A stretch of 64,000 nt of DNA from Sulfuritalea sp. (GTDB lineage Bacteria > Pseudomonadota > Gammaproteobacteria > Burkholderiales > Rhodocyclaceae), in assembly GCF_017302275.1 (NCBI RefSeq), contig NZ_JAFLDR010000014.1, forward strand, positions 40,932 to 104,931, written 5' to 3'. Under the pieces are notes generated by a model. That model saw nothing but the letters and a program-made list of their open reading frames with translations, made no database searches and was not told where the DNA came from. Below are positions 1 through 64,000 of this stretch, one piece after another; the stretch's first letter is position 1, and every line of letters begins with the position of its first letter. The position numbers and the translations under genes were made by a program.

Positions 1-270
1 GTCAACCGCGGCGAAGGCCGCCCGCGACCCGGCCGCGCGCAGGGTGGTGCCCAGCGTGCACACCACCGCATCAACCGCCCACCATTTGGCGTCCTCGGGC
101 AAGCGGTCGAAATCGACCACGATATTTTTCAGCTTCTTCGCAGCTGGCAGCGGACGCCGCGTAAGGGCCACGACTTCGGCCACACGCCGGTCCGCCAGCG
201 CCTGCGCCAGCACCTCCCGTCCCACTTCGCCGCTGGCGCCGACCAGCATCAGCCGCAGAGCCCGGGTCAT
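1..270 (-). CDS. NAD(P)-binding oxidoreductase, 3' end cut by window edge
   Basis: Only the first 90 codons lie in the window. The protein begins MTRALRLMLVGASGEVGREV, a beta strand followed by a GASGxxG dinucleotide-binding loop, and continues with RPL and a segment ending VDAVVCTLGTT. This is the pattern of NmrA/HTATIP2-like extended short-chain dehydrogenases that bind NAD(P)H. The substrate cannot be told. The ATG overlaps the TGA of the upstream methyltransferase gene as ATGA, so the two are probably translationally coupled. The start is supported by this overlap and by the usual distance of the Rossmann loop from the N terminus. Confidence 0.75.
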   Translation of the reverse strand, partial: MTRALRLMLVGASGEVGREVLAQALADRRVAEVVALTRRPLPAAKKLKNIVVDFDRLPEDAKWWAVDAVVCTLGTTLRAAGSRAAFAAVD

Positions 271-902
271 GCCGGCTCCGCGCGGCGCCAGACGCTCGCA
301 AGCCAGGGTTGCTGCTCGCACGGCAGGCCGGCGGGCCGGTAGTAATGTTCCAGTTCGGCGAAGCCGGCATCTACCAGATAGCCGCGCCAGGTCGAAAGGT
401 CATAGTAGGCGCCGTAGCGGTCGCCGTTGATGCTCTCCTGATTTTCGCCACGCGGATTGGAACTGAACAGCACGCCGCCCGGTTTCAGCGTCGAGCGCAA
501 GGCGCGCAGCACGCGCGGCAACTCCTGGCGCGGCACATGGAACAGCGAGGCGTTGGCAAAGATGCCGTCGAAGTGGGCCACCGGCAGCAGCAGGTGCAGG
601 AAATCCTGCTGCCAGACCTCGCATCCACTGTGGCTACGGGCCATCTCCGCCAGCGCCTGCGCCCCTTCCAGGCCGATAGCCCGGTGCCCAAGCTCCACGA
701 ATGCGCGCAGGTCGCGTCCCGGGCCGCAGCCGAAATCGAGCAGCGTGAACGGCGGCGCGCCGCGAATGTGGCGCAGCAGGGCGTCGATATTCTGCGCCAC
801 GTCGTGGTTGCGCGTGCCCTCCCAGAATGCCTCGGCGCGGCTCTGGTAATGCCCAAGCGTGCGCTCGACAATCTGCTGAACGGCTTCCGGATCGAGTGTC
901 AT
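267..902 (-). CDS. class I SAM-dependent methyltransferase
   Basis: This 211-residue protein has the seven-beta-strand methyltransferase fold. Motif I is LLDFGCGPGRDL at about residues 54-65, followed by the acidic end of strand 2 (IGLEG), a post-motif segment FDGIFANASLFHVPR, and the LKPGGVLF motif at about 141-148. These residues bind S-adenosylmethionine. The size and the FHVPR segment resemble small Methyltransf_11/25 enzymes related to tellurite-resistance-type or ubiquinone-type methyltransferases, but the methyl acceptor is unknown. It overlaps the downstream NAD(P)-binding gene by four bases. A copy of the dispersed repeat lies about 40 bases upstream of its start. Confidence 0.85.
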   Translation of the reverse strand: MTLDPEAVQQIVERTLGHYQSRAEAFWEGTRNHDVAQNIDALLRHIRGAPPFTLLDFGCGPGRDLRAFVELGHRAIGLEGAQALAEMARSHSGCEVWQQDFLHLLLPVAHFDGIFANASLFHVPRQELPRVLRALRSTLKPGGVLFSSNPRGENQESINGDRYGAYYDLSTWRGYLVDAGFAELEHYYRPAGLPCEQQPWLASVWRRAEPA

Positions 903-940
903 CGTCTGGCTCTCCGCTGGAATGGGCGAAGCTTACCCGC

Positions 941-967
941 TCGCCGTGCCGGCAGCGCCGACTTTTT
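941..967 (+). repeat. dispersed GCGCCGACTTT repeat, copy 1
   Basis: The stretch begins TCGCCGTGCC and ends GCGCCGACTTTTT. It lies between a methyltransferase gene and a decayed gene. Seven further copies with the same layout are marked in this window. Confidence 0.6.
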
Positions 968-1021
968 GAAGGCAGACCGATAACGGCCGCCATCGTGGCG
1001 TTACCTGGCCATACCTCCGGA

Positions 1022-1347
1022 TCACTCGTGCCACCCAACGCGACGATCCGTGGAGCCGCGATCATGGTCATCGCCATGTCGCGAGCGGCTTTCGTAGTCG
1101 TGGTGCCGGTACGCACGCACGACCCGGCGCGGCGGCTCCAGGTACCAGCGATCGCCGCGCTGCTCCCAGTGCCCGGCACGGCGACCGGAACGTACCCGAC
1201 TCCTGGCGCCGGCGGCGGACCGATGCCGACGCCGATCGAGACATCGCCGATCCGGAAGCGAACGCGACCGCTGTCGGCGAAGAATGACGTCGAAAACAGC
1301 ACAACCAGCACGACGGCAACGGACGAAACATGTTAGGCAGTTTTCAT
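1022..1347 (-). pseudogene. decayed small secreted protein (nonsense and frameshift)
   Basis: A ribosome-binding GGGGAAG precedes ATG at 1347, but the frame reads MKTA and then TAA. Past the stop the same frame continues with a hydrophobic signal-peptide-like stretch (VAVVLVVLFSTSFF) and a mature part, RVRFRIGDVSIGVGIG, then PPPAPGVGYVPV. Near 1170 the coding pattern moves to another frame: GHWEQRGDRWYLEPPRR, then a His/Arg-rich tail ending RRVGWHE and TGA at 1022. The HWEQRGDRWYLEP part resembles WxxGxW-repeat or RcnB-like small periplasmic proteins of betaproteobacteria. The 326-base span is not a multiple of three, as expected for one frameshift. I infer a recently inactivated gene; a sequencing error cannot be excluded. 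Confidence 0.6.
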
Positions 1348-1636
1348 GTGCTTCCCCTTGTCAATCGCGCGCCCTGAATGAGCGACATGCTGATGAGCAA
1401 GTTAACGCAGCGCCGTGCCTGGAGCCGCCCACGAAACTGCAAGGCGGGGAGGCAGTTTGTAAGTGAATGTGGGGGGCGCAACAAAGTCAGCACGGTTCCG
1501 GTCAGTATGACTTTCGCGTTCCCTGAACGCGGCCGGGATGGCGGCTTGGGATCGTGTTTCTGCTACGACCGCATAAGCGCCCATGGGCGACGCACGCGTT
1601 GCCTGAAAGCTGCCTTTGAATTGGGACTTGAAATTG
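1348..1636. other. gene-free stretch
   Basis: This 289-base interval lies between the decayed secreted-protein gene and the vapC-like gene. Short open frames exist on both strands but none has a recognisable motif or a good ribosome-binding site. I see no convincing promoter or terminator. Confidence 0.4.
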
Positions 1637-2047
1637 TTAAACGAAGGGGTTGCTGGTTATCGTACCGGTTCCGTGGAAATCATCGACATTTCGGGTTACG
1701 ACCGTCAGATCATGTATCAACGCTATGGCTGCGATCTGCTTGTCTATTGGATGTTCATGACGGGGCGACATCAGGCGGCCCCATACCTGAGCGCATTCGT
1801 CATCGAAACTCAATATCCGATCAGCGTAGCTCGTGACAACCAGGTCGAGCCAAGTTTCTAGCTTTCTGGCTTGCGGAAGATCGCCACGATGCCGGATATT
1901 CTCCAGGCCTCGTCGAAGCTCACCGATGGTTTGCACGGACAAATAGAGGTCTTCAGCTTCGATTGCCTGGAAGAACCGTTGAACACCCGGGTTTGCCTTT
2001 TTCCCCTTCCGGGCCTCGCTTATGACATTGGTGTCGACCAGGTACAT
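1637..2047 (-). CDS. PIN-domain ribonuclease toxin, VapC/FitB-like
   Basis: This 136-residue protein starts MYLVDTNVISEARKG, the first acidic motif of PIN-domain nucleases. Further conserved parts are an ELRRG helix, DDECAQVWGRL, and a C-terminal DKQIAAIALIHDLTVVTRNVDDF block that supplies the remaining metal-binding acids. Such toxins cut RNA (tRNA or mRNA) and are held inactive by the partner antitoxin. The ATG at 2047 lies 8 bases after the antitoxin stop. A longer reading from 2071 would overlap the antitoxin and adds eight residues the family does not have. Transcription with the antitoxin from a promoter upstream of 2268 is expected. Confidence 0.88.
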   Translation of the reverse strand: MYLVDTNVISEARKGKKANPGVQRFFQAIEAEDLYLSVQTIGELRRGLENIRHRGDLPQARKLETWLDLVVTSYADRILSFDDECAQVWGRLMSPRHEHPIDKQIAAIALIHDLTVVTRNVDDFHGTGTITSNPFV

Positions 2048-2055
2048 GTGGGTAC

Positions 2056-2268
2056 CTACCCATTGCGGCAATCAAAATCTGAGTCTTCGCCAACATTTGG
2101 CATATTCGAGAGAATCTCGGCAACAGACCGTCGCTTCGGGCGCTGCAAAACTGATCTCAGTATTTCGCGATGCTCGGCTTCCGCGCTTCGACCATGAGCT
2201 GCTGCCAGTTGTTTCAGTGCCAAGGCAACATCCTCGTCAACGTTCCGAACCACTAGATTGGTAGCCAT
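2056..2268 (-). CDS. ribbon-helix-helix antitoxin, FitA/VapB-like
   Basis: This 70-residue protein has the FitA-type N terminus MATNLVVRNVDEDVALALKQLAAAHGRS: a short beta strand, then two helices that form a ribbon-helix-helix dimer for DNA binding. The segment AEAEHREILRSVL is the family's second helix. The acidic C terminus (GEDSDFDC) would wrap the toxin. AGGGAG lies 8 bases before the ATG. Antitoxins of this class repress their own operon, so the AT-richer bases upstream probably hold the promoter and operator, although I cannot mark exact boxes. Confidence 0.85.
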   Translation of the reverse strand: MATNLVVRNVDEDVALALKQLAAAHGRSAEAEHREILRSVLQRPKRRSVAEILSNMPNVGEDSDFDCRNG

Positions 2269-2517
2269 AGCATCATCTCCCTAACTGCAATCAATGCTAG
2301 CACTTTAGCGCAGGAGCGATTGCACCGCAATCATATCGTGGCCGCAAGCGCGGCCGGCCGGACATGCCCGAGTCAAGGCAGCGCAGGTAACAAGTTGCTC
2401 GCCGAAAACCGGACGTTCAGGCGGGCCGGAGCACGCATCGACTATTCAACATCGAGTGGCCAGATTTGGCCGGTACCCGACTTGACCAATCCACCACCAT
2501 ATTCCGTATGCCAAATT
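2269..2517. other. gene-free stretch upstream of the toxin-antitoxin operon
   Basis: The part next to 2268 should hold the antitoxin promoter. The rest separates this operon from the pntB terminator. No open frame here looks real. Confidence 0.4.
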
Positions 2518-2545
2518 AAAACGCCACGGCATGCCGTGGCGTTTT
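2518..2545 (-). terminator. perfect palindromic terminator after pntB
   Basis: AAAACGCCACGGCA is followed at once by its exact complement TGCCGTGGCGTTTT, giving a 14-base-pair GC-rich stem with T runs on both strands. It lies 21 bases after the pntB stop. It could act in both directions, but only pntB converges on it. Confidence 0.85.
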
Positions 2546-2566
2546 CTTGAACGCAAGCTCCGTCAA

Positions 2567-3979
2567 TCAGCTCTTCAGCGCCACCAGCACTTCATCCAGC
2601 ATCTTCTTCGCATCGCCGAACAGCATCCGGTTGTTCTCCTTGTAGAAGAGCGGATTATCCACGCCGGCATAGCCCGAGGCCATCGAACGCTTCATCACGA
2701 TCGAGGTCTTGGCCTTCCAGACTTCGAGCACCGGCATGCCGGCGATCGGGCTGGTGGGATCGTCCTGCGCCGCCGGGTTCACGATGTCGTTGGCGCCGAT
2801 CACCATGGCGACATCGGTGGTCGGGAAGTCGTCGTTGAGCTCGTCCATTTCCATCACGATGTCGTAAGGCACCTTGGCTTCGGCCAGCAGCACGTTCATG
2901 TGGCCAGGCATGCGCCCCGCCACCGGGTGGATGCCGAAGCGGATGTTGACGCCCTTCTCGCGCAGGTGCCTGGTGATTTCATACACGGTGTGCTGCGCCT
3001 GCGCCACCGCCATGCCGTAGCCGGGAACGATGATCACGCTCTTGGCATCCTTCAGCAGTTCGGCCGTCTCGGTGGCGCTGACCGGCACCACTTCGCCGGC
3101 CGGTTGCGCCGCGTCGCCCTTGGGCGCCGGCGTGCCGCCGCCGGTGCCGAAGCCGCCGGCGATGACGCTGATGAAGTTGCGGTTCATCGCCCGGCACATG
3201 ATGTAGGACAGGATCGCGCCGGAGGAACCCACCAGCGCGCCGACCACGATCAGCAGGTCGTTCGACAACATGAAGCCCGTCGCCGCCGCCGCCCAGCCGG
3301 AATAGCTGTTGAGCATCGAAACCACCACCGGCATGTCGGCGCCGCCGATCGCCATCACCATGTGGATGCCGAACAGCAGCGCGATCACGGTCATTATGAT
3401 CAGCGGCGTCATCCCTGCTTCGATGCTGGGCGCCTTGATGAACTCGCCGCCGAACCAGATCACCACCAGCAGTCCGATCAGGTTGAGCCAGTGGCGTGCC
3501 GGTAGCAGCAGCGGCGAGCCGCCGATCTTGCCGTTGAGCTTGCCGAAGGCGATCAGCGAGCCGGAGAAGGTCACCGCGCCGATCAGGATGCCGACGTAGA
3601 TTTCCAGCTCGTGGATGGTCTTCTCGGCGCCAGTGAGCGGATGCGAAGTGTCGATGTAGCTGGCGAAGCCGACCAGGCAGGCAGCCAAGCCGACCAGGCT
3701 GTGCATCAGCGCGACCAGTTCGGGCATCTGCGTCATCTTGACGACTTTCGCCGCATACAGGCCGACGGCGCCGCCGACCACCATGGCACCGATGATCCAG
3801 GGGTAGCCTGCCGCTGTGACGCGCGGACCGAACACCGTGGCCAGCACGGCGATGGTCATGCCGATCATGCCGTAGAGGTTGCCGCGCCGCGAGGTCTCCG
3901 GGTTGGACAGCCCGCCGAGGCTGAGGATAAAAAGAATGGTTGCTCCGATGTAGGAGACGGTTGCCAGATTTCCAGACAT
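2567..3979 (-). CDS. pntB: NAD(P) transhydrogenase subunit beta
   Basis: This 470-residue inner-membrane protein forms the proton channel (domain II) and the NADP(H)-binding domain III of proton-translocating transhydrogenase, which passes hydride from NADH to NADP+ using the proton gradient. About nine hydrophobic segments fill residues 1-265. The C-terminal domain carries [15 protein letters not shown], the [22 protein letters not shown] region and the [13 protein letters not shown] motif that binds NADP(H). The length matches the family (E. coli 462). Its ATG lies 13 bases after the pntA stop, and AGGAG overlaps that stop codon. A strong palindromic terminator follows. Confidence 0.97.
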
Positions 3980-3992
3980 TTCTATGTGTCTC

Positions 3993-5585
<1,593 letters not shown>

Positions 5586-5794
5586 GATTCTCCCATTCTG
5601 TTTTTCGTCGATGCTCGCCTAATTCGAACGCGCACTCTTGTCGTTGATTCCGGTCGCCGCATTCCATGTCAATGCAAGCGGGATAGGCCCGCACCGAAAC
5701 TTCGCCGTGTCACTCGCAACCGACGCACGCCCTGTCCACGCAGATGTTGCGCCGCCGTATGATACGCCTTTCGTCCCCGTATGAGCCGCCCGCC

Positions 5795-6895
5795 ATGACG
5801 AGTTCAAAGCCGAATCGAAGCCGCAATCGCGCCGCGAAACGCCTCTCGCTGGCTGCAAAGGTCGGCCTCGCGCCCGGCGCGCTGATCCACCTCGGCGAGC
5901 GCAAAACAGAGCAGGCGGCGATCTCGCTGATCGAGTACGGCGAGGCGCAACTGGTCGAACACCAGTTCACCTCGCTGGAAGCGTCGAAAACCTACCAGCC
6001 GAGCCTGCCGGTGCTGTGGCTCAATGTGCACGGACTGCACGAACCCGACGTCATGGCCGAGATCGGCCGCCGTTTCAACCTGCATCCGCTGGTGCTGGAA
6101 GATATCCTCAATACCAACCAGCGACCCAAGATCGACGACTATGGCGACTACCTGTTCATCGTCGCGCGCTTCTTCGAGATCAATGGCGAAGACCGGCAGA
6201 TCGGCTCGGACCAGGTCAGCCTGATCCTCGGCCCGAACTTCGTCCTGAGCTTCCAGGAACGGCCCAGCGGCCGCTTCGATCCATTGCGCGAACGCTTGCG
6301 CCAGAATCGCGGCCAGATCCGCAGGCTCGGCGCCGACTACCTCGCCTATTCGCTGCTCGACGCCATCGTCGACCGATACTTCACGATCCTCGAGGACATC
6401 GGCGAGCGCACCGAGGAACTCGAAGACATCATGCTGGAACGGCCAAAACCCGGCTCGCTGCAGACCCTGCATCAACTCAAGCGCGAGACGCTCAACCTGC
6501 GCCGCTCGATCTGGCCGCTGCGCGAAGTGATCAACAGCCTGACCCGTGCCGACGACCGCTTTTTCCACCCCGACACCCGACCCTACCTGCGCGACATCTA
6601 CGACCACACGGTGCATGCCATCGAATCGCTGGAGGCCAATCGCGACGTGATCGCCGGCATGCTCGATATCTACCTGTCCGCCGTCAGCAACCGGGTCAAC
6701 CAGGAGGTACGGGCACTGACCGTGGTCGCCATCATCTTCATGCCGGCGACACTGATCTCGGGAATCTTCGGCATGAATTTCAGGGTCATGCCGCTGCTCG
6801 ACCTGCCCACCGGCTTCTTCATCGCCCTGGGCATGATGGCCACGCTGGCAACCACGCTGTCGGTCATCTTCTGGCGCAGGCGCTGGCTGGAATGA
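5795..6895 (+). CDS. corA: CorA-family magnesium/cobalt channel
   Basis: This 366-residue protein has a long soluble N-terminal part and two C-terminal membrane helices. The selectivity motif GMN is present in ATLISGIFGMNF, and the last helix ends in FWRRRWLE, as in CorA. HPLVLEDILNTNQRPKIDDYGDY is the conserved cytoplasmic signature. The protein would form a homopentameric channel for Mg2+ and Co2+ in the inner membrane. I chose ATG 5795 because homologues begin near here; in-frame ATGs at 5759 and 5744 would add 12 or 17 residues. No clear Shine-Dalgarno sequence precedes any of them. Confidence 0.93.
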   Translation: MTSSKPNRSRNRAAKRLSLAAKVGLAPGALIHLGERKTEQAAISLIEYGEAQLVEHQFTSLEASKTYQPSLPVLWLNVHGLHEPDVMAEIGRRFNLHPLVLEDILNTNQRPKIDDYGDYLFIVARFFEINGEDRQIGSDQVSLILGPNFVLSFQERPSGRFDPLRERLRQNRGQIRRLGADYLAYSLLDAIVDRYFTILEDIGERTEELEDIMLERPKPGSLQTLHQLKRETLNLRRSIWPLREVINSLTRADDRFFHPDTRPYLRDIYDHTVHAIESLEANRDVIAGMLDIYLSAVSNRVNQEVRALTVVAIIFMPATLISGIFGMNFRVMPLLDLPTGFFIALGMMATLATTLSVIFWRRRWLE

Positions 6896-6947
6896 TCCGC
6901 TCGCCATCTTGCCGATTCGGTTTCGACCCGATCAACACCGAGGAGTC

Positions 6948-7240
6948 ATGCGCGCGTTCGCCATACTCCCGACCACGGCCCTGGCATCGGCAATGCCGGC
7001 GCGAAGACCTTCGTGGCGCGCCAGGACGAACCGGGCACCAAGGGCGACATCGCCAGGAATATGAAGGAAAAATCCGCGGCCAAGTTCGACACGGCGGATA
7101 CGAATAAGGATGCCCGGCTGAGCAAGGAATAGGTGGCGAAGGTCTCCGGCTTCTACGCCAACAACTTCGGGAAGCACGACAAGGGCAAGAACCGCTTCCC
7201 CAGCTGGGGGAAATTCGTCGGCCACCATCGCCGGCCGATG
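6948..7240 (+). pseudogene. decayed EF-hand protein (frameshift and amber stop)
   Basis: AGGAG at 6941 precedes ATG 6948, which opens a signal-peptide-like stretch, MRAFAILPTTALASAMPA. The remaining coding signal is in another frame: TFVARQDEPG, then KFDTADTNKDARLSKE, a calcium loop of the D-x-N-x-D kind. That frame meets TAG at 7130-7132 where Glu is expected. It then runs on as VAKVSGFYANNFGKHDKGKN and SWGKFVGHH, a second and degenerate EF-hand. The changes HDKGKNRF and SWGKF, where HDKDKNGF and SWEEF would be typical, suggest further decay. The natural end is lost in the tail of the convergent synthetase gene. I infer an inactivated periplasmic calcium-binding protein. Confidence 0.6.
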
Positions 7241-7273
7241 CAGCCGTCCTGGGCGGCGCCGGCTGCGGCGACC

Positions 7274-8944
7274 CTAGCCGCCCCGCCCGCGCAACAGCCG
7301 GCGTTGCACCTTGCCGGTGGTGGTCATCGGCAGGGCGTCGATGAATTCGATGATCTTGGGATATTCGTAGGGCGCCAGATACTGCCGTACATGCTGCTGC
7401 AAGGAGGCTTCCAGTTCGGCCGAGGGCTTTTCGCCGGCGGTAAGCACGATGAAGGCCTTGACCACGGTGCCGCGCGTTTCGTCCGGCGCGCCGATCACCG
7501 CGGCGTTTGCCACCGCCGCATGCTTGACCAGGCAGTTTTCGATCTCTCCCGGCCCGATACGGTAGCCGGCGCTCTTGAACATGTCGTCGCTTCGCCCCTG
7601 GTACCAGAGCACGCCGTCCTCGTCGAGCTTCGCCAGGTCGCCGGTGCGGCCCCAGGCATGGGGGTCGTCGATTCCGCCGCCAAAGAATTTCTCGGCCGTG
7701 GCGCCTGGATTCTTCCAGTAGCCGAGCATGAACACCGGATCCATTTCGCCGTTGCAGCTGCGTTGCACGCAGACTTCGCCCATTTCGCCGGGCGCCACCG
7801 GGTTGCCTTCATCGTCGAGCACGCCGAGCTGGTGGCCCGGATAGCCGCGGCCCATCGCGCCTGCCTTGGGTGGCGTCACCGCTGCGCAGTTGCCGACGAT
7901 GTAGTTGATCTCGGTCTGGCCGTACATCTCGTTCACGGTCACACCCATGGCTTCCTGCGCCCAGTGGCAGACGGTCTCGCCGACGGTCTCGCCGGCGCTC
8001 ATGATGCTGCGCAGGACCAGGTCGTACTTCTCCCGTGGCCGCGGCACGGCCTTCATCATCATCTTCAACGCCGTGGGAAAGAGGAAGCTGTTCCTGACGC
8101 CGTACTTTTCCATCAGCCAGAAGGCCTTGTCCGGATCGAAGCGGCCGCGATAGCCGAGTATCGGTTGGCCGAAATTCCAGCTCGGCAGCAGGGCATCGAA
8201 CAGGCCACCGGTCCACGCCCAGTCGGCCGGCGACCAGAACATGTCGCCGCGCCGGGGATAGAAGTCGTGTGAGCAGACGAATCCCGAGAGGTTGCCGATC
8301 AGGCTGCGCTGCGCGATCAGCGCCCCCTTCGGGTTGCCGGTGGTGCCGCTGGTGTAGATGATCATGGCCGGATCGTCGGCGCCCGTGTCGCGCGGCGCAT
8401 AGCGCGGCGAGGCCAGCGGCAGCAGCGTCGCCCATTCGCGCACCCAGGATTCGCGCGCGCCGCCGACGCCGATCACGTGCTTGAGGTCGGGAAGCTTGTC
8501 GCGCACCGCGCCGAGCTTCTCCAATCCGCCCTCGTCGATGATCGCGACGCGCACCTCGGCGTGCGACAGGCGGAATTCCAGCGCATCGGCGCCGAACAGG
8601 TGGGAGACAGGAACCGCGATGGCGCCCATCTGGTAGCAGGCCATGTGCGCGATGCCGGTTTCCGGGCGCTGCGGCAGGATGATGGCGACGCGGTCGCCGG
8701 CCATGACGCCCATGGCGCCCAGCACGTTCGACAGGCGGTTGGCCGCCTGCTGGATGTCCCAGAAACTCCAGGCTTCCGCTTGACCGGCCTCGTCCTCGTA
8801 ATACAGGGCAAATCGGGAGCGATCTTCCGCCCAGCGTCCGCAGCAGGCCTGGGCGATGTTGAAGCGCGGCGGAACGTTCCAGCGGAAGCTCGAATGCAGG
8901 GTCGCCCAGTCGCGCGCCGTCGCGTCGAGAAACATGCCGCTCAT
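7274..8944 (-). CDS. AMP-forming acyl-CoA synthetase
   Basis: This 556-residue enzyme belongs to the ANL adenylating family, which makes an acyl-AMP and then an acyl-CoA. The ATP loop is YTSGTTGNPKGAL at about residue 190. NEMYGQTEINY is motif A5, WGRTGDLAKLDEDG with YQGRSDDMFKSAGYRIGPGEIE covers A7-A8, and the C-terminal TTTGKVQRR carries the catalytic lysine. The sequence looks closest to acetyl- or medium-chain acyl-CoA synthetases of about 550 residues, shorter than the 650-residue Acs. The acid used is unknown. Its ATG overlaps the glcF stop (ATGA), so it is the last gene of the glycolate operon. Confidence 0.9.
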   Translation of the reverse strand: MSGMFLDATARDWATLHSSFRWNVPPRFNIAQACCGRWAEDRSRFALYYEDEAGQAEAWSFWDIQQAANRLSNVLGAMGVMAGDRVAIILPQRPETGIAHMACYQMGAIAVPVSHLFGADALEFRLSHAEVRVAIIDEGGLEKLGAVRDKLPDLKHVIGVGGARESWVREWATLLPLASPRYAPRDTGADDPAMIIYTSGTTGNPKGALIAQRSLIGNLSGFVCSHDFYPRRGDMFWSPADWAWTGGLFDALLPSWNFGQPILGYRGRFDPDKAFWLMEKYGVRNSFLFPTALKMMMKAVPRPREKYDLVLRSIMSAGETVGETVCHWAQEAMGVTVNEMYGQTEINYIVGNCAAVTPPKAGAMGRGYPGHQLGVLDDEGNPVAPGEMGEVCVQRSCNGEMDPVFMLGYWKNPGATAEKFFGGGIDDPHAWGRTGDLAKLDEDGVLWYQGRSDDMFKSAGYRIGPGEIENCLVKHAAVANAAVIGAPDETRGTVVKAFIVLTAGEKPSAELEASLQQHVRQYLAPYEYPKIIEFIDALPMTTTGKVQRRLLRGRGG

Positions 8945-10182
8945 GCCGAAAATCGCGCGTCGAGCAGTTCTATCCAGTGCCGCACCGGCAACTCGGTGCC
9001 GCTGCCGAGGTGAGCGATGCAGCCGACGTTGGCGCTGGCGATCGCCGCCGGCCGTCCGGCGCTAAGGGCATGCAGCTTGTTGGCCTGCAGCCGTTGCGAG
9101 ATTTCCGGCTGCAGCACCGAGTAGGTGCCGGCCGAGCCGCAGCAGAGGTGCGAATCGGCCACTGGTGTCAGCGTGTAGCCGGCCGCGACCAGCAGGGCCT
9201 CGATGGTGCCGCGGATCTTGAGGCCGTGCTGCAGGCTGCAGGGGCTGTGGAATGCCAGCGGGCGTTGGGCTTCCGCCAGCGGCGGACAGGCCGCCAGCAG
9301 GGCTTTCAAGGCATCGGCCTCGGCGAGGATGACTTCGCTGACGTCTCTTGTCGCCAGCACCACGCGCGCCGACTTCGTCGCGTAGTCCGGGTCTTCCTGC
9401 AGCAGGTGGGCATACTCGACCACTTGGGTACCGCAGCCCGAGGCCGTGGTCACCACGTGCTCGGCACCGGCTTCGAGCAGGGGCCACCAGGCATCGATGT
9501 TGCGCCGCGCGTCGTCGCGGGCGCCTTCGGCTTCGTTGAGGTGCAGGCGCACCGCCCCGCAGCAGCCGGCGCCGCGTGCCTCGATCATCTCGATGCCCAG
9601 CCTGTCGAGCACGCGCCGCGTCGCGCCATTGATGTTGGGGTACATGGAAGGCTGCACGCAGCCGGCGAGCGCGATCATTTTCCGCGCGTGCGCGCGGTGC
9701 GGCGCCGGTCCGGCCGAAGACAGCGGCGGCACCTTGGCGCGCAACGCGCCGGGCAGCATCAGGCGCACCGATTGGCCCAGCTTCATCGCTGCGCCGAACA
9801 GGGTCGGGCGCGGCAGCAGGGTCTTCAACGCCCCCCGCATCATGGCGTCGCCGCCACTGCGCGGCACCTTGCGCTCGACCACTTCACGGCCGATGTCGAG
9901 CAGGCGCGAGTAATGCACGCCCGAGGGGCAGGTGCTCTCGCAGGAACGGCAGGTCAGGCAGCGGTCGAGGTGCAGCCGGGTCTTTTCCGTCGGCGCGGTG
10001 CCTTCCAGCACCTGCTTGATCAGGTAGATGCGGCCACGCGGTCCGTCGAGTTCGTCGCCGAGCAGTTGGTAGGTCGGGCATGTCGCGGTGCAGAAGCCGC
10101 AATGCACGCAGCGGCGCAGGATTTCCTCGGCTTCGCGGCCGGCCGTGGTATGTCGGATGAAATCGGCGAGGTGGGTTTCCAT
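8941..10182 (-). CDS. glcF: glycolate oxidase iron-sulfur subunit
   Basis: This 413-residue subunit passes electrons from GlcDE to the respiratory chain at the membrane. Two 4Fe-4S motifs are clear: CVHCGFCTATCP near residue 24 and CLTCRSCESTCPSG near 75. Two cysteine-rich CCG domains follow (GAGCCGAVRLHL and DSHLCCGSAGTY), which bind further iron-sulfur or haem-like cofactors in this family. The start METHLADFIRH matches the family N terminus; an in-frame ATG at 10218 would add 12 unlikely residues coded by a GC-rich palindrome. It overlaps the synthetase gene downstream by four bases. Confidence 0.95.
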   Translation of the reverse strand: METHLADFIRHTTAGREAEEILRRCVHCGFCTATCPTYQLLGDELDGPRGRIYLIKQVLEGTAPTEKTRLHLDRCLTCRSCESTCPSGVHYSRLLDIGREVVERKVPRSGGDAMMRGALKTLLPRPTLFGAAMKLGQSVRLMLPGALRAKVPPLSSAGPAPHRAHARKMIALAGCVQPSMYPNINGATRRVLDRLGIEMIEARGAGCCGAVRLHLNEAEGARDDARRNIDAWWPLLEAGAEHVVTTASGCGTQVVEYAHLLQEDPDYATKSARVVLATRDVSEVILAEADALKALLAACPPLAEAQRPLAFHSPCSLQHGLKIRGTIEALLVAAGYTLTPVADSHLCCGSAGTYSVLQPEISQRLQANKLHALSAGRPAAIASANVGCIAHLGSGTELPVRHWIELLDARFSA

Positions 10183-10264
10183 CAGCCATGTCCTCGCCGG
10201 GCCGCCCCAAGAGGGCATGAGCCCCCCCTGGGGGGGCAGCGAACGAATGTGAGCGTGGGGGGCA
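10183..10264. repeat. GC-rich palindromic spacer between glcE and glcF
   Basis: This 82-base gap contains GCCCCCCCTGGGGGGGC at 10221-10237, a near-perfect hairpin, then GAACGAATGTGAGCG and a G run. The arrangement resembles the AGTAGCCCC elements at 18.5 and 40.3 kb. It may weaken or stabilise the transcript between the two genes. Confidence 0.45.
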
Positions 10265-11317
10265 TCATAGTTCCGGGTACATGCGGCCGGGATTGAACAC
10301 CCGGTAAGGGTCGAAGCTCTGCTTGAGGCGGCGGTGCACTTCCATCAGCGCGGGCTGGAGCGGCGCGAATACGCCAGCCGCCTTGTCACCGCCGCGAAAC
10401 AGCGTGGCATGCCCGCCCACGCGTGTTGCAAGCTCGCGAATGCGCAACGGATCGACATCGCCGCGCAGCCAGCGTTGCGCCCCGCCCCATTCGATCAGCG
10501 TAGTGCCGGGCAGGTCGAGCGGAGGCGCCACCGACGGCACCGAGAGCCGCCACAGCGGGACATCGCCGGCGAAATACTCCGCGTCCTGCTCGCGCAGCCC
10601 CTGCCAGAAGGCAACCGCTTCAACGCCATCAATCGCCTCGCCGCCGAGCCTGGCGCAAGCCGCCGACACCGCCGCCTGCGCCCCGCTGAGCCGCAGCGTC
10701 AGCACGCCATCCTGCCAGCAGTTCGCCACCAGCGGCAGAGGCTGTCCGGCCCAGCGGTTGAGCGCCTCCAGTGCCTTGTCCTGCGGCATCTCGAAACGCA
10801 GGCTGGCGTCACCCGGCGGCACCGGCAGCACCTTGAGTGAAACCTCCAGGACCAGGCCGAGCGTACCCAGGCTGCCCGCGATCAGGCGCGAGACATCGAA
10901 ACCGGCGACATTCTTCATCACCTCGCCGCCAAAGCGGTGCACCCGCCCTTCGCCATCCATCAGCTTGACGCCGAGGACGAAGTCACGCATGCCGCCGACC
11001 GCTGCCCGGCGCGGCCCGGCCAGTCCGGCGGCCACCGCGCCGCCGACAGTCGCGGCACCGAAGTGTGGCGGCTCGCAGGCAAGGCATTGTTGCCGTGTCG
11101 CCAGCGCCGACTCCAGTTCCGCCAGCGGCGTACCGCAACGCGCGGTGATCACCAGCTCGGTCGGCTCGTAGCTGACGATGCCGGCATGGCCCGCGGTATC
11201 GAGCAAGTCGCCGCTGACCAGGCCACCGTAGAAATCCTTGCTGCCGCCACCGCGCAGGCGCAATGGTTTGCGCTCCAGGATGCGGGCGCGAAAGGCCTCG
11301 AGCATGACTTCACCCAT
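10265..11317 (-). CDS. glcE: glycolate oxidase FAD-binding subunit
   Basis: This 350-residue protein is exactly the length of E. coli GlcE. It has the shortened FAD_binding_4 fold: LRLRGGGSKDFYGG, TVGGAVAAGLAGPRRAAVGG and GGEVMKNVAGFDVSRL. The C terminus FDPYRVFNPGRMYPEL matches the family. It works with GlcD and GlcF to oxidise glycolate to glyoxylate. The ATG at 11317 shares one base with the glcD stop (TGATG). A longer frame from 11494 is only the shadow of glcD. Confidence 0.95.
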   Translation of the reverse strand: MGEVMLEAFRARILERKPLRLRGGGSKDFYGGLVSGDLLDTAGHAGIVSYEPTELVITARCGTPLAELESALATRQQCLACEPPHFGAATVGGAVAAGLAGPRRAAVGGMRDFVLGVKLMDGEGRVHRFGGEVMKNVAGFDVSRLIAGSLGTLGLVLEVSLKVLPVPPGDASLRFEMPQDKALEALNRWAGQPLPLVANCWQDGVLTLRLSGAQAAVSAACARLGGEAIDGVEAVAFWQGLREQDAEYFAGDVPLWRLSVPSVAPPLDLPGTTLIEWGGAQRWLRGDVDPLRIRELATRVGGHATLFRGGDKAAGVFAPLQPALMEVHRRLKQSFDPYRVFNPGRMYPEL

Positions 11318-12819
11318 CACAGGCGCTCCAGTTCCGGAAACTTCAGGTTGCCCCCATGCACGTGCATGCGGCCAAACTCGGCGCAACGGTGCAGCGTGGG
11401 AATGCCCTTCTCCGGGTTCAACAGCCCATCCGGATCGAAGGCGCGCTTGATCGCGTGGAACATGCGCAATTCGTCGGAACCGAACTGGTCGCACATCGAG
11501 TTGATCTTTTCGTAGCCGACGCCGTGCTCGCCGGTGATGGTGCCGCCGAGGTCGACCGAAAGCTTGAGGATTTCGGCGCCGAAGGCTTCGGTGCGTTCCA
11601 GTTCGCCGGGCACGTTGGCGTCGTAGAGGATCAACGGATGCAGGTTGCCGTCGCCGGCATGGAAGACGTTGATGCAGCGCAGGCGATACTTCTTTTCCAT
11701 GGCATGGATCGCGGTCAGCATTTCGCCCAGACGCTTGCGCGGGATGGTGCCATCCATGCAGTAGTAATCCGGCGAAATACGCCCGGCGGCGGGAAACGCC
11801 GCCTTGCGCCCGGCCCAGAAGCGCAGGCGTTCGGCTTCCGACTGGGATACGCGAAGCTCTGTCGCGCCGCTGGTTTCCAGCACGGCTTTCATGCGGCCGA
11901 TTTCCTCCGCCACCTCCTCCGCCGTGCCATCGGACTCGCAGAGCAGGATAGCCTCGGCGTTGAGGTCGTAACCGGCCTTGACATAGGGTTCGACGGCGGC
12001 GGTCGCCGGCTTGTCCATCATTTCCAGGCCGGCCGGGATGATGCCGGCGGCGATCACGGCGGCCACTGCGTCGCCGGCCTTCATGATGTCGTCGAAACTG
12101 GCCATGATGACCTGCGCGAGTTCCGGTTTGGGCACCAGCTTGACGGTGACTTCGGTCACCACGGCGAGCATGCCTTCGGAACCGATGGCCAGCGCCAGCA
12201 GGTCATAGCCGGGAGCATCCAGCGCATGGTTGCCGAACTCGACGATGTCGCCGACGACCGTCACCGCGCGCACCCGCAGCACGTTGTGCACCGTCAGGCC
12301 GTACTTGAGGCAATGCACGCCGCCGGAATTTTCGGCCACGTTGCCGCCAATGGAACAGGCGATCTGCGAGCTCGGATCGGGCGCGTAGTAGAGGCCGAGC
12401 GGCGCGGCGGCTTCGGAGATGGCCAGGTTGCGCACGCCGGGCTGCACCACGGCGACGCGGGCGACCGGGTCCACGTGGAGGATCTTCCGCATCTTGGCCA
12501 GCGACAGCACGACGCCCTGCGGATGCGGCAAGGCGCCCGCCGAAAGACCGGTCCCGGCGCCGCGCGCGACGATGGGGGCGCCGGCGGCGCGGCAGGCCTT
12601 GATCGCCGCAACCACCTGGTCCTCGGTTTCGGGCAGGGCGACGGCGATCGGCACCTGTCGATAGGCCGAGAGGCCATCGCATTCATAGGGCTTCAGGTCT
12701 TCCTCGGCGGACAGCAGTCCGCTGGCCGGCAGGCAGCGCGCGAGTTCCGCGAGCAGTGAGGCGCGATCGATTCCGGAAAAATCCTGGGCGACATCGGCAG
12801 AGTGTTCTCGCTGGGTCAT
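11317..12819 (-). CDS. glcD: glycolate oxidase catalytic subunit
   Basis: This 500-residue flavoprotein (E. coli GlcD 499) oxidises glycolate, and often D-lactate, to the 2-oxo acid. The FAD-binding region shows PIVARGAGTGLSAGALPHPQG and SIGGNVAENSGGVHCLKYG. The C-terminal FAD-oxidase domain shows CINVFHAGDGNLHPLILYD and GGTITGEHGVGYEK, with the histidines expected at the active site. The ATG overlaps the glycerate kinase stop (ATGA) and the stop overlaps glcE. D-lactate dehydrogenase is the main alternative, but the glcE and glcF neighbours decide for glycolate oxidase. Confidence 0.96.
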   Translation of the reverse strand: MTQREHSADVAQDFSGIDRASLLAELARCLPASGLLSAEEDLKPYECDGLSAYRQVPIAVALPETEDQVVAAIKACRAAGAPIVARGAGTGLSAGALPHPQGVVLSLAKMRKILHVDPVARVAVVQPGVRNLAISEAAAPLGLYYAPDPSSQIACSIGGNVAENSGGVHCLKYGLTVHNVLRVRAVTVVGDIVEFGNHALDAPGYDLLALAIGSEGMLAVVTEVTVKLVPKPELAQVIMASFDDIMKAGDAVAAVIAAGIIPAGLEMMDKPATAAVEPYVKAGYDLNAEAILLCESDGTAEEVAEEIGRMKAVLETSGATELRVSQSEAERLRFWAGRKAAFPAAGRISPDYYCMDGTIPRKRLGEMLTAIHAMEKKYRLRCINVFHAGDGNLHPLILYDANVPGELERTEAFGAEILKLSVDLGGTITGEHGVGYEKINSMCDQFGSDELRMFHAIKRAFDPDGLLNPEKGIPTLHRCAEFGRMHVHGGNLKFPELERL

Positions 12820-14108
12820 GGCTGGCCTTGTTCAGGTTGGATCAGGATCGCCCTGAAGTCATTCACGTTGGTGCGCGTCGGTCCGGTGACGACCAGGTCG
12901 CCAAGCGCGGCGAATGCACCGAACGCGTCATTGTCGACCAGGCGCGCCCGCAAATCAATTCCCGCCGCGGCGGCGCGCGCCGGCGTGTCGGGCAACAGCA
13001 GGGCACCGGCATTTTCCTCGGAGCCGTCGATGCCGTCGGTGTCGGCGGCGATGGCGTGGATGCCGGCATGGCCGTCGAGTGCCAGCGCCAGCCCAAGCAG
13101 GAATTCCGCATTGCGCCCGCCACGCCCCGTGCCGCGCATGGTGACGGTGGTCTCGCCGCCGGAGAGCAGCACACAGGGGCCTCGCAGCGGCTGGCCGTGT
13201 TCCGCGCAGGAGCGCGCGATGCCACCCAGAACGCGCGCAACTTCGCGCGCTTCACCCTCGATGGCGTCGCCCAGCACCAGCGGCGTGATGCCCTGGCGTC
13301 GCGCCAGCTCGGCCGCCGCGGCGAGCGAACCCTGCGCCGTGGCGACGATGTGGGCGTCACAACGCGTGAAGCCGGGATCGCCCGGCTTGGGTGTCTCGGC
13401 ACGTCCGGCGGCGAGCGCCGCGCGCGCCACGGCGGGCAGTTCGATGCGGTAGCGATCGACGATTTCCAGTGCATCGGCGCAGCTGGTCGGGTCGGGCACC
13501 GTCGGCCCGGATGCGATGGTGGACATGTCGTCGCCGGGCACGTCCGAGATCGCCAGGGTCAAGACGCGCGCCGGCGCAGCGGCGAGCGCCAGGCGGCCGC
13601 CCTTGATTGCCGAGAGGTGCTTGCGCACGCAGTTGATTTCGGCGATGTTGGCGCCGCAGGCGAGCAAGGCTCTGGTCACCGCACGTTTGTCGTCGAGCAT
13701 GATGCCGTCCATCGGCGCCGCCAGCAGGGCCGAACCGCCGCCGGACAGCAGCACCAGCACCAGGTCATTGGCGCCGAGGCCCTGCACGGCGCGCAGCAGG
13801 CGCTGCGCCGCCTGTTGCCCCGCCGCGTCGGGCGTGGGATGCGCGGCCTCGACCACCTCGACGCGCTGCGTCGGCAAGCCGTGTCCGTAGCGCGTGACGA
13901 CGATGCCGGAGAGCTGTTCGACATCGCCGCGCCAATGGGTTTCGACAGCGCGCGCCATGGCCGCCGCCGCCTTGCCGGCGCCGACCACCACGGTGCGCCC
14001 GCGCGGCGGCTCCGGCAGCCACGCCGGCAGGCAATGTGCAGGATCGGCCGCGGCGACGGCCGCATCGAACAGGTCGCGCAGCAGGGCGCGCTGGTGCAGG
14101 TAGCTCAT
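12816..14108 (-). CDS. glycerate 2-kinase (MOFRL family)
   Basis: This 430-residue enzyme phosphorylates D-glycerate with ATP and so feeds glyoxylate carbon into glycolysis. It shows the family blocks VVVGAGKAAAAMARAVE, LVLLSGGGSALL, INCVRKHLSAIKGGRLA, ISDVPGDDMSTIASGPT and the C-terminal MOFRL part LSGGETTVTMRGTGRGGRNAEF with ADTDGIDG. Names in use are ttuD and gckA; some relatives are annotated as hydroxypyruvate reductase by older transfer. ATG 14108 gives the family start MSYLHQRALLRDLFDAA. It lies 22 bases after the hydroxypyruvate isomerase gene and overlaps glcD. Confidence 0.92.
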   Translation of the reverse strand: MSYLHQRALLRDLFDAAVAAADPAHCLPAWLPEPPRGRTVVVGAGKAAAAMARAVETHWRGDVEQLSGIVVTRYGHGLPTQRVEVVEAAHPTPDAAGQQAAQRLLRAVQGLGANDLVLVLLSGGGSALLAAPMDGIMLDDKRAVTRALLACGANIAEINCVRKHLSAIKGGRLALAAAPARVLTLAISDVPGDDMSTIASGPTVPDPTSCADALEIVDRYRIELPAVARAALAAGRAETPKPGDPGFTRCDAHIVATAQGSLAAAAELARRQGITPLVLGDAIEGEAREVARVLGGIARSCAEHGQPLRGPCVLLSGGETTVTMRGTGRGGRNAEFLLGLALALDGHAGIHAIAADTDGIDGSEENAGALLLPDTPARAAAAGIDLRARLVDNDAFGAFAALGDLVVTGPTRTNVNDFRAILIQPEQGQP

Positions 14109-14130
14109 CGGAAGTCCCTGCGGACGGCGC

Positions 14131-14907
14131 TCATCGCCGCGCCTCCATCCAGCCAAAGCTGCCTTCGGTCGCGGCGCTGGGCCTGTATTCGCAGCCGACC
14201 CATCCGGCATAGCCGATGCGATCGAGATGGTCGAGCAGGAAGGGAAAATTGATCTCGCCGGTACCCGGTTCGTGGCGCCCGGGATTGTCGGCCAGTTGCA
14301 CGTGCCCGATGCGCGGCAGATTTTCCTGCAGCCGCCGTGCCAAATCGCCCTCCATGACCTGGGCATGGTAGATGTCGAACTGGAGGCGCAGGTTTTCGTG
14401 GCCGACGTCGGCGATTACGGCGAGGCCGGCGTCCGTGGTGTTGACCAGGAAACCCGGCGTGTCGCGCGTGTTGAGCGGCTCCAGCAGCAGTTCGATGCCG
14501 GCGCGGCGGGTCACCGCGGCGGCGAAGCGCAGGTTTTCCACCAGGGTTTCGCGCGTCTTCGCCGACCCCGCCTCCAGCGGAGGGATTCCGGCCAGGCAGT
14601 TGAGGCGCGAGCAACCCAGCAGGCGCGCATAGTCAATGGCCATGCCGACGCCGTCCTGGAACTCGGCAATGCGTCGCGGATGGCAGGCGATGCCGCGCTC
14701 GCCGGCGGCCCAGTCGCCGGCCGGCAGATTGAACAGAACCACCTCGACGCCCGAGGTCAGCACCACCTCGGCCAGCGCGGCGCGGTCGAACTCGTAGGGG
14801 AAATGAAACTCGACCGCGCCGAAGCCCGCCGCCCGCGCCGCCGCAAAACGCTCGAAAAACGGGCGTTCCGTGAACAGGAATGACAGGTTCGCGGCAAAAC
14901 GGGGCAT
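14131..14907 (-). CDS. hyi: hydroxypyruvate isomerase
   Basis: This 258-residue TIM-barrel protein interconverts hydroxypyruvate and tartronate semialdehyde. It matches Hyi in length (E. coli 258) and in its first residues, MPRFAANLSFLFTERPFFERF. LLEPLNTRDTPGFLVNTTDAG holds the metal-binding glutamate, followed by LQFDIYHAQVMEGDL and HVQLADNPGRHEPGTGEINF. No glyoxylate carboligase or tartronate semialdehyde reductase is in the window, so those steps would be elsewhere. The ATG has no Shine-Dalgarno sequence: TATAAT lies 6 bases upstream, which suggests a leaderless message. It is the first gene of the glycolate operon. Confidence 0.93.
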   Translation of the reverse strand: MPRFAANLSFLFTERPFFERFAAARAAGFGAVEFHFPYEFDRAALAEVVLTSGVEVVLFNLPAGDWAAGERGIACHPRRIAEFQDGVGMAIDYARLLGCSRLNCLAGIPPLEAGSAKTRETLVENLRFAAAVTRRAGIELLLEPLNTRDTPGFLVNTTDAGLAVIADVGHENLRLQFDIYHAQVMEGDLARRLQENLPRIGHVQLADNPGRHEPGTGEINFPFLLDHLDRIGYAGWVGCEYRPSAATEGSFGWMEARR

Positions 14908-14913
14908 GCGCCG

Positions 14914-14919
14914 ATTATA
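14914..14919 (-). promoter_or_regulatory. candidate -10 box directly before hyi
   Basis: TATAAT on the minus strand, with 6 bases between it and the hyi ATG, would place the transcript start at the start codon. No good -35 hexamer is visible at 16-18 bases upstream, where the tandem repeat lies. Confidence 0.35.
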
Positions 14920-15003
14920 TGTCCCCGATGCCCGCCATCGGGGACGGTATCCCCTTGTGGGACATGTCCCCGATACTCACCATCAGGTACGGTATCCGCG
15001 CAA
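14918..15003. repeat. 41-45 bp tandem repeat, locus 1 (two units)
   Basis: Two diverged units begin ATGTCC (14919) and ATGTCC (14964), and each contains ACGGTATCC. The first holds the palindrome GTCCCCGATG ... CATCGGGGAC. The same unit occurs twice at 20754-20835. Both loci lie just upstream of a minus-strand gene start. Confidence 0.7.
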
Positions 15004-15176
15004 GTCCGCACCGGATCGAAGTGTCCCTGATTACCCCATGGGCACCAAGGTTCCTGTCGAAACATGGCATATTGTTGCCGATCCGGCAGCAGTCTATTGA
15101 AGGCTTGCCTATTTGCCGCCCATTCCCGGCCGGGTAAAGTGCAGACCCTGACTTGCCATTGTCCTTGACGCCACCC

Positions 15177-15755
15177 ATGAATTCGGCAATCCCGCATTCG
15201 CAAACCGGCTATACCCACACCGCCATCGGCCTGCACTGGCTGATCGGCATCGCGATCGTCGGCACCTTCGCGCTCGGCCTCTACATGCACGAACTGCCGC
15301 TGTCGCCGCAGAAGCTCAAGCTCTATTCCTGGCACAAGTGGGCCGGCGTGACTATCTTCCTGTTCGCCCTGCTGCGCCTGACATGGCGTGTTTCACACCG
15401 GCCCCCCGCGTTGCCCGCCGGGATGCCCGGCTGGCAACGCAGCGCCGCCGAAGCGACCCACGTGCTGCTCTACCTGCTGATGTTCGCCGTGCCGCTGTCG
15501 GGCTGGCTGATGAGTTCGGCCAAGGGTTTCCCGACCGTCTGGTTCGGCGTTCTGCCGCTGCCCGACCTGTTGCAGAAGGACACCGACCTCGGCGACCTGC
15601 TGCAACAGATGCACAAGTTGCTCAACTTCACCCTGGCGGGACTGGTCGCGACGCATGCCGGTGCCGCGCTCAAGCACCATTTCCTCGACCGCGACGAGAT
15701 CCTCGCGCGCATGCTGCCTTTCCTCGGCAGATCCAAGAACGGAGAACGCAAATGA
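15177..15755 (+). CDS. cytochrome b561-type diheme membrane protein
   Basis: This 192-residue protein has four membrane helices and four helix-borne histidines typical of bacterial cytochrome b561 (CybB): HTAIGLHWLIG in helix 1, YSWHKWAG before helix 2, AEATHVLLYL in helix 3 and the QQMHKLLNF/THAGAALKHHF pair around helix 4. These bind two b-type haems and exchange electrons with quinol in the inner membrane. ATG 15177 is preferred to 15153 because it starts directly before the conserved SQTGYT segment. The TGA overlaps the ATG of the next gene (ATGA). Cytochrome b561 genes are commonly followed by yceI genes, as here. Confidence 0.93.
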   Translation: MNSAIPHSQTGYTHTAIGLHWLIGIAIVGTFALGLYMHELPLSPQKLKLYSWHKWAGVTIFLFALLRLTWRVSHRPPALPAGMPGWQRSAAEATHVLLYLLMFAVPLSGWLMSSAKGFPTVWFGVLPLPDLLQKDTDLGDLLQQMHKLLNFTLAGLVATHAGAALKHHFLDRDEILARMLPFLGRSKNGERK

Positions 15756-16324
15756 AGTTCCGCCTGCCCGGCCTTGCCCTCGCCGCGATCCTGATCACCG
15801 CCCCGGCGGCCCAGGCCGTGGAGTTCACCCAGTACCAGCACGGCAAGAGCTCGCTCGCCTTCGTGTACAAGCAGATGAACGTGCCGGTCGACGGCCAGTT
15901 CAAGAGCTTCCGCGCCAGGCTTGCCTTCGATCCGTCCAAGCCGACCGCCGCCAGGGCGGAATTCGAGATCGACCTGGCCAGCGTCGATGCCGGCTCGAAG
16001 GATGCCAACGACGAGGTGGCCGGCAAGGCCTGGTTCGACACCAAGGCGTTTCCGGTCGCCCGTTTTGTCGCGACCTCGGTCAAGCCGCTGGGCAACAACC
16101 GCTACGAGGTCGCCGGCAAGATGAGCATCAAGGGCAAGACCCAGGACCTCAGCACGCCGGTCACCGTCACCCAGCAGGGCAGCAACGCGACCTTCGACGG
16201 CAGTCTGGTGCTCAAGCGCGCCGACTACGGAATCGGCGACGGTATCTGGGCCGACTTCGGCACCGTCGCCAACGAAATTCAGATCAAGTTCCGACTGGTG
16301 GCCAGCGCAGCGGCCGCCAAATAA
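15752..16324 (+). CDS. periplasmic YceI-family protein (first copy)
   Basis: This 190-residue protein has a signal peptide (about residues 1-22, ending AAQA) and the YceI lipocalin-like fold, which holds a long isoprenoid chain such as a quinone. Family features include FVYKQMNVPVDGQFKSF near the start, ASVDAGSKDANDEVAGKAWFDTKAFPVARF, and the end segment FGTVANEIQIKFRLVA. It overlaps the cytochrome b561 gene by four bases and is probably co-translated with it. The role of YceI proteins is not firmly known; carrying quinone or lipid for the b561 protein is an inference. Confidence 0.9.
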   Translation: MKFRLPGLALAAILITAPAAQAVEFTQYQHGKSSLAFVYKQMNVPVDGQFKSFRARLAFDPSKPTAARAEFEIDLASVDAGSKDANDEVAGKAWFDTKAFPVARFVATSVKPLGNNRYEVAGKMSIKGKTQDLSTPVTVTQQGSNATFDGSLVLKRADYGIGDGIWADFGTVANEIQIKFRLVASAAAAK

Positions 16325-16350
16325 ACCAACCCACCCTCAGGAGCAGACCC

Positions 16351-16926
16351 ATGAACAAACTTGCCATCGTCGCCGCCGCAGCCCTACTCAGCGCCTTCTC
16401 GGCATCGGCCTTCGCCGCACCCGAGACCTTCAACGTCGAACCGACCCATACTTATCCGCGCTTCGAATACAACCACTTCGGCTACTCGAACCAGCAGCAG
16501 CGTTTTGACAGGACCAGCGGCAAGATCGTGCTCGACCGCGGCGCCCACACCGGCTCGGTGGATGTGACGATCGACGCCACGTCGGTCAATACCGGCTATG
16601 CGCTATTCAACCAGCACATCCAGGCCGAGGACTATTTCGACACCGCCAGGTTTCCGACCATCACCTTCAAATCCACCAAGGTCAAGTTCGAAGGCGGCAA
16701 GCCGGTCGCGGTCGATGGCAACCTGACCATCAAGGGTGTCACCAGGCCGGTGACGCTGACCGTGACGTCCTTCCATTCCATGCCGCACCCGATGCTGAAG
16801 AAGGATGCCATCGGCGCCAACGCGACCACCAGGGTCAAGCGCTCGGACTTCAACATGGGCAAGAACGTGCCTTACGTCAGCGACGAAGTCAGCCTGACGA
16901 TCGCGGTCGAAGCCATCAAGGAATAA
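16351..16926 (+). CDS. periplasmic YceI-family protein (second copy)
   Basis: This 191-residue protein has a signal peptide ending SASAFA and the YceI domain: YNHFGYSNQQQRFDRTSGKIVLD, then TSVNTGYALFNQHIQAEDYFDTARFPTITFKST and NLTIKGVTRPVTL. It is closer to classical E. coli YceI than its upstream neighbour, so the two are paralogues that probably bind different chains. AGGAG lies 7 bases before the ATG and the gap to the first copy is 26 bases. The gene ends 21 bases before a convergent unknown gene. Confidence 0.92.
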   Translation: MNKLAIVAAAALLSAFSASAFAAPETFNVEPTHTYPRFEYNHFGYSNQQQRFDRTSGKIVLDRGAHTGSVDVTIDATSVNTGYALFNQHIQAEDYFDTARFPTITFKSTKVKFEGGKPVAVDGNLTIKGVTRPVTLTVTSFHSMPHPMLKKDAIGANATTRVKRSDFNMGKNVPYVSDEVSLTIAVEAIKE

Positions 16927-16947
16927 GCGCCGAACGGCACGCGGCAC

Positions 16948-17979
16948 CTACAGCGCGAACGTGCCCGTTTGGTGGGAGAGCGCCTCGATGGCGCTTTCGT
17001 CCATGGTCAGCAGGCGCCGGCCAAGCGCTGCGAAATGGGCCTGTCCCGCGTCGGCCGCCGCCGCAAGGATCGCCGTGTCGCCGGCGCCGACTCTTGAGCT
17101 GTAGGCCGCATGGAGCCGCGGAAACATATCGCGCCGCAATCCATCGAAGGTCGAAAACCAGAAGTGCAGCGAATCGACCGAGCCGCGCCGCAGCAGCGCC
17201 GGCAGCGTGACGAGGCAATCGGCCAGGTTGTCCTTCACGCCACGCGCGAAGATCTCGGCGCGCTTGCCGCGCAGCCGCGCCAGCATTTCCGGCCACGATT
17301 CGCCCAGCATGCGGCCGGCCGCGAGTTCGCCCTCCTCGTGCAGCACCAGGGTCTCGATTTCACCCTCGGTCATGCGCTCGATCGCTGCCAGCGGATCGAC
17401 ATCAAAACCATACGCCAGCAACGCCGACTTCAGGGCACCGTCCTGCTGCTTGACGTTCCAGCCCTCGGCCTTTTCCCACAGCCACTGGCGCAGCGCCTCG
17501 CGCCTGACGATCAGCATTTCGCCCTGCGAGGCGGCCGGTATCGCCGCCACGTCGCGCGCATATTCGCAACCGCAGACCAGGAGGCGCGCCGCTCCGCGCT
17601 GCTCGTCGCGATCGAGCCGGCCGAGGAAGAAGTGCGGCTTGTGGAAGCGGCCGATGCCGGCGCCATAGACCAGCCCGCTGCCCGCCAAGGCCGCATTGAC
17701 CCGCGGCGCATCGAAGGGATCGTAGTCGCTGCCGCCCAGCGGCAAGCGGACGAAATCGTCGTCGGCCAGGCTTTCCCAGCGCGCCTCGCGTTCGGCGATC
17801 CAGCGTCCCACCTCGTCACGCGCCGGCGCGACGCCATGGGGCAGGTCATGCTCCCAGCGATAGAACTCGCGCATGCCGAGCAGGTAGGTGCACAGGCTGA
17901 CATCGCGCGCATGGCGGGCGTCGGCGATGTCGCAATTGGTCTGCACCGCGCTGACGAGTTCGGCCATTCCGGTGATCAT
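16948..17979 (-). CDS. conserved protein of unknown function, 343 residues
   Basis: I do not recognise a characterised family. The protein begins MITGMAELVSAVQTNCDIADARHARD and contains LCTYLLGMREFYRWEHDLP, an EVGRWIAEREARWESL helix, KPHFFLGRLDR and LVCGCEYARDVAAIPA. It is soluble, mixed alpha/beta, with many Trp and Arg residues, and has no signal peptide or membrane helix. The ATG at 17979 overlaps the stop of the 149-residue gene upstream (ATGA), so the two proteins are likely made together and may form one complex. The longer frame upstream of 17979 is a shadow of that partner. Confidence 0.8.
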   Translation of the reverse strand: MITGMAELVSAVQTNCDIADARHARDVSLCTYLLGMREFYRWEHDLPHGVAPARDEVGRWIAEREARWESLADDDFVRLPLGGSDYDPFDAPRVNAALAGSGLVYGAGIGRFHKPHFFLGRLDRDEQRGAARLLVCGCEYARDVAAIPAASQGEMLIVRREALRQWLWEKAEGWNVKQQDGALKSALLAYGFDVDPLAAIERMTEGEIETLVLHEEGELAAGRMLGESWPEMLARLRGKRAEIFARGVKDNLADCLVTLPALLRRGSVDSLHFWFSTFDGLRRDMFPRLHAAYSSRVGAGDTAILAAAADAGQAHFAALGRRLLTMDESAIEALSHQTGTFAL

Positions 17980-18425
17980 TCCGTACCCCCCGGGCGGCGC
18001 CGGCGCGGCTTCCAGGCCGCGATACCCTTGACGACTTCCGAGAACGGCAATTCGTCCAGGTCGGCATACTGTTCGCGCGCCAGGCGCACCAGGCGCCGCA
18101 CGTTGGGCGCGATCGCATCCGCGTCGAGCAGGGCCTTGAGGCCATCGAGCCCGCCGCACTGGATCTTCATCACCATCGCGTGCGGCAGGATGCGCTGGGT
18201 GGCCGTGAGGCCAAGCGCAAAAGTCGATTTCTGGCGCAGCAGCTCGGACATCCGACCGCAGGCCAGGTGCGCCGCAGGCTGGGTACAGGCCACGCTCTCG
18301 CGCTCGGCGATCTGCAGGCTGATCGCCAGTTCGCACACCGCGTGGCGTGCCAGCAAGACGCGCTCGAACACGCAGGGCAGGCGATTGACATCGCCCTTCA
18401 GGTTGCGAAACGCGATCTCATCCAC
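17976..18425 (-). CDS. protein of unknown function, 149 residues, coupled partner
   Basis: No known domain is visible. The protein starts MDEIAFRNLKGDVNRLPCVFERVLLARHAVCELA and is mostly helical. It has cysteines at about 18, 31, 47, 56 and 90, and ends in a basic tail (WKPRRRRPGG). The spread cysteines could bind a metal, but no standard motif fits. It overlaps the 343-residue gene by four bases, which is the best clue that the two act together. The start follows a weak GGGTCATCG-type context, and codon use is like the neighbours. Confidence 0.7.
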   Translation of the reverse strand: MDEIAFRNLKGDVNRLPCVFERVLLARHAVCELAISLQIAERESVACTQPAAHLACGRMSELLRQKSTFALGLTATQRILPHAMVMKIQCGGLDGLKALLDADAIAPNVRRLVRLAREQYADLDELPFSEVVKGIAAWKPRRRRPGGTE

Positions 18426-18496
18426 GATGCAGGGTGGGTCATCGAGACCTTGGGCGTTTTCATGAAACGCACCACCAGGCGCGCATGGCGATCACC

Positions 18497-18579
18497 GAGC
18501 GAAGCGAGTTAGCCAGTAGCCCCGCCTTGGGGCTGGGATGGCCGTGGGGGCCTTCAATTCGCCTTTTGCATGTTTCATC
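18497..18579. repeat. dispersed repeat element with AGTAGCCCC and CCTTCAATTCGCC ends, short copy
   Basis: It begins GAGCGAAGCGAG, carries AGTAGCCCC in the middle and ends GGGCCTTCAATTCGCCTTTT then TGTTTCATC. The hairpin AGCCCCGCCTTGGGGCT lies inside. The same ends occur at 40255-40413 around a longer centre. Confidence 0.65.
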
Positions 18580-18609
18580 ATCGGCGGTTGTCTCGCACTG
18601 CAACAAGCG

Positions 18610-18843
18610 CTAGTACTCCTCTCCGGTCATCGGGTCCTCGCCGCGCGGTTCGTTGAGGAGTTCTTCCGCGCGCAGTTCGTTCTCGGCGAAGATGGTCTTG
18701 ACCAGTTCGCCGGGAGCGAGGTCGGTCTCGCGGCGCAAGCGCTTGGCCTCGTTCGATGCGTCCTTGAAGGCATCGAACTGGCTGATCTTCGCCAATTGGC
18801 GCACGGGTCCCAGCGGTGTGACTCGATAGATGAAATAGGGCAT
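18610..18843 (-). CDS. small conserved protein of unknown function, 77 residues
   Basis: The protein starts MPYFIYRVTPLGPVRQLAKI and continues with a charged helical part, FKDASNEAKRLRRETDLAPG, then KTIFAENELRAEELLNEPRG and a GEEY end. The beta-strand start followed by a basic helix, with no cysteines or signal peptide, gives no functional hint. It begins 12 bases after the S24-like gene and is the third gene of the operon headed by the HTH-ferredoxin-reductase fusion. Its close spacing suggests a shared task. Confidence 0.75.
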   Translation of the reverse strand: MPYFIYRVTPLGPVRQLAKISQFDAFKDASNEAKRLRRETDLAPGELVKTIFAENELRAEELLNEPRGEDPMTGEEY

Positions 18844-18855
18844 GGAAGGATACTT

Positions 18856-19224
18856 TCACTCAACGTAGCGTTTGCTGGCCCGGCGACGGCCGGGTTTCGA
18901 TTTCTGGATGATCACCCCTTTGACCGCGCCGAGGTCGGGAATATCCGCCACCGGGTAGGCGGGGTTCAGGGCCTGCAGGCGCCAGCCGCTTGCCTGCCGT
19001 ACCAATTGGCGGAAGATCCATTCACCGTTCAATTGCGCCAGCACGAAGGAGCCGTCGGTAGCCAGCCCTTCCGGTTCGATCAGGATCACTTCGCCCTCGA
19101 GGAACTCGGGCGCCATGCTGTCTCCCAGCACCATCAGCGCAAAGGGCTCTGCGGACGAGCAGGCGTCGAGTTCGGCATCGACGGCCTGGACCTTTATCGG
19201 GATGCTGCGGCGCACCTGGGTCAT
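18856..19224 (-). CDS. S24/LexA-like peptidase-fold protein without the usual lysine
   Basis: This 122-residue protein has the LexA/UmuD C-terminal fold: ALMVLGDSMAPEFLEGEVILIEPEG holds the nucleophile region (Ser36 in GDSM), and DGSFVLAQLNGEWIFRQL is the strand pair that normally carries the general-base lysine. Here that place has Arg72. There is no N-terminal DNA-binding domain and no obvious Ala-Gly or Cys-Gly cleavage site. I infer that self-cleavage is impaired or absent and that the fold may act as a sensor or binding module. It lies 18 bases after the HTH-ferredoxin-reductase gene and 12 before the 77-residue gene. Confidence 0.82.
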   Translation of the reverse strand: MTQVRRSIPIKVQAVDAELDACSSAEPFALMVLGDSMAPEFLEGEVILIEPEGLATDGSFVLAQLNGEWIFRQLVRQASGWRLQALNPAYPVADIPDLGAVKGVIIQKSKPGRRRASKRYVE

Positions 19225-19242
19225 GTCGGATCGCTCATGGCA

Positions 19243-20706
19243 TCAAAGCGGCTCGACGTGCAATTGCGCTGGCGGCACGCCGGCGGCCAGCAGCGCATCG
19301 GCAATCGGCCCGGCGCTTTGCGCGGCGCCGGCCAGATAGACGTCGCTGCCGGCCAACGCGGTATTGGCGCCCAGGACAGCCGGCAATTCATCGGCAACCA
19401 GCGCCCGGTAGCTGAATGCGTCCAATGCTTCGGCCCAGGCGCGGCACAGGTTGGGCAGGTACTGGCCGCCGGCCTGCGCGCTCGCCCAGTAGAGAGCGAT
19501 CGACTCGGCGGCATCCACCGCGATGGCATGCTCGATCAGGCTGTTGATCGGCGCGAAGCCGTCGTCGAGGGCGATGAACACCAGCGGCCGCGGCGAACTG
19601 TTCTCCAGGACGAAAGTGCCCCACGGTCCCCACACCGAAACGTCGTCGGCGAGGCGGATGCGGCCGTCGAACAGGCAGGCCGAAAAGTCGGCGCTGGCGG
19701 CACGGCGGTCATTGCGGGAAACATGGAAAATCAGGTTGCGGTCGTCGCAGGGGCAACTCGCGACGGAGAATTCGCCATGCACATCGCTGCCGTCGCGGAT
19801 GCCGGCGCGAATGCCCAGGGTCACCCGCTGCCCGGCGAGGAAGCGCAGGCGGTTGCTGCGCGGCGTCTGCAGGTGCAGCCGCATCACGTCGGCGGTCAGC
19901 GCATCGATGCGGCGCACCTTGGCGACCACGCGCTGCTCGGGGATGTCTTCCGGCGCACCGGCTTCCAGAACTTCCAGCGTCAGGTCGGAGCTCAGTGCCG
20001 TGCAGCTGCACATCAGGACATGGTTCTGCGCCTTTTCGGCTTCGGAAAAGCGGTAGTCGAAAGACGCCACGTCGCGCGTCTCGCCGGCCACCACGCGCGC
20101 CTTGCACAGTCCGCAATTGCCGTTGCCGCAGCCGTAGTTGGGCGCGAGGCCCGCGCGCAGCGCCGCCTTCAGGAGCGTCTCCGATCCCTCGACGAAAAAC
20201 TCGCGACCCGATGGCTTGACCGTGACGTGCGCCGACATGACGCGCAGCATAGCATCGAGCGCACCGACGTCCTGCGCCGGCGGCGGTACCGACAGGGCCT
20301 GTGCCAGGCCGTCGTCGAGCAATGACGCGAGTTCCGCGGGGCTCGGCGCTTGCGGCTGTTCGAGGCGCGCTCGCAGCGCCGCGAACAGCGCGTGGTAGCG
20401 CGTCAGGGTGCGTTGCAACTCCGCAAGTTCCTGCCCCTGCACGAAGATGCGTTGCGCCAGTGTTTCCTGGGTCGGCAGCACGCGCTCGCGCAAGCGGCGG
20501 GCAAAGGCATCCTCGCGGATGGCGCGGGTCTTTTCGAAACTGCCCGAGTCGTCGAGGTCGAACTGCGGCCAGGCGCGCTGCAGGTCCTCGGCATCGACCA
20601 TGCCGTCGAAGGACGCCAGTTCGCCGTCGCGGATGCGCTTTTGCAGCGCAATGCGTGAAATGCCAAGCAGATGCGCGGCGCGCGACAGGGTAAGCCATTG
20701 GGACAT
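19243..20706 (-). CDS. fusion: HTH, helical linker, 2Fe-2S ferredoxin and FNR-type reductase
   Basis: This 487-residue protein joins four parts. Residues 1-45 (WLTLSRAAHLLGISRIALQKRI) look like a MerR/excisionase-type helix-turn-helix. Residues 46-155 are helical and charged. Residues 158-245 are a plant-type ferredoxin with C193, C198, C201 (GCGNGNCGLCK) and C233 or C235 as cluster ligands. Residues 250-487 are a ferredoxin-NADP reductase-like module with GQRVTLGIR, GEFSVAS and a C-terminal DVYLAGAAQS segment for flavin and nucleotide. The peptide RRAASADFSA (334-343) is coded by a dispersed DNA repeat. ATG 20706 is chosen because further upstream the frame only translates a tandem repeat. 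Partners and substrate are unknown. Confidence 0.85.
   Translation of the reverse strand: MSQWLTLSRAAHLLGISRIALQKRIRDGELASFDGMVDAEDLQRAWPQFDLDDSGSFEKTRAIREDAFARRLRERVLPTQETLAQRIFVQGQELAELQRTLTRYHALFAALRARLEQPQAPSPAELASLLDDGLAQALSVPPPAQDVGALDAMLRVMSAHVTVKPSGREFFVEGSETLLKAALRAGLAPNYGCGNGNCGLCKARVVAGETRDVASFDYRFSEAEKAQNHVLMCSCTALSSDLTLEVLEAGAPEDIPEQRVVAKVRRIDALTADVMRLHLQTPRSNRLRFLAGQRVTLGIRAGIRDGSDVHGEFSVASCPCDDRNLIFHVSRNDRRAASADFSACLFDGRIRLADDVSVWGPWGTFVLENSSPRPLVFIALDDGFAPINSLIEHAIAVDAAESIALYWASAQAGGQYLPNLCRAWAEALDAFSYRALVADELPAVLGANTALAGSDVYLAGAAQSAGPIADALLAAGVPPAQLHVEPL
19682..19710 (-). repeat. dispersed GCGCCGACTTT repeat, copy 2, inside a gene
   Basis: Read on the minus strand it is GACCGCCGTGCCGCC then AGCGCCGACTTTTCG. 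It lies inside the ferredoxin-reductase fusion gene, in frame, coding RRAASADFS. Confidence 0.65.
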
Positions 20707-20753
20707 GGTCTCAAGCATAGCCAAGGCGGCGACCGGCGCGATTTGAATATTTT

Positions 20754-20835
20754 TATGTCCGCACCAATGGGGCGGACGGTATCCCCTTGTGGGGTATGTC
20801 CGCACCAATGGGGCCGACGGTATCCCCTCGCGGGG
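20754..20835. repeat. 41 bp tandem repeat, locus 2 (two near-identical units)
   Basis: Units at 20754-20794 and 20795-20835 each run TATGTCCGCACCAATGGGG, then a GACGGTATCCCCT segment and a G run. Each holds a hairpin (GTCCGC ... GCGGAC in the first). They differ at about four positions. Related units lie at 14918-15003. Confidence 0.85.
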
Positions 20836-20860
20836 CATGCTCACGCTTCGGCGATTCCGG

Positions 20861-21664
20861 CTACTGCTGCGGTGCGTCCAGCAGCAACCCGGTACGCGGC
20901 GCCTTGCCCGGTTCGAACACGACCTCGACCAGCAACTGGCTCTTGACGGGGAAGCCGGAAATCAGGCCCGGCGCGTAGCGCTCGTTGGCGAAGGACTTCA
21001 GCACCTCCTCGTCGAAGGTGCCGCGCGGCGTCGATTCGAGAATCCGGTGCGAATCGACGCCGCCTTGCTGGTTGATGAACATCAGGAGCAGCACGCGCCC
21101 CGACAGGGTGTTGGTAAGGGGCGGAAAGTCGGGCCGGATCGGCTTCAACGGCGTTGGCCGGCGATGCAGGTAACGCGCCGCGTAGTACCAGGAACCGGTG
21201 ACGATGCCGGCCCTGCCCGGCCGCAGTCGTTCGGTCGCCGGCGCGCCCGGCAGCTTGACGCCGGTCGCGGCGGGATCCGCCTCCGCCTCGAGCGTTGCCC
21301 CCTTCTTCTGCACCGCCGCCTCCTGCGTGGCTGGCGCGGGCGCGGGCGTCGGTTTGGCGATCGGACTCGGCACCACCAGCGGCAGCGGTTCCGGTTGCGG
21401 CAGCGCGGTAAGCACCGCCGCCACGCTTGGGCTGGATTCGACGGCTGGTTCCGGCGCCTGCGGTGGCAGTTGGCGGATGCTGGCCGCGAGCGCCGCCGGC
21501 CGCTTTCCGCCACCTCCGCCGCGGGCACCGATCCCGGTCCCGCCGAAGGACGTCAGCAGCAGCGCGTGGATCGCCATTGAGAAACCCAGGCACACCGCAA
21601 AGCGGCGCTCGGCGCCCCTGGGCAATCGGCGCGCGAGTGCCTCCCGCCAATTACCCGGCACCAA
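20861..21664 (-). CDS. TonB-like energy transducer
   Basis: This 267-residue protein has one N-terminal membrane helix (FAVCLGFSMAIHALLLTSF), a glycine run, a long Pro/Ala-rich periplasmic spacer (about residues 60-125) and a C-terminal TonB-like domain with SGRVLLLMFINQQGGVDSHRILESTPRGTFDEEVLKSF. TonB proteins pass energy from the proton gradient to outer-membrane transporters, with ExbB and ExbD; neither is in this window. The gene starts 12 bases after the pilY1 stop, so it is probably transcribed with the pilus genes. A structural rather than energising role beside PilY1 is possible. Confidence 0.85.
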   Translation of the reverse strand: MVPGNWREALARRLPRGAERRFAVCLGFSMAIHALLLTSFGGTGIGARGGGGGKRPAALAASIRQLPPQAPEPAVESSPSVAAVLTALPQPEPLPLVVPSPIAKPTPAPAPATQEAAVQKKGATLEAEADPAATGVKLPGAPATERLRPGRAGIVTGSWYYAARYLHRRPTPLKPIRPDFPPLTNTLSGRVLLLMFINQQGGVDSHRILESTPRGTFDEEVLKSFANERYAPGLISGFPVKSQLLVEVVFEPGKAPRTGLLLDAPQQ

Positions 21665-21676
21665 AACTCACTGCAC

Positions 21677-24600
21677 TCACTGCACTATTTCGCGCCAGCT
21701 GACCCGTTTGCCGGTGGGCGGAGCCACATCGAAAGGCGCCTCGACGGTCAATTGCTGGGCCGCCGATGTCGTCGCGATGACCACCGTCTTGCCGCTCGGC
21801 AGGCGCACGATGTTGAGACCCACCGCCAGCGATTCCGAGCCTCCGGCACCGACCAGGCGACGTCCGACTGCCAGGTCCGCGCTGTTCTTGATGGCCTCGC
21901 CAGTGCCGTTGTTGAAGTAGTTCAGCCAGGCGTAGCCGCCGATATTGCAGGCGTTGGTTTCCGGCACGTTGGAAGCGACGACCAGGGTGCCCAGTTGCAG
22001 CTTCATGTCGATGCTGATGCGCTCGCCCGAATCGGGCAGATCGACAAACCAGCCGTCGGCCGAACTGCAGTTGGCCGTGCAGCCATTGGTACGGAATGCG
22101 GCGGTGCCGGAGCCGTGGGTCGTGATCACCATCTTGCGTAGGTTGGTGCGCAGGTCGGTCAGCGCCGTGGCGCCCAGCGTGTCGCGCAGGGCCCAGACCG
22201 AATTGGTCTGGGTGGTGGCCAGGTCGGTCGGGCCAAGATAGCGTCCGGTACCGACGTAGACATAGGCCTCGCCGCCGACTTCGGCCAGTTCGGGCCGGGT
22301 CGAGATCGGTTGCCCGACGCCGCTCGGATCCACTACCTGCGCGACAAGCGTCGCCTCGCGCCCGGCGGCATTCAGTGCATCGTTGATATCGAAGCGCCAG
22401 ACGTTGCCGTGCAGGTCGCCGCCGTATATCCGCTCCGCGGTGTTGTCGCGCAACGGGTTTACGGACCACGCACTGATGTGGTTGAGGCCGCTGGGGTCGG
22501 CTGCCGATCCTTCGCCGGTGCTGATCTTGAAGAGGATCTTGCCGGTCATCGCCTCGAGCACGTAGAGATAGCCGATGCCATCGCCGGGAGCCGCGGGCGA
22601 ATTGACGTTGTTGTAGCCCGAGGTGACGATCACCACCCAGCGGCCGTCAGGCGCACGCAGCTTGGTGATGATGGGGTTGTTGAACGTATATCCGATGTGG
22701 CAATCCGAGAATTGGTCGGTGGCCGGCGCCTTGGTAGTCGCATCCACCGTGACGCAGTTGCCGGCGTCGTGTTTGAACTCCCAGAGCGCGACCGGCGCCG
22801 CAGGATTGGTCACGTCGAGCGCGAAATAACCCTTGCCGCCCTTGTTCATGCCGCTGACGAGCACGGTCCGCCAGCTCGACGTATCCGGGTTGTACACATC
22901 CCCGACCACCGGCGTTCCATCCACCGAATACACGTGTTGGGAGGCATAGGCCTCGCTCGCGAGTTTGTAGAGATTTGGCAGCACCATGCTAGGCATGAAA
23001 GCCCAGGCTTCCTTGCCGCCATCCGGATCGATGATCGTGTCGCCGGCCTTGATGGCGTGCAGCATGCCGTCATTGGCCGAGGCATAGACGATGGGCGAAC
23101 GCGTCAGGTTGACGCTCTTGAACAGCGCGTAGCCTGGATCGTCGTACTCCGCAAACGGCCCCTTGACGAACACCGGCTGGGCATTGACGATGTCGCCCAG
23201 GACATTCTCCCGCGTCCGGTAAAGTTTGTTGAGGTCGGTATTCGTCACCGGTGGGCCGGAGCTGAATCCCTCCTTGCCTCGCTGGCCGCGCAGGTAATTG
23301 ACCAGGTTGGCACCGGCCGCCGGAGTGCGCTGATCGACGGTGACGCCGACGCCCGTGCCGTAATTGGGGTACTGGCTGAGCAAGGCGACGTTGGCCGCGC
23401 CGAAATGCGCCTGCTCGGCCAGATCCAGGGTCGTCACCGCGACGCCCGTAGGTGCCCCTCCCGCATCGCAACCGTAGCTGTCCCATTTGAAATCCACCAT
23501 GTTGTCGGTGGCGCCGGCGCGGAACAGCTTGATCGTGCGGTTATCGCAGGCGGTCCTGGTCATGTCGTCCAGCTTGGCTTGCGCCGACCAGATGACGGTG
23601 CCGCTCACCGCCCCGGTGTTGAGGTTGATCTCGCGCGCTTCGAGGTCGCCGGTCCAGGCCTGGGTCTTGTATTTCGCGGTGTAGGCGAAGTTGTCGCCGG
23701 CCACCGGTTCCAGGTTGGACGTCGCCGCCGCCGCCGCCGCCGCGACGCGGGCATTGATCCCGGCCAGGGCTTCGGCAAGGCTGGTGACCACCGAATCCGG
23801 ATTGCTGGCGCTGAAGTACTGGCCGCGACCATTGACGGCGGCATGCCACAGGTCGTCGAGGGCCGTTGCGCTGTCGGCCACGGGCACCGGCCAGTTGATG
23901 GTACCGTCCCGCAGGCGGACGAAGTCGGGACAGAGCGTCGCCGTCCCGGCGCCGAACACCCCGACTCCCGGGTTGGTCGTCAGCGCAAACCTGAAGGTGG
24001 TGGTGGAAGGCACGGTAGTGATGCGGAACTGGCCGCGGTAGGCCGCGACGCTGCCGCCCGATAACGTGACGGTCTGATTAGCCTGGAATCCATGCGCGGC
24101 AGAGGTGGTGACGGTCACCACGTTGGCGGCCCAGGTTGCGCCCGTGACTGCCTTGGCCATACACTGGTCGGTGCGATAGGTCGGCGAGGAAATCAAGGAA
24201 CCGTCCAGTCCGAGACCCATGGTGAAGGTGGTCATGTGCTGCCAGTTGGCGCGGTCGTCTTCGTTGCCCGATCCGGTGGATGGCACGTTGTCGTCGCAGA
24301 CACTGGTCCCCAGCACCCCGGTGCAGTTCGACAGCGACGCGTTGCGCAGATCGGTCTTGTAGAAATACTGGGCGACGTCCGCCAGCGAGTTGCTGCTGCC
24401 GGAGAACAGCGCCGCGGTGCCGCCAGTGTGGGCGGTGGCGCCGGGGTTGTCGGCCATCAGGACCTTGAAGTGGGTGGCATCCGGGACCTCGACAACCTGA
24501 AAATTGCCGCGGAAGAAGGAATTGGTGCCGCCCGCGACGGTAACCGAGTGCCCGGCCAGGAAGGGATGGTCGGCGGTCGTGGTAAAGGTTGCGAAGGACG

Positions 24601-27600
24601 GATCCGCAACCGGGTCATCGCCCGGCGGGGTCCAGGTCGCCGACGCGACGTTGGCGCTGAGGCCACCGAGGCCGGAACTGTAGGTTTCGCAAGGCCAGAC
24701 CTGGGAGCCGCTGAGGCAGCCCTCGGGCGGCGTCGGCGGGCCTTCGCCGGTCACCGAAGCCGTCGCCGGAACCGCCGGGGCTGCCGCAAAGCAGGTGCCG
24801 GGAACTGCGTCGGACCAGCTCGCCTCCAGATTGACCGTGGCGCCGCCCAGGGCGGTACCGCCCTGGTTCGGGCCGGAGTATGCCTGCGAAGTGATCTCGC
24901 CCTTGCGTTCCAGCTTGAAGCCGGTGGCGCCGGTGGCCCGGCAGTCCGTCGTCTGCCCCGTGTCATCCGGTACCGCGACGACCACGCAGTTGTCGGCGGC
25001 GACCCAGCCGGTGGAGTCGACCCGCCGGCAATCGGTCGTGGCATTCATCACGCAACTCGCCGTATTGGTCCAGGCCGTCGGATCACGGAGCTGGCACTCC
25101 GTGGTGAAGCCGTTGACGTCATGGATCGGATCGGGCGAACAGGCATAGGCGACGTCGACATACGGCGCGGTGGCAACCGTTTCGCAGTAGTTGGCGGCGG
25201 CGTTGCCGGTATAGACATACGACCCTGGGCTGCCGCTGCGCGTCTGGGCGTTGCAGGGTGCCGAAGTCAGGTCCAGGGGCACCGTCGGTTGCACCCCGAC
25301 GGTGGGCCCGTTGACGCGACACTGGAAGTTGGTGCTTTCGGTGCAGGTCGACGCATTGACCCAGGCGCTGAAGCCGCCCGCCGTGCTGCAATCGGTGGCA
25401 ATACCGCCGCTGCTGGTCCAGGTCGGCCCCGATATCGTGCTGGTACAGGTGGGCGAGCCCTGGGTCACGTCGGCAAACGTTCCGTTCACGCGACAGAACA
25501 CGTCAGAACTCGGCGTGCAAGACGCGATCGGATCCCATGTGCCGTCGAGCACGCTGGTATTGTTGCATTCGACCGCGTTGTTGTCCCCGGTCCAATTGGT
25601 GCCGCTCAGCGTGGTCGTGCAGGAGTGCGCCTTGGTGAATGCAGCATTGACGCGGCACTGGACATTGGGCGTGGCCGTGTCGCAGGTCGCCCGGTTGGTC
25701 CAGCCGACCGGGTTGAAGGCGATGGCCCGACATTCGGTGGCGTTGCCGCCGCTGCTGGTCCAGGTTGGGCCCGTTACCGTGCTGGTGCAGGTCGGCGCGT
25801 AGGCCGTGACATAGGCCCAGGCCGGCGTCGGGTTGATGCGGCAAAATACGTCGGAACTCGGCGTGCATGACGCGATCGGATCCCATGTGCCGTCGAGCAC
25901 GCCGGTGTTGTTGCATTCGACAGCGTTGTTGTTCCCGGTCCAATTGGTGCCGCTCAGCGTGGTCGTGCAGGAGTGCGCCTTGGTGAATGCGGCATTGACG
26001 CGGCACTGTACATTGGGTGTGGCGGTATCGCAGGTTGCCCGCGCAGTCCAGCCGGCCGGATTGAAGGCCGCCGTCTGGCATTCCGTCGCGTTGCCGCCAC
26101 TGCTGGTCCAGGTCGGACCCGATACCGTGCTGGTACAGGTCGGCGCATAGGCGGTGACATAGGCCCAGGCCGGAGTCGGATCGACTCGGCACGACACGTT
26201 TCCACTCGGCGTGCATGACGCGATCGGATCCCATGTGCCGTCGAGCACGCCGGTATTGTTGCATTCGACGGCCGCCGCATCCCCCGTCCAGTTGGTGCCG
26301 CTCAGAGTCGTGCCACAGGAATGCGCCTTGACGAAGCTGCCGTTGACGCGGCACTGGGCGTTGGGTGTCGTCGTATCGCAAGTCGAACGATTTGTCCAGG
26401 TGGGATTGAACCCAACGATCTGGCAGTCAGTTGCCAAGGAGTCGCCAGTCCAGGTTGCTCCGGACACGGTGCTGGTGCAGGTGCCTCCATAGGAACGATA
26501 GGCCCAGGCCGCATTGATTTGGCAGGAGACGTCCGAACTGGGCGTGCAGGTGCTGATATTGGTCCAGGCACCATCGAGTACCCCCGTATTGTTGCATTCG
26601 ACCGCAGCCGCATTGCCGCCCCACGTGATTCCATTGAAGGTACTCGTACAGGAGTGCGCCTTGACGAAACTGGCATTGACCCGGCAGGTCACGTCCGCGC
26701 CGGGCGTACAGGACGCGATCGAATCCCAGTTGCCGTCGAAAGCGGCATTGGTGGCGCATTCGACCGCCGCGGCGTCACCGGACCATGTCGTTCCGTCGAA
26801 GGTGGAGGTGCACGAGTGAGCCTTGATAAAGCTTGCACCGGGGTCAATGCGGCACTCCGTCGCCAAGATCGCAGGGGTGCAAGTTGCCGCGGGACTCCAG
26901 GCCGACCAAACAATAGCGGGGAAAAAACTGATGAGAGTCCGTCGTTGCAGTTGCCCGGTCCTGCTCTCGATCTTGCTCTGGTACTGCAACTGGCCGGTCT
27001 TGCTCTGGATCTTGCTCTGGTATTGCAACTGGCCGCGCTTGCGTTGGAGGTTCGTGGTGTATTGCAGCTGCCCGGTCTTGCTCTGGATCATGCTCTGGTA
27101 CTGCAAAGCACCGACCCTGCTCTGGAGGTTCGTGGTGTATTCCAGTTGCCCCGTCTTGCTCTGGATCATGCTTTGGTATTCCAGCGCCCCGGTCCGGCTT
27201 TCCAGGTCGGTGCTGTACTGCAACTGCCCGGTCTTGCTCTGGATCATGCTCTGGTACTCGAGCGGACCGGTCTTGATCTGCAGGTCGGTGCGGTATTGGA
27301 CCTGGCCCGTGGTTTTCTGCAACTGGCTGGTCTGCTGCTGCCACTGCCCGAGCCGCCCCTGTTCCTGGGCCAGCTTTTTCTCCTGCATCGGGCAGGAATT
27401 GTTGAGCTGGTAAAAGAGCCGGGCCGTGTTCCACATGAAGGTGGTGCTGGCGCCGTCGTAGATGGGGCGTGGCGACATCTGGTACTTCGATCCGGCAGAA
27501 CGATAGGCGTCGAGTTCCTCCAGTAATCCGTCCTGGTTGTCCATCGCCGTGGTGCCGTCGAGCTTGACGCCGCCGTTGCCGTTCCAGTATCCGTCCGTGG

Positions 27601-29254
27601 TCAGGATGTTGAAGTTCTGCTGGCAGGAATACTGCATCGGGTCGCCGCCCATGCCCGAGTTGATGCCGTCCGTCTTGGCCGCGAAATAGCGTCCACCGCG
27701 CGCCAGGGCCTCGCGCAGGGGCGTGCCGCCGTTGGTCGTCTGCGAGTAGAGCATGTTGAACCAGGTGGCTTTGTGCGTCGTGTCGTAATCCTGGATGGCC
27801 TGGAATTTCGTGTTGCTGACCGGATTGTTCGGATTGATGGTGAGGAAACCGATACGCTTGGAATCCGTCATGCCGACGAAGGCACGGCCGGCGGCGGACT
27901 TCATCATGTTCATCCGGTTCTTGTAGTAGCTGTACCAGTTGGCGAAGTTCTGGCGTTCGTCGGCATCGGAAGCATCAACAACGCTGTCGCCGTTGAGGTC
28001 GGCAGTAGCCAGCCCGGAGGTCGAGGTGACCGGTACCTTGCGCCACAGGGCCGTCTTGCCCAGCCCGGCGCAGGTCGCGGTGGTGGTCGTTCCGTCGGTG
28101 CAGTACTCGGCAATGGTGCGGTAATGGGTGGCGTTCCATGCCATCAGCGCCCCGCTCAGGCGGCAATCCACCGCGTTATTGTTGCCGGTCCAGGCGTGCG
28201 CACCCTGGGGCCCGGTGTAGCTGGGTGTGCAGGATGTCACGTAATTGGTGCTGGTACCCTCGACCTGGCACTCGGTGCGATTCGCGCCGGTCGAAACCTC
28301 GGTACAGGTCGATACGTTGCCCCATGCGCTCCACGACGCCCCCGAGTCCGTCGAAGTTCTGCCCTGCAACTGGGCGATGCGCCGGTAGTTTCCCGGGTTG
28401 GTGGCCAGGGCGACGGTGAAGGATCGAGCCGTGGGTACGGTCGCCACCGTGAATTGGCCACTATAGCCTGATGGAGTGGTAAAGACACCGACCTCCTGCC
28501 CCACCGACAGGTTGTGATCGGCAGTGGTTTCGTAGGTGGCGACGCCGCCGGCGTAGGTGGCACGCTTCAGGGTGAAGGTCGGCGTCAGCAACACGTTGCA
28601 ATCCCCGGTGTTGGGCTTCAGCGTGGTCGCGCCCAGGTATCGCCAGTAATAGGCGGGTTGCGCGGCGTCGAAGCGACTTGTGCCGGCATTGGACTCGATG
28701 TTGGAATTGACGAAGGCGCGAAAGGACGTGCTGAGGTCGAGCGTCGCGCCGGCACTGGCGACCGTTGCGACACGACACTGCCGCCGACTGGAGCCGGTGG
28801 TGTCTTCCGTGCAACTCGCCGCCGCAGCCCAGGCGGTCCAGGTCACCCCGGAATCCGACGAAGTGCGGGTTTCCCGACCCTTGTAGGCGCCGAAGCCATC
28901 CTCGTACGCGGCCGTAAAGGCTGTCGGCGCCGCCGCATTGACGTCGAGACCGGTGCTGGTCGTCGGCACCACGTAGCGGGTATTCGGGTTGTAGTACATG
29001 GTGTTGCACGAACTGTGGCGGAAGCCGATACGGTCTTCGCGATTCGACATCGCATCCGGCATGAAACGCCAGTTCATCGAGCCCGAATCGTCGAGCGTGA
29101 ACAGGATGTTGGGCTTGACTTCTGCGGTGGACAGGCTGGAAAGCGGACTGTTGCTGATGTCGGTCTCGGCGGCTTGCAGCGGGATGCCCCCAGCCAGGGA
29201 GAGGGCGAACAGCAGCGTCAATGACCGCAATGGGTGTGTCTTCGACTGGAACAT
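21677..29254 (-). CDS. pilY1: giant PilY1-type pilus tip adhesin
   Basis: At 2525 residues this is about twice the usual PilY1 length. Residues 1-28 are a signal peptide. DDSGSM at 55-60 is the metal-ion site of a von Willebrand A-like domain. DLNGDSVVDASD near 420 is a calcium loop. Residues about 635-772 are some ten copies of a 13-residue unit of the form QLQYQSMIQSKTG. Residues about 790-1340 are Cys-rich repeats, three of them exactly 116 residues apart. Three H-x-F/L ... SG beta modules follow or precede them. From about 1985 the family's C-terminal beta-propeller appears (GDIVNAQPVFVKGP, YASANDGMLHAI, WRTVLVSGMNKGGKGYFALDVT). It would sit at the pilus tip and bind surfaces or calcium. 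ATG 29254 gives the signal peptide. Confidence 0.93.
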   Translation of the reverse strand: MFQSKTHPLRSLTLLFALSLAGGIPLQAAETDISNSPLSSLSTAEVKPNILFTLDDSGSMNWRFMPDAMSNREDRIGFRHSSCNTMYYNPNTRYVVPTTSTGLDVNAAAPTAFTAAYEDGFGAYKGRETRTSSDSGVTWTAWAAAASCTEDTTGSSRRQCRVATVASAGATLDLSTSFRAFVNSNIESNAGTSRFDAAQPAYYWRYLGATTLKPNTGDCNVLLTPTFTLKRATYAGGVATYETTADHNLSVGQEVGVFTTPSGYSGQFTVATVPTARSFTVALATNPGNYRRIAQLQGRTSTDSGASWSAWGNVSTCTEVSTGANRTECQVEGTSTNYVTSCTPSYTGPQGAHAWTGNNNAVDCRLSGALMAWNATHYRTIAEYCTDGTTTTATCAGLGKTALWRKVPVTSTSGLATADLNGDSVVDASDADERQNFANWYSYYKNRMNMMKSAAGRAFVGMTDSKRIGFLTINPNNPVSNTKFQAIQDYDTTHKATWFNMLYSQTTNGGTPLREALARGGRYFAAKTDGINSGMGGDPMQYSCQQNFNILTTDGYWNGNGGVKLDGTTAMDNQDGLLEELDAYRSAGSKYQMSPRPIYDGASTTFMWNTARLFYQLNNSCPMQEKKLAQEQGRLGQWQQQTSQLQKTTGQVQYRTDLQIKTGPLEYQSMIQSKTGQLQYSTDLESRTGALEYQSMIQSKTGQLEYTTNLQSRVGALQYQSMIQSKTGQLQYTTNLQRKRGQLQYQSKIQSKTGQLQYQSKIESRTGQLQRRTLISFFPAIVWSAWSPAATCTPAILATECRIDPGASFIKAHSCTSTFDGTTWSGDAAAVECATNAAFDGNWDSIASCTPGADVTCRVNASFVKAHSCTSTFNGITWGGNAAAVECNNTGVLDGAWTNISTCTPSSDVSCQINAAWAYRSYGGTCTSTVSGATWTGDSLATDCQIVGFNPTWTNRSTCDTTTPNAQCRVNGSFVKAHSCGTTLSGTNWTGDAAAVECNNTGVLDGTWDPIASCTPSGNVSCRVDPTPAWAYVTAYAPTCTSTVSGPTWTSSGGNATECQTAAFNPAGWTARATCDTATPNVQCRVNAAFTKAHSCTTTLSGTNWTGNNNAVECNNTGVLDGTWDPIASCTPSSDVFCRINPTPAWAYVTAYAPTCTSTVTGPTWTSSGGNATECRAIAFNPVGWTNRATCDTATPNVQCRVNAAFTKAHSCTTTLSGTNWTGDNNAVECNNTSVLDGTWDPIASCTPSSDVFCRVNGTFADVTQGSPTCTSTISGPTWTSSGGIATDCSTAGGFSAWVNASTCTESTNFQCRVNGPTVGVQPTVPLDLTSAPCNAQTRSGSPGSYVYTGNAAANYCETVATAPYVDVAYACSPDPIHDVNGFTTECQLRDPTAWTNTASCVMNATTDCRRVDSTGWVAADNCVVVAVPDDTGQTTDCRATGATGFKLERKGEITSQAYSGPNQGGTALGGATVNLEASWSDAVPGTCFAAAPAVPATASVTGEGPPTPPEGCLSGSQVWPCETYSSGLGGLSANVASATWTPPGDDPVADPSFATFTTTADHPFLAGHSVTVAGGTNSFFRGNFQVVEVPDATHFKVLMADNPGATAHTGGTAALFSGSSNSLADVAQYFYKTDLRNASLSNCTGVLGTSVCDDNVPSTGSGNEDDRANWQHMTTFTMGLGLDGSLISSPTYRTDQCMAKAVTGATWAANVVTVTTSAAHGFQANQTVTLSGGSVAAYRGQFRITTVPSTTTFRFALTTNPGVGVFGAGTATLCPDFVRLRDGTINWPVPVADSATALDDLWHAAVNGRGQYFSASNPDSVVTSLAEALAGINARVAAAAAAATSNLEPVAGDNFAYTAKYKTQAWTGDLEAREINLNTGAVSGTVIWSAQAKLDDMTRTACDNRTIKLFRAGATDNMVDFKWDSYGCDAGGAPTGVAVTTLDLAEQAHFGAANVALLSQYPNYGTGVGVTVDQRTPAAGANLVNYLRGQRGKEGFSSGPPVTNTDLNKLYRTRENVLGDIVNAQPVFVKGPFAEYDDPGYALFKSVNLTRSPIVYASANDGMLHAIKAGDTIIDPDGGKEAWAFMPSMVLPNLYKLASEAYASQHVYSVDGTPVVGDVYNPDTSSWRTVLVSGMNKGGKGYFALDVTNPAAPVALWEFKHDAGNCVTVDATTKAPATDQFSDCHIGYTFNNPIITKLRAPDGRWVVIVTSGYNNVNSPAAPGDGIGYLYVLEAMTGKILFKISTGEGSAADPSGLNHISAWSVNPLRDNTAERIYGGDLHGNVWRFDINDALNAAGREATLVAQVVDPSGVGQPISTRPELAEVGGEAYVYVGTGRYLGPTDLATTQTNSVWALRDTLGATALTDLRTNLRKMVITTHGSGTAAFRTNGCTANCSSADGWFVDLPDSGERISIDMKLQLGTLVVASNVPETNACNIGGYAWLNYFNNGTGEAIKNSADLAVGRRLVGAGGSESLAVGLNIVRLPSGKTVVIATTSAAQQLTVEAPFDVAPPTGKRVSWREIVQ
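25500..26543 (-). repeat. 348 bp near-identical coding repeats in pilY1
   Basis: The phrase ACGTCNGAACTCGGCGTGCA, or a close variant, recurs at 25500, 25848 and 26196, exactly 348 bases apart (116 codons). More diverged, shorter units continue to about 26880. Each unit codes an ASCTPSSDVFCR-type Cys-rich module. I saw no frame-breaking change. Confidence 0.85.
26940..27350 (-). repeat. 39 bp coding repeat array in pilY1
   Basis: About ten 39-base units, each coding 13 residues ending in Gly (LQYQSMIQSKTGQ pattern). Two alternating types give the best match every 78 bases, for example the CGGTCTTGCTCTGGATCATG phrase. The product should be a long Gln-rich helix or coiled coil. Confidence 0.85.
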
Positions 29255-29268
29255 GGCGATTCTCCTGG

Positions 29269-29943
29269 TCAGTACAGGACTACCTGGGTGTACACCACCG
29301 TATTGGTGGGCCCCAGGACGCGCGAGGTCACGCGGAAATAAGGTTGCGAGGTATTCGACAGCGGTTGGGTGCCGTAACTCACGGCACTCTTGGAACCGCC
29401 GGAACTGGCGGAACCGATCGTCACGCATTGCTGGTTGGCGGCATTGATCCCGCCCGGTGTTTCGCACAGGCGATGGATCACGTAGCGGATTTCGTTGCCA
29501 CCGCCGTCATTGGCACTTGCCACCACGGAGTTGGCCCAGTTGTAGGTGAGCGGGTCGAACTCGGACGGCGCCGGCGTGCTGCCACAGTCGTCGGGCGTGC
29601 CGTCGTTGTTGGCGTCGGGCACACCCAGCGGATTGAGGGTGGTATTGCACCAGCCCGGAAAGTACCAGTTGGCCGTGCTGCCCTGCTCCAGGCCGCCCGC
29701 CGTCTGTGCCACCAGCCAGCTTCGCGCGGTTTCGATGCCGCGGTCGGCCGCCACCGTGGCGGTACGCTTGAAGCTCAGGTTGCGGGCGACGATCAGGCCA
29801 CTGCCGATCTGGCGATAGAGCGCGATGCCGGCCAGGGTCATGGCGATCAGCATGATCAGGGCCAGCAGCAGCACCACGCCGCGCTGGCCGCGGGATATTC
29901 CCTGCGGATGGTCGTTATGGGTTTTCAATCCGAGATCCCCCAC
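29269..29943 (-). CDS. pilX: type IV pilus assembly protein PilX
   Basis: This 224-residue protein has the PilX-type N terminus: a short basic leader (SRGQRG), then VVLLLALIMLIAMTLAGIALYRQ, the pilin helix without the usual Glu at position 5. RNLSFKRTATVAADRGIETARSWL is the conserved continuation. Four cysteines may form two disulphides. PilX is a minor pilin that helps to start pilus assembly with FimT, PilV, PilW and PilY1. The ATG overlaps the end of pilW by 19 bases; a TTG start at the pilW stop is an alternative. pilY1 follows after 14 bases. Confidence 0.88.
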   Translation of the reverse strand: MGDLGLKTHNDHPQGISRGQRGVVLLLALIMLIAMTLAGIALYRQIGSGLIVARNLSFKRTATVAADRGIETARSWLVAQTAGGLEQGSTANWYFPGWCNTTLNPLGVPDANNDGTPDDCGSTPAPSEFDPLTYNWANSVVASANDGGGNEIRYVIHRLCETPGGINAANQQCVTIGSASSGGSKSAVSYGTQPLSNTSQPYFRVTSRVLGPTNTVVYTQVVLY

Positions 29944-31109
29944 ACCACGTTGCGCAGCGGAATCACCGTTTCATAAACGCGATAACGATAGCGCCGCCAG
30001 TCGTTCGCGTTGCCGGGGGTGCTGTCCGCCGTTCCATCGATATTGGTCATGCCGAACGCGCCGCCGGCCCAGGTAGGAGCCGCCGCCGTCACATTGACTT
30101 GCTCGAACTGCTGGCTGCGCGCCAGCAGGCCGATGCGGATCGCGCGCAACTGGACCCAGGCCGCCGTCGTCGCCGGCGTGGTCGAGGTCCACTCGCCGGC
30201 GGCGAGGGTGCCGTCGTTGTTGGCGTCGATGCCGTATTCCGCCTGCAGGTCGATTACACCCTCGGCAACCTCGGTCGCGGTGACCTGATTGGCAAGCGTG
30301 TTGGTAAAGGTCAGAAAGCGGCGGTTGGTGATCCGGTAAACATTGAGTTGGGGCGAGGTGCCCATGTTGAAAACCGCGCCCGTCAGGCCAACGCCCTGGA
30401 TCGTGCCGTTGTTGAAACGCGCCGTGCCCGTGTTGTTGTGGAACTTCCCCTGCAGCGCGGCGAGTTGCGCCGGCGTCAGTGCGGCGGCGGCGACCGAAGC
30501 CGCGACGTTGGCATTGTTGGTGTAGTTGGTGTAGGCCGTCCCATTGGCGAAATCGATGCTCAGGCCGTCGGCATTGGCGTTGCCGGTGGCCTCGAACAGG
30601 CCGCACACGGCATTGCCGGCATCCGCCGCGATCAGCATATCGCCGCTGCGCACGCCGGTGCGGGTATTCATCCGGATCGCCGCGCCGGTGATGCTGTTGT
30701 AGGTCTGGCTGGACGACATGGTGGGTGCGCTGCCGTAGAGCACGGCGATCGTGTCCGGCAGGGTGCTGCCCACGGTGCCGTCGCCGTCGGTGATCAGCAC
30801 CGGCGCCAGCGGAAAGGTAAACAGTCCGGGCGCGGTCCGCGTGCTGTCATACGCATTGACCGTGCAGCCCATGGCCGCCGCATTGCCGAAGCCGTAGCCG
30901 GCAAGTTTGAGGTCGCGCTCCAGCGTGAACATGCCGATGCTGCCCGTCACTTGCGCATCGCTGCCCGACGCGGTGGTGCGCTTGCGCGCTTCCCACACGC
31001 TCATGGCCTGGAACATCATCACCATGCCGATCATGGCGATCGCCATGCCGACAAGGATTTCGACCAGGGTGAAGCCGGCGCCGCGGGATGGGAGGGTCTG
31101 GTTTGCCAT
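29925..31109 (-). CDS. pilW: type IV pilus assembly protein PilW
   Basis: This 394-residue minor pilin has a prepilin leader ending in GAG and then FTLVEILVGMAIAMIGMVMMFQAM, with Glu at position 5 for assembly. The RTTASGSDAQVTGSIGMFTLERDLKLAGYGFG segment is typical of PilW. The C-terminal part contains IDANNDGTLAAGEW, an EF-hand-like calcium loop, which is unusual for PilW and may bind calcium beside PilY1. ATG 31109 lies 2 bases after the pilV stop. The longer frame from 31337 is a shadow of pilV. Confidence 0.92.
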   Translation of the reverse strand: MANQTLPSRGAGFTLVEILVGMAIAMIGMVMMFQAMSVWEARKRTTASGSDAQVTGSIGMFTLERDLKLAGYGFGNAAAMGCTVNAYDSTRTAPGLFTFPLAPVLITDGDGTVGSTLPDTIAVLYGSAPTMSSSQTYNSITGAAIRMNTRTGVRSGDMLIAADAGNAVCGLFEATGNANADGLSIDFANGTAYTNYTNNANVAASVAAAALTPAQLAALQGKFHNNTGTARFNNGTIQGVGLTGAVFNMGTSPQLNVYRITNRRFLTFTNTLANQVTATEVAEGVIDLQAEYGIDANNDGTLAAGEWTSTTPATTAAWVQLRAIRIGLLARSQQFEQVNVTAAAPTWAGGAFGMTNIDGTADSTPGNANDWRRYRYRVYETVIPLRNVVWGISD

Positions 31110-31111
31110 GG

Positions 31112-31645
31112 TCAATTCACGTGGCCGATGACGCGGTGGAAACGCGGGCGGGCATCCTTCGGCCCCTGCCAGCAGACGGTGACGATAACCTGGTTGGAGA
31201 CCCCCGCATTGACCACGATCTGCTGTCGCGTGGCATCGGATGCGGGGAGCCGCGTCGCCGGATTGGTGGACACCGCGGCGACCCAGTTCGTGACCAGGGG
31301 ATTGAGGGATACGACACCGCCACCGAAGTTGCAGCAATCGGTATTGGCACTGGCATCCGTGGCCAACAAGCGGCAGGTCGTGGTACCGCCCGTCGGATTA
31401 TGGGCGAAGCCCGCCAGGGTACCGGCAACCACCGCGCCGTTCGGGTCGCGCGCGCCGAGGTTGATCTGGCCCAGGATCTGGTCCACCAGATTGCTGGCTT
31501 CGTTGCGGTACTGGGCATCCGTCTGAATCGCGATCGAACTGGCCTGCAGCGCGATCATGGCAAGAACGCCCATGAGAAAAATCACGATTCCGATCAGGGC
31601 TTCGATCATGAAGGAACCCTGTTGGCGGCGTCTGGTCATCAACAT
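31112..31645 (-). CDS. pilV: type IV pilus modification protein PilV
   Basis: This 177-residue minor pilin has the leader MLMTRRRQQG, cleaved before SFMIEALIGIVIFLMGVLAMIALQ, with Glu at position 5 of the mature form. AQYRNEASNLVDQILGQI is the conserved helix that follows. It contains cysteines at about 91, 104, 105 and 158. The start overlaps fimT by seven bases. PilV primes pilus assembly and helps recruit PilY1. Confidence 0.92.
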   Translation of the reverse strand: MLMTRRRQQGSFMIEALIGIVIFLMGVLAMIALQASSIAIQTDAQYRNEASNLVDQILGQINLGARDPNGAVVAGTLAGFAHNPTGGTTTCRLLATDASANTDCCNFGGGVVSLNPLVTNWVAAVSTNPATRLPASDATRQQIVVNAGVSNQVIVTVCWQGPKDARPRFHRVIGHVN

Positions 31646-32289
31646 CCCCTCGAATCACCGGCCGCAACGGCCGCTGCGCTCACCGCCGGATCGCACAGCC
31701 GTGCGATGCCGCCGACCGAGACGACGACACGCAGGCAGCGCACGGTGCCGGCGGGAGGCCCCGGATCGGTGACGCAGCGCGCACCGCCGTCCGGATCGTT
31801 GAACTTGAAAATGGCCGGCGCGGCGAGGGTGGTCCTGCCCAGGCCGTTGAAGACGATGTTCGCCACCGGCGCCAGGGGCGGCGGGTCGGGGTCGGTGTCG
31901 GCCGGCGGCGCGGTATCGTTGATGCGCACCGTAATGTCGGCGGTGGTGGCACGGCCCGAACCTTCGAGCCCGAACCTGCCGTCGATGAAGGTGGTGAGGT
32001 CCGCGGTTCGCACCATCCAGTTCCTGCCGGCGGTGGAGGCAACGGCGGTGCCGACGTTGGCCGTGAGCGGATCGGCCGTGGTCATCAGGAACTCGACGGC
32101 GGTGTTCATGCGCAGGGCCTCGGAGCGGGCCAGATGGATGCCGGTGAGGAAGTTTTCGGCGGCGGAGCGAAGTTTCACGTTGCGCAGGTAGCCCGAAAAG
32201 CTGGGCAGCGCCAGGGCCAGCAGAACCCCGATGATCCCGACGGCGATCACCAGCTCGACCAGCGAGAAGCCGTGATGCTTCGCTCTCAT
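31639..32289 (-). CDS. fimT: minor pilin FimT/GspH family
   Basis: This 216-residue protein begins MRAKHHG, the leader, cleaved before FSLVELVIAVGIIGVLLALALPSFSGYLRN. The GspH/FimT signature FLTGIHLARSEALRMNTAVEF follows. A proline-rich insertion, PPADTDPDPPPLAPV, lies near residues 140-155. The two C-terminal cysteine pairs are typical. ATG 32289 is directly supported by the leader; the frame upstream is a shadow of pilE. The gene follows pilE by only 4 bases. Confidence 0.93.
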   Translation of the reverse strand: MRAKHHGFSLVELVIAVGIIGVLLALALPSFSGYLRNVKLRSAAENFLTGIHLARSEALRMNTAVEFLMTTADPLTANVGTAVASTAGRNWMVRTADLTTFIDGRFGLEGSGRATTADITVRINDTAPPADTDPDPPPLAPVANIVFNGLGRTTLAAPAIFKFNDPDGGARCVTDPGPPAGTVRCLRVVVSVGGIARLCDPAVSAAAVAAGDSRGC

Positions 32290-32293
32290 GGGA

Positions 32294-32743
32294 TCAGCAA
32301 CCTCCACCCTTGGTGGTGATCCAGCAGTTCGCCGTCGCCGCCGGCCAGGTGGATGGCGCCGCGATGGTGCTGGTTCGCGCATTGGTCTGGTTGATGGTAT
32401 AGGTGAAGCCGCTCATGGAGCCGGTACCGGTGGCGGTCCAGATGTAGGTCTGGCCGTTATTGGCGGCAGCGCAAGCAAAGGTGAAGTTGGCGGTGTTCGC
32501 CACCGTGACAGTGGCAGCGCATGCCGTTGCCGCCGTGCCGTCCGTGTTGTAGAAGCGGTTGTCCTGGAAAAACTGTTCCATGCGCACCCGCGCGTCGGAC
32601 AGGCTGGCCACCGCCTCGGTGATCTTGCTACGCGTGATGTAGTCGTTGTAATTGGGCATGGCGACCGCCGCCAGGATGCCGATGATGGCCAGTACGATCA
32701 TCAGTTCGATCAGGGAAAAGCCACTGTTGTCGCGTGTTTGCAT
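32294..32743 (-). CDS. pilE: type IV pilin, PilE/PilA-like
   Basis: This 149-residue pilin has the leader MQTRDNSG, then [36 protein letters not shown], the classic type IVa pilin start with Glu5. Two cysteines near the middle and a final Cys in ITTKGGGC make the C-terminal disulphide region. It heads the minor pilin operon, whereas in many relatives pilE ends it. Whether it is the major subunit or a minor PilE cannot be decided from sequence. A GG-N10-GC sigma-54-like site lies about 90 bases upstream. Confidence 0.93.
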
Positions 32744-33018
32744 GGGGCACCGCCTATGGGCTGTTGAGTGACGAGTTCGATCGCAACGGGTCATGGCGGA
32801 TGCGTCGGGATCCAGACCCTCAATTTAATTCTAGGCAAGCCGTTAACCCCTGACCATAGGGGTAGCCTGATTTTTTGAGCGGTTATCCCGATCATGGCCC
32901 GGCCTGGTCGACGCACCGGCGGGCCGTTGTATCATCGCGCAGGCTGCGTTACCGGACACACGGGGTTTGGTTTCGATCTGGCGCGATTTTGTCTATGAAC
33001 AGCAGGAGGTAAGCAGCG
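32744..33018. other. divergent intergenic region between pilE and a coiled-coil protein gene
   Basis: The 275 bases hold the candidate sigma-54 site for pilE, and near 33007 AGGAGG serves the plus-strand gene. Nothing else stands out. Confidence 0.5.
32835..32850 (-). promoter_or_regulatory. candidate sigma-54 promoter of the pilus operon
   Basis: On the minus strand GGGGTTAACGGCTTGC fits the GG-N10-GC core with the TTGC box. Pilin genes are often RpoN-dependent. The GG box context is weaker than the TGGCAC consensus. Confidence 0.35.
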
Positions 33019-33399
33019 ATGTTGGGTTTTTTCAAATCGGCGTTTCGCAAGGGCAAGGAAAAAAGTCGCGACGACATGTCCGTGGACGAACTGGAACAGC
33101 AGATCGCGGCCTACGCGCCGCGCCAGAAGGAACTGCGCGACCTGCTGACGCGCGCGGGCGCGGACGAGGCGGCGCGCAACAAGTCCGTGCTCTGGCACCA
33201 GCAGATGGCCAAGCGGGTCGAAGAGGCGAATGCCAAGAGTGATTACCCGCTCGCCAACAAACTGGAAGCGGAAATCGCCGAAGCCCGCAAGCGCGCGAAG
33301 AAGATCCAGGATGGCGCGCAGGTCATGATCGACGAACTCAATTCGATCGAGGACGACATCGAACTGATGACGCGCGCGATCGACAACAAGAAGCGCTGA
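33019..33399 (+). CDS. coiled-coil protein of unknown function
   Basis: This 126-residue protein is almost wholly helical and charged: MLGFFKSAFRKGKEKSRDDM, then DELEQQIAAYAPRQKELRDLLTRAG, a middle helix and KLEAEIAEARKRAKKIQDGAQVMIDELNSIEDDIELM. It has no signal peptide, Cys or catalytic motif. A GCAGGAGGT ribosome-binding site stands 5-8 bases before the ATG. It is divergent from the pilus operon, which may be chance. The function is unknown; a scaffold or adaptor role would fit the composition. Confidence 0.82.
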   Translation: MLGFFKSAFRKGKEKSRDDMSVDELEQQIAAYAPRQKELRDLLTRAGADEAARNKSVLWHQQMAKRVEEANAKSDYPLANKLEAEIAEARKRAKKIQDGAQVMIDELNSIEDDIELMTRAIDNKKR

Positions 33400-33440
33400 A
33401 ATCCGGCAAGTCGGCCGCCGCCGGCACGGGACTACGCCTG

Positions 33441-33470
33441 TCGTGCCGTGCCGCCGGCGCCGACTTTCAT
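33441..33470 (+). repeat. dispersed GCGCCGACTTT repeat, copy 3
   Basis: Here the layout is TCGTGCCGTGCCGCC then GGCGCCGACTTTCAT. It lies in the gap before the sensor kinase gene. Confidence 0.6.
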
Positions 33471-33531
33471 GGCCGGCGGGACGGCCCCCTGCCTATAATC
33501 GCCGCTGGTTCCGCTGACGGAGGTTCCCTGA

Positions 33532-34788
33532 GTGTCGATCGCCCATGCCGCCGAGGATATCGCCGTCGCGTCCACGCGACAGCTGACCTTGTCGGCCATG
33601 GTCCTGATCGCCATCACGCTGGCGGCGACCATGGCCTTCGCGCTCTGGTCCTGGCGGCGGCGCCAGGGCCTGGCGGCACGGCGGCGCCGGGCCGAGCTTG
33701 CCCTGCGCGCCTCGGAAGGCCGCCTGCGGCAGATATCCAGCCAGTTGCCGGTCGCATTGTTCGAGTATGTCGCGACGCCCGTGCCCGCTTTCCGCTCCAT
33801 GAGCGACGGCGTGGCGCGCCTGCTGCCGGGCACGGCGGCGGCGATGCTGGCCGATCCGGAGGTGTTTTTTGCCGGCATCCACCCTGATGACCGCGCCGGA
33901 CTGGTCTGGCGCGACGCCGCGACGGCGACCACGGGCGAATTTGAATGGGTGGGTCGCAGCCTGCCGGTTGTCGACGCCCCGCGCTGGCTGCAGATCCGCG
34001 CCACCACGGAAATCACGCCCGAAGGCGAGCGCGCGGTGCATGGCGTGATTCTCGACGTGACCGCGCTGAAGCAGGCGCAGCAGGATCTGGAGCGCTCGCG
34101 CGCGGAACTGCGCCGGCTGGCCAGCCATCGCGAGGCTCGCGTGGAGCAGGAACGCGCGCGCCTGGCGCGTGAGTTCCACGACGAACTGGGGCAGGTGCTG
34201 ACTTCCGCCCGCATGCAACTGCAACTTCTCGAACGCGCCCTGCCGGCCGAAGCGTCGACCGCACGCGAGGCCGCGCACGACATCGGCACCATGATCGGGG
34301 AGGCCCACCTGAGCGTCAAGACGATCGCCTCCGACCTGCGTCCGGCGGCGCTCAACCTGGGCCTTACCGCCGCCGTCGAATGGGTCGCGGCCCGGGTGCT
34401 GGGTCCGGCCGGAATCCGCTACCACATGGCCTTCACCCAGGCCGCAGACAGGCTCGACGGCGACTACCCCATCGCGCTGTTCCGCATCGTCCAGGAATCG
34501 CTGTCCAACATCGTGCGCCACGCCGCGGCCCATGACGTGCATATCACCTTGAGCCAGGACGGGGACGGCATCTGCCTGCTGGTCGAGGATGACGGCCGCG
34601 GCTTCGACGCCGCGGCGGTGGACCACGCAACGCACTTCGGCCTGCTCGGCGTTTCGGAGCGCGTCACCGCGCTCGGCGGCACGCTGGAGATCGACAGCCG
34701 GCCCGGCCACGGCACGCGCCTCGCCGTCGCGCTGCCGCAGGTTACTCTCGATCCCCCCTCGGTCGGCGACGTGCCGGCAGCGCCATGA
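33532..34788 (+). CDS. NarX-type sensor histidine kinase with PAS domain
   Basis: This 418-residue kinase has one membrane helix (LSAMVLIAITLAATMAFALW, about 20-39), a PAS domain (about 65-185), a short coiled coil and the HisKA_3 dimerisation motif AREFHDELGQVL with phospho-acceptor His216. The ATP domain contains RIVQESLSNIVRHAAA, LLVEDDGRGFD and GLLGVSERVTALGGTLEID. It should phosphorylate the response regulator coded next; the two genes overlap as ATGA. GTG 33532 is chosen because GGAGG lies 7 bases upstream. No large periplasmic sensor exists, so the signal is probably sensed by the PAS domain. Confidence 0.92.
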   Translation: MSIAHAAEDIAVASTRQLTLSAMVLIAITLAATMAFALWSWRRRQGLAARRRRAELALRASEGRLRQISSQLPVALFEYVATPVPAFRSMSDGVARLLPGTAAAMLADPEVFFAGIHPDDRAGLVWRDAATATTGEFEWVGRSLPVVDAPRWLQIRATTEITPEGERAVHGVILDVTALKQAQQDLERSRAELRRLASHREARVEQERARLAREFHDELGQVLTSARMQLQLLERALPAEASTAREAAHDIGTMIGEAHLSVKTIASDLRPAALNLGLTAAVEWVAARVLGPAGIRYHMAFTQAADRLDGDYPIALFRIVQESLSNIVRHAAAHDVHITLSQDGDGICLLVEDDGRGFDAAAVDHATHFGLLGVSERVTALGGTLEIDSRPGHGTRLAVALPQVTLDPPSVGDVPAAP

Positions 34789-35417
34789 TCCGGATCATCA
34801 TCGCCGACGACCACACGCTGTTCCGCGTCGGACTGCGGCAGATGCTGCATTCCTTCGCCGGCATGGAGGTGATCAGGGAAGTCACCAACGCCGCCGAGGC
34901 GCTGGCGGCCGCCAAAGCCGGCGGCGCCGAACTGATCATCCTCGACCTGTCCATGCCCGGCGCCACCGGCACCAGCCTGATCGAGCAGACCCGCAAGGCC
35001 CGGCCCGACCTGCCGATCCTTGTGCTTAGCATGCACGACGAACCCGGTACCGTGCGGCGCGCGCTGCAGGCCGGGGCGTCCGGCTACATCACCAAGGGAT
35101 CGAGCCCGGACACGCTGTTCACTGCGGTCAGCCGCGTCGGCGCCGGCGAGCGCTACATTGATCCCGCCATCGCCGAATCGCTGGCCTTCGATGCCGCCGG
35201 CAACGGCAACGCCGACCCCCACCGCGGCCTCAGCCCGCGCGAGTGGGAAGTCCTGCAACTGATCGCCCGGGGCGTGATGCTGAACCAGATCGCCGACCAG
35301 TTGCACCTGAGCCCGAAAACGGTCACGACACACAAGGCGCACCTGATGGAAAAGCTCGGCATCGCCAACAATGCGGACCTGATCCGCTATTCGATAGAGA
35401 ACAAGCTGTTCGATTGA
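34785..35417 (+). CDS. NarL/FixJ-type response regulator
   Basis: This 210-residue regulator has a receiver domain with IADDH acids near residue 8 and phospho-acceptor Asp54 in ILDLSMPG, plus a conserved Lys near 104. Its LuxR-type helix-turn-helix is LSPREWEVLQLIARGVMLNQIADQLHLSPKTVTTHKAHLMEKLGI. It is the partner of the kinase it overlaps by four bases. A target could be the hydroxyacid dehydrogenase gene 20 bases downstream, but spacing alone suggests co-transcription rather than control. Confidence 0.95.
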   Translation: MIRIIIADDHTLFRVGLRQMLHSFAGMEVIREVTNAAEALAAAKAGGAELIILDLSMPGATGTSLIEQTRKARPDLPILVLSMHDEPGTVRRALQAGASGYITKGSSPDTLFTAVSRVGAGERYIDPAIAESLAFDAAGNGNADPHRGLSPREWEVLQLIARGVMLNQIADQLHLSPKTVTTHKAHLMEKLGIANNADLIRYSIENKLFD

Positions 35418-35437
35418 GTGACCGTGGAAAGGACTCC

Positions 35438-36616
35438 ATGACCGCCGATACCCGAGGCCTCGGCCTCGCCCCGGCCAGCGCCGGCGACTACCGCGAACTG
35501 GCGCGACGCAGGCTGCCGCGCCCGCTGTTCGACTACCTCGACGGCGCGGCCTATGACGAAGTGACCGCCGGGCGGAACCGCCAGGCCCTGCTGCGCCTGC
35601 AACTGCGCCAGCGCGTGATGCGCGACGTCTCGCAACTGAAGTTTTCCACCCGCGTGCTGGGCCAGGAAATGGCGCTGCCGCTGGTGCTGGCGCCGCTCGG
35701 TCTGGCCGGCGTCATGGCGCGCCGCGCCGAGGTGCAGGCGGCACGCGCGGCGGAAGCGGCGGGCATTCCCTTCTGCGAATCAACGGTGTCGATATGTTCG
35801 ATCGAAGAAGTGCGCGCGGCGACCGCCGCGCCCTTCTGGTTCCAGCTGTACGTCATGCGCGACCGCGGCTACGCGCAAGACCTGATGGCGCGGGCGCGCG
35901 CCGCCGGCTGCCCGGTGCTGGTGCTGACCGTCGACCTGCCGGTGATGGGCGCGCGCTACCGCGACGTGCGCAACGGCATGGCCGGCGCCGCCACCTTGGG
36001 CGGAAAGCTGACCAAGGCCCGCGACCTGCTGACCCACGCCGGCTGGGTGATCGATGTCGCGATACAGGGCAAGCCGCTGACGTTCGGCAACCTGACCATG
36101 GCGGTGCCCGACGCGCACAGTCTGCCCGCCTTCAAGGCCTGGGTCGACAGCCAGTTCGACCCGGGCGTGACCTGGGCCGACCTCGCCTGGGTGCGCCAAC
36201 ACTGGCCGGGCAAGATCCTGGTCAAGGGCATCCTCGACGTCGAGGACGCGCGGCTGGCCGCCGCGGCCGGCGCCGACGGCATCGTCGTCTCCAACCACGG
36301 CGGGCGTCAGCTCGACGGCGTCGCCGCGTGCGCCGATGCGCTGCCGCGCATCGTCGATGCGGTCGGCGACCGGCTTGACGTGCTGATGGACGGCGGCGTC
36401 AGGAGCGGACTCGACGTGGTGAAGGCGCTCGCACTCGGCGCCAGGGCCTGCCTGCTCGGCCGCGCCTGGGGCTACGCCGTCGCCGCGCGCGGCGAGGCCG
36501 GCGTGGCGCACATGCTGGCGGTGATGAAAAGCGAAATGGCCGTGGCGCTGGCGCTGACCGGCGTCACCGATGTCGCGGCGCTGGATCGCGCGGCGCTGCT
36601 CGACGCATCGCCGTAG
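35438..36616 (+). CDS. FMN-dependent 2-hydroxyacid dehydrogenase, LldD-like
   Basis: This 392-residue enzyme has the FMN-dependent alpha-hydroxyacid dehydrogenase fold. YLDGAAYDEVTAGRN is the N-terminal motif. LVLAPLGLAGVMARR, FQLYVMRDRG, VLTVDLPVMGARYRDVRNGM and GIVVSNHGGRQLDG follow, with the catalytic His near 286 and the FMN loop DGGVRSGLDVVKALALGA. Such enzymes oxidise L-lactate, mandelate or glycolate and feed quinone at the membrane. LldD (L-lactate) is the default; mandelate dehydrogenase cannot be excluded. GGAAAGGA precedes ATG 35438. The stop TAG lies inside a dispersed repeat. Confidence 0.9.
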   Translation: MTADTRGLGLAPASAGDYRELARRRLPRPLFDYLDGAAYDEVTAGRNRQALLRLQLRQRVMRDVSQLKFSTRVLGQEMALPLVLAPLGLAGVMARRAEVQAARAAEAAGIPFCESTVSICSIEEVRAATAAPFWFQLYVMRDRGYAQDLMARARAAGCPVLVLTVDLPVMGARYRDVRNGMAGAATLGGKLTKARDLLTHAGWVIDVAIQGKPLTFGNLTMAVPDAHSLPAFKAWVDSQFDPGVTWADLAWVRQHWPGKILVKGILDVEDARLAAAAGADGIVVSNHGGRQLDGVAACADALPRIVDAVGDRLDVLMDGGVRSGLDVVKALALGARACLLGRAWGYAVAARGEAGVAHMLAVMKSEMAVALALTGVTDVAALDRAALLDASP

Positions 36617-36633
36617 CACCGGCGCCGACTTTT
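36608..36633 (+). repeat. dispersed GCGCCGACTTT repeat, copy 4, over a stop codon
   Basis: TCGCCGTAGCACC then GGCGCCGACTTTT. The TAG at 36614-36616 is the stop of the hydroxyacid dehydrogenase, so the repeat supplies the end of the gene. Confidence 0.7.
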
Positions 36634-36662
36634 CACACCGGGCCGGCAGCGGCCGGAAAGGC

Positions 36663-37178
36663 CTACTTCGCCGTGCGCACCGCCGCCAGGATGCCCTGCA
36701 TCAGGGCCAGCGGCGTCGGTGGACAACCGGGGATGCGCACATCGACGCCGACCACGTTGCCGATCGCGCCGCAACTGGCGTAGCTCTCGCCGAAGACGCC
36801 GCCGTTGCAGCCGCAGTCGCCCACCGCCACCACCAGCTTGGGGTCGGGCGTGCAGTCGTAGGCGATGCGCAGCGCGTTCTCCATGTTCTTCGTCACCGGG
36901 CCGGTGACCAGCAGCATGTCGGCATGGCGCGGGCTGGCGACGAACTTGATGCCGCGCCCTTCGAGGTTGTAGTAGGGATTGTTCAGCGCATGGACCTCCA
37001 GCTCGCAGCCGTTGCACGAACCGGCATCGACCTCGCGGATGGTCAGCGCGCGGCCAAGGACGTGCAGGATCTCGTCGTGCAGCCGGTCGATTTCGCGCCG
37101 CGGGTCGGCGGCGCCGGCCGGCTGCGGCGGCTCGGTGAGGATGCCGGTGCGGAAAATGTGGCGCAGCAGGGGAATCAC
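36663..37178 (-). CDS. hydrogenase-4-like small subunit (HyfI/NuoB-like)
   Basis: This 171-residue protein is related to NuoB, HycG and HyfI. It keeps all 4Fe-4S (N2-type) cluster cysteines: SCNGCE near residue 60, GDCGCNGG near 117 and PGCPPTP near 150. It should form the peripheral arm with the large subunit. GTG 37178 is chosen because it overlaps the large-subunit stop (GTGA) and leaves a normal N terminus, IPLLRHIFRTG. It is the last gene of the six-gene cluster. An intact cluster here contrasts with the lost nickel site in its partner. Confidence 0.88.
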   Translation of the reverse strand: MIPLLRHIFRTGILTEPPQPAGAADPRREIDRLHDEILHVLGRALTIREVDAGSCNGCELEVHALNNPYYNLEGRGIKFVASPRHADMLLVTGPVTKNMENALRIAYDCTPDPKLVVAVGDCGCNGGVFGESYASCGAIGNVVGVDVRIPGCPPTPLALMQGILAAVRTAK

Positions 37179-38743
37179 AGGTCCACCCCGGAATACGAAA
37201 GGTTGAAGGACTTGTTGATCAGCGGAAAATCGGGAACGATGTCGTTCATCACCGCGTGCTCCAGCGCCGGCCACGCCTGCCATGACGGATCATGGGGATG
37301 GACGCGTGCCAGCCGGCCATCGGCGTCGAACTGCACGCCGACCAGCACCTCGCCGCGCCAGCCTTCGATCACGCCGAGGCCGCTGCCGCCGGCCGCCGGC
37401 GCAAATTCGACCCGGGTGTCGCCGGCAACCATGCCGACCGCCAGCAGCCGCAGCAGGCGCAAGGATTCCGCGATCTCGTCGAAGCGCACCGCGACGCGGG
37501 CAGCGACGTCGCCTCGCTCGTCGGTGACGGGCCGCACACCGAGCGCCGCGTAAGGCGGCGGCGGCGTGTAGCCCTGGCGGTGCGCCCGGCCGTCGAGCAG
37601 GATCCCCGTGGCACGCGCCGCCATGCCTGTCAGCGAGAGTTCCCGCGCCAGGTTGCTGTCGATGGTGCCGGTCGTGGCGAAGCGGTCCTGCAGGCCCGGG
37701 TGCCCGTCGTAGAGTTCGCGCAATTGCTTCACCGCGCCCTCGATGGCGCCGCACTGCTCGACGATCGCGGCGAGCGAGGCGGCGTTCGGATCGACGGCCA
37801 CGCCGCCGGGCACGATGCAGTCCATCATGAAACGGTGACCAAAAAGTTTCGCGTTGAGTCGCAGCCAGTCTTCCTTGAGCCGCAGGAACTGGGTCAGGCC
37901 GAAGGCGAAGGCGGCGTCGTTGCCCAGCGCACCGAGGTCGCCGAGGTGGTTGGGGACGCGCTCGCGCTCCAGCAGCAACGCGCGCAGGCCCAAAGCCCGC
38001 GGCGGTGGCTCGACGCCGCAGGCGGCCTCGGCCGCGGCGGCAAAGGCCCAGGCATAGGCGCAGGTGGAATCGCCCGAAACGCGGCCGACCAGTTGCGCTC
38101 CACGCGCGATGTCGGCGCCGACGAAAAGCTTCTCGACGCCCTTGTGCTGGTAGCCCAGCCGCTGCTCCAGCCGCAGCACTCGCTCGCCGACCACGGAAAA
38201 GCGGAAATGCCCCGGCTCGATGATCCCGGCATGGATGGGGCCCACCGGAATCTCGTGCGCACCCTCGCCGCCGACCTTGACGAAATCGTAGTCCGTGGGT
38301 TCGTTGGCCCATTCCGGTGCGGCACCGGCGTCGTGCCGCAACGGATACCAGTCCGCCGGCCAGCCGCCGTGGCGCAGCCAGGGCCGCCGGTCGGTGCCGT
38401 CGCTGGCGATGCCGACCAGGTCGCGGGTGGCACGCTGCATGCGGTTGGCGGCCGGAAAGATGCCGGACAGGTCCGGATACATCGGGCATTCGTCGCCGCC
38501 ATCCGCCAGGTCGAGGCTGAGCCAAAGCCAGCCTTCGTCGAGGGCGAATACGCAATGCAGGCGATAAAAGCCGTCGCGCAGGCGATCGTCGCAGCCCCAC
38601 AAGGCCGCTAGCCGCCCCTGGCGGCGATGGACGGAAATGGCGAAACGCAGCAGATCCTCGCCGTCGGCGGCGCGGCCGCGCCATACCGGCGCGCCCAGCC
38701 CCGGCTGGCGCGTGAATTCGATGGGTTCGGCGTGGAAGATCAT
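37175..38743 (-). CDS. hydrogenase-4-like large subunit lacking nickel ligands (Ehr-type)
   Basis: This 522-residue protein fuses a NuoC-like part (residues 1 to about 155) and a NuoD/HycE-like part, as in HyfG. The NuoD part shows EIPVGPIHAGIIEPGHFRF and LRLEQRLGYQHKGVEKLF. Where true hydrogenases have R-x-C-G-x-C, it reads RVSGDS, and the C-terminal DPCxxC is absent (the protein ends FNLSYSGVDL). It therefore cannot bind the nickel-iron centre. This is the mark of energy-converting hydrogenase-related (Ehr) complexes, whose substrate is unknown. It overlaps the small subunit gene by four bases. Confidence 0.88.
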   Translation of the reverse strand: MIFHAEPIEFTRQPGLGAPVWRGRAADGEDLLRFAISVHRRQGRLAALWGCDDRLRDGFYRLHCVFALDEGWLWLSLDLADGGDECPMYPDLSGIFPAANRMQRATRDLVGIASDGTDRRPWLRHGGWPADWYPLRHDAGAAPEWANEPTDYDFVKVGGEGAHEIPVGPIHAGIIEPGHFRFSVVGERVLRLEQRLGYQHKGVEKLFVGADIARGAQLVGRVSGDSTCAYAWAFAAAAEAACGVEPPPRALGLRALLLERERVPNHLGDLGALGNDAAFAFGLTQFLRLKEDWLRLNAKLFGHRFMMDCIVPGGVAVDPNAASLAAIVEQCGAIEGAVKQLRELYDGHPGLQDRFATTGTIDSNLARELSLTGMAARATGILLDGRAHRQGYTPPPPYAALGVRPVTDERGDVAARVAVRFDEIAESLRLLRLLAVGMVAGDTRVEFAPAAGGSGLGVIEGWRGEVLVGVQFDADGRLARVHPHDPSWQAWPALEHAVMNDIVPDFPLINKSFNLSYSGVDL

Positions 38744-38758
38744 GTTTACCCGCAGTCT

Positions 38759-40210
38759 CTAGCCGAGCATCCGCGCGGCTTCCTGGAACCAGCGCGCCAG
38801 GTAGGGTGGAATGTAGAGCCCCAGCATCAGCACCAGCCCCAGGTGCAGGAACACCGGCGTGATGGCGGGTGCATGCGGCAGGCGCCTCGCCTCGGTCTCG
38901 CCGAACACCATGGGCTGCACCTTGCCGAAGATGGCGGCGAAGGCCACGCCGAGGCCCAGCAGCAGTACCGGCGTCGCCCACGGGTAGTGCTTCATGGCGT
39001 GGGTGAGGATCATGAACTCGCTGGCGAAGACGCCGAAGGGCGGCATGCCGAGGATGGCCAGCGTGCCGAGCATCAGGCCCCAGCCGATCAGCGGATTGAT
39101 CCGGATCAGGCCGCGGATGTTTTCCATAAGTTGCGTGCCGGTCTTCTGCGTGGCATGGCCGACGGCGAAAAAGATCGCCGACTTGGTCAGCGAGTGCATG
39201 GTCATGTGCAGCAGGCCGGCGAAGTTGGCCACCGGCCCGCCCATTCCGAACGCAAACGTGATCAGCCCCATGTGCTCGATCGACGAGTAGGCGAACATGC
39301 GCTTGACATCCTTCTGCCGCGACAGGAAGAAGGCCGCGACCAGCAGGGTGAACAGGCCGAAGCCGATCATCAGCCTGCCGGCAAAGTCGCCGGCGATGGC
39401 GCCGTCGGCCAGCACCTTGCAGCGCAGGATGGCGTACAGCGCGACGTTCAGCAGCAGGCCGGAGAGCACCGCCGACACCGGCGTCGGGCCTTCGGCATGG
39501 GCATCGGGCAGCCAGTTGTGCAGCGGCGCCAGGCCGACCTTGGTGCCGTAGCCGACCAGCAGGAAGATGAAGGACAGCGCCATGATGGTCGGCTCCAGCT
39601 GGCCCTTGACGTCGATCAGGTGGGTCCACAGCAGGGCGTTGCCGGATTCCCCGAGCACGCGCTCGGCGGCGAAGTAGAGCAGGATGGTGCCGAACAGCGC
39701 CTGGGCGATGCCGACGCCGCAGAGGATGAAGTATTTCCACGCCGCTTCGAGGCTGGCCGGCGTGCGGTAGAGCGATACCAGCAGCACGGTGGTCAGCGTC
39801 GCCGCTTCCATCGCCACCCAGAGGATGCCGAGGTTGTTGGTGGTCAGCGCCGCCAGCATGGTGAACATGAAGATCTGGTACATGCTCTTGTAGAGGCGCA
39901 GGCGCGGCTTGCTGAGGCGGCCATGCTCGGCTTCGTTCCTCATGTAAGGGCCGGAAAAAATGCTGGTGGTCAGTCCGACGAAAGCCGTCAGGGCGACGAA
40001 GAAGACATTCAGCGAGTCGATGAAGAACTGCTCGCCGAACGCGAAGCGCGGGCCACTGGCGACAATCTCCATCGTCAGGCCGGCGGCGGCGAGGAAAGTG
40101 CCGAGACTGGCGACGATGTTGAGGTTCGGCGCCCAGTCGCGCTCGCCCACCACCGTCAGCAGCGCGCCGCTGGCGAGCGGGATGGCGAGCATGAGGACGA
40201 AGAAATCCAT
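38759..40210 (-). CDS. hydrogenase-4-like antiporter subunit (HyfF-like)
   Basis: This 483-residue membrane protein belongs to the NuoL/M/N and Mrp antiporter family, with about 13-14 helices. Key residues of the proton path are seen: the glutamate in LWVAMEAATL, the lysine in YGTKVGLAPLHNWLPDAHAEGPTPVSA, and QKDVKRMFAYSSIEHMGL. It probably moves protons or sodium when the complex works. The ATG 40210 fits the family (MDFFVLMLAIPLASG). It lies 15 bases before the large subunit and 233 bases after the HyfE-like gene, the only wide gap in the operon. Confidence 0.92.
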   Translation of the reverse strand: MDFFVLMLAIPLASGALLTVVGERDWAPNLNIVASLGTFLAAAGLTMEIVASGPRFAFGEQFFIDSLNVFFVALTAFVGLTTSIFSGPYMRNEAEHGRLSKPRLRLYKSMYQIFMFTMLAALTTNNLGILWVAMEAATLTTVLLVSLYRTPASLEAAWKYFILCGVGIAQALFGTILLYFAAERVLGESGNALLWTHLIDVKGQLEPTIMALSFIFLLVGYGTKVGLAPLHNWLPDAHAEGPTPVSAVLSGLLLNVALYAILRCKVLADGAIAGDFAGRLMIGFGLFTLLVAAFFLSRQKDVKRMFAYSSIEHMGLITFAFGMGGPVANFAGLLHMTMHSLTKSAIFFAVGHATQKTGTQLMENIRGLIRINPLIGWGLMLGTLAILGMPPFGVFASEFMILTHAMKHYPWATPVLLLGLGVAFAAIFGKVQPMVFGETEARRLPHAPAITPVFLHLGLVLMLGLYIPPYLARWFQEAARMLG

Positions 40211-40254
40211 GGAATTAACGTGAAGCACCGATTGCGGAGTCGTCGGCGACTTTC

Positions 40255-40413
40255 GAGCGCAGCGAGCCGATCAGTAGCCCCCCGAGAGGGGGCGAGGCGG
40301 GAATTCGCGACGCATTCGTCGCGCCGCCGCAGCTGGCTGGCTGTGCAAAGCCAGCCGTGGGCCGCGCAGCGGTGGGGGGGCGGGCCTTCAATTCGCCTTT
40401 CGCGTGTTTCATC
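40255..40413. repeat. dispersed repeat element, long copy, inside the Ehr operon
   Basis: It begins GAGCGCAGCGAG, has AGTAGCCCC and ends GGGCCTTCAATTCGCC then TGTTTCATC, like the copy at 18.5 kb. The centre adds a hairpin, GGCTGGCT at 40335 and AGCCAGCC at 40349. It lies between the HyfE- and HyfF-like genes. Confidence 0.7.
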
Positions 40414-40443
40414 TTCATGGGGGCAGTCGATACGGCATGAGCA

Positions 40444-41112
40444 TCAGTTGTCCTTCAGCTTTTCCATGTGCCGGATGTCCAGGCTGTCGAACTGGTCGCG
40501 GATCTGGAAGAAGAACACGCCGAGGATGATGACGCCGACCAGCACGTCGAGTGCGATGCCGAGTTCCACCACCATCGGCATGCCGTAGGTGGCGCTGGTG
40601 GCGGCGAGGAACAGGCCGTTTTCCATCGAGAGGAAGCCGACCACCTGGGTGATGGCCTTCTGCCGCGTGATCATCATCAGGAAGGCCAGCATCACCACGG
40701 CCAGCGCGATACCCAGCGTGCCGCGCGTGATGGTGTGGGACAACTCGGAAATCGGCAACGCGACATTGAACGCGACCATGACCAGCACGATGCCGACCAG
40801 CATCGTGGTCGGGATGTTGATCAGGGCCTCGACCTCGCCCTTGACCTTGAGCTGGCGCACCAGGCGGTGCAGGATCCACGGCAGCAGCAGCACCTTGAGC
40901 GCCAGCGTCAGTCCGGCCGAGTAATACAGGTGCACCTGGCCGGTGGTCACCGCCGCCACCAGCGTTGCCAGGCACAGCGCCCCGCCCTGCAGGGCGAACA
41001 GGTTGATCAGCTGCGGCAGGCGGCGCTGCGCCAGCATGGCGAAGGCCAGCAGCAGGATTACCGCCGCGAACAGGTTGATGAGCTGGGCCGAGAAAGGAAT
41101 CGATGCGCTCAT
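40444..41112 (-). CDS. hydrogenase-4-like membrane subunit HyfE
   Basis: This 222-residue protein has about seven membrane helices and resembles HyfE: an N-terminal INLFAAVILLLAFAMLAQRRL helix, a NuoK-like segment ITRQKAITQVVGFLSMENGLFLAA, and the charged end FFQIRDQFDSLDIRHMEKLKDN. The glutamate in SMENG is the NuoK-type proton residue. Start and stop are well set: the ATG overlaps the HyfC-like stop as ATGA. The long frame upstream is a shadow. Confidence 0.9.
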   Translation of the reverse strand: MSASIPFSAQLINLFAAVILLLAFAMLAQRRLPQLINLFALQGGALCLATLVAAVTTGQVHLYYSAGLTLALKVLLLPWILHRLVRQLKVKGEVEALINIPTTMLVGIVLVMVAFNVALPISELSHTITRGTLGIALAVVMLAFLMMITRQKAITQVVGFLSMENGLFLAATSATYGMPMVVELGIALDVLVGVIILGVFFFQIRDQFDSLDIRHMEKLKDN

Positions 41113-42065
41113 ACCCTGCTCTCCAGCAACAGCCTTACCAGCAGGCCGAGCACCGCCAGCATGAAGGCGGTGCCGAGGAATTCCGGCGCGCGGAAGATGC
41201 GCATCTTGGCGTTGACGGTCTCGATGCCGGCGAGGAAGGCGCCGCCGATGGCGAGCTTGAGCAGCAGCAGCGGTATCGCCGCCACCAGTGCCAGGAAGTT
41301 GTCGCCCGGCGCGATGCCCCAGGGGAAGAACAGCGCCAGGCCGAGGCAGGAGTATGCGTACAGCTTGAGGCTCGCCGCCCACTCGATCAGCGCGAGGTGG
41401 CGGCCCGAATATTCGAGGATCATCGCCTCGTGGATCATCGTCAACTCGAGATGGGTCGCCGGATTGTCGACCGGCACGCGGGCGTTCTCGGCCAGCGAAA
41501 CGAAGGTGAAAGCGATGCCGGCGAAGGCGAGGCTGGGGTAGATCACCAGGTCGCGGTGCGCGAGGGTTTCGACGATGGTCGCAAGCGAAGTGGACTGGGC
41601 GATCATCGCAAGCGTAAAGAACACCATCAGCAGCGCCGGTTCGGCGAGGAAACCGACCAGCATCTCGCGCCGCCCGCCCAGCGTGCCGAAGGAGGTGCCG
41701 ACATCCATTCCCGCCAGCGATATGAAGATGCGTGCCAGGCCGAAGACACCGACCAGCGCCAGGGCATCGGCCGCCGGCGCGAAAGGCAGGTCGGTGGACA
41801 GGGTCGGCACGATGGCGCAGGCCAGCACCATGCAGCCGAAGATGAGGAAGGGCGCGGCGCGGAACAGCGAGGACGCGTTATGGGCCAGCACCACGTCCTT
41901 GTTGAACAGCTTTTGCAGCATAAAGTAGGGCAGCAGCAAGGGCGGCGCGCTGCGGCTCTGGAACCAGGCCCGGCACTGCCCGACCCAGCCCGAGAGCAAG
42001 GGTGCCAGCACCAGCGCCAGCGCAATGGCGAACAACTGGCCAAGGAATCCGGACACACTGATCAC
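41109..42065 (-). CDS. hydrogenase-4-like membrane subunit HyfC (NuoH-like)
   Basis: This 318-residue protein has about eight helices and anchors the peripheral arm. It carries the NuoH/HycD signature: RSAPPLLLPYFMLQKLFNKD near the start, GTLGGRREMLVGFLAEPALL, and AENARVPVDNPATHLELTMIHEAMILEYSGRHLALIEWA, which lines the quinone or ferredoxin side cavity. GTG 42065 overlaps the HyfB-like stop (GTGA), which supports this start. The stop overlaps the HyfE-like gene. Confidence 0.92.
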   Translation of the reverse strand: MISVSGFLGQLFAIALALVLAPLLSGWVGQCRAWFQSRSAPPLLLPYFMLQKLFNKDVVLAHNASSLFRAAPFLIFGCMVLACAIVPTLSTDLPFAPAADALALVGVFGLARIFISLAGMDVGTSFGTLGGRREMLVGFLAEPALLMVFFTLAMIAQSTSLATIVETLAHRDLVIYPSLAFAGIAFTFVSLAENARVPVDNPATHLELTMIHEAMILEYSGRHLALIEWAASLKLYAYSCLGLALFFPWGIAPGDNFLALVAAIPLLLLKLAIGGAFLAGIETVNAKMRIFRAPEFLGTAFMLAVLGLLVRLLLESRV

Positions 42066-44083
42066 GGCCTTGCCACCAACAAGAGCAGGAGCAGGGTAAT
42101 GAAGCTGTACATCAGGTACACCGCGATACGGCCGCCCTGCAGGGTGACGATCAGTGTCGAGACCCAACCTGCCGCCCGCGCCACCGGCAGGTAGCACCAA
42201 TGCCAGAAGTGATCTTCTACCTTGACGCTGTAGTATGGCTTCACGTCGCGCGCCGTCGGGAAATGCCGCTCCATGCGGAACATCGGCTCGAAGATGCGCC
42301 GGATCGGCTGGCTGAAGCCTTCGGCGGTGTCCTGGGCGCGCGGCCCCTCGAAGTGGTAGCCGCAATCCCAGGCCGTGGTGCGGCGCACGCGACCGTGATA
42401 AAGATGGCGCACCAGCCAGCGCACCAGCAACAGCATGGCGGCAATGGTGACGAGGACGATGAGCGGCTCGTAGCTGGCGCGCTCGGCGGAAATCGGTGCC
42501 AGCATCCACCAGCCGTTTTCATTCAGTTTGTCTGCAAGCCCGGTGCCCAGCAACTGGCGCGTGGCGGCGTCGATGCGCAGGATCACGGTCGACGGCAGCA
42601 CACCTAGCAGCAGCGTGATCAGCGCCAGCCAGGCAAGGCCGGCCTTTTCCCAGGGGCCGGCATCGTGGGCATCCTTCAACGCCGGCTCGCGCATCTGGCC
42701 GAGGAAGATAATGCCGTAGAACTTGACCATGGCGAAGCCGGCCAGCGCGGCGACGAGAACCACCAGCGCCGCCGCCACCGGCACCACCATGTTGAGCCAG
42801 GGGTGCGGCAGGCCCGGCGAGAACAGGAAGCTTTGCAGCAGCAGCCACTCCGAGACGAAACCGGAAAGCGGCGGCAAACCCGCGCTGGCGATCACCCCGG
42901 CCAGCGCCAGCCAGGCCACCCAGGGCATGCGATGGATCAGGCCGCCGAGCTTGCCCAAGCTGCGCTCCCTGGTCGCATGCAGCACCGAGCCGGTGCACAG
43001 GAAGAGCAGGCTCTTGAATCCGGCGTGCGCCAGGCCGTGATAGAGGACCGCGGTCATCGCCAGCGCCGCCAGGCCTTCCATGCGGTAGGCGTGGAAAACC
43101 AGCGTCAGGCCGATGCCGACGGTGATCAGCCCGATGTTCTCGATCGAGGAATAGGCCAGCAGCCGTTTCATGTCGTTTTGCACCGTGCTGTAGAGCACGC
43201 CGAACAGCGCCGTGGCGAGGCCGATCACCAGCGCCACGACGCCCCACCACCACAGCGTCGAGTGCAACAGGTCGAAGCTGACGCGCAGCAGGCCGTAGAT
43301 CGCCGTCTTCAGCATCACGCCGGACATCATCGCCGATACCGGCGAAGGCGCGGCCGGATGGGCCTCCGGCAGCCAGACGTGGAGCGGCACCAGGCCGGCC
43401 TTGGCGCCGAAACCGGCCAGCGCCAGCAGGAAGGCGGCCGAGGCCCAGAACGGCGACAGATCCTGCGCGCGCATGCCGGCAAAGCTGTAGTCGCCGCCTC
43501 CACCACCCATTCCGCCGGTCATGACGCCGAAGCAAAGCAGGATGCCGATGGCGCCGATATGGGCGATCAGCAGATACAGATATCCGGCGCGGCGGATCTC
43601 CTCATGCTTGTGGTCGGTGGTGACAAGGAAGAAGGAGGACAGGGCCATGCTTTCCCAGGCCACCATGAAGGCATAGGCATCGTCCGCCAGCAGCACCATG
43701 AGCATGCTGGCGAGAAAGAAATGGTATTGCAGGCACATCAGGCCGGGGGCCGTGCCCTCGCCCTTCCTGAAATAGCCAGCGGCATAGATAGAGATTCCCG
43801 CCGCGACGAAGCCCAGCAAGAGGGCGAATACGGCGGACAAGTTGTCCAGCCGCAGGTGGAAGGGCAGGTCGGGCAGGCCGATCGCCAGCACGGCGGTTTG
43901 CGCCGGGCCACCGAGCGCATCCAGCGCCACCAGGCCGACGCCGACGCCGACGAGGGCTCCGAGCGGGAACAGCATCTTGCTGATGAGTTGCGTGTTGCGC
44001 GGTGCCACCAGCCCGAGGAGGCCGATGACCAGCCAGGCGCAGCCGGCTGTCAGGAGGAAATCGATGGGAAGGAAGTTGGTCAT
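42062..44083 (-). CDS. hydrogenase-4-like antiporter subunit HyfB
   Basis: This 673-residue protein is the large antiporter-like subunit and heads the six-gene operon. It has about 15 helices. Conserved features are FMVAWESMALSSFFLVT (proton-path glutamate), FGAKAGLVPLHVWLPEAHPAAPSPVSAMMSG (lysine and histidine) and NDMKRLLAYSSIENIGLI. A soluble stretch with WDCGYHFEGPRAQDTAEGFS, typical of HyfB/HycC, lies near residue 575. No maturation genes or ferredoxin-type HyfA/HyfH lie in the window. Confidence 0.93.
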   Translation of the reverse strand: MTNFLPIDFLLTAGCAWLVIGLLGLVAPRNTQLISKMLFPLGALVGVGVGLVALDALGGPAQTAVLAIGLPDLPFHLRLDNLSAVFALLLGFVAAGISIYAAGYFRKGEGTAPGLMCLQYHFFLASMLMVLLADDAYAFMVAWESMALSSFFLVTTDHKHEEIRRAGYLYLLIAHIGAIGILLCFGVMTGGMGGGGGDYSFAGMRAQDLSPFWASAAFLLALAGFGAKAGLVPLHVWLPEAHPAAPSPVSAMMSGVMLKTAIYGLLRVSFDLLHSTLWWWGVVALVIGLATALFGVLYSTVQNDMKRLLAYSSIENIGLITVGIGLTLVFHAYRMEGLAALAMTAVLYHGLAHAGFKSLLFLCTGSVLHATRERSLGKLGGLIHRMPWVAWLALAGVIASAGLPPLSGFVSEWLLLQSFLFSPGLPHPWLNMVVPVAAALVVLVAALAGFAMVKFYGIIFLGQMREPALKDAHDAGPWEKAGLAWLALITLLLGVLPSTVILRIDAATRQLLGTGLADKLNENGWWMLAPISAERASYEPLIVLVTIAAMLLLVRWLVRHLYHGRVRRTTAWDCGYHFEGPRAQDTAEGFSQPIRRIFEPMFRMERHFPTARDVKPYYSVKVEDHFWHWCYLPVARAAGWVSTLIVTLQGGRIAVYLMYSFITLLLLLLVARP

Positions 44084-44130
44084 GACGAAAGCGGGTGTGG
44101 CCGATTCTAGCAGCCGCCTCCGACGCTACA

Positions 44131-44158
44131 TCGCCGTGGCGCAGGCGCCGACATTTCC
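44131..44158 (+). repeat. dispersed GCGCCGACTTT repeat, copy 5
   Basis: TCGCCGTGGCGCA then GGCGCCGACATTTCC, in the 117-base gap between the HyfB-like gene and the SulP gene. One base of the core differs. Confidence 0.5.
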
Positions 44159-44200
44159 GGGCGGCGCCGATTGCGCCGGTATGCCGAAACGATATCCATG

Positions 44201-46336
44201 TCAGCCGAAGCGCTTTACCGGCAGCGGCCGCAAGGGATTGGCGGCCGCGTCCTGGCCACGCTCGGCGGCCCAGGCCTGGATTGCCTCGAGCGCCATGTCG
44301 GCGGTGGCGAAGATATGCTGCTGCGAAATGAGGTCGAACAGACCGGTGGCGCGCATGACGTCGATCACCTGCTTCTTCAGGCCGGAAAAGACCACGGTCA
44401 CGCCGTTGCCGCGCAGTCGTTCGACCAGGTGATGCATGACTTCCTCGCCCGAGGCGTCAAGCTCGTTGATGCCGTTGGCGACCACCAGCAGATAGGGCGC
44501 TTTCGGATTCGCCGCCACGGCATCGAGGATCGCGTCCTCGAAGAAGGACACATTGGCGAAATACAGGCGTCCGTCGAAGCGCACCGCCGTCACCAGATCC
44601 GAGGCCGGCAGGTTATTGACGGCGGCATCGCGCAGGCTGCCATCGGCATGACGGCCAAGGATGGCGACGCGAGGCGTCATGGTGCGGTAGAGGTAGAGCA
44701 CGATGGCCAGCCCGGCGCCGATCATGATGCCCTTGTCGAGATGGGGCGCGAACAGCAGCGTTGCGATGAAGGTGGCCACGGCGGCGATGCCGTCGTGGCG
44801 GCTGGCCTGCCAGGCATGCCTGATCGCGCCGAAGTTGATCAGGCCGATCACAGCCATGATGATCACGGCGGCCAACACCGCCTGCGGCAGGTGGTAGAGC
44901 AGCGGCGTCAGGAACAGCAGGGTCAGCAGCACGAAGGCGGCGGTGATCACCGAGGACATGCCGGTCTTCGCCCCGGCATTGATATTTACCGCCGAGCGCG
45001 AGAAGGAACCCGATACCGGAAAGGCCTGCGTCATGGCCCCGACGAGATTCGCCAGCCCCTGCCCGATCAGTTCCTGGTTGGGATCGATCTTGTCCTTGGT
45101 CTTGGCGGCGATGGCCTTGGCGATCGAGATCGCCTCCATGAAGCCGACCATCGAGATCACGATGGCGGCCGCCAGCAGGCTGCCGATCATGTCCCAGGAA
45201 AACTTCGGCAGGCCGAATGAGGGCAGGCCCTCCGGCACCTTGCCGACCACCTCGCCACCGCCCGTGAGCTTGAGGCTGCCTCCGGCGACACGGGCGATGC
45301 GCCAGTGGCGGCCGTCGGACTGCGCGCCGGCCGGCAGGCGACCCGAGGCGTAGTACTTCGGCGCTTCGCCCCCGGAAGCCGTTACCTGCTCGAAGATGAT
45401 TCCGCGCACGGCGCGGTTGCGCTTGCGGTTTTCCTCTTCGCGGTCCTTGAGCTGGAGCCGCAGCAGCTCGATCTCATAGTTGCGCGTGGCGATTGCATGG
45501 GCCGCCTCGCCGCCGGCCTTTTGCAGCTTCTTCAGTTCGCCGCTTTGGGTGACGATCTGCCCGTTGATCTCTCCGATCCGGGCTTCGGTACGGACGAACT
45601 CGGCGAGCAGGTCCTGAGCCTCGGCATCGGCAATCTGCTCCAACGTCGCGCTCGCGTTGCGCTCGAAACCGATCTGCCACGAAACAACCGTAGTCAGCGC
45701 CACAGCGATCAGCACAGCCGGCAGTTTTGGTGACTTCTTGCGGATGACCCACATGATGGCGATGGCCGCCGCGCCCATCATCAGCGTCGGCAGATGGGTG
45801 TCGCCGACCAGCCCGACCACGCCCCAGATATCGCTCAAGAAGAACTCGGAACGCCCAATCGGCACGCCCAGCAGCTTGTTGGCTTGCGACAGGGCGATGA
45901 TGATCGCGGCTGCGTTGGTGAAACCGACGATGACCGGATGCGAGAGGAAGTTCACAATCACGCCGAGCTTTAGCACCCCGAGTGTCAGCTGGACGATGCC
46001 GACCAGCAGCGCCAGCATGATTGCCAGGGCAACGAAATGCCCGGAGCCGGGTGCCGCCAACGGCGTCAGCGCCGACGCCGTAAGCAGCGAGACCACCGCC
46101 ACCGGCCCGGTGCCGAGCTGGTTCGAGGAACCCCACAGCGCGGCCACCATTACCGGCAGGAAAGCGGCGTACAAGCCGAAATAAGGCGGCATGCCGGCCA
46201 GCTGGGCATAGGCCATCGACTGCGGCACCAGCACCAGCGCCACGGTGAGGCCGGCGATGAAGTCGGCGCGCAACGTGGTCCCCGAATAGGGGAACCAGCG
46301 CAGGAAAGGAAACAGCCTCTGCAACGGGATCTTCAT
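44201..46336 (-). CDS. SulP-family anion transporter with coiled-coil insertion
   Basis: This 711-residue inner-membrane transporter has the SulP start FLRWFPYSGTTLRADFIAGLTVALVLVPQSMAYAQLAG and a C-terminal STAS domain (about 560-690, with LLVVANGINELDASG). Between two membrane helices, residues about 235-375 form a soluble insertion. It has a heptad-rich helix (GEINGQIVTQSGELKKLQ, then YEIELLRLQLKDREEENRKRN) and a small globular piece. Most SulP proteins lack this. They move sulfate, bicarbonate or other anions with Na+ or H+; which anion is unknown. ATG 46336 is preferred to a TTG three codons upstream. Confidence 0.9.
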   Translation of the reverse strand: MKIPLQRLFPFLRWFPYSGTTLRADFIAGLTVALVLVPQSMAYAQLAGMPPYFGLYAAFLPVMVAALWGSSNQLGTGPVAVVSLLTASALTPLAAPGSGHFVALAIMLALLVGIVQLTLGVLKLGVIVNFLSHPVIVGFTNAAAIIIALSQANKLLGVPIGRSEFFLSDIWGVVGLVGDTHLPTLMMGAAAIAIMWVIRKKSPKLPAVLIAVALTTVVSWQIGFERNASATLEQIADAEAQDLLAEFVRTEARIGEINGQIVTQSGELKKLQKAGGEAAHAIATRNYEIELLRLQLKDREEENRKRNRAVRGIIFEQVTASGGEAPKYYASGRLPAGAQSDGRHWRIARVAGGSLKLTGGGEVVGKVPEGLPSFGLPKFSWDMIGSLLAAAIVISMVGFMEAISIAKAIAAKTKDKIDPNQELIGQGLANLVGAMTQAFPVSGSFSRSAVNINAGAKTGMSSVITAAFVLLTLLFLTPLLYHLPQAVLAAVIIMAVIGLINFGAIRHAWQASRHDGIAAVATFIATLLFAPHLDKGIMIGAGLAIVLYLYRTMTPRVAILGRHADGSLRDAAVNNLPASDLVTAVRFDGRLYFANVSFFEDAILDAVAANPKAPYLLVVANGINELDASGEEVMHHLVERLRGNGVTVVFSGLKKQVIDVMRATGLFDLISQQHIFATADMALEAIQAWAAERGQDAAANPLRPLPVKRFG

Positions 46337-46463
46337 GGGCACCAAAGCCTGGCAGGCATCTTCTGCGGCGCGGCAGTGACTGCGGAGTAGCGCAGCCGAG
46401 CATCGTAGTCGATGACGTGCCTTAGGTGGCTCACTAATCTGCCTGACTGAAAGCGCAAGACTG

Positions 46464-48401
46464 TCAATAGACGATGTTCAGCATCACCATCAGGACGGTG
46501 ATGAACAACACGGTCATGATCCCTCCGGCGCGCATGAAGTCCGCAACCCGGTAGCCGGCCGGCCCCATGATGAGCGCATTGACCTGGTGCGTCGGCAGGA
46601 AGAAGGAGTTCGAAGTCGCAAGGGCCACGGTAAGGGCAAACACGGCAGGGTTGGCGCCCGCGCCGATGGCGATATTCACGGCCAGCGGCACCAGCAGCAC
46701 GGTGGCGCCGACGTTGGACATGACGAGCGTGAAGCAGGTCGCCAGAATCACGATGGCAAGCTGCACCACCCAGATGGGCGTGCCGCCGAGCAAGGCCAGC
46801 GTCTGCTGCGCAATCCAGGCCGCCGTGCCGCTGGTCTCCACCGCAAGACCGAGCGGAATCAGGCTGGCCAGCAGGAACACCGACTTCCAGCTCACCGCTT
46901 GGTAGGCCTCCTCGATCCTCAGCACGCCGGCGAGGATCATCCCGATGGCGCCGGTCATCAGGGCCAGCGACAGGCGGGTGTCGGTCAGCAGGATCAGGCC
47001 AAGGGTCAGGGCGAAAAATCCCAGCGCCGCGCGCACCTTGTGCGGGCGCAGCTCCTCGTGCGGGTACTCGGTGGTGACGACGACGAAGTTGCGGTTCTTT
47101 TCCAGGCGCGCCAGCGCGTCCCAGGAGGTATGCACCACCAGAGCGTCGCCCGCCTGCAGGGGCATGTCGCGGATGCCCTCGCCAAGGCCCAGGGTCTTGC
47201 CGCCGCGGTGCAGGGCAGACATCGAGATGCCGTACACCTTGCGCATCCAGACGTCGCGCGCGCTCTTGCCGATCAAGTCCGACCCCGGCGGAATCACCAC
47301 TTCTGCGATGCCTGCCTTGGTTGGCGCCAGTTGCTCGGCGAAGGTCTCCAGTTCCGGACGCAGCGCAAGCCCGTTGGCGGCGACGAAAGCCCGCACCTGT
47401 TCCTGCGCGCCGAGGATGCCGAGCACGCTGCCGGGCTTGATCTCGATGTCGCGTGCCGGCCCCATGCGCAGGTCGTCGCTGCCGCGCATGATGGCGATGC
47501 AGCGCAGGCGGTTGGGGCCCTCGATGTCATTGATGAACTTGCCGGCCACCGGGCTTTCCGCCGGCACGAACATCTCGTATACGGCGTAGTTGAGGCCGTA
47601 GAGCTGCTGGTAGTAGTCCATCGCATCGGTCGCGCTGGACATTTCCGACGCCGCCTTGCCGGGCAGGACGAAGCGCCCGGCGACGACGAAGTAGATGATT
47701 CCGGTGGACAGCAGCGCCAGACCGATCGGCGTCACGGCGAACAATGACCAGGTCTGCATCTGGTGCTCCACCGGGATTGCCTTGTTGGACGCCAGGATCA
47801 GGTCATTGAGCAGGATCAGCGGGCTGGAGCCAACCATGGTGATGGTGCCGCCGAGGATCGCGCAGAAGCCCATCGGCATCAGCAGGCGCGACATCGCCAG
47901 ACCGGTGCGCGCCGCGATGCGGCTGACCACGGGGAGGAACAGGGCCGCCGCGCCGACGTTCTGCATGAAGCTGGAAATGAAGCCGACCGTGCCCGAGATT
48001 GCCGGGATGATGCGGGCTTCGGTACGCCCGGCGTACTTGAGGATGGTGCCCGCCACCTTGCCCATCAGGCCCGTCTTGTCGAGGCCGGCGCCGATGATCA
48101 TGACGGCGATGATGGAAATCACGGCATTGCTCGAGAAGCCGCTGAACAGTTCGCTCATCGGCACCAGCGGCTTGGCCAAGCCGAATTTGACACCGAAATG
48201 GCTGATCAGGCCGAGCAGCACCAGCACGCTGACGGCAGCGACATCGACGCCGACGACCTCGAACGCGAAAAGGAATACCGTCAGCATCAGAATGCCCAGC
48301 ACCACGGCAACGCTGGTGGTGGGCGCAGCGCCGGCGACGGCCAGCCAGATCAGGATGAACAACGCGGCGGCGATCAGGGTCCGCATGGGGGGGCGCTTCA
48401 T
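46464..48401 (-). CDS. SLC13/DASS-like permease with two TrkA-C domains
   Basis: This 645-residue protein has two halves of membrane helices around a cytoplasmic pair of RCK_C (TrkA-C) domains at about 265-460. The transport signature TVGFISSFMQNVGAAALFLPVVSRIAAR with its SFMQN loop and the second loop LVMSNVGATVLLVPLAVNIA are typical of the family. VIPPGSDLIGKSARDVWMRKVYGIS is a TrkA-C segment. Such proteins carry sulfate, dicarboxylates or other anions with sodium. Standing between two SulP genes it suggests an anion uptake cluster. ATG 48401 (MKRPPMRTL) is the likely start, with GAGGAGAC about 11 bases upstream. Confidence 0.9.
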   Translation of the reverse strand: MKRPPMRTLIAAALFILIWLAVAGAAPTTSVAVVLGILMLTVFLFAFEVVGVDVAAVSVLVLLGLISHFGVKFGLAKPLVPMSELFSGFSSNAVISIIAVMIIGAGLDKTGLMGKVAGTILKYAGRTEARIIPAISGTVGFISSFMQNVGAAALFLPVVSRIAARTGLAMSRLLMPMGFCAILGGTITMVGSSPLILLNDLILASNKAIPVEHQMQTWSLFAVTPIGLALLSTGIIYFVVAGRFVLPGKAASEMSSATDAMDYYQQLYGLNYAVYEMFVPAESPVAGKFINDIEGPNRLRCIAIMRGSDDLRMGPARDIEIKPGSVLGILGAQEQVRAFVAANGLALRPELETFAEQLAPTKAGIAEVVIPPGSDLIGKSARDVWMRKVYGISMSALHRGGKTLGLGEGIRDMPLQAGDALVVHTSWDALARLEKNRNFVVVTTEYPHEELRPHKVRAALGFFALTLGLILLTDTRLSLALMTGAIGMILAGVLRIEEAYQAVSWKSVFLLASLIPLGLAVETSGTAAWIAQQTLALLGGTPIWVVQLAIVILATCFTLVMSNVGATVLLVPLAVNIAIGAGANPAVFALTVALATSNSFFLPTHQVNALIMGPAGYRVADFMRAGGIMTVLFITVLMVMLNIVY

Positions 48402-48676
48402 TGTCGTTGTCTCCTCGCTCCGGCGGCGCATGAGCACTCGGCTACCAACATCACCGCCGCCACGCACCCTGATTTTTGGAAGGCGAGATGGTATCAGCGA
48501 TAAACCCCGCTAAAAAACAAGGTACTTATTAATAGATCAAGCGATCCAATCCGACCGGTCTCGAGTCCAGGCTAGAGATGATTCAACCATATAATATTAT
48601 TATCGGCTAATATATCGACCTGTACCCCTCCCCGACCGAACTTGACTCGGCTCGGCTTGGCACCAAGACTCCCCCA
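48402..48676. other. divergent intergenic region, AT-rich
   Basis: This 275-base gap between the SLC13-like and the second SulP gene is clearly richer in A+T than its surroundings (48510-48620). It should hold promoters for both. TATAAT at 48590 is the best -10 candidate, without a clear -35. Confidence 0.45.
48590..48595 (+). promoter_or_regulatory. candidate -10 box for the SulP-Usp gene
   Basis: TATAAT in an AT-rich block 82 bases before the GTG start. No good -35 hexamer is visible. Confidence 0.3.
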
Positions 48677-51244
48677 GTGAAGCTGCCCTCCGGCCTCGTT
48701 GCCAAACTTTTCCCGTTCCTGCTCTGGTGGCCCCAGGTCACCCGCCAGAGCTTGCGTGAGGATCTGCTGGCTGGGCTGACCGGCGCCCTGATCGTGCTGC
48801 CGCAAGGCGTGGCCTTCGCCACGATTGCCGGCCTGCCGCCGGAATACGGCCTCTACGCGGCCATGATGCCGGCCATCGTCGCCGCGCTGTTCGGCTCCTC
48901 GTGGCACCTGGTGTCCGGGCCGACCACGGCGATTTCGATCGCCATCTACGGCGCCATCCACCACCTGGCCGAGCCGGGCACCCCACAATATGTCGGGCTG
49001 ATCCTGACCCTGACGCTGCAAGTCGGCATTTTTCAGCTGGCGCTGGGCATGGCACGCATGGGCGCGCTGGTGAATTTCATTTCGCATACCGTGGTGATCG
49101 GTTTCACCACCGGCGCCGCGGTGCTGATCGCGGCGAGCCAGATCCGCGCCTTCTTCGGCGTCGAGATCGCGCGCGGCCTGCCCTTTTACGAAATCCTGCA
49201 CCAGTTCGCGCTCCAGTTCGACCGCATCAATCCGTGGGTCACGGCCGTTGGCCTGGTAACGCTGGCGGCCGGCATGACCACGCGCCGCTGGTGGAAAAAG
49301 TTTCCCTACATGATCGCCGCGATGCTGGTTGGCAGTCTGGTCGCCTTCGCCATCAATGAGCTGATGGGCCAAAGCGCCACCGGCATCAAAACGGTCGGCG
49401 CGCTGCCGGCAGGACTGCCGCCGCTGTCTCTGCCGGACTTCTCGCTCGCCGCACTGAAAATGACTTTCGGCCCGGCGCTGGTGATCACCATGCTGGCGCT
49501 GACCGAAGCCGTGTCGATCGCCCGCGCGATCGCCGTGCGCTCCGAGCAGCGCATCGACGGCAACCAGGAATTCATCGGCCAGGGGCTGTCCAACATCGCC
49601 GGCGCCTTCTTTTCCGGCTACGCCTCGTCGGGCTCCTTCAACCGCTCCGGGGTGAATTACGAAGCCGGCGCGCGCACGCCGCTGGCCACGGTCTTCGCCT
49701 CTGTCTTCCTGGTCCTGATCCTGCTCGCGGTCGCGCCGCTGGCGGCCTATTTGCCGAATGCGGCAATGGCCGGCATCCTCTTCCTCGTCGCCTGGGGCCT
49801 GATCGATTTCCACCACATCGGGTTGATCTGGAAGACCAGCCGGCAGGAATCGGCCATCCTCTGGATCACCATCCTCGGCACCCTGCTCGACCTAGAAGCC
49901 GGCATCATCGCCGGTGTGCTGGTCTCGCTGCTGCTCTATCTGAATCGCACCTCGCGGCCCGGCATCGAGCCGCTGGTGCCGGTGGATGATGCCGGCGGCT
50001 ACCATTTCATCGAGGCGCGCGGCAAGGCGGAATGCCCGCAGCTGCGCATCGTGCGCATCAACGGTTCGGCCTATTTCGGCGCGGTCAACCACATCCAGAG
50101 TGCGCTGCAGCAGATCGACGTCGACAACCCGCGCCAGAAATCGGTGCTGGTGGTCTCGCTGGGCATGAACTTCGTCGACATCGCCGGCGCCGAGATGTTT
50201 GCCCAGGAGGCAAGGCGGCGCAAACGGCTCGGCGGCGGCCTCTATTTCTACCGCCTGAAGGACGAACCCTATCGCCTGCTGCGCGATGGCAATTACGTGC
50301 ACGAGATCGGCGAAGGCGCCTTCTTCCCGGTGAAGTCGAAACCCACCGAGGCGCTTTACTGGACGCTCGACCCCGAGGTCTGCCGCCACTGCAAGGCGCG
50401 CATCTTTGCCGCCTGCCACAGTGGCCAACTGCCGGACGGCGACCGCCGCCTGCGATTGCTGCTGGTTGCCGGCGACGAGGACACGGCGCGCCATCCGGGC
50501 GCAACGGCGATAGCCCTCGCGCGCAGCCTCGGAGTGACGCTCGACATAGTCGCCGTGCGTCGGCCCGGTGAGGACGAGGACCATTACGACGAGCGCCTGT
50601 CTGCCATCCAGCGCGAGGCCATCATCGCCGACGTGCCGACGGAGTTCCACCGCCGCCAGGGCAGAGAACTCACCGCGAGCATCCACGGCGTCGCGCTCGA
50701 AACCGATGCGAAACTGCTGGTGGTCGGACGCTGCAAGATGCCCGGAAGCTCGCGCGCTGTCGCCCCTGAGGCGCGGCGCATCGTCGCCGAAGCGCCGTGC
50801 AACGTGCTGGTGGTCCCGGCTGACGGCAGACTCTGGTCGCGCCGCATCCTGGTCGCCTTCGACGGCAGCCGGCCGGCGCGGGCCGCCTTCGAGTTCGCGC
50901 TGCAGATCGCCAAGCCGATGCGCCTGCCCGTCACCCTGTTCTCCGCCGTCGCCCCGGGGGGCGATCTGCCGCAGCCGATTGCCGAAGAAGTCGAACTGGC
51001 GCTCGCCGCCGCAAAGCTCGAGGGTGTGAGCGCCGAACACGTGACACGCAGCGGACGCATCGCCGATTCCATCCTCGCCGCCGCCGCCGATACCGGCGCC
51101 GACCTGATCGTGCTCTACCGCCACACCCGCAGCAGCCTTGGTCGCACGCTGACGGGCAGCGTCAGCAACGAGGTGCTGGAGCGCGCCGAGGTCCCCGTGC
51201 TGCTCTGCGGCGGCGAGCAACGGGTCGGCAGCGACACCGGCTAG
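48677..51244 (+). CDS. SulP transporter fused to STAS and two universal stress domains
   Basis: This 855-residue protein begins KLFPFLLWWPQVTRQSLREDLLAGLTGALIVLPQGVAFATIAGLP, the SulP start. About 11 helices reach to residue 415, then a STAS domain (about 430-545, LVVSLGMNFVDIAGAEM). A cysteine patch CRHCKARIFAAC lies near 567-578. Two UspA-type domains follow: about 590-715 and about 720-850. The second keeps an ATP-type loop (VLYRHTRSSLGRTLTGSVSNEVLERAEVPVLL). The fusion could couple anion uptake to nucleotide or stress status. The GTG start is poorly supported by a ribosome-binding site. Its stop shares CTAG with the convergent gene. Confidence 0.88.
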   Translation: MKLPSGLVAKLFPFLLWWPQVTRQSLREDLLAGLTGALIVLPQGVAFATIAGLPPEYGLYAAMMPAIVAALFGSSWHLVSGPTTAISIAIYGAIHHLAEPGTPQYVGLILTLTLQVGIFQLALGMARMGALVNFISHTVVIGFTTGAAVLIAASQIRAFFGVEIARGLPFYEILHQFALQFDRINPWVTAVGLVTLAAGMTTRRWWKKFPYMIAAMLVGSLVAFAINELMGQSATGIKTVGALPAGLPPLSLPDFSLAALKMTFGPALVITMLALTEAVSIARAIAVRSEQRIDGNQEFIGQGLSNIAGAFFSGYASSGSFNRSGVNYEAGARTPLATVFASVFLVLILLAVAPLAAYLPNAAMAGILFLVAWGLIDFHHIGLIWKTSRQESAILWITILGTLLDLEAGIIAGVLVSLLLYLNRTSRPGIEPLVPVDDAGGYHFIEARGKAECPQLRIVRINGSAYFGAVNHIQSALQQIDVDNPRQKSVLVVSLGMNFVDIAGAEMFAQEARRRKRLGGGLYFYRLKDEPYRLLRDGNYVHEIGEGAFFPVKSKPTEALYWTLDPEVCRHCKARIFAACHSGQLPDGDRRLRLLLVAGDEDTARHPGATAIALARSLGVTLDIVAVRRPGEDEDHYDERLSAIQREAIIADVPTEFHRRQGRELTASIHGVALETDAKLLVVGRCKMPGSSRAVAPEARRIVAEAPCNVLVVPADGRLWSRRILVAFDGSRPARAAFEFALQIAKPMRLPVTLFSAVAPGGDLPQPIAEEVELALAAAKLEGVSAEHVTRSGRIADSILAAAADTGADLIVLYRHTRSSLGRTLTGSVSNEVLERAEVPVLLCGGEQRVGSDTG

Positions 51245-52965
51245 ACAGGCAGCCTCAAGACCGGCGCCATGGCGGCCAGGGCCGCGGCGAGCTCCGCGTT
51301 GCCCAGCGCTCTTGGCAGCGCCGCCGCGTCGAGAATCTCAACCTGATCCCGGCTGATCCTGAGGTAGGCGGTTCCGCTGGCCGGGTCGACCAGTTCGATG
51401 GTCGCAATGCGCCGCACACAGTCCCGGAGGAAACCGCAGTTCGCCGCCACCGCCAGTTCCCCCACCGGCGGATAGACCTCCTCCGGAGTCTTGGCGTGGA
51501 TGTTGACCTTCTGGTAGCGCTCGATGTCCACCAGGGCGAGCGGATCGTATATGACCATGCCGTCGCGGTCGCCGCGGGCGATGGTCTTCGGAAACGTTCC
51601 CTTGGGCACCCGGTTGTCGAGGAAGACATAGCGGTAGTCGGGGCGCGGGCTCGCCAGCCACTTGAAGAGGATTTTCGGCATGCCGCGACAGGCTTCGACA
51701 CCGTGGCCCAGGAAATCCTCCACGGCCTTGTAGCGGCCGCGTTCCAGCGCCCGCCGCCAGCCGCGCTCGACGGTCTCTTCGGGCGGCGTGACGATGAAAT
51801 ACATGACCATCGTATCGACGTAGCGGGCATAGGTGTCGTGCAGCACGCGGCCTACCTTCTCGGCGGTGAAGCTGTCGAAGCGGAAGCGGTCGACCAGCAG
51901 ATGCGGGATGGCGCCCGTGCGCCCGGCCTGGTCGCGGATGTGGCGGTCGAGCTTGCCGTCGATCACCATCAGCTCGCGGCTGGTCAGGTGGCCGGCGTAT
52001 TTGCGCGCCGGCCCCAGCGACTCGTAATCGAGCAGCAGGCGGCGCCAGACATCCGGGCTGATCGTGGCATAGCCGTCGGGTTCGATGCCGTGCTCGCGCA
52101 TCAGCTTTTTCAGCATCGGCCGCAGCGAACTCTTGCCCGCCGCCGAGGCGCCCTTGAGGCTGATCAGCACCGGCTTCTCGCGCCGGGCGACGCGCGTGTA
52201 ACCCTCGCGCTCGATCGCGGCGTCGACCAGGGGCGCGATGATCTCGCCGATCAACTGGCTGCCATGGCTGTTGCCGACATGGCGGGCGACCAGCCGGACG
52301 AACAAATCGCGCTCGGCGCCGAGGCGGCCGCGTTTGCCCGCAGTCGCGCCGAGCACGCGATAGAGGCTCTTGTACACCGCCCGCCGCAGCGGATCGGCAC
52401 AGGCCGGACCGGCGGCCTTGTAGCCGGCGACGATGCGGTACTCGCGTTCCGCGGTCGATTCGACGGTGGCCGGCGTAGCGGCGCGGCGGAGACCGAACCA
52501 GCCACGCCGCACGGCGGCCGGCGCCGGCGCGAACAGGGTCTCGGCCAGGATTTCCTGCGCGACGGTGGCAGCATGCGCACAGAGTTCGGCGTGGGCCTGT
52601 TCGATCCTGTCGAGTTGCGGCGCGACATAGCCGTCATGGATACGGGTCGTGATGCGGCGGAAGTTGCGCCCGAAATCCTCCTCTTCCTCGCCTTCGGCGA
52701 CGCCGATGCTGGCGGTGACGCGGATGATGATTTCATGCAGGGCCAGCCGCCGCGGGCGGAACACCGCCAGTTCCTCGGCAGGCAGGCCGGTCAGTGCGGC
52801 CAGTTCGCCGACCTCGTCGGCGGCGACAAGCGCGCATTCCGGGCGGACGATGGTTTCCAGCGCACGGAACTCGCGCGGGATCCCCGGACTTACGCCGGGA
52901 TTCCAGGCCGATTCCGCTTGCCGTTCGTCCGCCACGCTATCCATCAGCGAGATCCCGTGTTGCAT
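51241..52965 (-). CDS. unknown protein with a zeta-toxin-like P-loop kinase domain
   Basis: This 574-residue protein has an N-terminal helical part of unknown type (residues 1-260) and a C-terminal P-loop domain. The Walker A motif is LKGASAAGKSS at 270-280, followed by ISPDVWRRLLLDYESLG and HLTSRELMVIDGKLDR, then DTMVMYFIVTPPEETVERGWRR. The layout (P-loop, then an Asp/Arg-rich helix) resembles zeta-toxin and polynucleotide-kinase-like folds, but I do not know a characterised member. No antitoxin-like gene is beside it. The start could also be ATG 52944. It converges on the SulP-Usp gene with shared stop bases. Confidence 0.75.
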   Translation of the reverse strand: MQHGISLMDSVADERQAESAWNPGVSPGIPREFRALETIVRPECALVAADEVGELAALTGLPAEELAVFRPRRLALHEIIIRVTASIGVAEGEEEEDFGRNFRRITTRIHDGYVAPQLDRIEQAHAELCAHAATVAQEILAETLFAPAPAAVRRGWFGLRRAATPATVESTAEREYRIVAGYKAAGPACADPLRRAVYKSLYRVLGATAGKRGRLGAERDLFVRLVARHVGNSHGSQLIGEIIAPLVDAAIEREGYTRVARREKPVLISLKGASAAGKSSLRPMLKKLMREHGIEPDGYATISPDVWRRLLLDYESLGPARKYAGHLTSRELMVIDGKLDRHIRDQAGRTGAIPHLLVDRFRFDSFTAEKVGRVLHDTYARYVDTMVMYFIVTPPEETVERGWRRALERGRYKAVEDFLGHGVEACRGMPKILFKWLASPRPDYRYVFLDNRVPKGTFPKTIARGDRDGMVIYDPLALVDIERYQKVNIHAKTPEEVYPPVGELAVAANCGFLRDCVRRIATIELVDPASGTAYLRISRDQVEILDAAALPRALGNAELAAALAAMAPVLRLPV

Positions 52966-53036
52966 TCATAGACATAGACTACCGCAGCCGCGCTCTGCGT
53001 CATAATCCGGGCACAGTCACGCAAAGGAAACCCGCC

Positions 53037-53588
53037 ATGGGACACCGCCTCTCGAAAATCTACACCCGCACCGGCGATGCCGGCACCACCGGCCTCGGCG
53101 ACGGTTCGCGCACCGCCAAGAATTCCGCGCGCGTCGCCGCCATGGGCGATGTCGATGAACTCAATTCGCTGCTGGGCGTGGTCCTCTGCGAGCCATTGCC
53201 CGATGACGTCCGCGAATTGCTCACCGGCATCCAGCACGACCTGTTCGACTTCGGCGGTGAAATGTCTATTCCCGGTGCCACGCTGCTCAAGCCCACCCAG
53301 CCGGCACGGCTGGAAGCCGCCATCGACAAGTACAACGCCGAGCTCGGACCGCTCAAGGAATTCATCCTGCCCGGCGGAACACGATCCGCCGCCCTGACCC
53401 ACCTTGCGCGCACGGTCTGCCGCCGCGCCGAACGCATGACCGTAGCGCTGGCCGCCGAAGAGGCGGTGTCCGACGCCGGACGCCAGTACCTGAACCGCCT
53501 ATCCGACCTGCTGTTCGTCCTCGGTCGCTGGCTGAACAAGTCCGCCGGCGGTGGCGACGTGCTGTGGCAGAAGGGCAAGAACGCCTGA
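53037..53588 (+). CDS. PduO-type cob(I)alamin adenosyltransferase
   Basis: This 183-residue enzyme transfers the adenosyl group of ATP to cob(I)alamin, making coenzyme B12. KIYTRTGDAGTTGLGDGSRTAKNSARVAAMGDVDELNS is the N-terminal ATP-binding signature. FILPGGTRSAALTHLARTVCRRAER, with the conserved arginines, and LNRLSDLLFVLGRWLN complete it. Adenosylcobalamin-dependent enzymes are not in the window. AAGGAAA precedes ATG 53037; the frame upstream is non-coding. A copy of the dispersed repeat begins at the stop codon. Confidence 0.95.
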   Translation: MGHRLSKIYTRTGDAGTTGLGDGSRTAKNSARVAAMGDVDELNSLLGVVLCEPLPDDVRELLTGIQHDLFDFGGEMSIPGATLLKPTQPARLEAAIDKYNAELGPLKEFILPGGTRSAALTHLARTVCRRAERMTVALAAEEAVSDAGRQYLNRLSDLLFVLGRWLNKSAGGGDVLWQKGKNA

Positions 53589-53612
53589 AAGTCGGCGCTG
53601 GCGACACGGCGA
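53586..53612 (-). repeat. dispersed GCGCCGACTTT repeat, copy 6, at a stop codon
   Basis: On the plus strand it begins TGAAAGTCGGCGC and continues TGGCGACACGGCGA. TGA at 53586-53588 is the stop of the adenosyltransferase. Confidence 0.7.
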
Positions 53613-53676
53613 TTCGAGGCTCGCTCAAGCCCAAAAACCAACTTTTTCAGTATGGTTTTAAGTTTATGATTTACAA

Positions 53677-53690
53677 ATGATTTACATCAA
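53677..53690 (+). promoter_or_regulatory. FNR/DNR-type binding site
   Basis: ATGATTTACATCAA differs from the TTGAT-N4-ATCAA consensus in one base. A CATAGT -10-like box at 53713 would put the site near -41, the usual activating position. It precedes the DUF2249 gene. The direct repeat ATGATTTACA occurs just upstream as well. Confidence 0.6.
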
Positions 53691-53749
53691 TTTTCGGATG
53701 GCCTGGATGATGCATAGTACGTTCATTCCAACCCAAAGGGTAAATTGCC

Positions 53750-54001
53750 ATGCACGTTCATCTTTCCCCCGATTCGATCTATCCCTTCGATGCCCGCGGC
53801 ATTGCCAAGCGTTTCCGCCATGCCGCGATCTTCGGCGCACTCGATGCCCTGCGTCCCGGCGAAACCATGCGCTTCGTCAATGACCACGACCCACTGCCGC
53901 TGCTCGACCAGCTCGCGCAACGCTATGGCGCCGCCGTCGAAATCGGCTACAAGCAGCGCGAGCCGGGCAATATCGTGATCGACTTCGTCAAGAAACAGTA
54001 A
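53750..54001 (+). CDS. DUF2249 domain protein
   Basis: This 83-residue protein matches the DUF2249 family: a beta strand start, SIYPFDARGIAKRFRHAAIFGALDALRPGETMRFVNDHDPLPLLDQL, then YKQREPGNIVIDFVKK. The D-H-D-P-x-P-L motif is typical. The family is often found beside denitrification and nitric-oxide-related genes, but its biochemistry is not established. AAAGGG lies before the ATG. An FNR-type site 60-70 bases upstream points to low-oxygen or nitrogen-oxide control. The next gene starts 4 bases later. Confidence 0.88.
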   Translation: MHVHLSPDSIYPFDARGIAKRFRHAAIFGALDALRPGETMRFVNDHDPLPLLDQLAQRYGAAVEIGYKQREPGNIVIDFVKKQ

Positions 54002-54005
54002 GGGC

Positions 54006-54629
54006 GTGGCATACCCGGCCTTCTTCGACGAAGTGCGCAGCATCGTCGTTCATGACCCGCTGGCGGAATTTCTCGGCGCCGCAGCCGACGGCTGCATTGA
54101 GTACCGCTATGTCGACGCCGTCAAGCTGGCCGGCCATTCCTGTCCCACCGTTGCCGCCGCCTACTGGATGACGTTGAAGGCGCTGCAGCACCTCTACCCG
54201 GATACGCTGCCGCAGCGCGGTGGCATCCGCGTCGAATTCCGCGAGGACCGCCTCTCCGGAGTCACCGGCGTCATCGCCAATGTGGTCGCGCTGCTCACCG
54301 GCGCTACCCATGACACGGGCTTCAAGGGCATAGCCGGGCGCTTCGACCGGCGCAACCTCCTGTACTTTTCCGCGGACGTCGCCGAAGAGATCCGCTACAC
54401 GCGGGTCGATAACGGACGGGCGGTGGATGCCGCGGCACGGCTGCAGTCCGTCCCCTTCGCGGCGCAAACGCCCGAACTGATGCGCAAATGCCTCGACGGC
54501 AGCGCGACGACCGACGAGACGGCGGAGTTCCGCGCCCGCTGGCAGGCGCGCGTGCGCGCGCTGCTGCTCGAGCATGGTGACGACCCGGAAGTATTCGTGC
54601 TGCGCCCGGTGGCGCGGGTACCCGCTTAA
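54006..54629 (+). CDS. FmdE-like protein of unknown role
   Basis: This 207-residue protein has the FmdE-type motif AGHSCPTVAAAYWMTLKAL (His44, Cys46). A later GGIRVEFREDRLSGVTGVIANVVALLTGATHDTGFKGIAGRFDRR segment and no signal peptide are seen. FmdE domains bind metal in archaeal formylmethanofuran dehydrogenase operons, but in proteobacteria the role is unknown. It uses a GTG start 4 bases after the DUF2249 stop, so the pair share the FNR-type promoter. The assignment rests on the G-H-x-C-P motif and the general layout, so it is moderate. Confidence 0.7.
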   Translation: MAYPAFFDEVRSIVVHDPLAEFLGAAADGCIEYRYVDAVKLAGHSCPTVAAAYWMTLKALQHLYPDTLPQRGGIRVEFREDRLSGVTGVIANVVALLTGATHDTGFKGIAGRFDRRNLLYFSADVAEEIRYTRVDNGRAVDAAARLQSVPFAAQTPELMRKCLDGSATTDETAEFRARWQARVRALLLEHGDDPEVFVLRPVARVPA

Positions 54630-55156
54630 CGAATGCGCGAACGTCGCGCTTCCATGCAGGACATCAGTTGTGCGCTGACGTTGCGCAGGCGCTGGTTGAG
54701 CAGCATCAGCAGTTCCATCATCAGCTTGACGCCGATGCGCGGTTCCTCTGTCAATATCCGCGACAGGCTCTCGCGATCGAGCACGGCGACTTCCACCGTT
54801 TCCAGCGCGACGCAACTGGCGAAACGCGGCTCGCCATCGATCAGGGACATTTCGCCCAAGGTCTTGCCTGGGCCCGCAGTGCCCATGATCTGCGGCAGGC
54901 CGCGCATGTCCTTCTTGACGATCTCGACGCTGCCTTGCAGCAACAGCAGCATGAAATCGCCATTATCGCCTTCGCGGATGATCTCGGCGCCGAGCGGCGC
55001 GCGGTAACAGCGCATATAGCGCGCCAAGCCTTCCAGTTCCGCCGGATCGAAATCCTCGAACAGCTGGATCGCCTCGATGATCTCGCGGATGCGACCGACG
55101 AAGGGCACCGCGTCGCCGAGAAATTCGATGTTGGGAATCCGGTCGATCAGGGTCAT
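54626..55156 (-). CDS. cyclic-nucleotide-binding domain protein without DNA-binding part
   Basis: This 176-residue protein has the Crp-type sensor fold: IQLFEDFDPAELEGLARYMRCYRAPLGAEIIREGDNGDFMLLLLQGSVEIV, and the phosphate-binding cassette LGEMSLIDGEPRFASCVALE. No helix-turn-helix follows; it ends MLLNQRLRNVSAQLMSCMEARRSRIR. It may regulate a partner protein through cAMP, cyclic di-GMP or another ligand. It is the last gene of an operon with UbiA-like and glycosyltransferase genes, starting 2 bases after the UbiA-like stop. Its own stop overlaps the convergent FmdE-like stop by four bases. Confidence 0.88.
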   Translation of the reverse strand: MTLIDRIPNIEFLGDAVPFVGRIREIIEAIQLFEDFDPAELEGLARYMRCYRAPLGAEIIREGDNGDFMLLLLQGSVEIVKKDMRGLPQIMGTAGPGKTLGEMSLIDGEPRFASCVALETVEVAVLDRESLSRILTEEPRIGVKLMMELLMLLNQRLRNVSAQLMSCMEARRSRIR

Positions 55157-55158
55157 GG

Positions 55159-56142
55159 TCAGCGGATTGTAACTCCGCCCAGCAGGAACAGCACGAGCAG
55201 CAACCAGCCGGCGGAAGCCGCCAGCAGGTGCGGGTCGGTCAACAGCTCCTGCGCCGGATCGCCACCGCCGCCATGCCGGTGCAGCCGCCACAGGTAGCGC
55301 AGCATGCCGTAGAGCACGAAGGGCACGGTCGCGATCAGGCCGCGCGTTCCGTGCAGGGCCACGGTTTCCGCGCTGACGGTATAGAGGGCATAGGAAATCA
55401 CCGTGCCGGCCGCGACGATGGAGATGAACTGGTCGAGCATCGGCGCCGTGTAGTGCTCCAGCACGCGGCGATGCCCGGCGCTGTCTTCGGGCAGGGCCAG
55501 CAATTCCGCGCTGCGCTTGGCAAAACCGAGAAACAGGGTGAGCATCAGGCCGCACAGCAGCAGCCATTGCGAGGGGGCGATGTCCAGGCCCAGCGTGCCG
55601 GCCAGGATGCGCAGCATGAAACCCGCGGCGATGATGAACACGTCGAGGATCACCACATGCTTGAGGCCAAAACTGTAGCCGACGTTGAGCGCGACATAGG
55701 CGACGAAGATCCACGGCGCGGAACCCGCCCACAACCTGGCGATGATGCCGCCGGCGACGAGGCAGGCCGCCCCCAGCGCACAGGCGCCGCCGACGCTCAC
55801 CGCGCCGGTGACCAGCGGCCGCAGCTTCTTCTTCGGATGCAGCCGGTCCTGCTCGCGATCGATCAGGTCGTTCATGACATACACCGCCGAGGCGAGCAGG
55901 CAGAAGGCGGCAAAGGCCGCCAGTGCCTGGCCGAGCTTCACCGGGTCCGACCAGGCATGACCGAACAGCAGGCCGAGGAAAACGAAGCCGTTCTTTACCC
56001 ACTGGTGCGGGCGCAGAAGCCGGAGGTACGCGCGCCACCCCCAGGCCCGCGGCCCGGCGGGGGTGACGGCGGTTCGTCCGCTGGCGCGGACTCCGTGTTC
56101 GTGGCTTGCCCCGCCTTGGGGCGGCCCGTCGTCGGGGCTCAT
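55159..56142 (-). CDS. UbiA-family prenyltransferase, decaprenyl-phosphate phosphoribosyltransferase-like
   Basis: This 327-residue membrane protein has about nine helices and the two aspartate motifs of the family: NDLIDREQDRLHPKKKLRPLVTG near 93-115 and a later GFAKRSAEL segment. LRLLRPHQWVKNGFVFLGLLFG is the typical start of the decaprenyl-phosphate phosphoribosyltransferase branch, which transfers phosphoribose to a polyprenyl phosphate. The product would be a lipid-linked sugar that the neighbouring GT39 enzyme could use; that link is an inference. ATG 56142 overlaps the glycosyltransferase stop (ATGA), which favours it over 56151. Confidence 0.88.
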   Translation of the reverse strand: MSPDDGPPQGGASHEHGVRASGRTAVTPAGPRAWGWRAYLRLLRPHQWVKNGFVFLGLLFGHAWSDPVKLGQALAAFAAFCLLASAVYVMNDLIDREQDRLHPKKKLRPLVTGAVSVGGACALGAACLVAGGIIARLWAGSAPWIFVAYVALNVGYSFGLKHVVILDVFIIAAGFMLRILAGTLGLDIAPSQWLLLCGLMLTLFLGFAKRSAELLALPEDSAGHRRVLEHYTAPMLDQFISIVAAGTVISYALYTVSAETVALHGTRGLIATVPFVLYGMLRYLWRLHRHGGGGDPAQELLTDPHLLAASAGWLLLVLFLLGGVTIR

Positions 56143-57656
56143 CGCCGGCACGCCTCACCGGAAAAATATCGATCGCACATATAGCAGGCAGTTTGCGGCA
56201 ACCAGGCCGGAATCGCATAGTACTTCTGCCGCACGCCGGCCAGCACGCCGTCACGATAGGCGGCGTAGTCGAAACCCTCACCCTTGACCCGCCAGAAGCG
56301 CGCGCCGCGGACCTCGAAGCTGTCGACGCCGACAGAGCGGAAGTATCGGCGATAGTCATCCGGGCCAGGTTCGGACTTCCTCAGGATGAGGAAATTGTGG
56401 CCGTCCAGGGTGCGGAAGTCGGTGAGCAGATCGTCATGGCGCGCATGGCTCGACGCCTCGCCGAACACCGCGACATACTGCCGCAGGTTGTAGCCCAGCG
56501 TCACGGCGTTGGAATAGCCGTCCATCGCCAGCACCCGATCCTTTCTGTCGGTTTCGAGTTCGCGCCCGATCGCCCGGTGCTCGAAGCTCAACACGATGCC
56601 GTCGTAGAGCCGGGTCTTCTGCCAGGCCTCCAGCGGAACGCGCGAGGCGACCAGGATGGCGGCGATGTGCAAGGTGGCGAAACCGGCGAAGAACAGGCCG
56701 AGCTTCTGCAACGTGGAAGGCTGCAGGCGCAGGGTTAGCCAGATCAGGGTGAAGGGTACGAAAGACAGCAGCCAGTGCAGGCCGATCTGCTTCACCGCCG
56801 CGAGGACGGCGAACAGCAGGAAGGGTAGCCAGGCCAGCGTGCCGAGTCCGGGCGGCGGGAGGGTCGTTGCGGAAAAGTCGGCGCTGGCGCTACGGCGATT
56901 CTTCCACGCCAGCCACAGCACAGGCGGCCCCATCACGTAGACCAGCGTCACGGCATATAGCACCGGCGTCTTCAGCGACCAGCCGGCATCGCCATGGCGA
57001 TTGACAAAATTGAACATGAAGTTCGGCCAGCAGTTGGCGCTGTTCCACCAGGCCATCAGCACCAGCGCCGGCAAGGTGCAGCCATAGGCGATGGCAACGC
57101 CGGCCAGCGCGCCGCGCTTGCGCCGGCGCAGCGCGTCCACCAGGTAGGCGAAACCGAGGATTGCGGCAAAATACTTGGAGAGCACCGCGCCTGCCAGCAG
57201 CAATCCGGCGGCGAGGTACCAGCGCCGGCTGTCGTCACGCGCGGCGCGTATCCAGGCCAGCCCCGAAAAAACGCTGAAATAGACCAGCGGCGTGTCGGTG
57301 GTGATGAAGACGTTCCAGACATTGACCGGCGCCAGCAATACCAGGGTCGCGGCCCACAGCCGGCGCTGTTCGCCGACGCCGGAAAGCAGATTCGGCAGCG
57401 CCCAGTACACGGCCAGCGCCAACAGGGCGGGTTGGAGGATCACCGGCAGTCGCAGCCACCATTCCGCCTCGCTCACCGTAGAGAGGGCCGCCAGCCACCA
57501 GCCGATCATCGGCGGATGGTCGTAGAAACCCCAGTCGGGCCGCCAGCCCCACCAGATGAAATAGGCCTCGTCGCCGGTGATCGGAAAGGCCGCCGCCAGC
57601 CAGGAGCGGAAGGCCAGGGTGAGGACCAGCAGCGCGGCGAACAGGCGGCCGGTCAT
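56139..57656 (-). CDS. GT39/ArnT-like membrane glycosyltransferase
   Basis: This 505-residue protein has about 11 helices and the GT-C start FPITGDEAYFIWWGWRPDWGFYDHPPMIGWWLAAL with the catalytic acids (D, E) in the first outer loop. ITTDTPLVYFSVFSGLAW is the second family block. The enzyme moves a sugar from a polyprenyl-phosphate donor to lipid, protein or glycan in the periplasm. The peptide RRSASADFSA near 254-263 is coded by a dispersed repeat. It lies between aroG (8 bases) and the UbiA-like gene (overlap), so all are likely one transcript. Confidence 0.88.
   Translation of the reverse strand: MTGRLFAALLVLTLAFRSWLAAAFPITGDEAYFIWWGWRPDWGFYDHPPMIGWWLAALSTVSEAEWWLRLPVILQPALLALAVYWALPNLLSGVGEQRRLWAATLVLLAPVNVWNVFITTDTPLVYFSVFSGLAWIRAARDDSRRWYLAAGLLLAGAVLSKYFAAILGFAYLVDALRRRKRGALAGVAIAYGCTLPALVLMAWWNSANCWPNFMFNFVNRHGDAGWSLKTPVLYAVTLVYVMGPPVLWLAWKNRRSASADFSATTLPPPGLGTLAWLPFLLFAVLAAVKQIGLHWLLSFVPFTLIWLTLRLQPSTLQKLGLFFAGFATLHIAAILVASRVPLEAWQKTRLYDGIVLSFEHRAIGRELETDRKDRVLAMDGYSNAVTLGYNLRQYVAVFGEASSHARHDDLLTDFRTLDGHNFLILRKSEPGPDDYRRYFRSVGVDSFEVRGARFWRVKGEGFDYAAYRDGVLAGVRQKYYAIPAWLPQTACYMCDRYFSGEACRR
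56872..56900 (-). repeat. dispersed GCGCCGACTTT repeat, copy 7, inside a gene
   Basis: On the minus strand AATCGCCGTAGCGCC then AGCGCCGACTTTTC. It lies in frame in the glycosyltransferase gene, coding RRSASADFS. Confidence 0.7.
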
Positions 57657-57664
57657 GTGCGACC

Positions 57665-58732
57665 TTACTTGTCCGCGAGTGCGACGCGGCGCGCCTTTAC
57701 CGCTTCGGCAAGGATATCCAGCGTTGTCAACGTGTCCTCCCAGCCGATGCAGGCATCGGTGACGGATACGCCATAGTCGAGCGGCTTGCCCGGCTTGAGG
57801 TCCTGGCGGCCTTCCTTGAGATGGGATTCGACCATGACGCCAAAAATGCGGTCCTCGCCCGCCGCCAGTTGCGCGCCGACATCGCGCGCCACGTCGATCT
57901 GGCGTTTGAATTGCTTGCTGCTGTTGGCGTGGGAGAAATCGATCATGACGCGCGCCGCCAGCCCGGACTTGCCCAGTTCGGTGCAGGCCGCATCGACCGC
58001 CGCCGCCTCGTAGTTGGGGCCCTTGCCGCCACGCAGGATGACGTGGCAGTCCTCGTTGCCGTTGGTCGAAACGATGGCCGAATGGCCGGCCTTGGTTACC
58101 GACAGAAAATGGTGCGGGCTGGCGGCAGCCTTGATCGCATCGACGGCGATGCGGATGTTGCCGTCGGTGCCGTTCTTGAAACCGACCGGGCAGGATAGGC
58201 CCGAGGCCAGCTCGCGATGCACCTGCGACTCGGTGGTGCGGGCGCCGATCGCGCCCCAACTGATCAGGTCGGCGGTGTATTGCGGCGTGATGGTGTCAAG
58301 GAACTCGGTGCCGCAGGGCAGGCCCAACTCGTTGATCTCCCACAGGAGCTTGCGCGCCAGGCGCAGTCCTTCGTTGATGCGGAAGCTGCCGTCCATGCGC
58401 GGATCGTTGATAAGTCCCTTCCAGCCCACGGTGGTGCGCGGCTTCTCGAAATACACCCGCATGACGATCAGCAGATCCTCGGCGCGGCGGTCCTGTTCCT
58501 GCTTGAGCCGCCGCGCATACTCCATTGCCGCCTCGTAATCGTGGATCGAGCAGGGCCCGACCACGACCACCAGCCGCGCATCGGCGCCGTGCAGCACGCG
58601 GTGCATCGCCTGGCGCGCCTCCCAGGTGGTCTCCGCCGCGGCATCCGTGGCGGGAAACTCTCGCAGGATGTGGCCGGGGGGCGAGAGTTCCTTGATTTCG
58701 CGGATGCGGACATCGTCGGTAATGTGTTTCAT
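57665..58732 (-). CDS. aroG: 3-deoxy-7-phosphoheptulonate synthase (class I)
   Basis: This 355-residue enzyme makes DAHP from phosphoenolpyruvate and erythrose 4-phosphate, the first step of aromatic synthesis. It has the class I (AroG/F/H) signature: VVVGPCSIHDYEAAMEYARRL with the metal-binding cysteine, RVYFEKPRTTVGWKGLINDP, FKNGTDGNIRIAVDAI, VILRGGKGPNYEA and DFSHANSSKQ. Regulation by an aromatic amino acid is likely, but which one cannot be read from sequence. ATG 58732 gives MKHITDDVRIREIKEL, the family start. It is divergent from the 2-oxoacid oxidoreductase operon. Confidence 0.96.
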   Translation of the reverse strand: MKHITDDVRIREIKELSPPGHILREFPATDAAAETTWEARQAMHRVLHGADARLVVVVGPCSIHDYEAAMEYARRLKQEQDRRAEDLLIVMRVYFEKPRTTVGWKGLINDPRMDGSFRINEGLRLARKLLWEINELGLPCGTEFLDTITPQYTADLISWGAIGARTTESQVHRELASGLSCPVGFKNGTDGNIRIAVDAIKAAASPHHFLSVTKAGHSAIVSTNGNEDCHVILRGGKGPNYEAAAVDAACTELGKSGLAARVMIDFSHANSSKQFKRQIDVARDVGAQLAAGEDRIFGVMVESHLKEGRQDLKPGKPLDYGVSVTDACIGWEDTLTTLDILAEAVKARRVALADK

Positions 58733-58880
58733 GCTTCGATCCAGTAGCGTCCAAAGGTGTAATTCTACCGGGGCGGCGGCGGCGGCAGGCCGGGCGAATC
58801 CGCGCGTTGCGATTTTCCGCAGTTCCCAAGCCGCCCGGCAACGGGTAAAGTCACCGTGCAAGCAAAACCAAGGAGGAGTC

Positions 58881-59468
58881 ATGTTCCAGGTTCGAATTCA
58901 CGGCCGGGGCGGTCAGGGTGTCGTCACAGCGGCCGAGATGCTGTCCATTGCGGCCTTCGATGAAGGACGCCACGCCCAGGCCTTCCCCAGTTTCGGTTCC
59001 GAGCGCACCGGCGCGCCGGTGGTGGCCTTCTGCCGCATCGCCGACAAGGAGATCCGCCTGCGCGAGCCGATCATGGCGCCCGATGCCATCATCATCCAGG
59101 ACCCGACCCTGCTGCACCAGGTCGACGTCTTCGCCGGCCTCAAGAAGGACGGCTACATCCTGATCAACACCACCAAGACTTTCGAACAACTCGGCCTCGG
59201 CGACTTCGTCCGCGACTGGCACCCGGAGCGCCTGTGCACCGTGTCGGCCACCGAACTCAGCCTCAAGCACGTCGGCCGCCCGGTGCCCAACGTGCCGCTG
59301 CTCGGCGGCTTCGCCGCGGTATCCGGGATCATCAAGCTCGAATCGGTGGTGATGGCAATCCGCGACAAGTTCTCCGGCAAGGTCGCCGACGGCAACATCG
59401 CCGCCGCCACCGAGGCCTACGACATCGTGGTTGCGGAAATGAGGGAGGCGCTGACCCACCATGCTTAA
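58881..59468 (+). CDS. 2-oxoacid:acceptor oxidoreductase gamma subunit
   Basis: This 195-residue protein has the gamma-domain start MFQVRIHGRGGQGVVTAAEMLSIAAF and FPSFGSERTGAPVVAFCRI. It is one of four subunits that turn a 2-oxo acid and CoA into acyl-CoA, CO2 and reduced carrier. The order gamma-alpha-beta-FAD subunit resembles phenylglyoxylate oxidoreductase (PadEFGHI) of Azoarcus more than one-chain pyruvate:ferredoxin oxidoreductase. AAGGAGGAG precedes the ATG. It overlaps the alpha gene by eight bases. Confidence 0.92.
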   Translation: MFQVRIHGRGGQGVVTAAEMLSIAAFDEGRHAQAFPSFGSERTGAPVVAFCRIADKEIRLREPIMAPDAIIIQDPTLLHQVDVFAGLKKDGYILINTTKTFEQLGLGDFVRDWHPERLCTVSATELSLKHVGRPVPNVPLLGGFAAVSGIIKLESVVMAIRDKFSGKVADGNIAAATEAYDIVVAEMREALTHHA

Positions 59469-60714
59469 GCAATGCGAAGGTTCCCATGCGGTGGCCGAGG
59501 CCGTCGCCCTGTGCCGGCCGGAAGTCATCTGCGCCTACCCGATCTCGCCGCAGACCCACATCGTCGAGGGCATCGGCGAGATGGTGAAATCCGGCGAGCT
59601 CAAGGACTGCGAGTTCATCAACGTCGAATCCGAATTCGCCGCCATGTCGGTGGCCATCGGCTCCTCGGCCGCTGGCGCCCGCACCTACACGGCGACCGCC
59701 TCGCAAGGCCTGCTCTACATGGTTGAGGCGGTCTATAACGCCTCGGGCCTGGGCCTGCCGATCGTCATGACCGTGGCCAATCGCGCCATCGGCGCGCCGA
59801 TCAACATCTGGAACGACCATTCCGACTCGCTCTCGCAGCGCGACTGCGGCTGGGTCCAGCTCTTTGCCGAGACCAACCAGGAGGCGCTCGACCTGCACAT
59901 CCAGGCCTTCAAGCTGGCCGAGGAAATCTCGCTGCCGGTGATGGTCTGCATGGACGGCTTCATCCTCACCCATGCCTACGAGCGGGTCGACATGCCGACC
60001 CAGGAACAGGTCGATGCCTTCCTGCCGCCCTACGAGCCTCGACAGGTTCTCGACGTGAACGAACCGGTGTCGATCGGCGCCATGGTCGGCCCGGAAGCCT
60101 TCATGGAAGTGCGTTACCTCGCCCACGCCAAGCAGATGCAGGCGCTGGAACGGATCCCGCAGCTCGCCGCCGAATTCAAGTCGGTGTTCGGCCGTGAGAG
60201 CGGCGGCCTGATCCGCAGCTACCGCACCGAGGACGCCGAAACCATCGTCATCGCCATGGGCTCGGTGCTGGGCACCATCAAGGACACGGTGGACGAAATG
60301 CGCGAGGCCGGGCACAAGATCGGTGTACTCGGCATCACCAGCTTCCGCCCCTTCCCGCTGGTCGAGGTCGCCGCCGCGCTGAAGCACTGCAAGCGCTTCG
60401 TGGTGCTGGAAAAGAGCCTCGCCGTCGGCATCGGCGGCATCGTCGCCACCAACGTGCGCATGGCCGTCACCGGCATGGGCCTCAAGGGCTACACCGTGGT
60501 CGCCGGCCTCGGCGGCCGCGCCATCACCATGAAGTCGCTGACCGGACTGTTCGAGAAGGCCGGGCGCGACGAGCTCGACCCGGTCAACTTCCTCGACCTC
60601 GACTGGAAGGTGGTGAACAAGCAGCTCGAACGCGAACGCGAAAAGCGGCGCACGGGCCCGGCGGCGGAAGCCATGCTGCGCGATGTCGGCGCCGTTGCCG
60701 CGCGCAACTACTAG
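59461..60714 (+). CDS. 2-oxoacid:acceptor oxidoreductase alpha subunit
   Basis: This 417-residue subunit contains the pyrimidine-binding half of the thiamine diphosphate site: CAYPISPQTHIVEGIGEMVKSGEL, FINVESEFAAMSVAIGSSAAGARTYTATASQGL, and the later ETIVIAMGSVLGTIKDTVDEMREAGHKIGVLGITSFRPFP. Glu in VESEF activates the cofactor. The substrate (pyruvate, 2-oxoglutarate, phenylglyoxylate or another aryl 2-oxo acid) is not evident. Overlap with the gamma gene and a 16-base gap to the beta gene show an operon. Confidence 0.92.
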   Translation: MLKQCEGSHAVAEAVALCRPEVICAYPISPQTHIVEGIGEMVKSGELKDCEFINVESEFAAMSVAIGSSAAGARTYTATASQGLLYMVEAVYNASGLGLPIVMTVANRAIGAPINIWNDHSDSLSQRDCGWVQLFAETNQEALDLHIQAFKLAEEISLPVMVCMDGFILTHAYERVDMPTQEQVDAFLPPYEPRQVLDVNEPVSIGAMVGPEAFMEVRYLAHAKQMQALERIPQLAAEFKSVFGRESGGLIRSYRTEDAETIVIAMGSVLGTIKDTVDEMREAGHKIGVLGITSFRPFPLVEVAAALKHCKRFVVLEKSLAVGIGGIVATNVRMAVTGMGLKGYTVVAGLGGRAITMKSLTGLFEKAGRDELDPVNFLDLDWKVVNKQLEREREKRRTGPAAEAMLRDVGAVAARNY

Positions 60715-60730
60715 AAAAGGGAACCTGACC

Positions 60731-61747
60731 ATGTCCGCTTTACAAACCGTCAAGTTCTACCAGACCGGCACCTTCACCGTCGGCAACCGCCTGCTCGCTC
60801 CCGAAGAGCGCAGCGTGCAGGCCAACATGCAGCGCACCAACTCGCTGAACTCCGGCCACCGCGCCTGCCAGGGCTGCGGCGAGGCGCTGGGCGCACGCTA
60901 CGCCATAGACGCGGCGATGAACGCCACCAACCGCCAACTGATCGCGGCCAATGCCACCGGCTGCCTCGAAGTCTTTTCCACGCCCTACCCCGAGACCTCC
61001 TGGCAGATCCCGTGGATCCATTCCCTGTTCGGCAACACCGCGGCGGTCGCCACCGGCATCGCCGCCGCGATCAAGGTCAAGAAGCAGAAGGGCCAGGGCC
61101 AGGACGTCTGCGTCGTCGCCCAGGGCGGCGACGGCGGCACCACCGACATCGGTTTCGGCTGCCTCTCCGGCATGTTCGAGCGCAATGACGACGTGCTCTA
61201 CATCTGCTACGACAACGGCGGCTACATGAACACGGGCGTGCAGCGCAGTTCCGCCACGCCGTCCGCCGCGCGCACGGCGACCACCATGCCGCTCGGGCCC
61301 GAGCCGGGCAACCCCTTCGGCCAGGGCAAGTTCGTTCCGGCCATCGCCATGGCGCACGAGATTCCCTACGTCGCCACCGCCACCGTGGCCGACCTGCGCG
61401 ACCTGGAAAACAAGGTCACCAAGGCCATGAGCCTGCGCGGCGCGCGCTACATCCACATCCTGGTGCCCTGCCCGCTGGGCTGGGGCACGGCTTCGCACGA
61501 CACCATCCGCATGGCACGCCTGGCCAAGGAGACCGGCATCTTCCCGGTGTTCGAGGCGGAACACGGCGAACTAAAGTCGGCGCTGGCGATACGGCGACCG
61601 CTGCCGGTGGAAGAATACCTGCGGCCGCAGAAGCGCTTTGCCCACTTGTTCGGCAAGAATCCGGCCGTCGAAACCATCGCCCGTATCCAGGCGCAGGCGG
61701 ACAAGAACATCCGCCGCTACGGCCTGCTGTCGAAGGAGGCTGCGTGA
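60731..61747 (+). CDS. 2-oxoacid:acceptor oxidoreductase beta subunit
   Basis: This 338-residue subunit binds the diphosphate of thiamine diphosphate. SGHRACQGCGEALGARYAIDAAM holds the conserved cysteines for an iron-sulfur cluster, GDGGTTDIGFGCLSG is the Mg/TPP motif, and YDNGGYMNTGVQRSSATP follows. The C-terminal part contains KSALAIRRPLPVEEYL, where KSALAIRR (about 282-289) is coded by an antisense copy of the dispersed repeat. GGGAACCTGACC stands before the ATG. The stop overlaps the start region of the next gene. Confidence 0.93.
   Translation: MSALQTVKFYQTGTFTVGNRLLAPEERSVQANMQRTNSLNSGHRACQGCGEALGARYAIDAAMNATNRQLIAANATGCLEVFSTPYPETSWQIPWIHSLFGNTAAVATGIAAAIKVKKQKGQGQDVCVVAQGGDGGTTDIGFGCLSGMFERNDDVLYICYDNGGYMNTGVQRSSATPSAARTATTMPLGPEPGNPFGQGKFVPAIAMAHEIPYVATATVADLRDLENKVTKAMSLRGARYIHILVPCPLGWGTASHDTIRMARLAKETGIFPVFEAEHGELKSALAIRRPLPVEEYLRPQKRFAHLFGKNPAVETIARIQAQADKNIRRYGLLSKEAA
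61572..61597 (-). repeat. dispersed GCGCCGACTTT repeat, copy 8, inside a gene
   Basis: Plus strand TAAAGTCGGCGCTGG then CGATACGGCGA. It lies in the beta subunit gene, read from the opposite strand to copies 2 and 7, and codes KSALAIRR. Confidence 0.65.
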
Positions 61748-63372
61748 TGCAAAAACCTTTCGCCATTACCCTCAACCCGGGCTCCTCGCTGGCCAACCAC
61801 ACCGGCTCCTGGCGCACCGCGCGCCCGGTGTATCTCGACCGCCTGCCGCCCTGCAACAACCAGTGCCCCGCCGGCGAAGACATCCAGGGCTGGCTGTTCC
61901 ACGCCGAATCCGGCAACTACGAAGCCGCCTGGCGGCACCTGACCCGCGACAACCCCTTCGCCGCGATCATGGGCCGCGTCTGTTACCACACCTGCGAATC
62001 GGCCTGCAATCGCGGCAAGATCGACGAGGCCGTCGGCATCAATTCGGTGGAGCGCTTCCTCGGCGACGAGGCGATCAAGCGCGGCTGGAAGTTTGCTGCA
62101 CCCGAAAAGGAATCCGGCAAAAAGGTGCTGATCGTCGGCGCCGGCCCCTCGGGCATGTCCGCCGCCTACCACCTGCGCAAGCTGGGCCACACCGTCACCG
62201 TGATGGACGCCGGCCCCTACATGGGCGGCATGATGCGCTTTGGCATCCCCAAGTACCGCCTGCCGCGCGAAGTGCTCGATGCCGAAATGCAGCGCATCGC
62301 CGACATGGGCGTGACGGTCAGGCTCAACAGCAAGGTCGACAACATCCTCGAACAGATGAAGTCGGGATCCTTCGATGCCGCCTTCCTCGCCGTCGGCGCC
62401 CACATCGGCAAGCGCGCCATGATCCCGTCCGGCGACGCCGCCAAGATCGTCGACGCGATCTCCGTGCTGCGCAGTATGGAGGGCGAAGACAAGCCCATGC
62501 TCGGCCGCCGCGTGGTGGTCTATGGCGGCGGCAACACGGCGATCGACGTCGCGCGTTCGGTCAAGCGCATGGGCGCCGAACCGATCATCGTCTACCGCCG
62601 CACCCGCGACAAGGCGCCGGCCCATGACTTCGAGATCGAGGAAGCGCTGCAGGAAGGCGTCATGGTCAAGTGGCTGTCGACCATCAAGCAGGCCGGCGAC
62701 CATCAGATCACCATCGAGAAGATGGCGCTCGACGACAAGGGATTCCCGCAGCCCACCGGTGAATTCGAGACGCTCGAAGCCGACTCGGTAGTGCTGGCGC
62801 TGGGCCAGGACGTCGACCTCGGCCTGCTCAACGGCGTGCCTGGCCTCGAAGTGACCAAGGACGGTGTGGTCAAGGTCGGCACCGACCTGATGACCGGACA
62901 TGCAGGCATCTTCGCCGGCGGCGACATGGTGCCCGCCGAGCGCAACGTCACGGTCGCCGTCGGCCACGGCAAGAAGGCGGCAAGGAACATCGACGCCTGG
63001 CTGCGCGGCGAAACCTATGCCCCGCCGCCCAAGCATGAAGTCGCGCAGTTCGAGAAGCTCAATCCCTGGTACTACGCCGACGCGCCGAAGACCGTGCGCC
63101 CCATGCTCGACATCATCCGCCGCCAATCCACCTTCGAAGAAGTGCAGGGCGGGCTGGACGAAAGCAACGCGCTATTCGAGGCGCGCCGTTGCCTTTCTTG
63201 CGGCAACTGCTTCGAATGCGACAACTGCTACGGCGTCTGCCCCGACAACGCCGTGATCAAGCTCGGCCCCGGCAAGCGCTTCCAGTTCAACTACGACTAC
63301 TGCAAGGGCTGCGGCATGTGCGTCGCCGAGTGTCCCTGCGGCGCGATCAAGATGGAGGCGGAGGAGATCTAG
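61747..63372 (+). CDS. GltD-like FAD/NAD subunit with ferredoxin domains
   Basis: This 541-residue protein joins three parts. The N-terminal iron-sulfur domain has CNNQCPAGEDIQGW and CYHTCESACNRG. The GltD-type flavoprotein has GAGPSGMSAAYHL for FAD and YGGGNTAIDVARSVKRMGA for NAD(P). The C-terminal 2[4Fe-4S] ferredoxin has CLSCGNCFECDNCYGVCPDNA and CKGCGMCVAECPCGAIKM. It would pass electrons from the 2-oxoacid site to NAD(P)+. This corresponds to PadH with the ferredoxin fused to its end, since no separate delta ferredoxin gene is present. ATG 61747 overlaps the beta stop; GTG 61744 is an alternative. Confidence 0.92.
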   Translation: MQKPFAITLNPGSSLANHTGSWRTARPVYLDRLPPCNNQCPAGEDIQGWLFHAESGNYEAAWRHLTRDNPFAAIMGRVCYHTCESACNRGKIDEAVGINSVERFLGDEAIKRGWKFAAPEKESGKKVLIVGAGPSGMSAAYHLRKLGHTVTVMDAGPYMGGMMRFGIPKYRLPREVLDAEMQRIADMGVTVRLNSKVDNILEQMKSGSFDAAFLAVGAHIGKRAMIPSGDAAKIVDAISVLRSMEGEDKPMLGRRVVVYGGGNTAIDVARSVKRMGAEPIIVYRRTRDKAPAHDFEIEEALQEGVMVKWLSTIKQAGDHQITIEKMALDDKGFPQPTGEFETLEADSVVLALGQDVDLGLLNGVPGLEVTKDGVVKVGTDLMTGHAGIFAGGDMVPAERNVTVAVGHGKKAARNIDAWLRGETYAPPPKHEVAQFEKLNPWYYADAPKTVRPMLDIIRRQSTFEEVQGGLDESNALFEARRCLSCGNCFECDNCYGVCPDNAVIKLGPGKRFQFNYDYCKGCGMCVAECPCGAIKMEAEEI

Positions 63373-63383
63373 GAAAAGCCGGC

Positions 63384-63396
63384 GCCCCACGGGGGC
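63384..63396 (+). terminator. weak hairpin after the oxidoreductase operon
   Basis: GCCCC-ACG-GGGGC, followed by TTCCTTCG. A short stem with few T residues, so termination is possible but not strong. Confidence 0.35.
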
Positions 63397-63441
63397 TTCC
63401 TTCGGTCTCTGGCGGAACGGCGGCGGATCGGTGCGCCGGGG

Positions 63442-63529
63442 CCGTCATTCCCGCGAACGCGGGAGTCCAGCTGCGTTTGAACACGGACACTCGCTTCCGG
63501 GTTCCGCTTCGCGGCCCCGGAATGACGGA
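63442..63529. repeat. palindromic element with 10 bp inverted ends
   Basis: It starts CCGTCATTCC and ends GGAATGACGG, exact inverted repeats. CCGCGAACGCGGG forms a hairpin inside. Elements of the GTCATTCCCGCGAA type are common between genes in proteobacteria. There is no gene within it. Confidence 0.75.
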
Positions 63530-63642
63530 TTGCGGCTGACGGCGCGACGGCGGGCGGAGGCTCCCGGAGCCCCACGGCTGCGCAGTGCAGATCCTTGCGT
63601 TATGCTTCGACGATTGAAGGTCTCGAGGTCGGGGGAAGCGGC

Positions 63643-64000
63643 ATGCCAAAGCTGGTTGATTGCACGAGTGGTCGAGCACGGGGGGAATTCCCGGTGAACA
63701 AGGAGAGGATGGTCATTGGCAGCAAGTCCGCCAATGAGGTCCCGCTCGCCAATCTCAATGCCGACAACGAGCATGCGGTCATCATCCGTTGCGGCGAGCT
63801 CTACGTTATCGAGGACCTCGGCAGCGCCACCGGCACCTTCGTGAACGAAAGGCAGATCGCCAAGCTGCTGCTGAGCGACGGGGACGTGATTTCCATAGGC
63901 CACTGCCAGCTGCGCTTCGTCGAGGAAGACGCCAAGGCTGCGGCGGCCCCGACGGGCAAGGAACGGGCGCCGGCTCCGGAGGCCGGCAAGCCCGCACAGC
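63643..64000 (+). CDS. FHA domain protein, 3' end cut by window edge
   Basis: The first 119 codons are present. MPKLVDCTSGRARGEFPVNKERMVIGSKSANEVPLANLNADNEHAVI, then IEDLGSATGTFVNERQIAKLLLSDGDVISIGHCQLRFVEED, form a whole FHA domain. Ordinary FHA domains have Arg in the IGR turn and Ser in S-R-x-H-A for phosphothreonine. Here these places read IGSK and DNEHA, so binding may be altered. An Ala/Pro/Lys-rich tail begins at about residue 100 and runs off the window. GGGGGAAG precedes the ATG. The partner and process are unknown. Confidence 0.8.
   Translation, partial: MPKLVDCTSGRARGEFPVNKERMVIGSKSANEVPLANLNADNEHAVIIRCGELYVIEDLGSATGTFVNERQIAKLLLSDGDVISIGHCQLRFVEEDAKAAAAPTGKERAPAPEAGKPAQ

What the first reader, a model, noticed from the sequence alone, without database searches (positions are those of the whole stretch)
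941..61597. A short dispersed repeat occurs in at least eight places, three of them inside unrelated genes
The layout TCGCCGT, a few variable bases, then GCGCCGACTTT is seen at 941, 19682, 33441, 36608, 44131, 53586, 56872 and 61572. Copies 4 and 6 carry the stop codon of the gene they touch. Copies 2 and 7, in a ferredoxin-reductase fusion and a glycosyltransferase, are read in the same frame and code almost the same peptide (RRAASADFSA and RRSASADFSA). Copy 8 lies antisense in an oxidoreductase subunit. Two unrelated proteins sharing a ten-residue peptide through DNA identity points to a mobile or gene-converted short element, not to protein homology.
Basis: partly seen in the sequence, partly recalled or inferred. 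Interest (0 to 1): 0.7.

Follow-up and report, generated by a model that had tools for sequence, protein, structure and literature searches.

The report
Probable DNA-uptake tags across a genome
A 27-letter DNA tag is scattered hundreds of times through the genomes of one group of environmental bacteria, most likely as a self-label by which cells recognise and take up DNA of their own kind, a trait so far described from only two other bacterial families.

Summary
The repeat is real and far larger than the window shows: the own genome (4.41 Mb) holds 131 exact copies of TCGCCGT-N7-GCGCCGACTTT (reversed control 0), 784 with up to 3 mismatches (control 25). It is one sharply bounded, non-palindromic ~27-bp motif. 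It is not a mobile insert or REP: coding copies align without indels to same-genus versions differing by substitutions, and it does not fold notably. Copies lie on both strands, favour gene 3' sides, and inside genes one antisense frame (29 of 55). Motif-rich genomes form one clade of Rhodocyclaceae/Sterolibacteriaceae (Sulfuritalea, Rugosibacter and others), and genera use different dialects. This is the signature of a DNA uptake sequence. ComEC is present in 21 of 21 motif-positive genomes tested, but also in 9 of 9 others; the window encodes a minor-pilin cluster with a ComP_DUS pilin. A 2025 paper says only Neisseriaceae and Pasteurellaceae are known to have such motifs (passages). Uptake itself is inferred, not shown.

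The parts
941..965 (+). motif copy, exact; in a stretch where the crude gene finder calls no gene
11090..11114 (+). motif copy, 3 mismatches; antisense inside ORF 10265-11317(-)
   Evidence: in-place versions in relatives
17070..17094 (+). motif copy, 1 mismatch; antisense inside ORF 16948-17979(-)
19684..19708 (-). motif copy, 1 mismatch; sense, codes RRAASADFS in a protein with a 2Fe-2S domain (19243-20718)
33443..33467 (+). motif copy, 2 mismatches; intergenic
36608..36632 (+). motif copy, exact; overlaps the stop codon of 35438-36616(+)
44131..44155 (+). motif copy, 1 mismatch; intergenic
53588..53612 (-). motif copy, exact; overlaps the stop codon of 53037-53588(+)
56874..56898 (-). motif copy, exact; sense, codes RRSASADFS in a PMT_2-domain protein (56139-57656)
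61573..61597 (-). motif copy, exact; antisense in the TPP_enzyme_C ORF 60731-61747(+)
32294..32794 (-). minor pilin with Pfam ComP_DUS domain (43.1 bits, cut-off 27.3); candidate receptor, not shown
31639..32382 (-). GspH-domain minor pilin, second candidate receptor, not shown
21677..31645 (-). rest of the minor-pilin cluster: 177-aa ORF (no Pfam match), PilW, 224-aa ORF (no Pfam match), PilY1 (2596-aa ORF)

Best explanation
The motif is a DNA uptake sequence (DUS/USS-like self-label) of a clade of Rhodocyclaceae/Sterolibacteriaceae. Inferred mechanism: during natural transformation a type IV pilus component binds free double-stranded DNA that carries the motif, the DNA is pulled in and passed through ComEC as a single strand, and it recombines with the homologous chromosomal place. 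Because motif-bearing fragments are taken up more often, mutations that create or mend a motif spread by biased recombination (molecular drive). This builds hundreds of copies at permissive places (gene ends, loops, tolerated reading frames) and keeps them uniform within a species. When the receptor changes, the genome-wide set drifts to a new dialect. Shown here: copy number, sharp motif, in-place differences between relatives, frame and location bias, clade restriction in the sample, dialects, an open ComEC. Inferred: that a receptor reads it and that it promotes uptake.
For: 131 exact copies against 0 control; 784 at up to 3 mismatches against 25. In a 464-kb sample of the own genome (window plus 20 stretches, about 10%), 90 sites at up to 3 mismatches (17/36/19/18 for 0/1/2/3). 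The 7 spacer positions that the search did not use are conserved too (pos 10 C 0.86, 11 G 0.81, 12 C 0.83, 13 C 0.90), and conservation ends at positions 0 and 26. Summed the profile holds about 34 bits (inflated by selection of sites), against ~13.5 bits needed to find ~760 sites: an excess expected of self-spreading labels. Motif words lead the over-represented 10-mers in the G000 and G148 samples, and the dialect word ACTGACTTTT in G010 (19 against 0.04). In genes 55 of 90, 29 of 55 in one antisense frame (p 1e-9); 35 of 90 outside or at gene edges against 15% non-coding (p 2e-8); convergent 11 against divergent 2 on near-equal base counts (p 0.013), 7 against 2 when long uncalled stretches are left out (p 0.009). 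Whole-genome strands balanced (63/68). Published DUS/USS show the same kinds of bias: reverse complement commoner in genes (PMC2346458), permissive places with high self-conservation (PMC2397512), dialects that follow phylogeny (PMC3630211). Dialect profiles, re-estimated from the G000 seed on 200 kb each: G019 TGCCGT.ccGcCAGCGCCGA.TTT, G148 CGCCGT.TCaCCAGCGCCGACTTTT, G010 CGCCGT..CG..g.gACTGACTTTt, G023 CGCCGT.tcGccg.cgCTGACTTT; most of 100 listed G045 rows have GCGTCGACTTT. One clade in a ComEC tree: 21 positives plus 2 low-count genomes, SH-aLRT 93, quick method. ComEC over cut-off without inner stops in 30 of 30.
Against: No uptake or binding was tested. ComEC and ComP_DUS pilins also occur in the motif-poor relatives (9 of 9 for both), so their presence does not discriminate; ComP_DUS was not found in 2 of 21 motif-positive genomes (G045, G138). 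The own ComP_DUS-like pilin is not basic (pI 6.3) and its PDB sequence matches are mostly major pilins, no ComP among the 17. In G019 and G023 the top 10-mers of the sample are other repeats, not the motif. Evenness of spacing is nominally significant in only 2 of 4 stretches (combined p 0.008). In the sample + copies outnumber - (55 to 35; C2 16 to 5), though not in the whole genome. The motif is longer than known uptake cores (ca. 9-12 nt, PMC12616744). Tblastn gap test: 12 of 38 alignments to motif-less subjects have a gap in the motif peptide against a control rate of 0.21: no clear insertion signature, but a weak test. Copy 19684 has a 24-nt indel in G069.
Confidence: 0.75

Rival explanations
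1. Binding site of an intracellular protein (nucleoid, chromosome-organising, recombination or repair protein), kept in hundreds of copies by selection on chromosome function.
For: Sharp protein-site-like motif, found on many contigs, nominally even spacing in 2 of 4 stretches.
Against: Far more information than needed to be found; motif differs genome-wide between genera; copies avoid divergent (promoter) regions and sit in tolerated reading frames; both strands mixed within contigs, although polarity along replichores was not formally tested; copies shift between close relatives at 53588 and 56874.
Confidence: 0.17
2. Short mobile element or REP/BIME spread by a RAYT or other transposase.
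For: Dispersed copies with nothing shared outside the motif; stray copies in some motif-poor genomes.
Against: No significant fold; coding copies at 11090, 17070, 61573 align without indels at the motif to same-genus orthologues with 1-4 mismatches; dialects.
Confidence: 0.04
3. Transcription terminator or RNA element at gene ends.
For: Enriched at convergent regions and often just beyond a gene's 3' end, antisense to it.
Against: No significant hairpin in the three strings folded (z 0.16, -1.26, -0.21); no inverted pairs closer than 439 bp among 90 sites; 55 of 90 copies lie inside genes; no Rfam match in the window at gathering thresholds.
Confidence: 0.03
4. Chance or codon-usage by-product in a GC-rich genome.
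For: The preferred frame codes an innocuous peptide, KVGAGxTA.
Against: 0 of the reversed control against 131; near control level in most of 150 family genomes and in the sampled other families of the order; 35 of 90 copies are not wholly inside genes.
Confidence: 0.01

Closest known systems
DUS of Neisseriaceae (ATGCCGTCTGAA and its dialects; receptor ComP)
   Same: Genome-wide over-represented non-palindromic word, partly intragenic with orientation bias, in permissive places, dialects following phylogeny; a betaproteobacterium with type IV pilus genes and ComEC (PMC3630211 passages, PMC2397512 passages, PMC2346458 Findings section)
   Different: About 27 bp and bipartite instead of 10-12 bp; different sequence (both contain GCCGT, which may be chance); about 760 copies in 4.4 Mb against almost 1,500 per Neisseria genome (PMC2346458); no close inverted pairs in the sample; receptor unknown; uptake untested
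USS of Pasteurellaceae (AAGTGCGGT core)
   Same: Hundreds to thousands of copies, reverse complement commoner in genes (PMC2346458); an extended motif with AT-rich flanks (recalled) and a T-rich end here
   Different: Unrelated sequence, gammaproteobacteria
REP/BIME elements with RAYT (features recalled)
   Same: Short, dispersed, many intergenic copies
   Different: REPs are palindromic, mostly intergenic, and spread by transposition; this motif is not palindromic, is often in genes and differs in place between relatives
Chi/KOPS/matS-type chromosome motifs (features recalled)
   Same: Many dispersed copies of a short motif
   Different: Those are short and polar or regional; this is long, on both strands and forms dialects

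Membership tests
DNA uptake sequence (DUS/USS) | Strong genome-wide over-representation of one short motif on both strands | tested here: met
   131 exact vs 0 control; 784 vs 25 at <=3 mismatches; 63/68 strands
DNA uptake sequence (DUS/USS) | Motif promotes binding/uptake/transformation of DNA that carries it | not testable with these tools
   needs a wet-lab assay
DNA uptake sequence (DUS/USS) | Host has natural-transformation machinery | tested here: inconclusive
   ComEC over cut-off in 30 of 30 genomes, 21 of them motif-positive; minor-pilin cluster in the window. Other competence genes not searched; competence itself not shown
DNA uptake sequence (DUS/USS) | Specific pilin receptor co-varying with the motif | tested here: inconclusive
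   ComP_DUS pilin in 28 of 30 genomes incl. all 9 motif-poor ones, missing in 2 motif-positive; own protein not basic; co-variation not tested
DNA uptake sequence (DUS/USS) | Clade-specific dialects | tested here: met
DNA uptake sequence (DUS/USS) | Intragenic copies with orientation/frame bias, enrichment in permissive locations | tested here: met
   29 of 55 in one antisense frame; 35 of 90 outside genes or at edges; convergent over divergent
DNA uptake sequence (DUS/USS) | Depleted from foreign DNA | tested here: inconclusive
   2 sites in 7 low-GC 5-kb windows vs 87 in 85 others (one-sided p 0.03), but the motif is itself GC-rich; 8 of 12 long stretches without called genes lie in two long motif-free gaps of C12
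REP/RAYT element | Palindromic/hairpin core | tested here: not met
REP/RAYT element | Present/absent as an insertion | tested here: not met
   gapless in-place versions at 11090, 17070, 61573 in same-genus relatives
REP/RAYT element | RAYT transposase in the genome | not tested

The most novel reading that the evidence does not exclude
A third bacterial lineage has evolved sequence-specific DNA uptake, with a bipartite ~27-bp self-label and about five genus-level dialects, in environmental Betaproteobacteria. The dialects act as a sexual barrier, and stray tagged stretches in motif-poor neighbours record the direction of gene flow. The receptor may be one of the minor pilins encoded in this very window.
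Probability: 0.65. Interest if true: 0.85.

Novelty: new variant of a known kind. Interest (0 to 1): 0.75.

Why it matters
Uptake specificity is stated to be known from only two families, both with notable human pathogens (PMC12616744, 2025, passages seen). A third, environmental lineage with clear dialects would let one ask directly why self-labels evolve, whether by selfish drive or for sex and repair, how receptor and motif co-evolve, and how far they bound gene flow. Practically, it predicts that these bacteria could be transformed with tagged DNA, and it gives a marker for tracing DNA transfer in natural communities.

Tried and rejected
Mobile insert/REP: rejected on alignments and fold (weak). 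RNA family: no Rfam match at gathering thresholds in the window. Replication polarity: the G069 place list was truncated with mostly one strand first, so it was not used and polarity was not formally tested. First ComEC tree took shadow frames for several rows and was discarded; one search is the corrected quick tree (no bootstrap, midpoint root; its 93 is below the program's 95 mark). Pilin table picked another pilin-like gene in some loci (for example G019, G080, G113, G117, G044), so it was not used for a receptor tree. In one search, 3 of 57 alignments (5 mismatches) fall in neither group, 36 of 55 in-gene sites had no spanning alignment, and for 7 of the 14 motif-less sites the best alignment is under 41% identity. 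In one search, G003 and G009 had motif-spanning alignments only at 11090. Of the 11 convergent copies, 4 lie in two 3.4-kb stretches in which the crude gene finder called nothing; without long uncalled stretches it is 7 to 2. No tRNA/tmRNA in the stretch L249 that holds one of them. Viral-contig matches (45 stretches) were not followed. BLAST of other stray-copy stretches against held DNA was too sparse to judge. Import of tagged DNA into G018 is a lead, not settled: see the full report. Literature: 0 papers for DNA uptake sequence + Rhodocyclaceae (22), uptake signal sequence + overrepresented + Betaproteobacteria (23), uptake sequence + Sulfuritalea (42), Sterolibacteriaceae + natural transformation (62); the held library is open-licence PMC papers only.
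Full report
Observation. The eight places are real. The pattern TCGCCGT-N7-GCGCCGACTTT has 5 exact matches in the window and 10 within three mismatches, against 0.22 expected. The finding's copies at 19682, 33441 and 44131 are inexact, and two weaker copies (11090, 17070) had been missed. The shared peptides RRAASADFSA and RRSASADFSA follow directly from the DNA.

Scale. The window is contig C6:40932-104931 of a 4.41-Mb, 88-contig genome, G000. That genome holds 131 exact copies (63 +, 68 -) and none of the reversed control; with up to three mismatches 784 against 25. I sampled 464 kb of it (the window and 20 fetched stretches). There 90 sites have 0, 1, 2 or 3 mismatches in numbers 17, 36, 19 and 18 (control 4, all at 3 mismatches); at 4 mismatches 21 against 15 control. 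The profile is sharp, aTCGCCGTrYCGCCaGCGCCGACTTTy. The seven spacer positions, not used in the search, are themselves conserved (five of them strongly), and information drops to background outside positions 0 to 26. In the list of the 16 most over-represented 10-mers of the G000 sample, 14 belong to the motif.

What it is not. It does not fold significantly and no Rfam family matched the window at gathering thresholds. At the coding copies that can be aligned it is not an insert. At 11090 the copy and its versions in G001 (3 mismatches), G069 (2), G117 (4), G038 (0) and G008 (2) align without a gap, while G003, G009, G126 and G019 have background sequence (7-8 mismatches; small gaps in G003, G009 and G019). 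At 17070 G117 (3), G001 (1) and G069 (1) have versions in place. At 61573 G001 (4), G117 (2) and G069 (2) have versions in the same codons with no gap in 105 columns. At 56874 G069 has the motif in place (1 mismatch) among flanking indels, while G001 (2) and G117 (4) have versions at shifted places; at 53588 G001 has a shifted version (2) and G117 none (best 6). At 19684 the motif is held at 0-1 mismatch in G001, G117, G038 and G008 while its flanks diverge; in G069 a 24-nt indel interrupts it. A tblastn test over in-gene sites gave 57 spanning alignments for 19 of 55 sites; of 38 to motif-less subjects 12 have a gap in the motif peptide, against a control rate of 0.21. That shows no clear insertion signature, but the test is weak.

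Where it sits. With a crude codon-usage gene finder (coding fraction 0.85), 55 of 90 copies are wholly inside genes, and 35 lie outside or at edges, more than expected (p 2e-8). Inside genes 29 of 55 are in one antisense frame, coding KVGAGxTA (p 1e-9). Outside, convergent regions hold 11 copies and divergent ones 2 on near-equal base counts (p 0.013); leaving out long stretches where no gene was called it is 7 to 2 (p 0.009). Low-GC 5-kb windows are poor in copies (2 in 7 against 87 in 85), with the caveat that the motif is GC-rich. In contig C12, 8 of the sample's 12 long stretches without called genes fall in two motif-free gaps of about 20 kb, which may be foreign DNA. Spacing is more even than random in 2 of 4 stretches (combined p 0.008). 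In the sample + copies outnumber - (55 to 35, mostly from C2, 16 to 5), but not in the whole genome (63/68 exact, 385/399 at three mismatches).

Who has it. Among 150 family genomes the three-mismatch count is high in G000's genus (599-785 in four genomes incl. G000), g8 (812), g19 (359, 470, 747), g38 (793), g45 (242), g46 (348, 524, 593), g64 (429, 435, 504), g10 (127, 129, 184) and one of two g23 genomes (120; the other, 79% complete, has 5), weak in G114 (49 against 9 control), and near control in the rest, some slightly above (for example G106 43 against 23, G088 42 against 27). In 399 genomes of the order at two mismatches only G000, G019, G080 and G046 stand out, all of this family; every other genome has 0-8. 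In a ComEC tree the 21 positives fall in one clade with two low-count genomes, G029 and G084, inside (SH-aLRT 93, quick method, midpoint root). Low exact counts in g10, G019, G080 and g45 are explained by dialects: profiles re-estimated from the G000 seed on 200 kb each give TGCCGT.ccGcCAGCGCCGA.TTT in G019 (61 sites), CGCCGT.TCaCCAGCGCCGACTTTT in G148 (54), CGCCGT..CG..g.gACTGACTTTt in G010 (61), CGCCGT.tcGccg.cgCTGACTTT in G023 (25); in G045 most of 100 listed rows have GCGTCGACTTT. Independently of the seed, ACTGACTTTT is the top 10-mer of the G010 sample (19 against 0.04); in G019 and G023 the top words are other repeats, and in the motif-poor G018 and G053 the lists hold other words.

Interpretation. 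A long, non-palindromic, over-specified motif present in hundreds of copies on both strands, differing in place between relatives, concentrated where it does least harm, held uniform within a species and switched as dialects between genera is the pattern described for DNA uptake sequences: dialects that follow phylogeny (PMC3630211, passages), reverse complement commoner in genes (PMC2346458, abstract and Findings section), highly conserved copies in permissive parts of the core genome (PMC2397512, passages). ComEC is over its cut-off without inner stops in all 30 genomes tested, positive and motif-poor. The window itself encodes a minor-pilin cluster (ComP_DUS-domain pilin, GspH-domain pilin, PilW, PilY1). 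These do not discriminate, since motif-poor relatives have them too and two positives lack a ComP_DUS match; the own pilin is not basic. So the receptor is only a suggestion, and uptake is inferred.

Gene-flow lead. Motif-poor G018 (one contig) has a few good copies. In one 9-kb stretch the part 1602-6225 is closest to motif-rich G000 (82%, 4635 bits) and G117 (80%, 4230 bits), against 1524 bits for the best single match outside that genus; one copy lies inside it and the other begins 12 bases beyond its end. This may be imported tagged DNA. Against: the motif-poor genomes G053 and G142 match 4928-6216 at 84% and about 3561-4759 at 75-76%, so the source is not settled.

Novelty. [quoted passage not shown] My searches for uptake sequences with Rhodocyclaceae, Betaproteobacteria or Sulfuritalea, and for natural transformation with Sterolibacteriaceae, found no paper in the held library. 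I therefore call it a new variant of a known kind, at 0.75 confidence for the uptake-sequence reading.

Noticed in passing
window 56030-56150 and 18475-18615: Two other structured ~100-140-bp dispersed repeats with many diverged copies in same-genus genomes (REP/BIME-like), unrelated to the motif.
   Followed up: partly
window 63436-63535: A hairpin repeat of the CATTCCCGCGAACGCGGGAA type (type recalled), with copies in same-genus genomes.
   Followed up: no
window 14890-14975: A short repeat with internal inverted repeats, other copies at 14964 and 20774 and in same-genus genomes.
   Followed up: no
G000 sample: A second motif subclass GCCGACTCTT (24 against 1.2 expected) that differs at position 24 (T to C); it may be a coding-tolerated variant or a second dialect.
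   Followed up: no
G230:C34 and G160:C29 (L413, L414): Genomes of other families in the order carry a few near-perfect copies with the full spacer; import or binning error not resolved.
   Followed up: partly
L194-L238: 45 stretches of IMG/VR viral contigs carry an exact copy; whether these are phages of the clade or host DNA was not checked.
   Followed up: no
window 21677-29467 (-): A very long PilY1 ORF (up to 2596 aa) with no motif copy inside at up to 3 mismatches.
   Followed up: no
G019 and G023 samples (L339-L348, L329-L338): Words repeated 37-59 times in 200 kb (for example GTTTCAATCC in G023, TTAATCCCTT in G019) look like CRISPR-type arrays (inferred from the words only).
   Followed up: no
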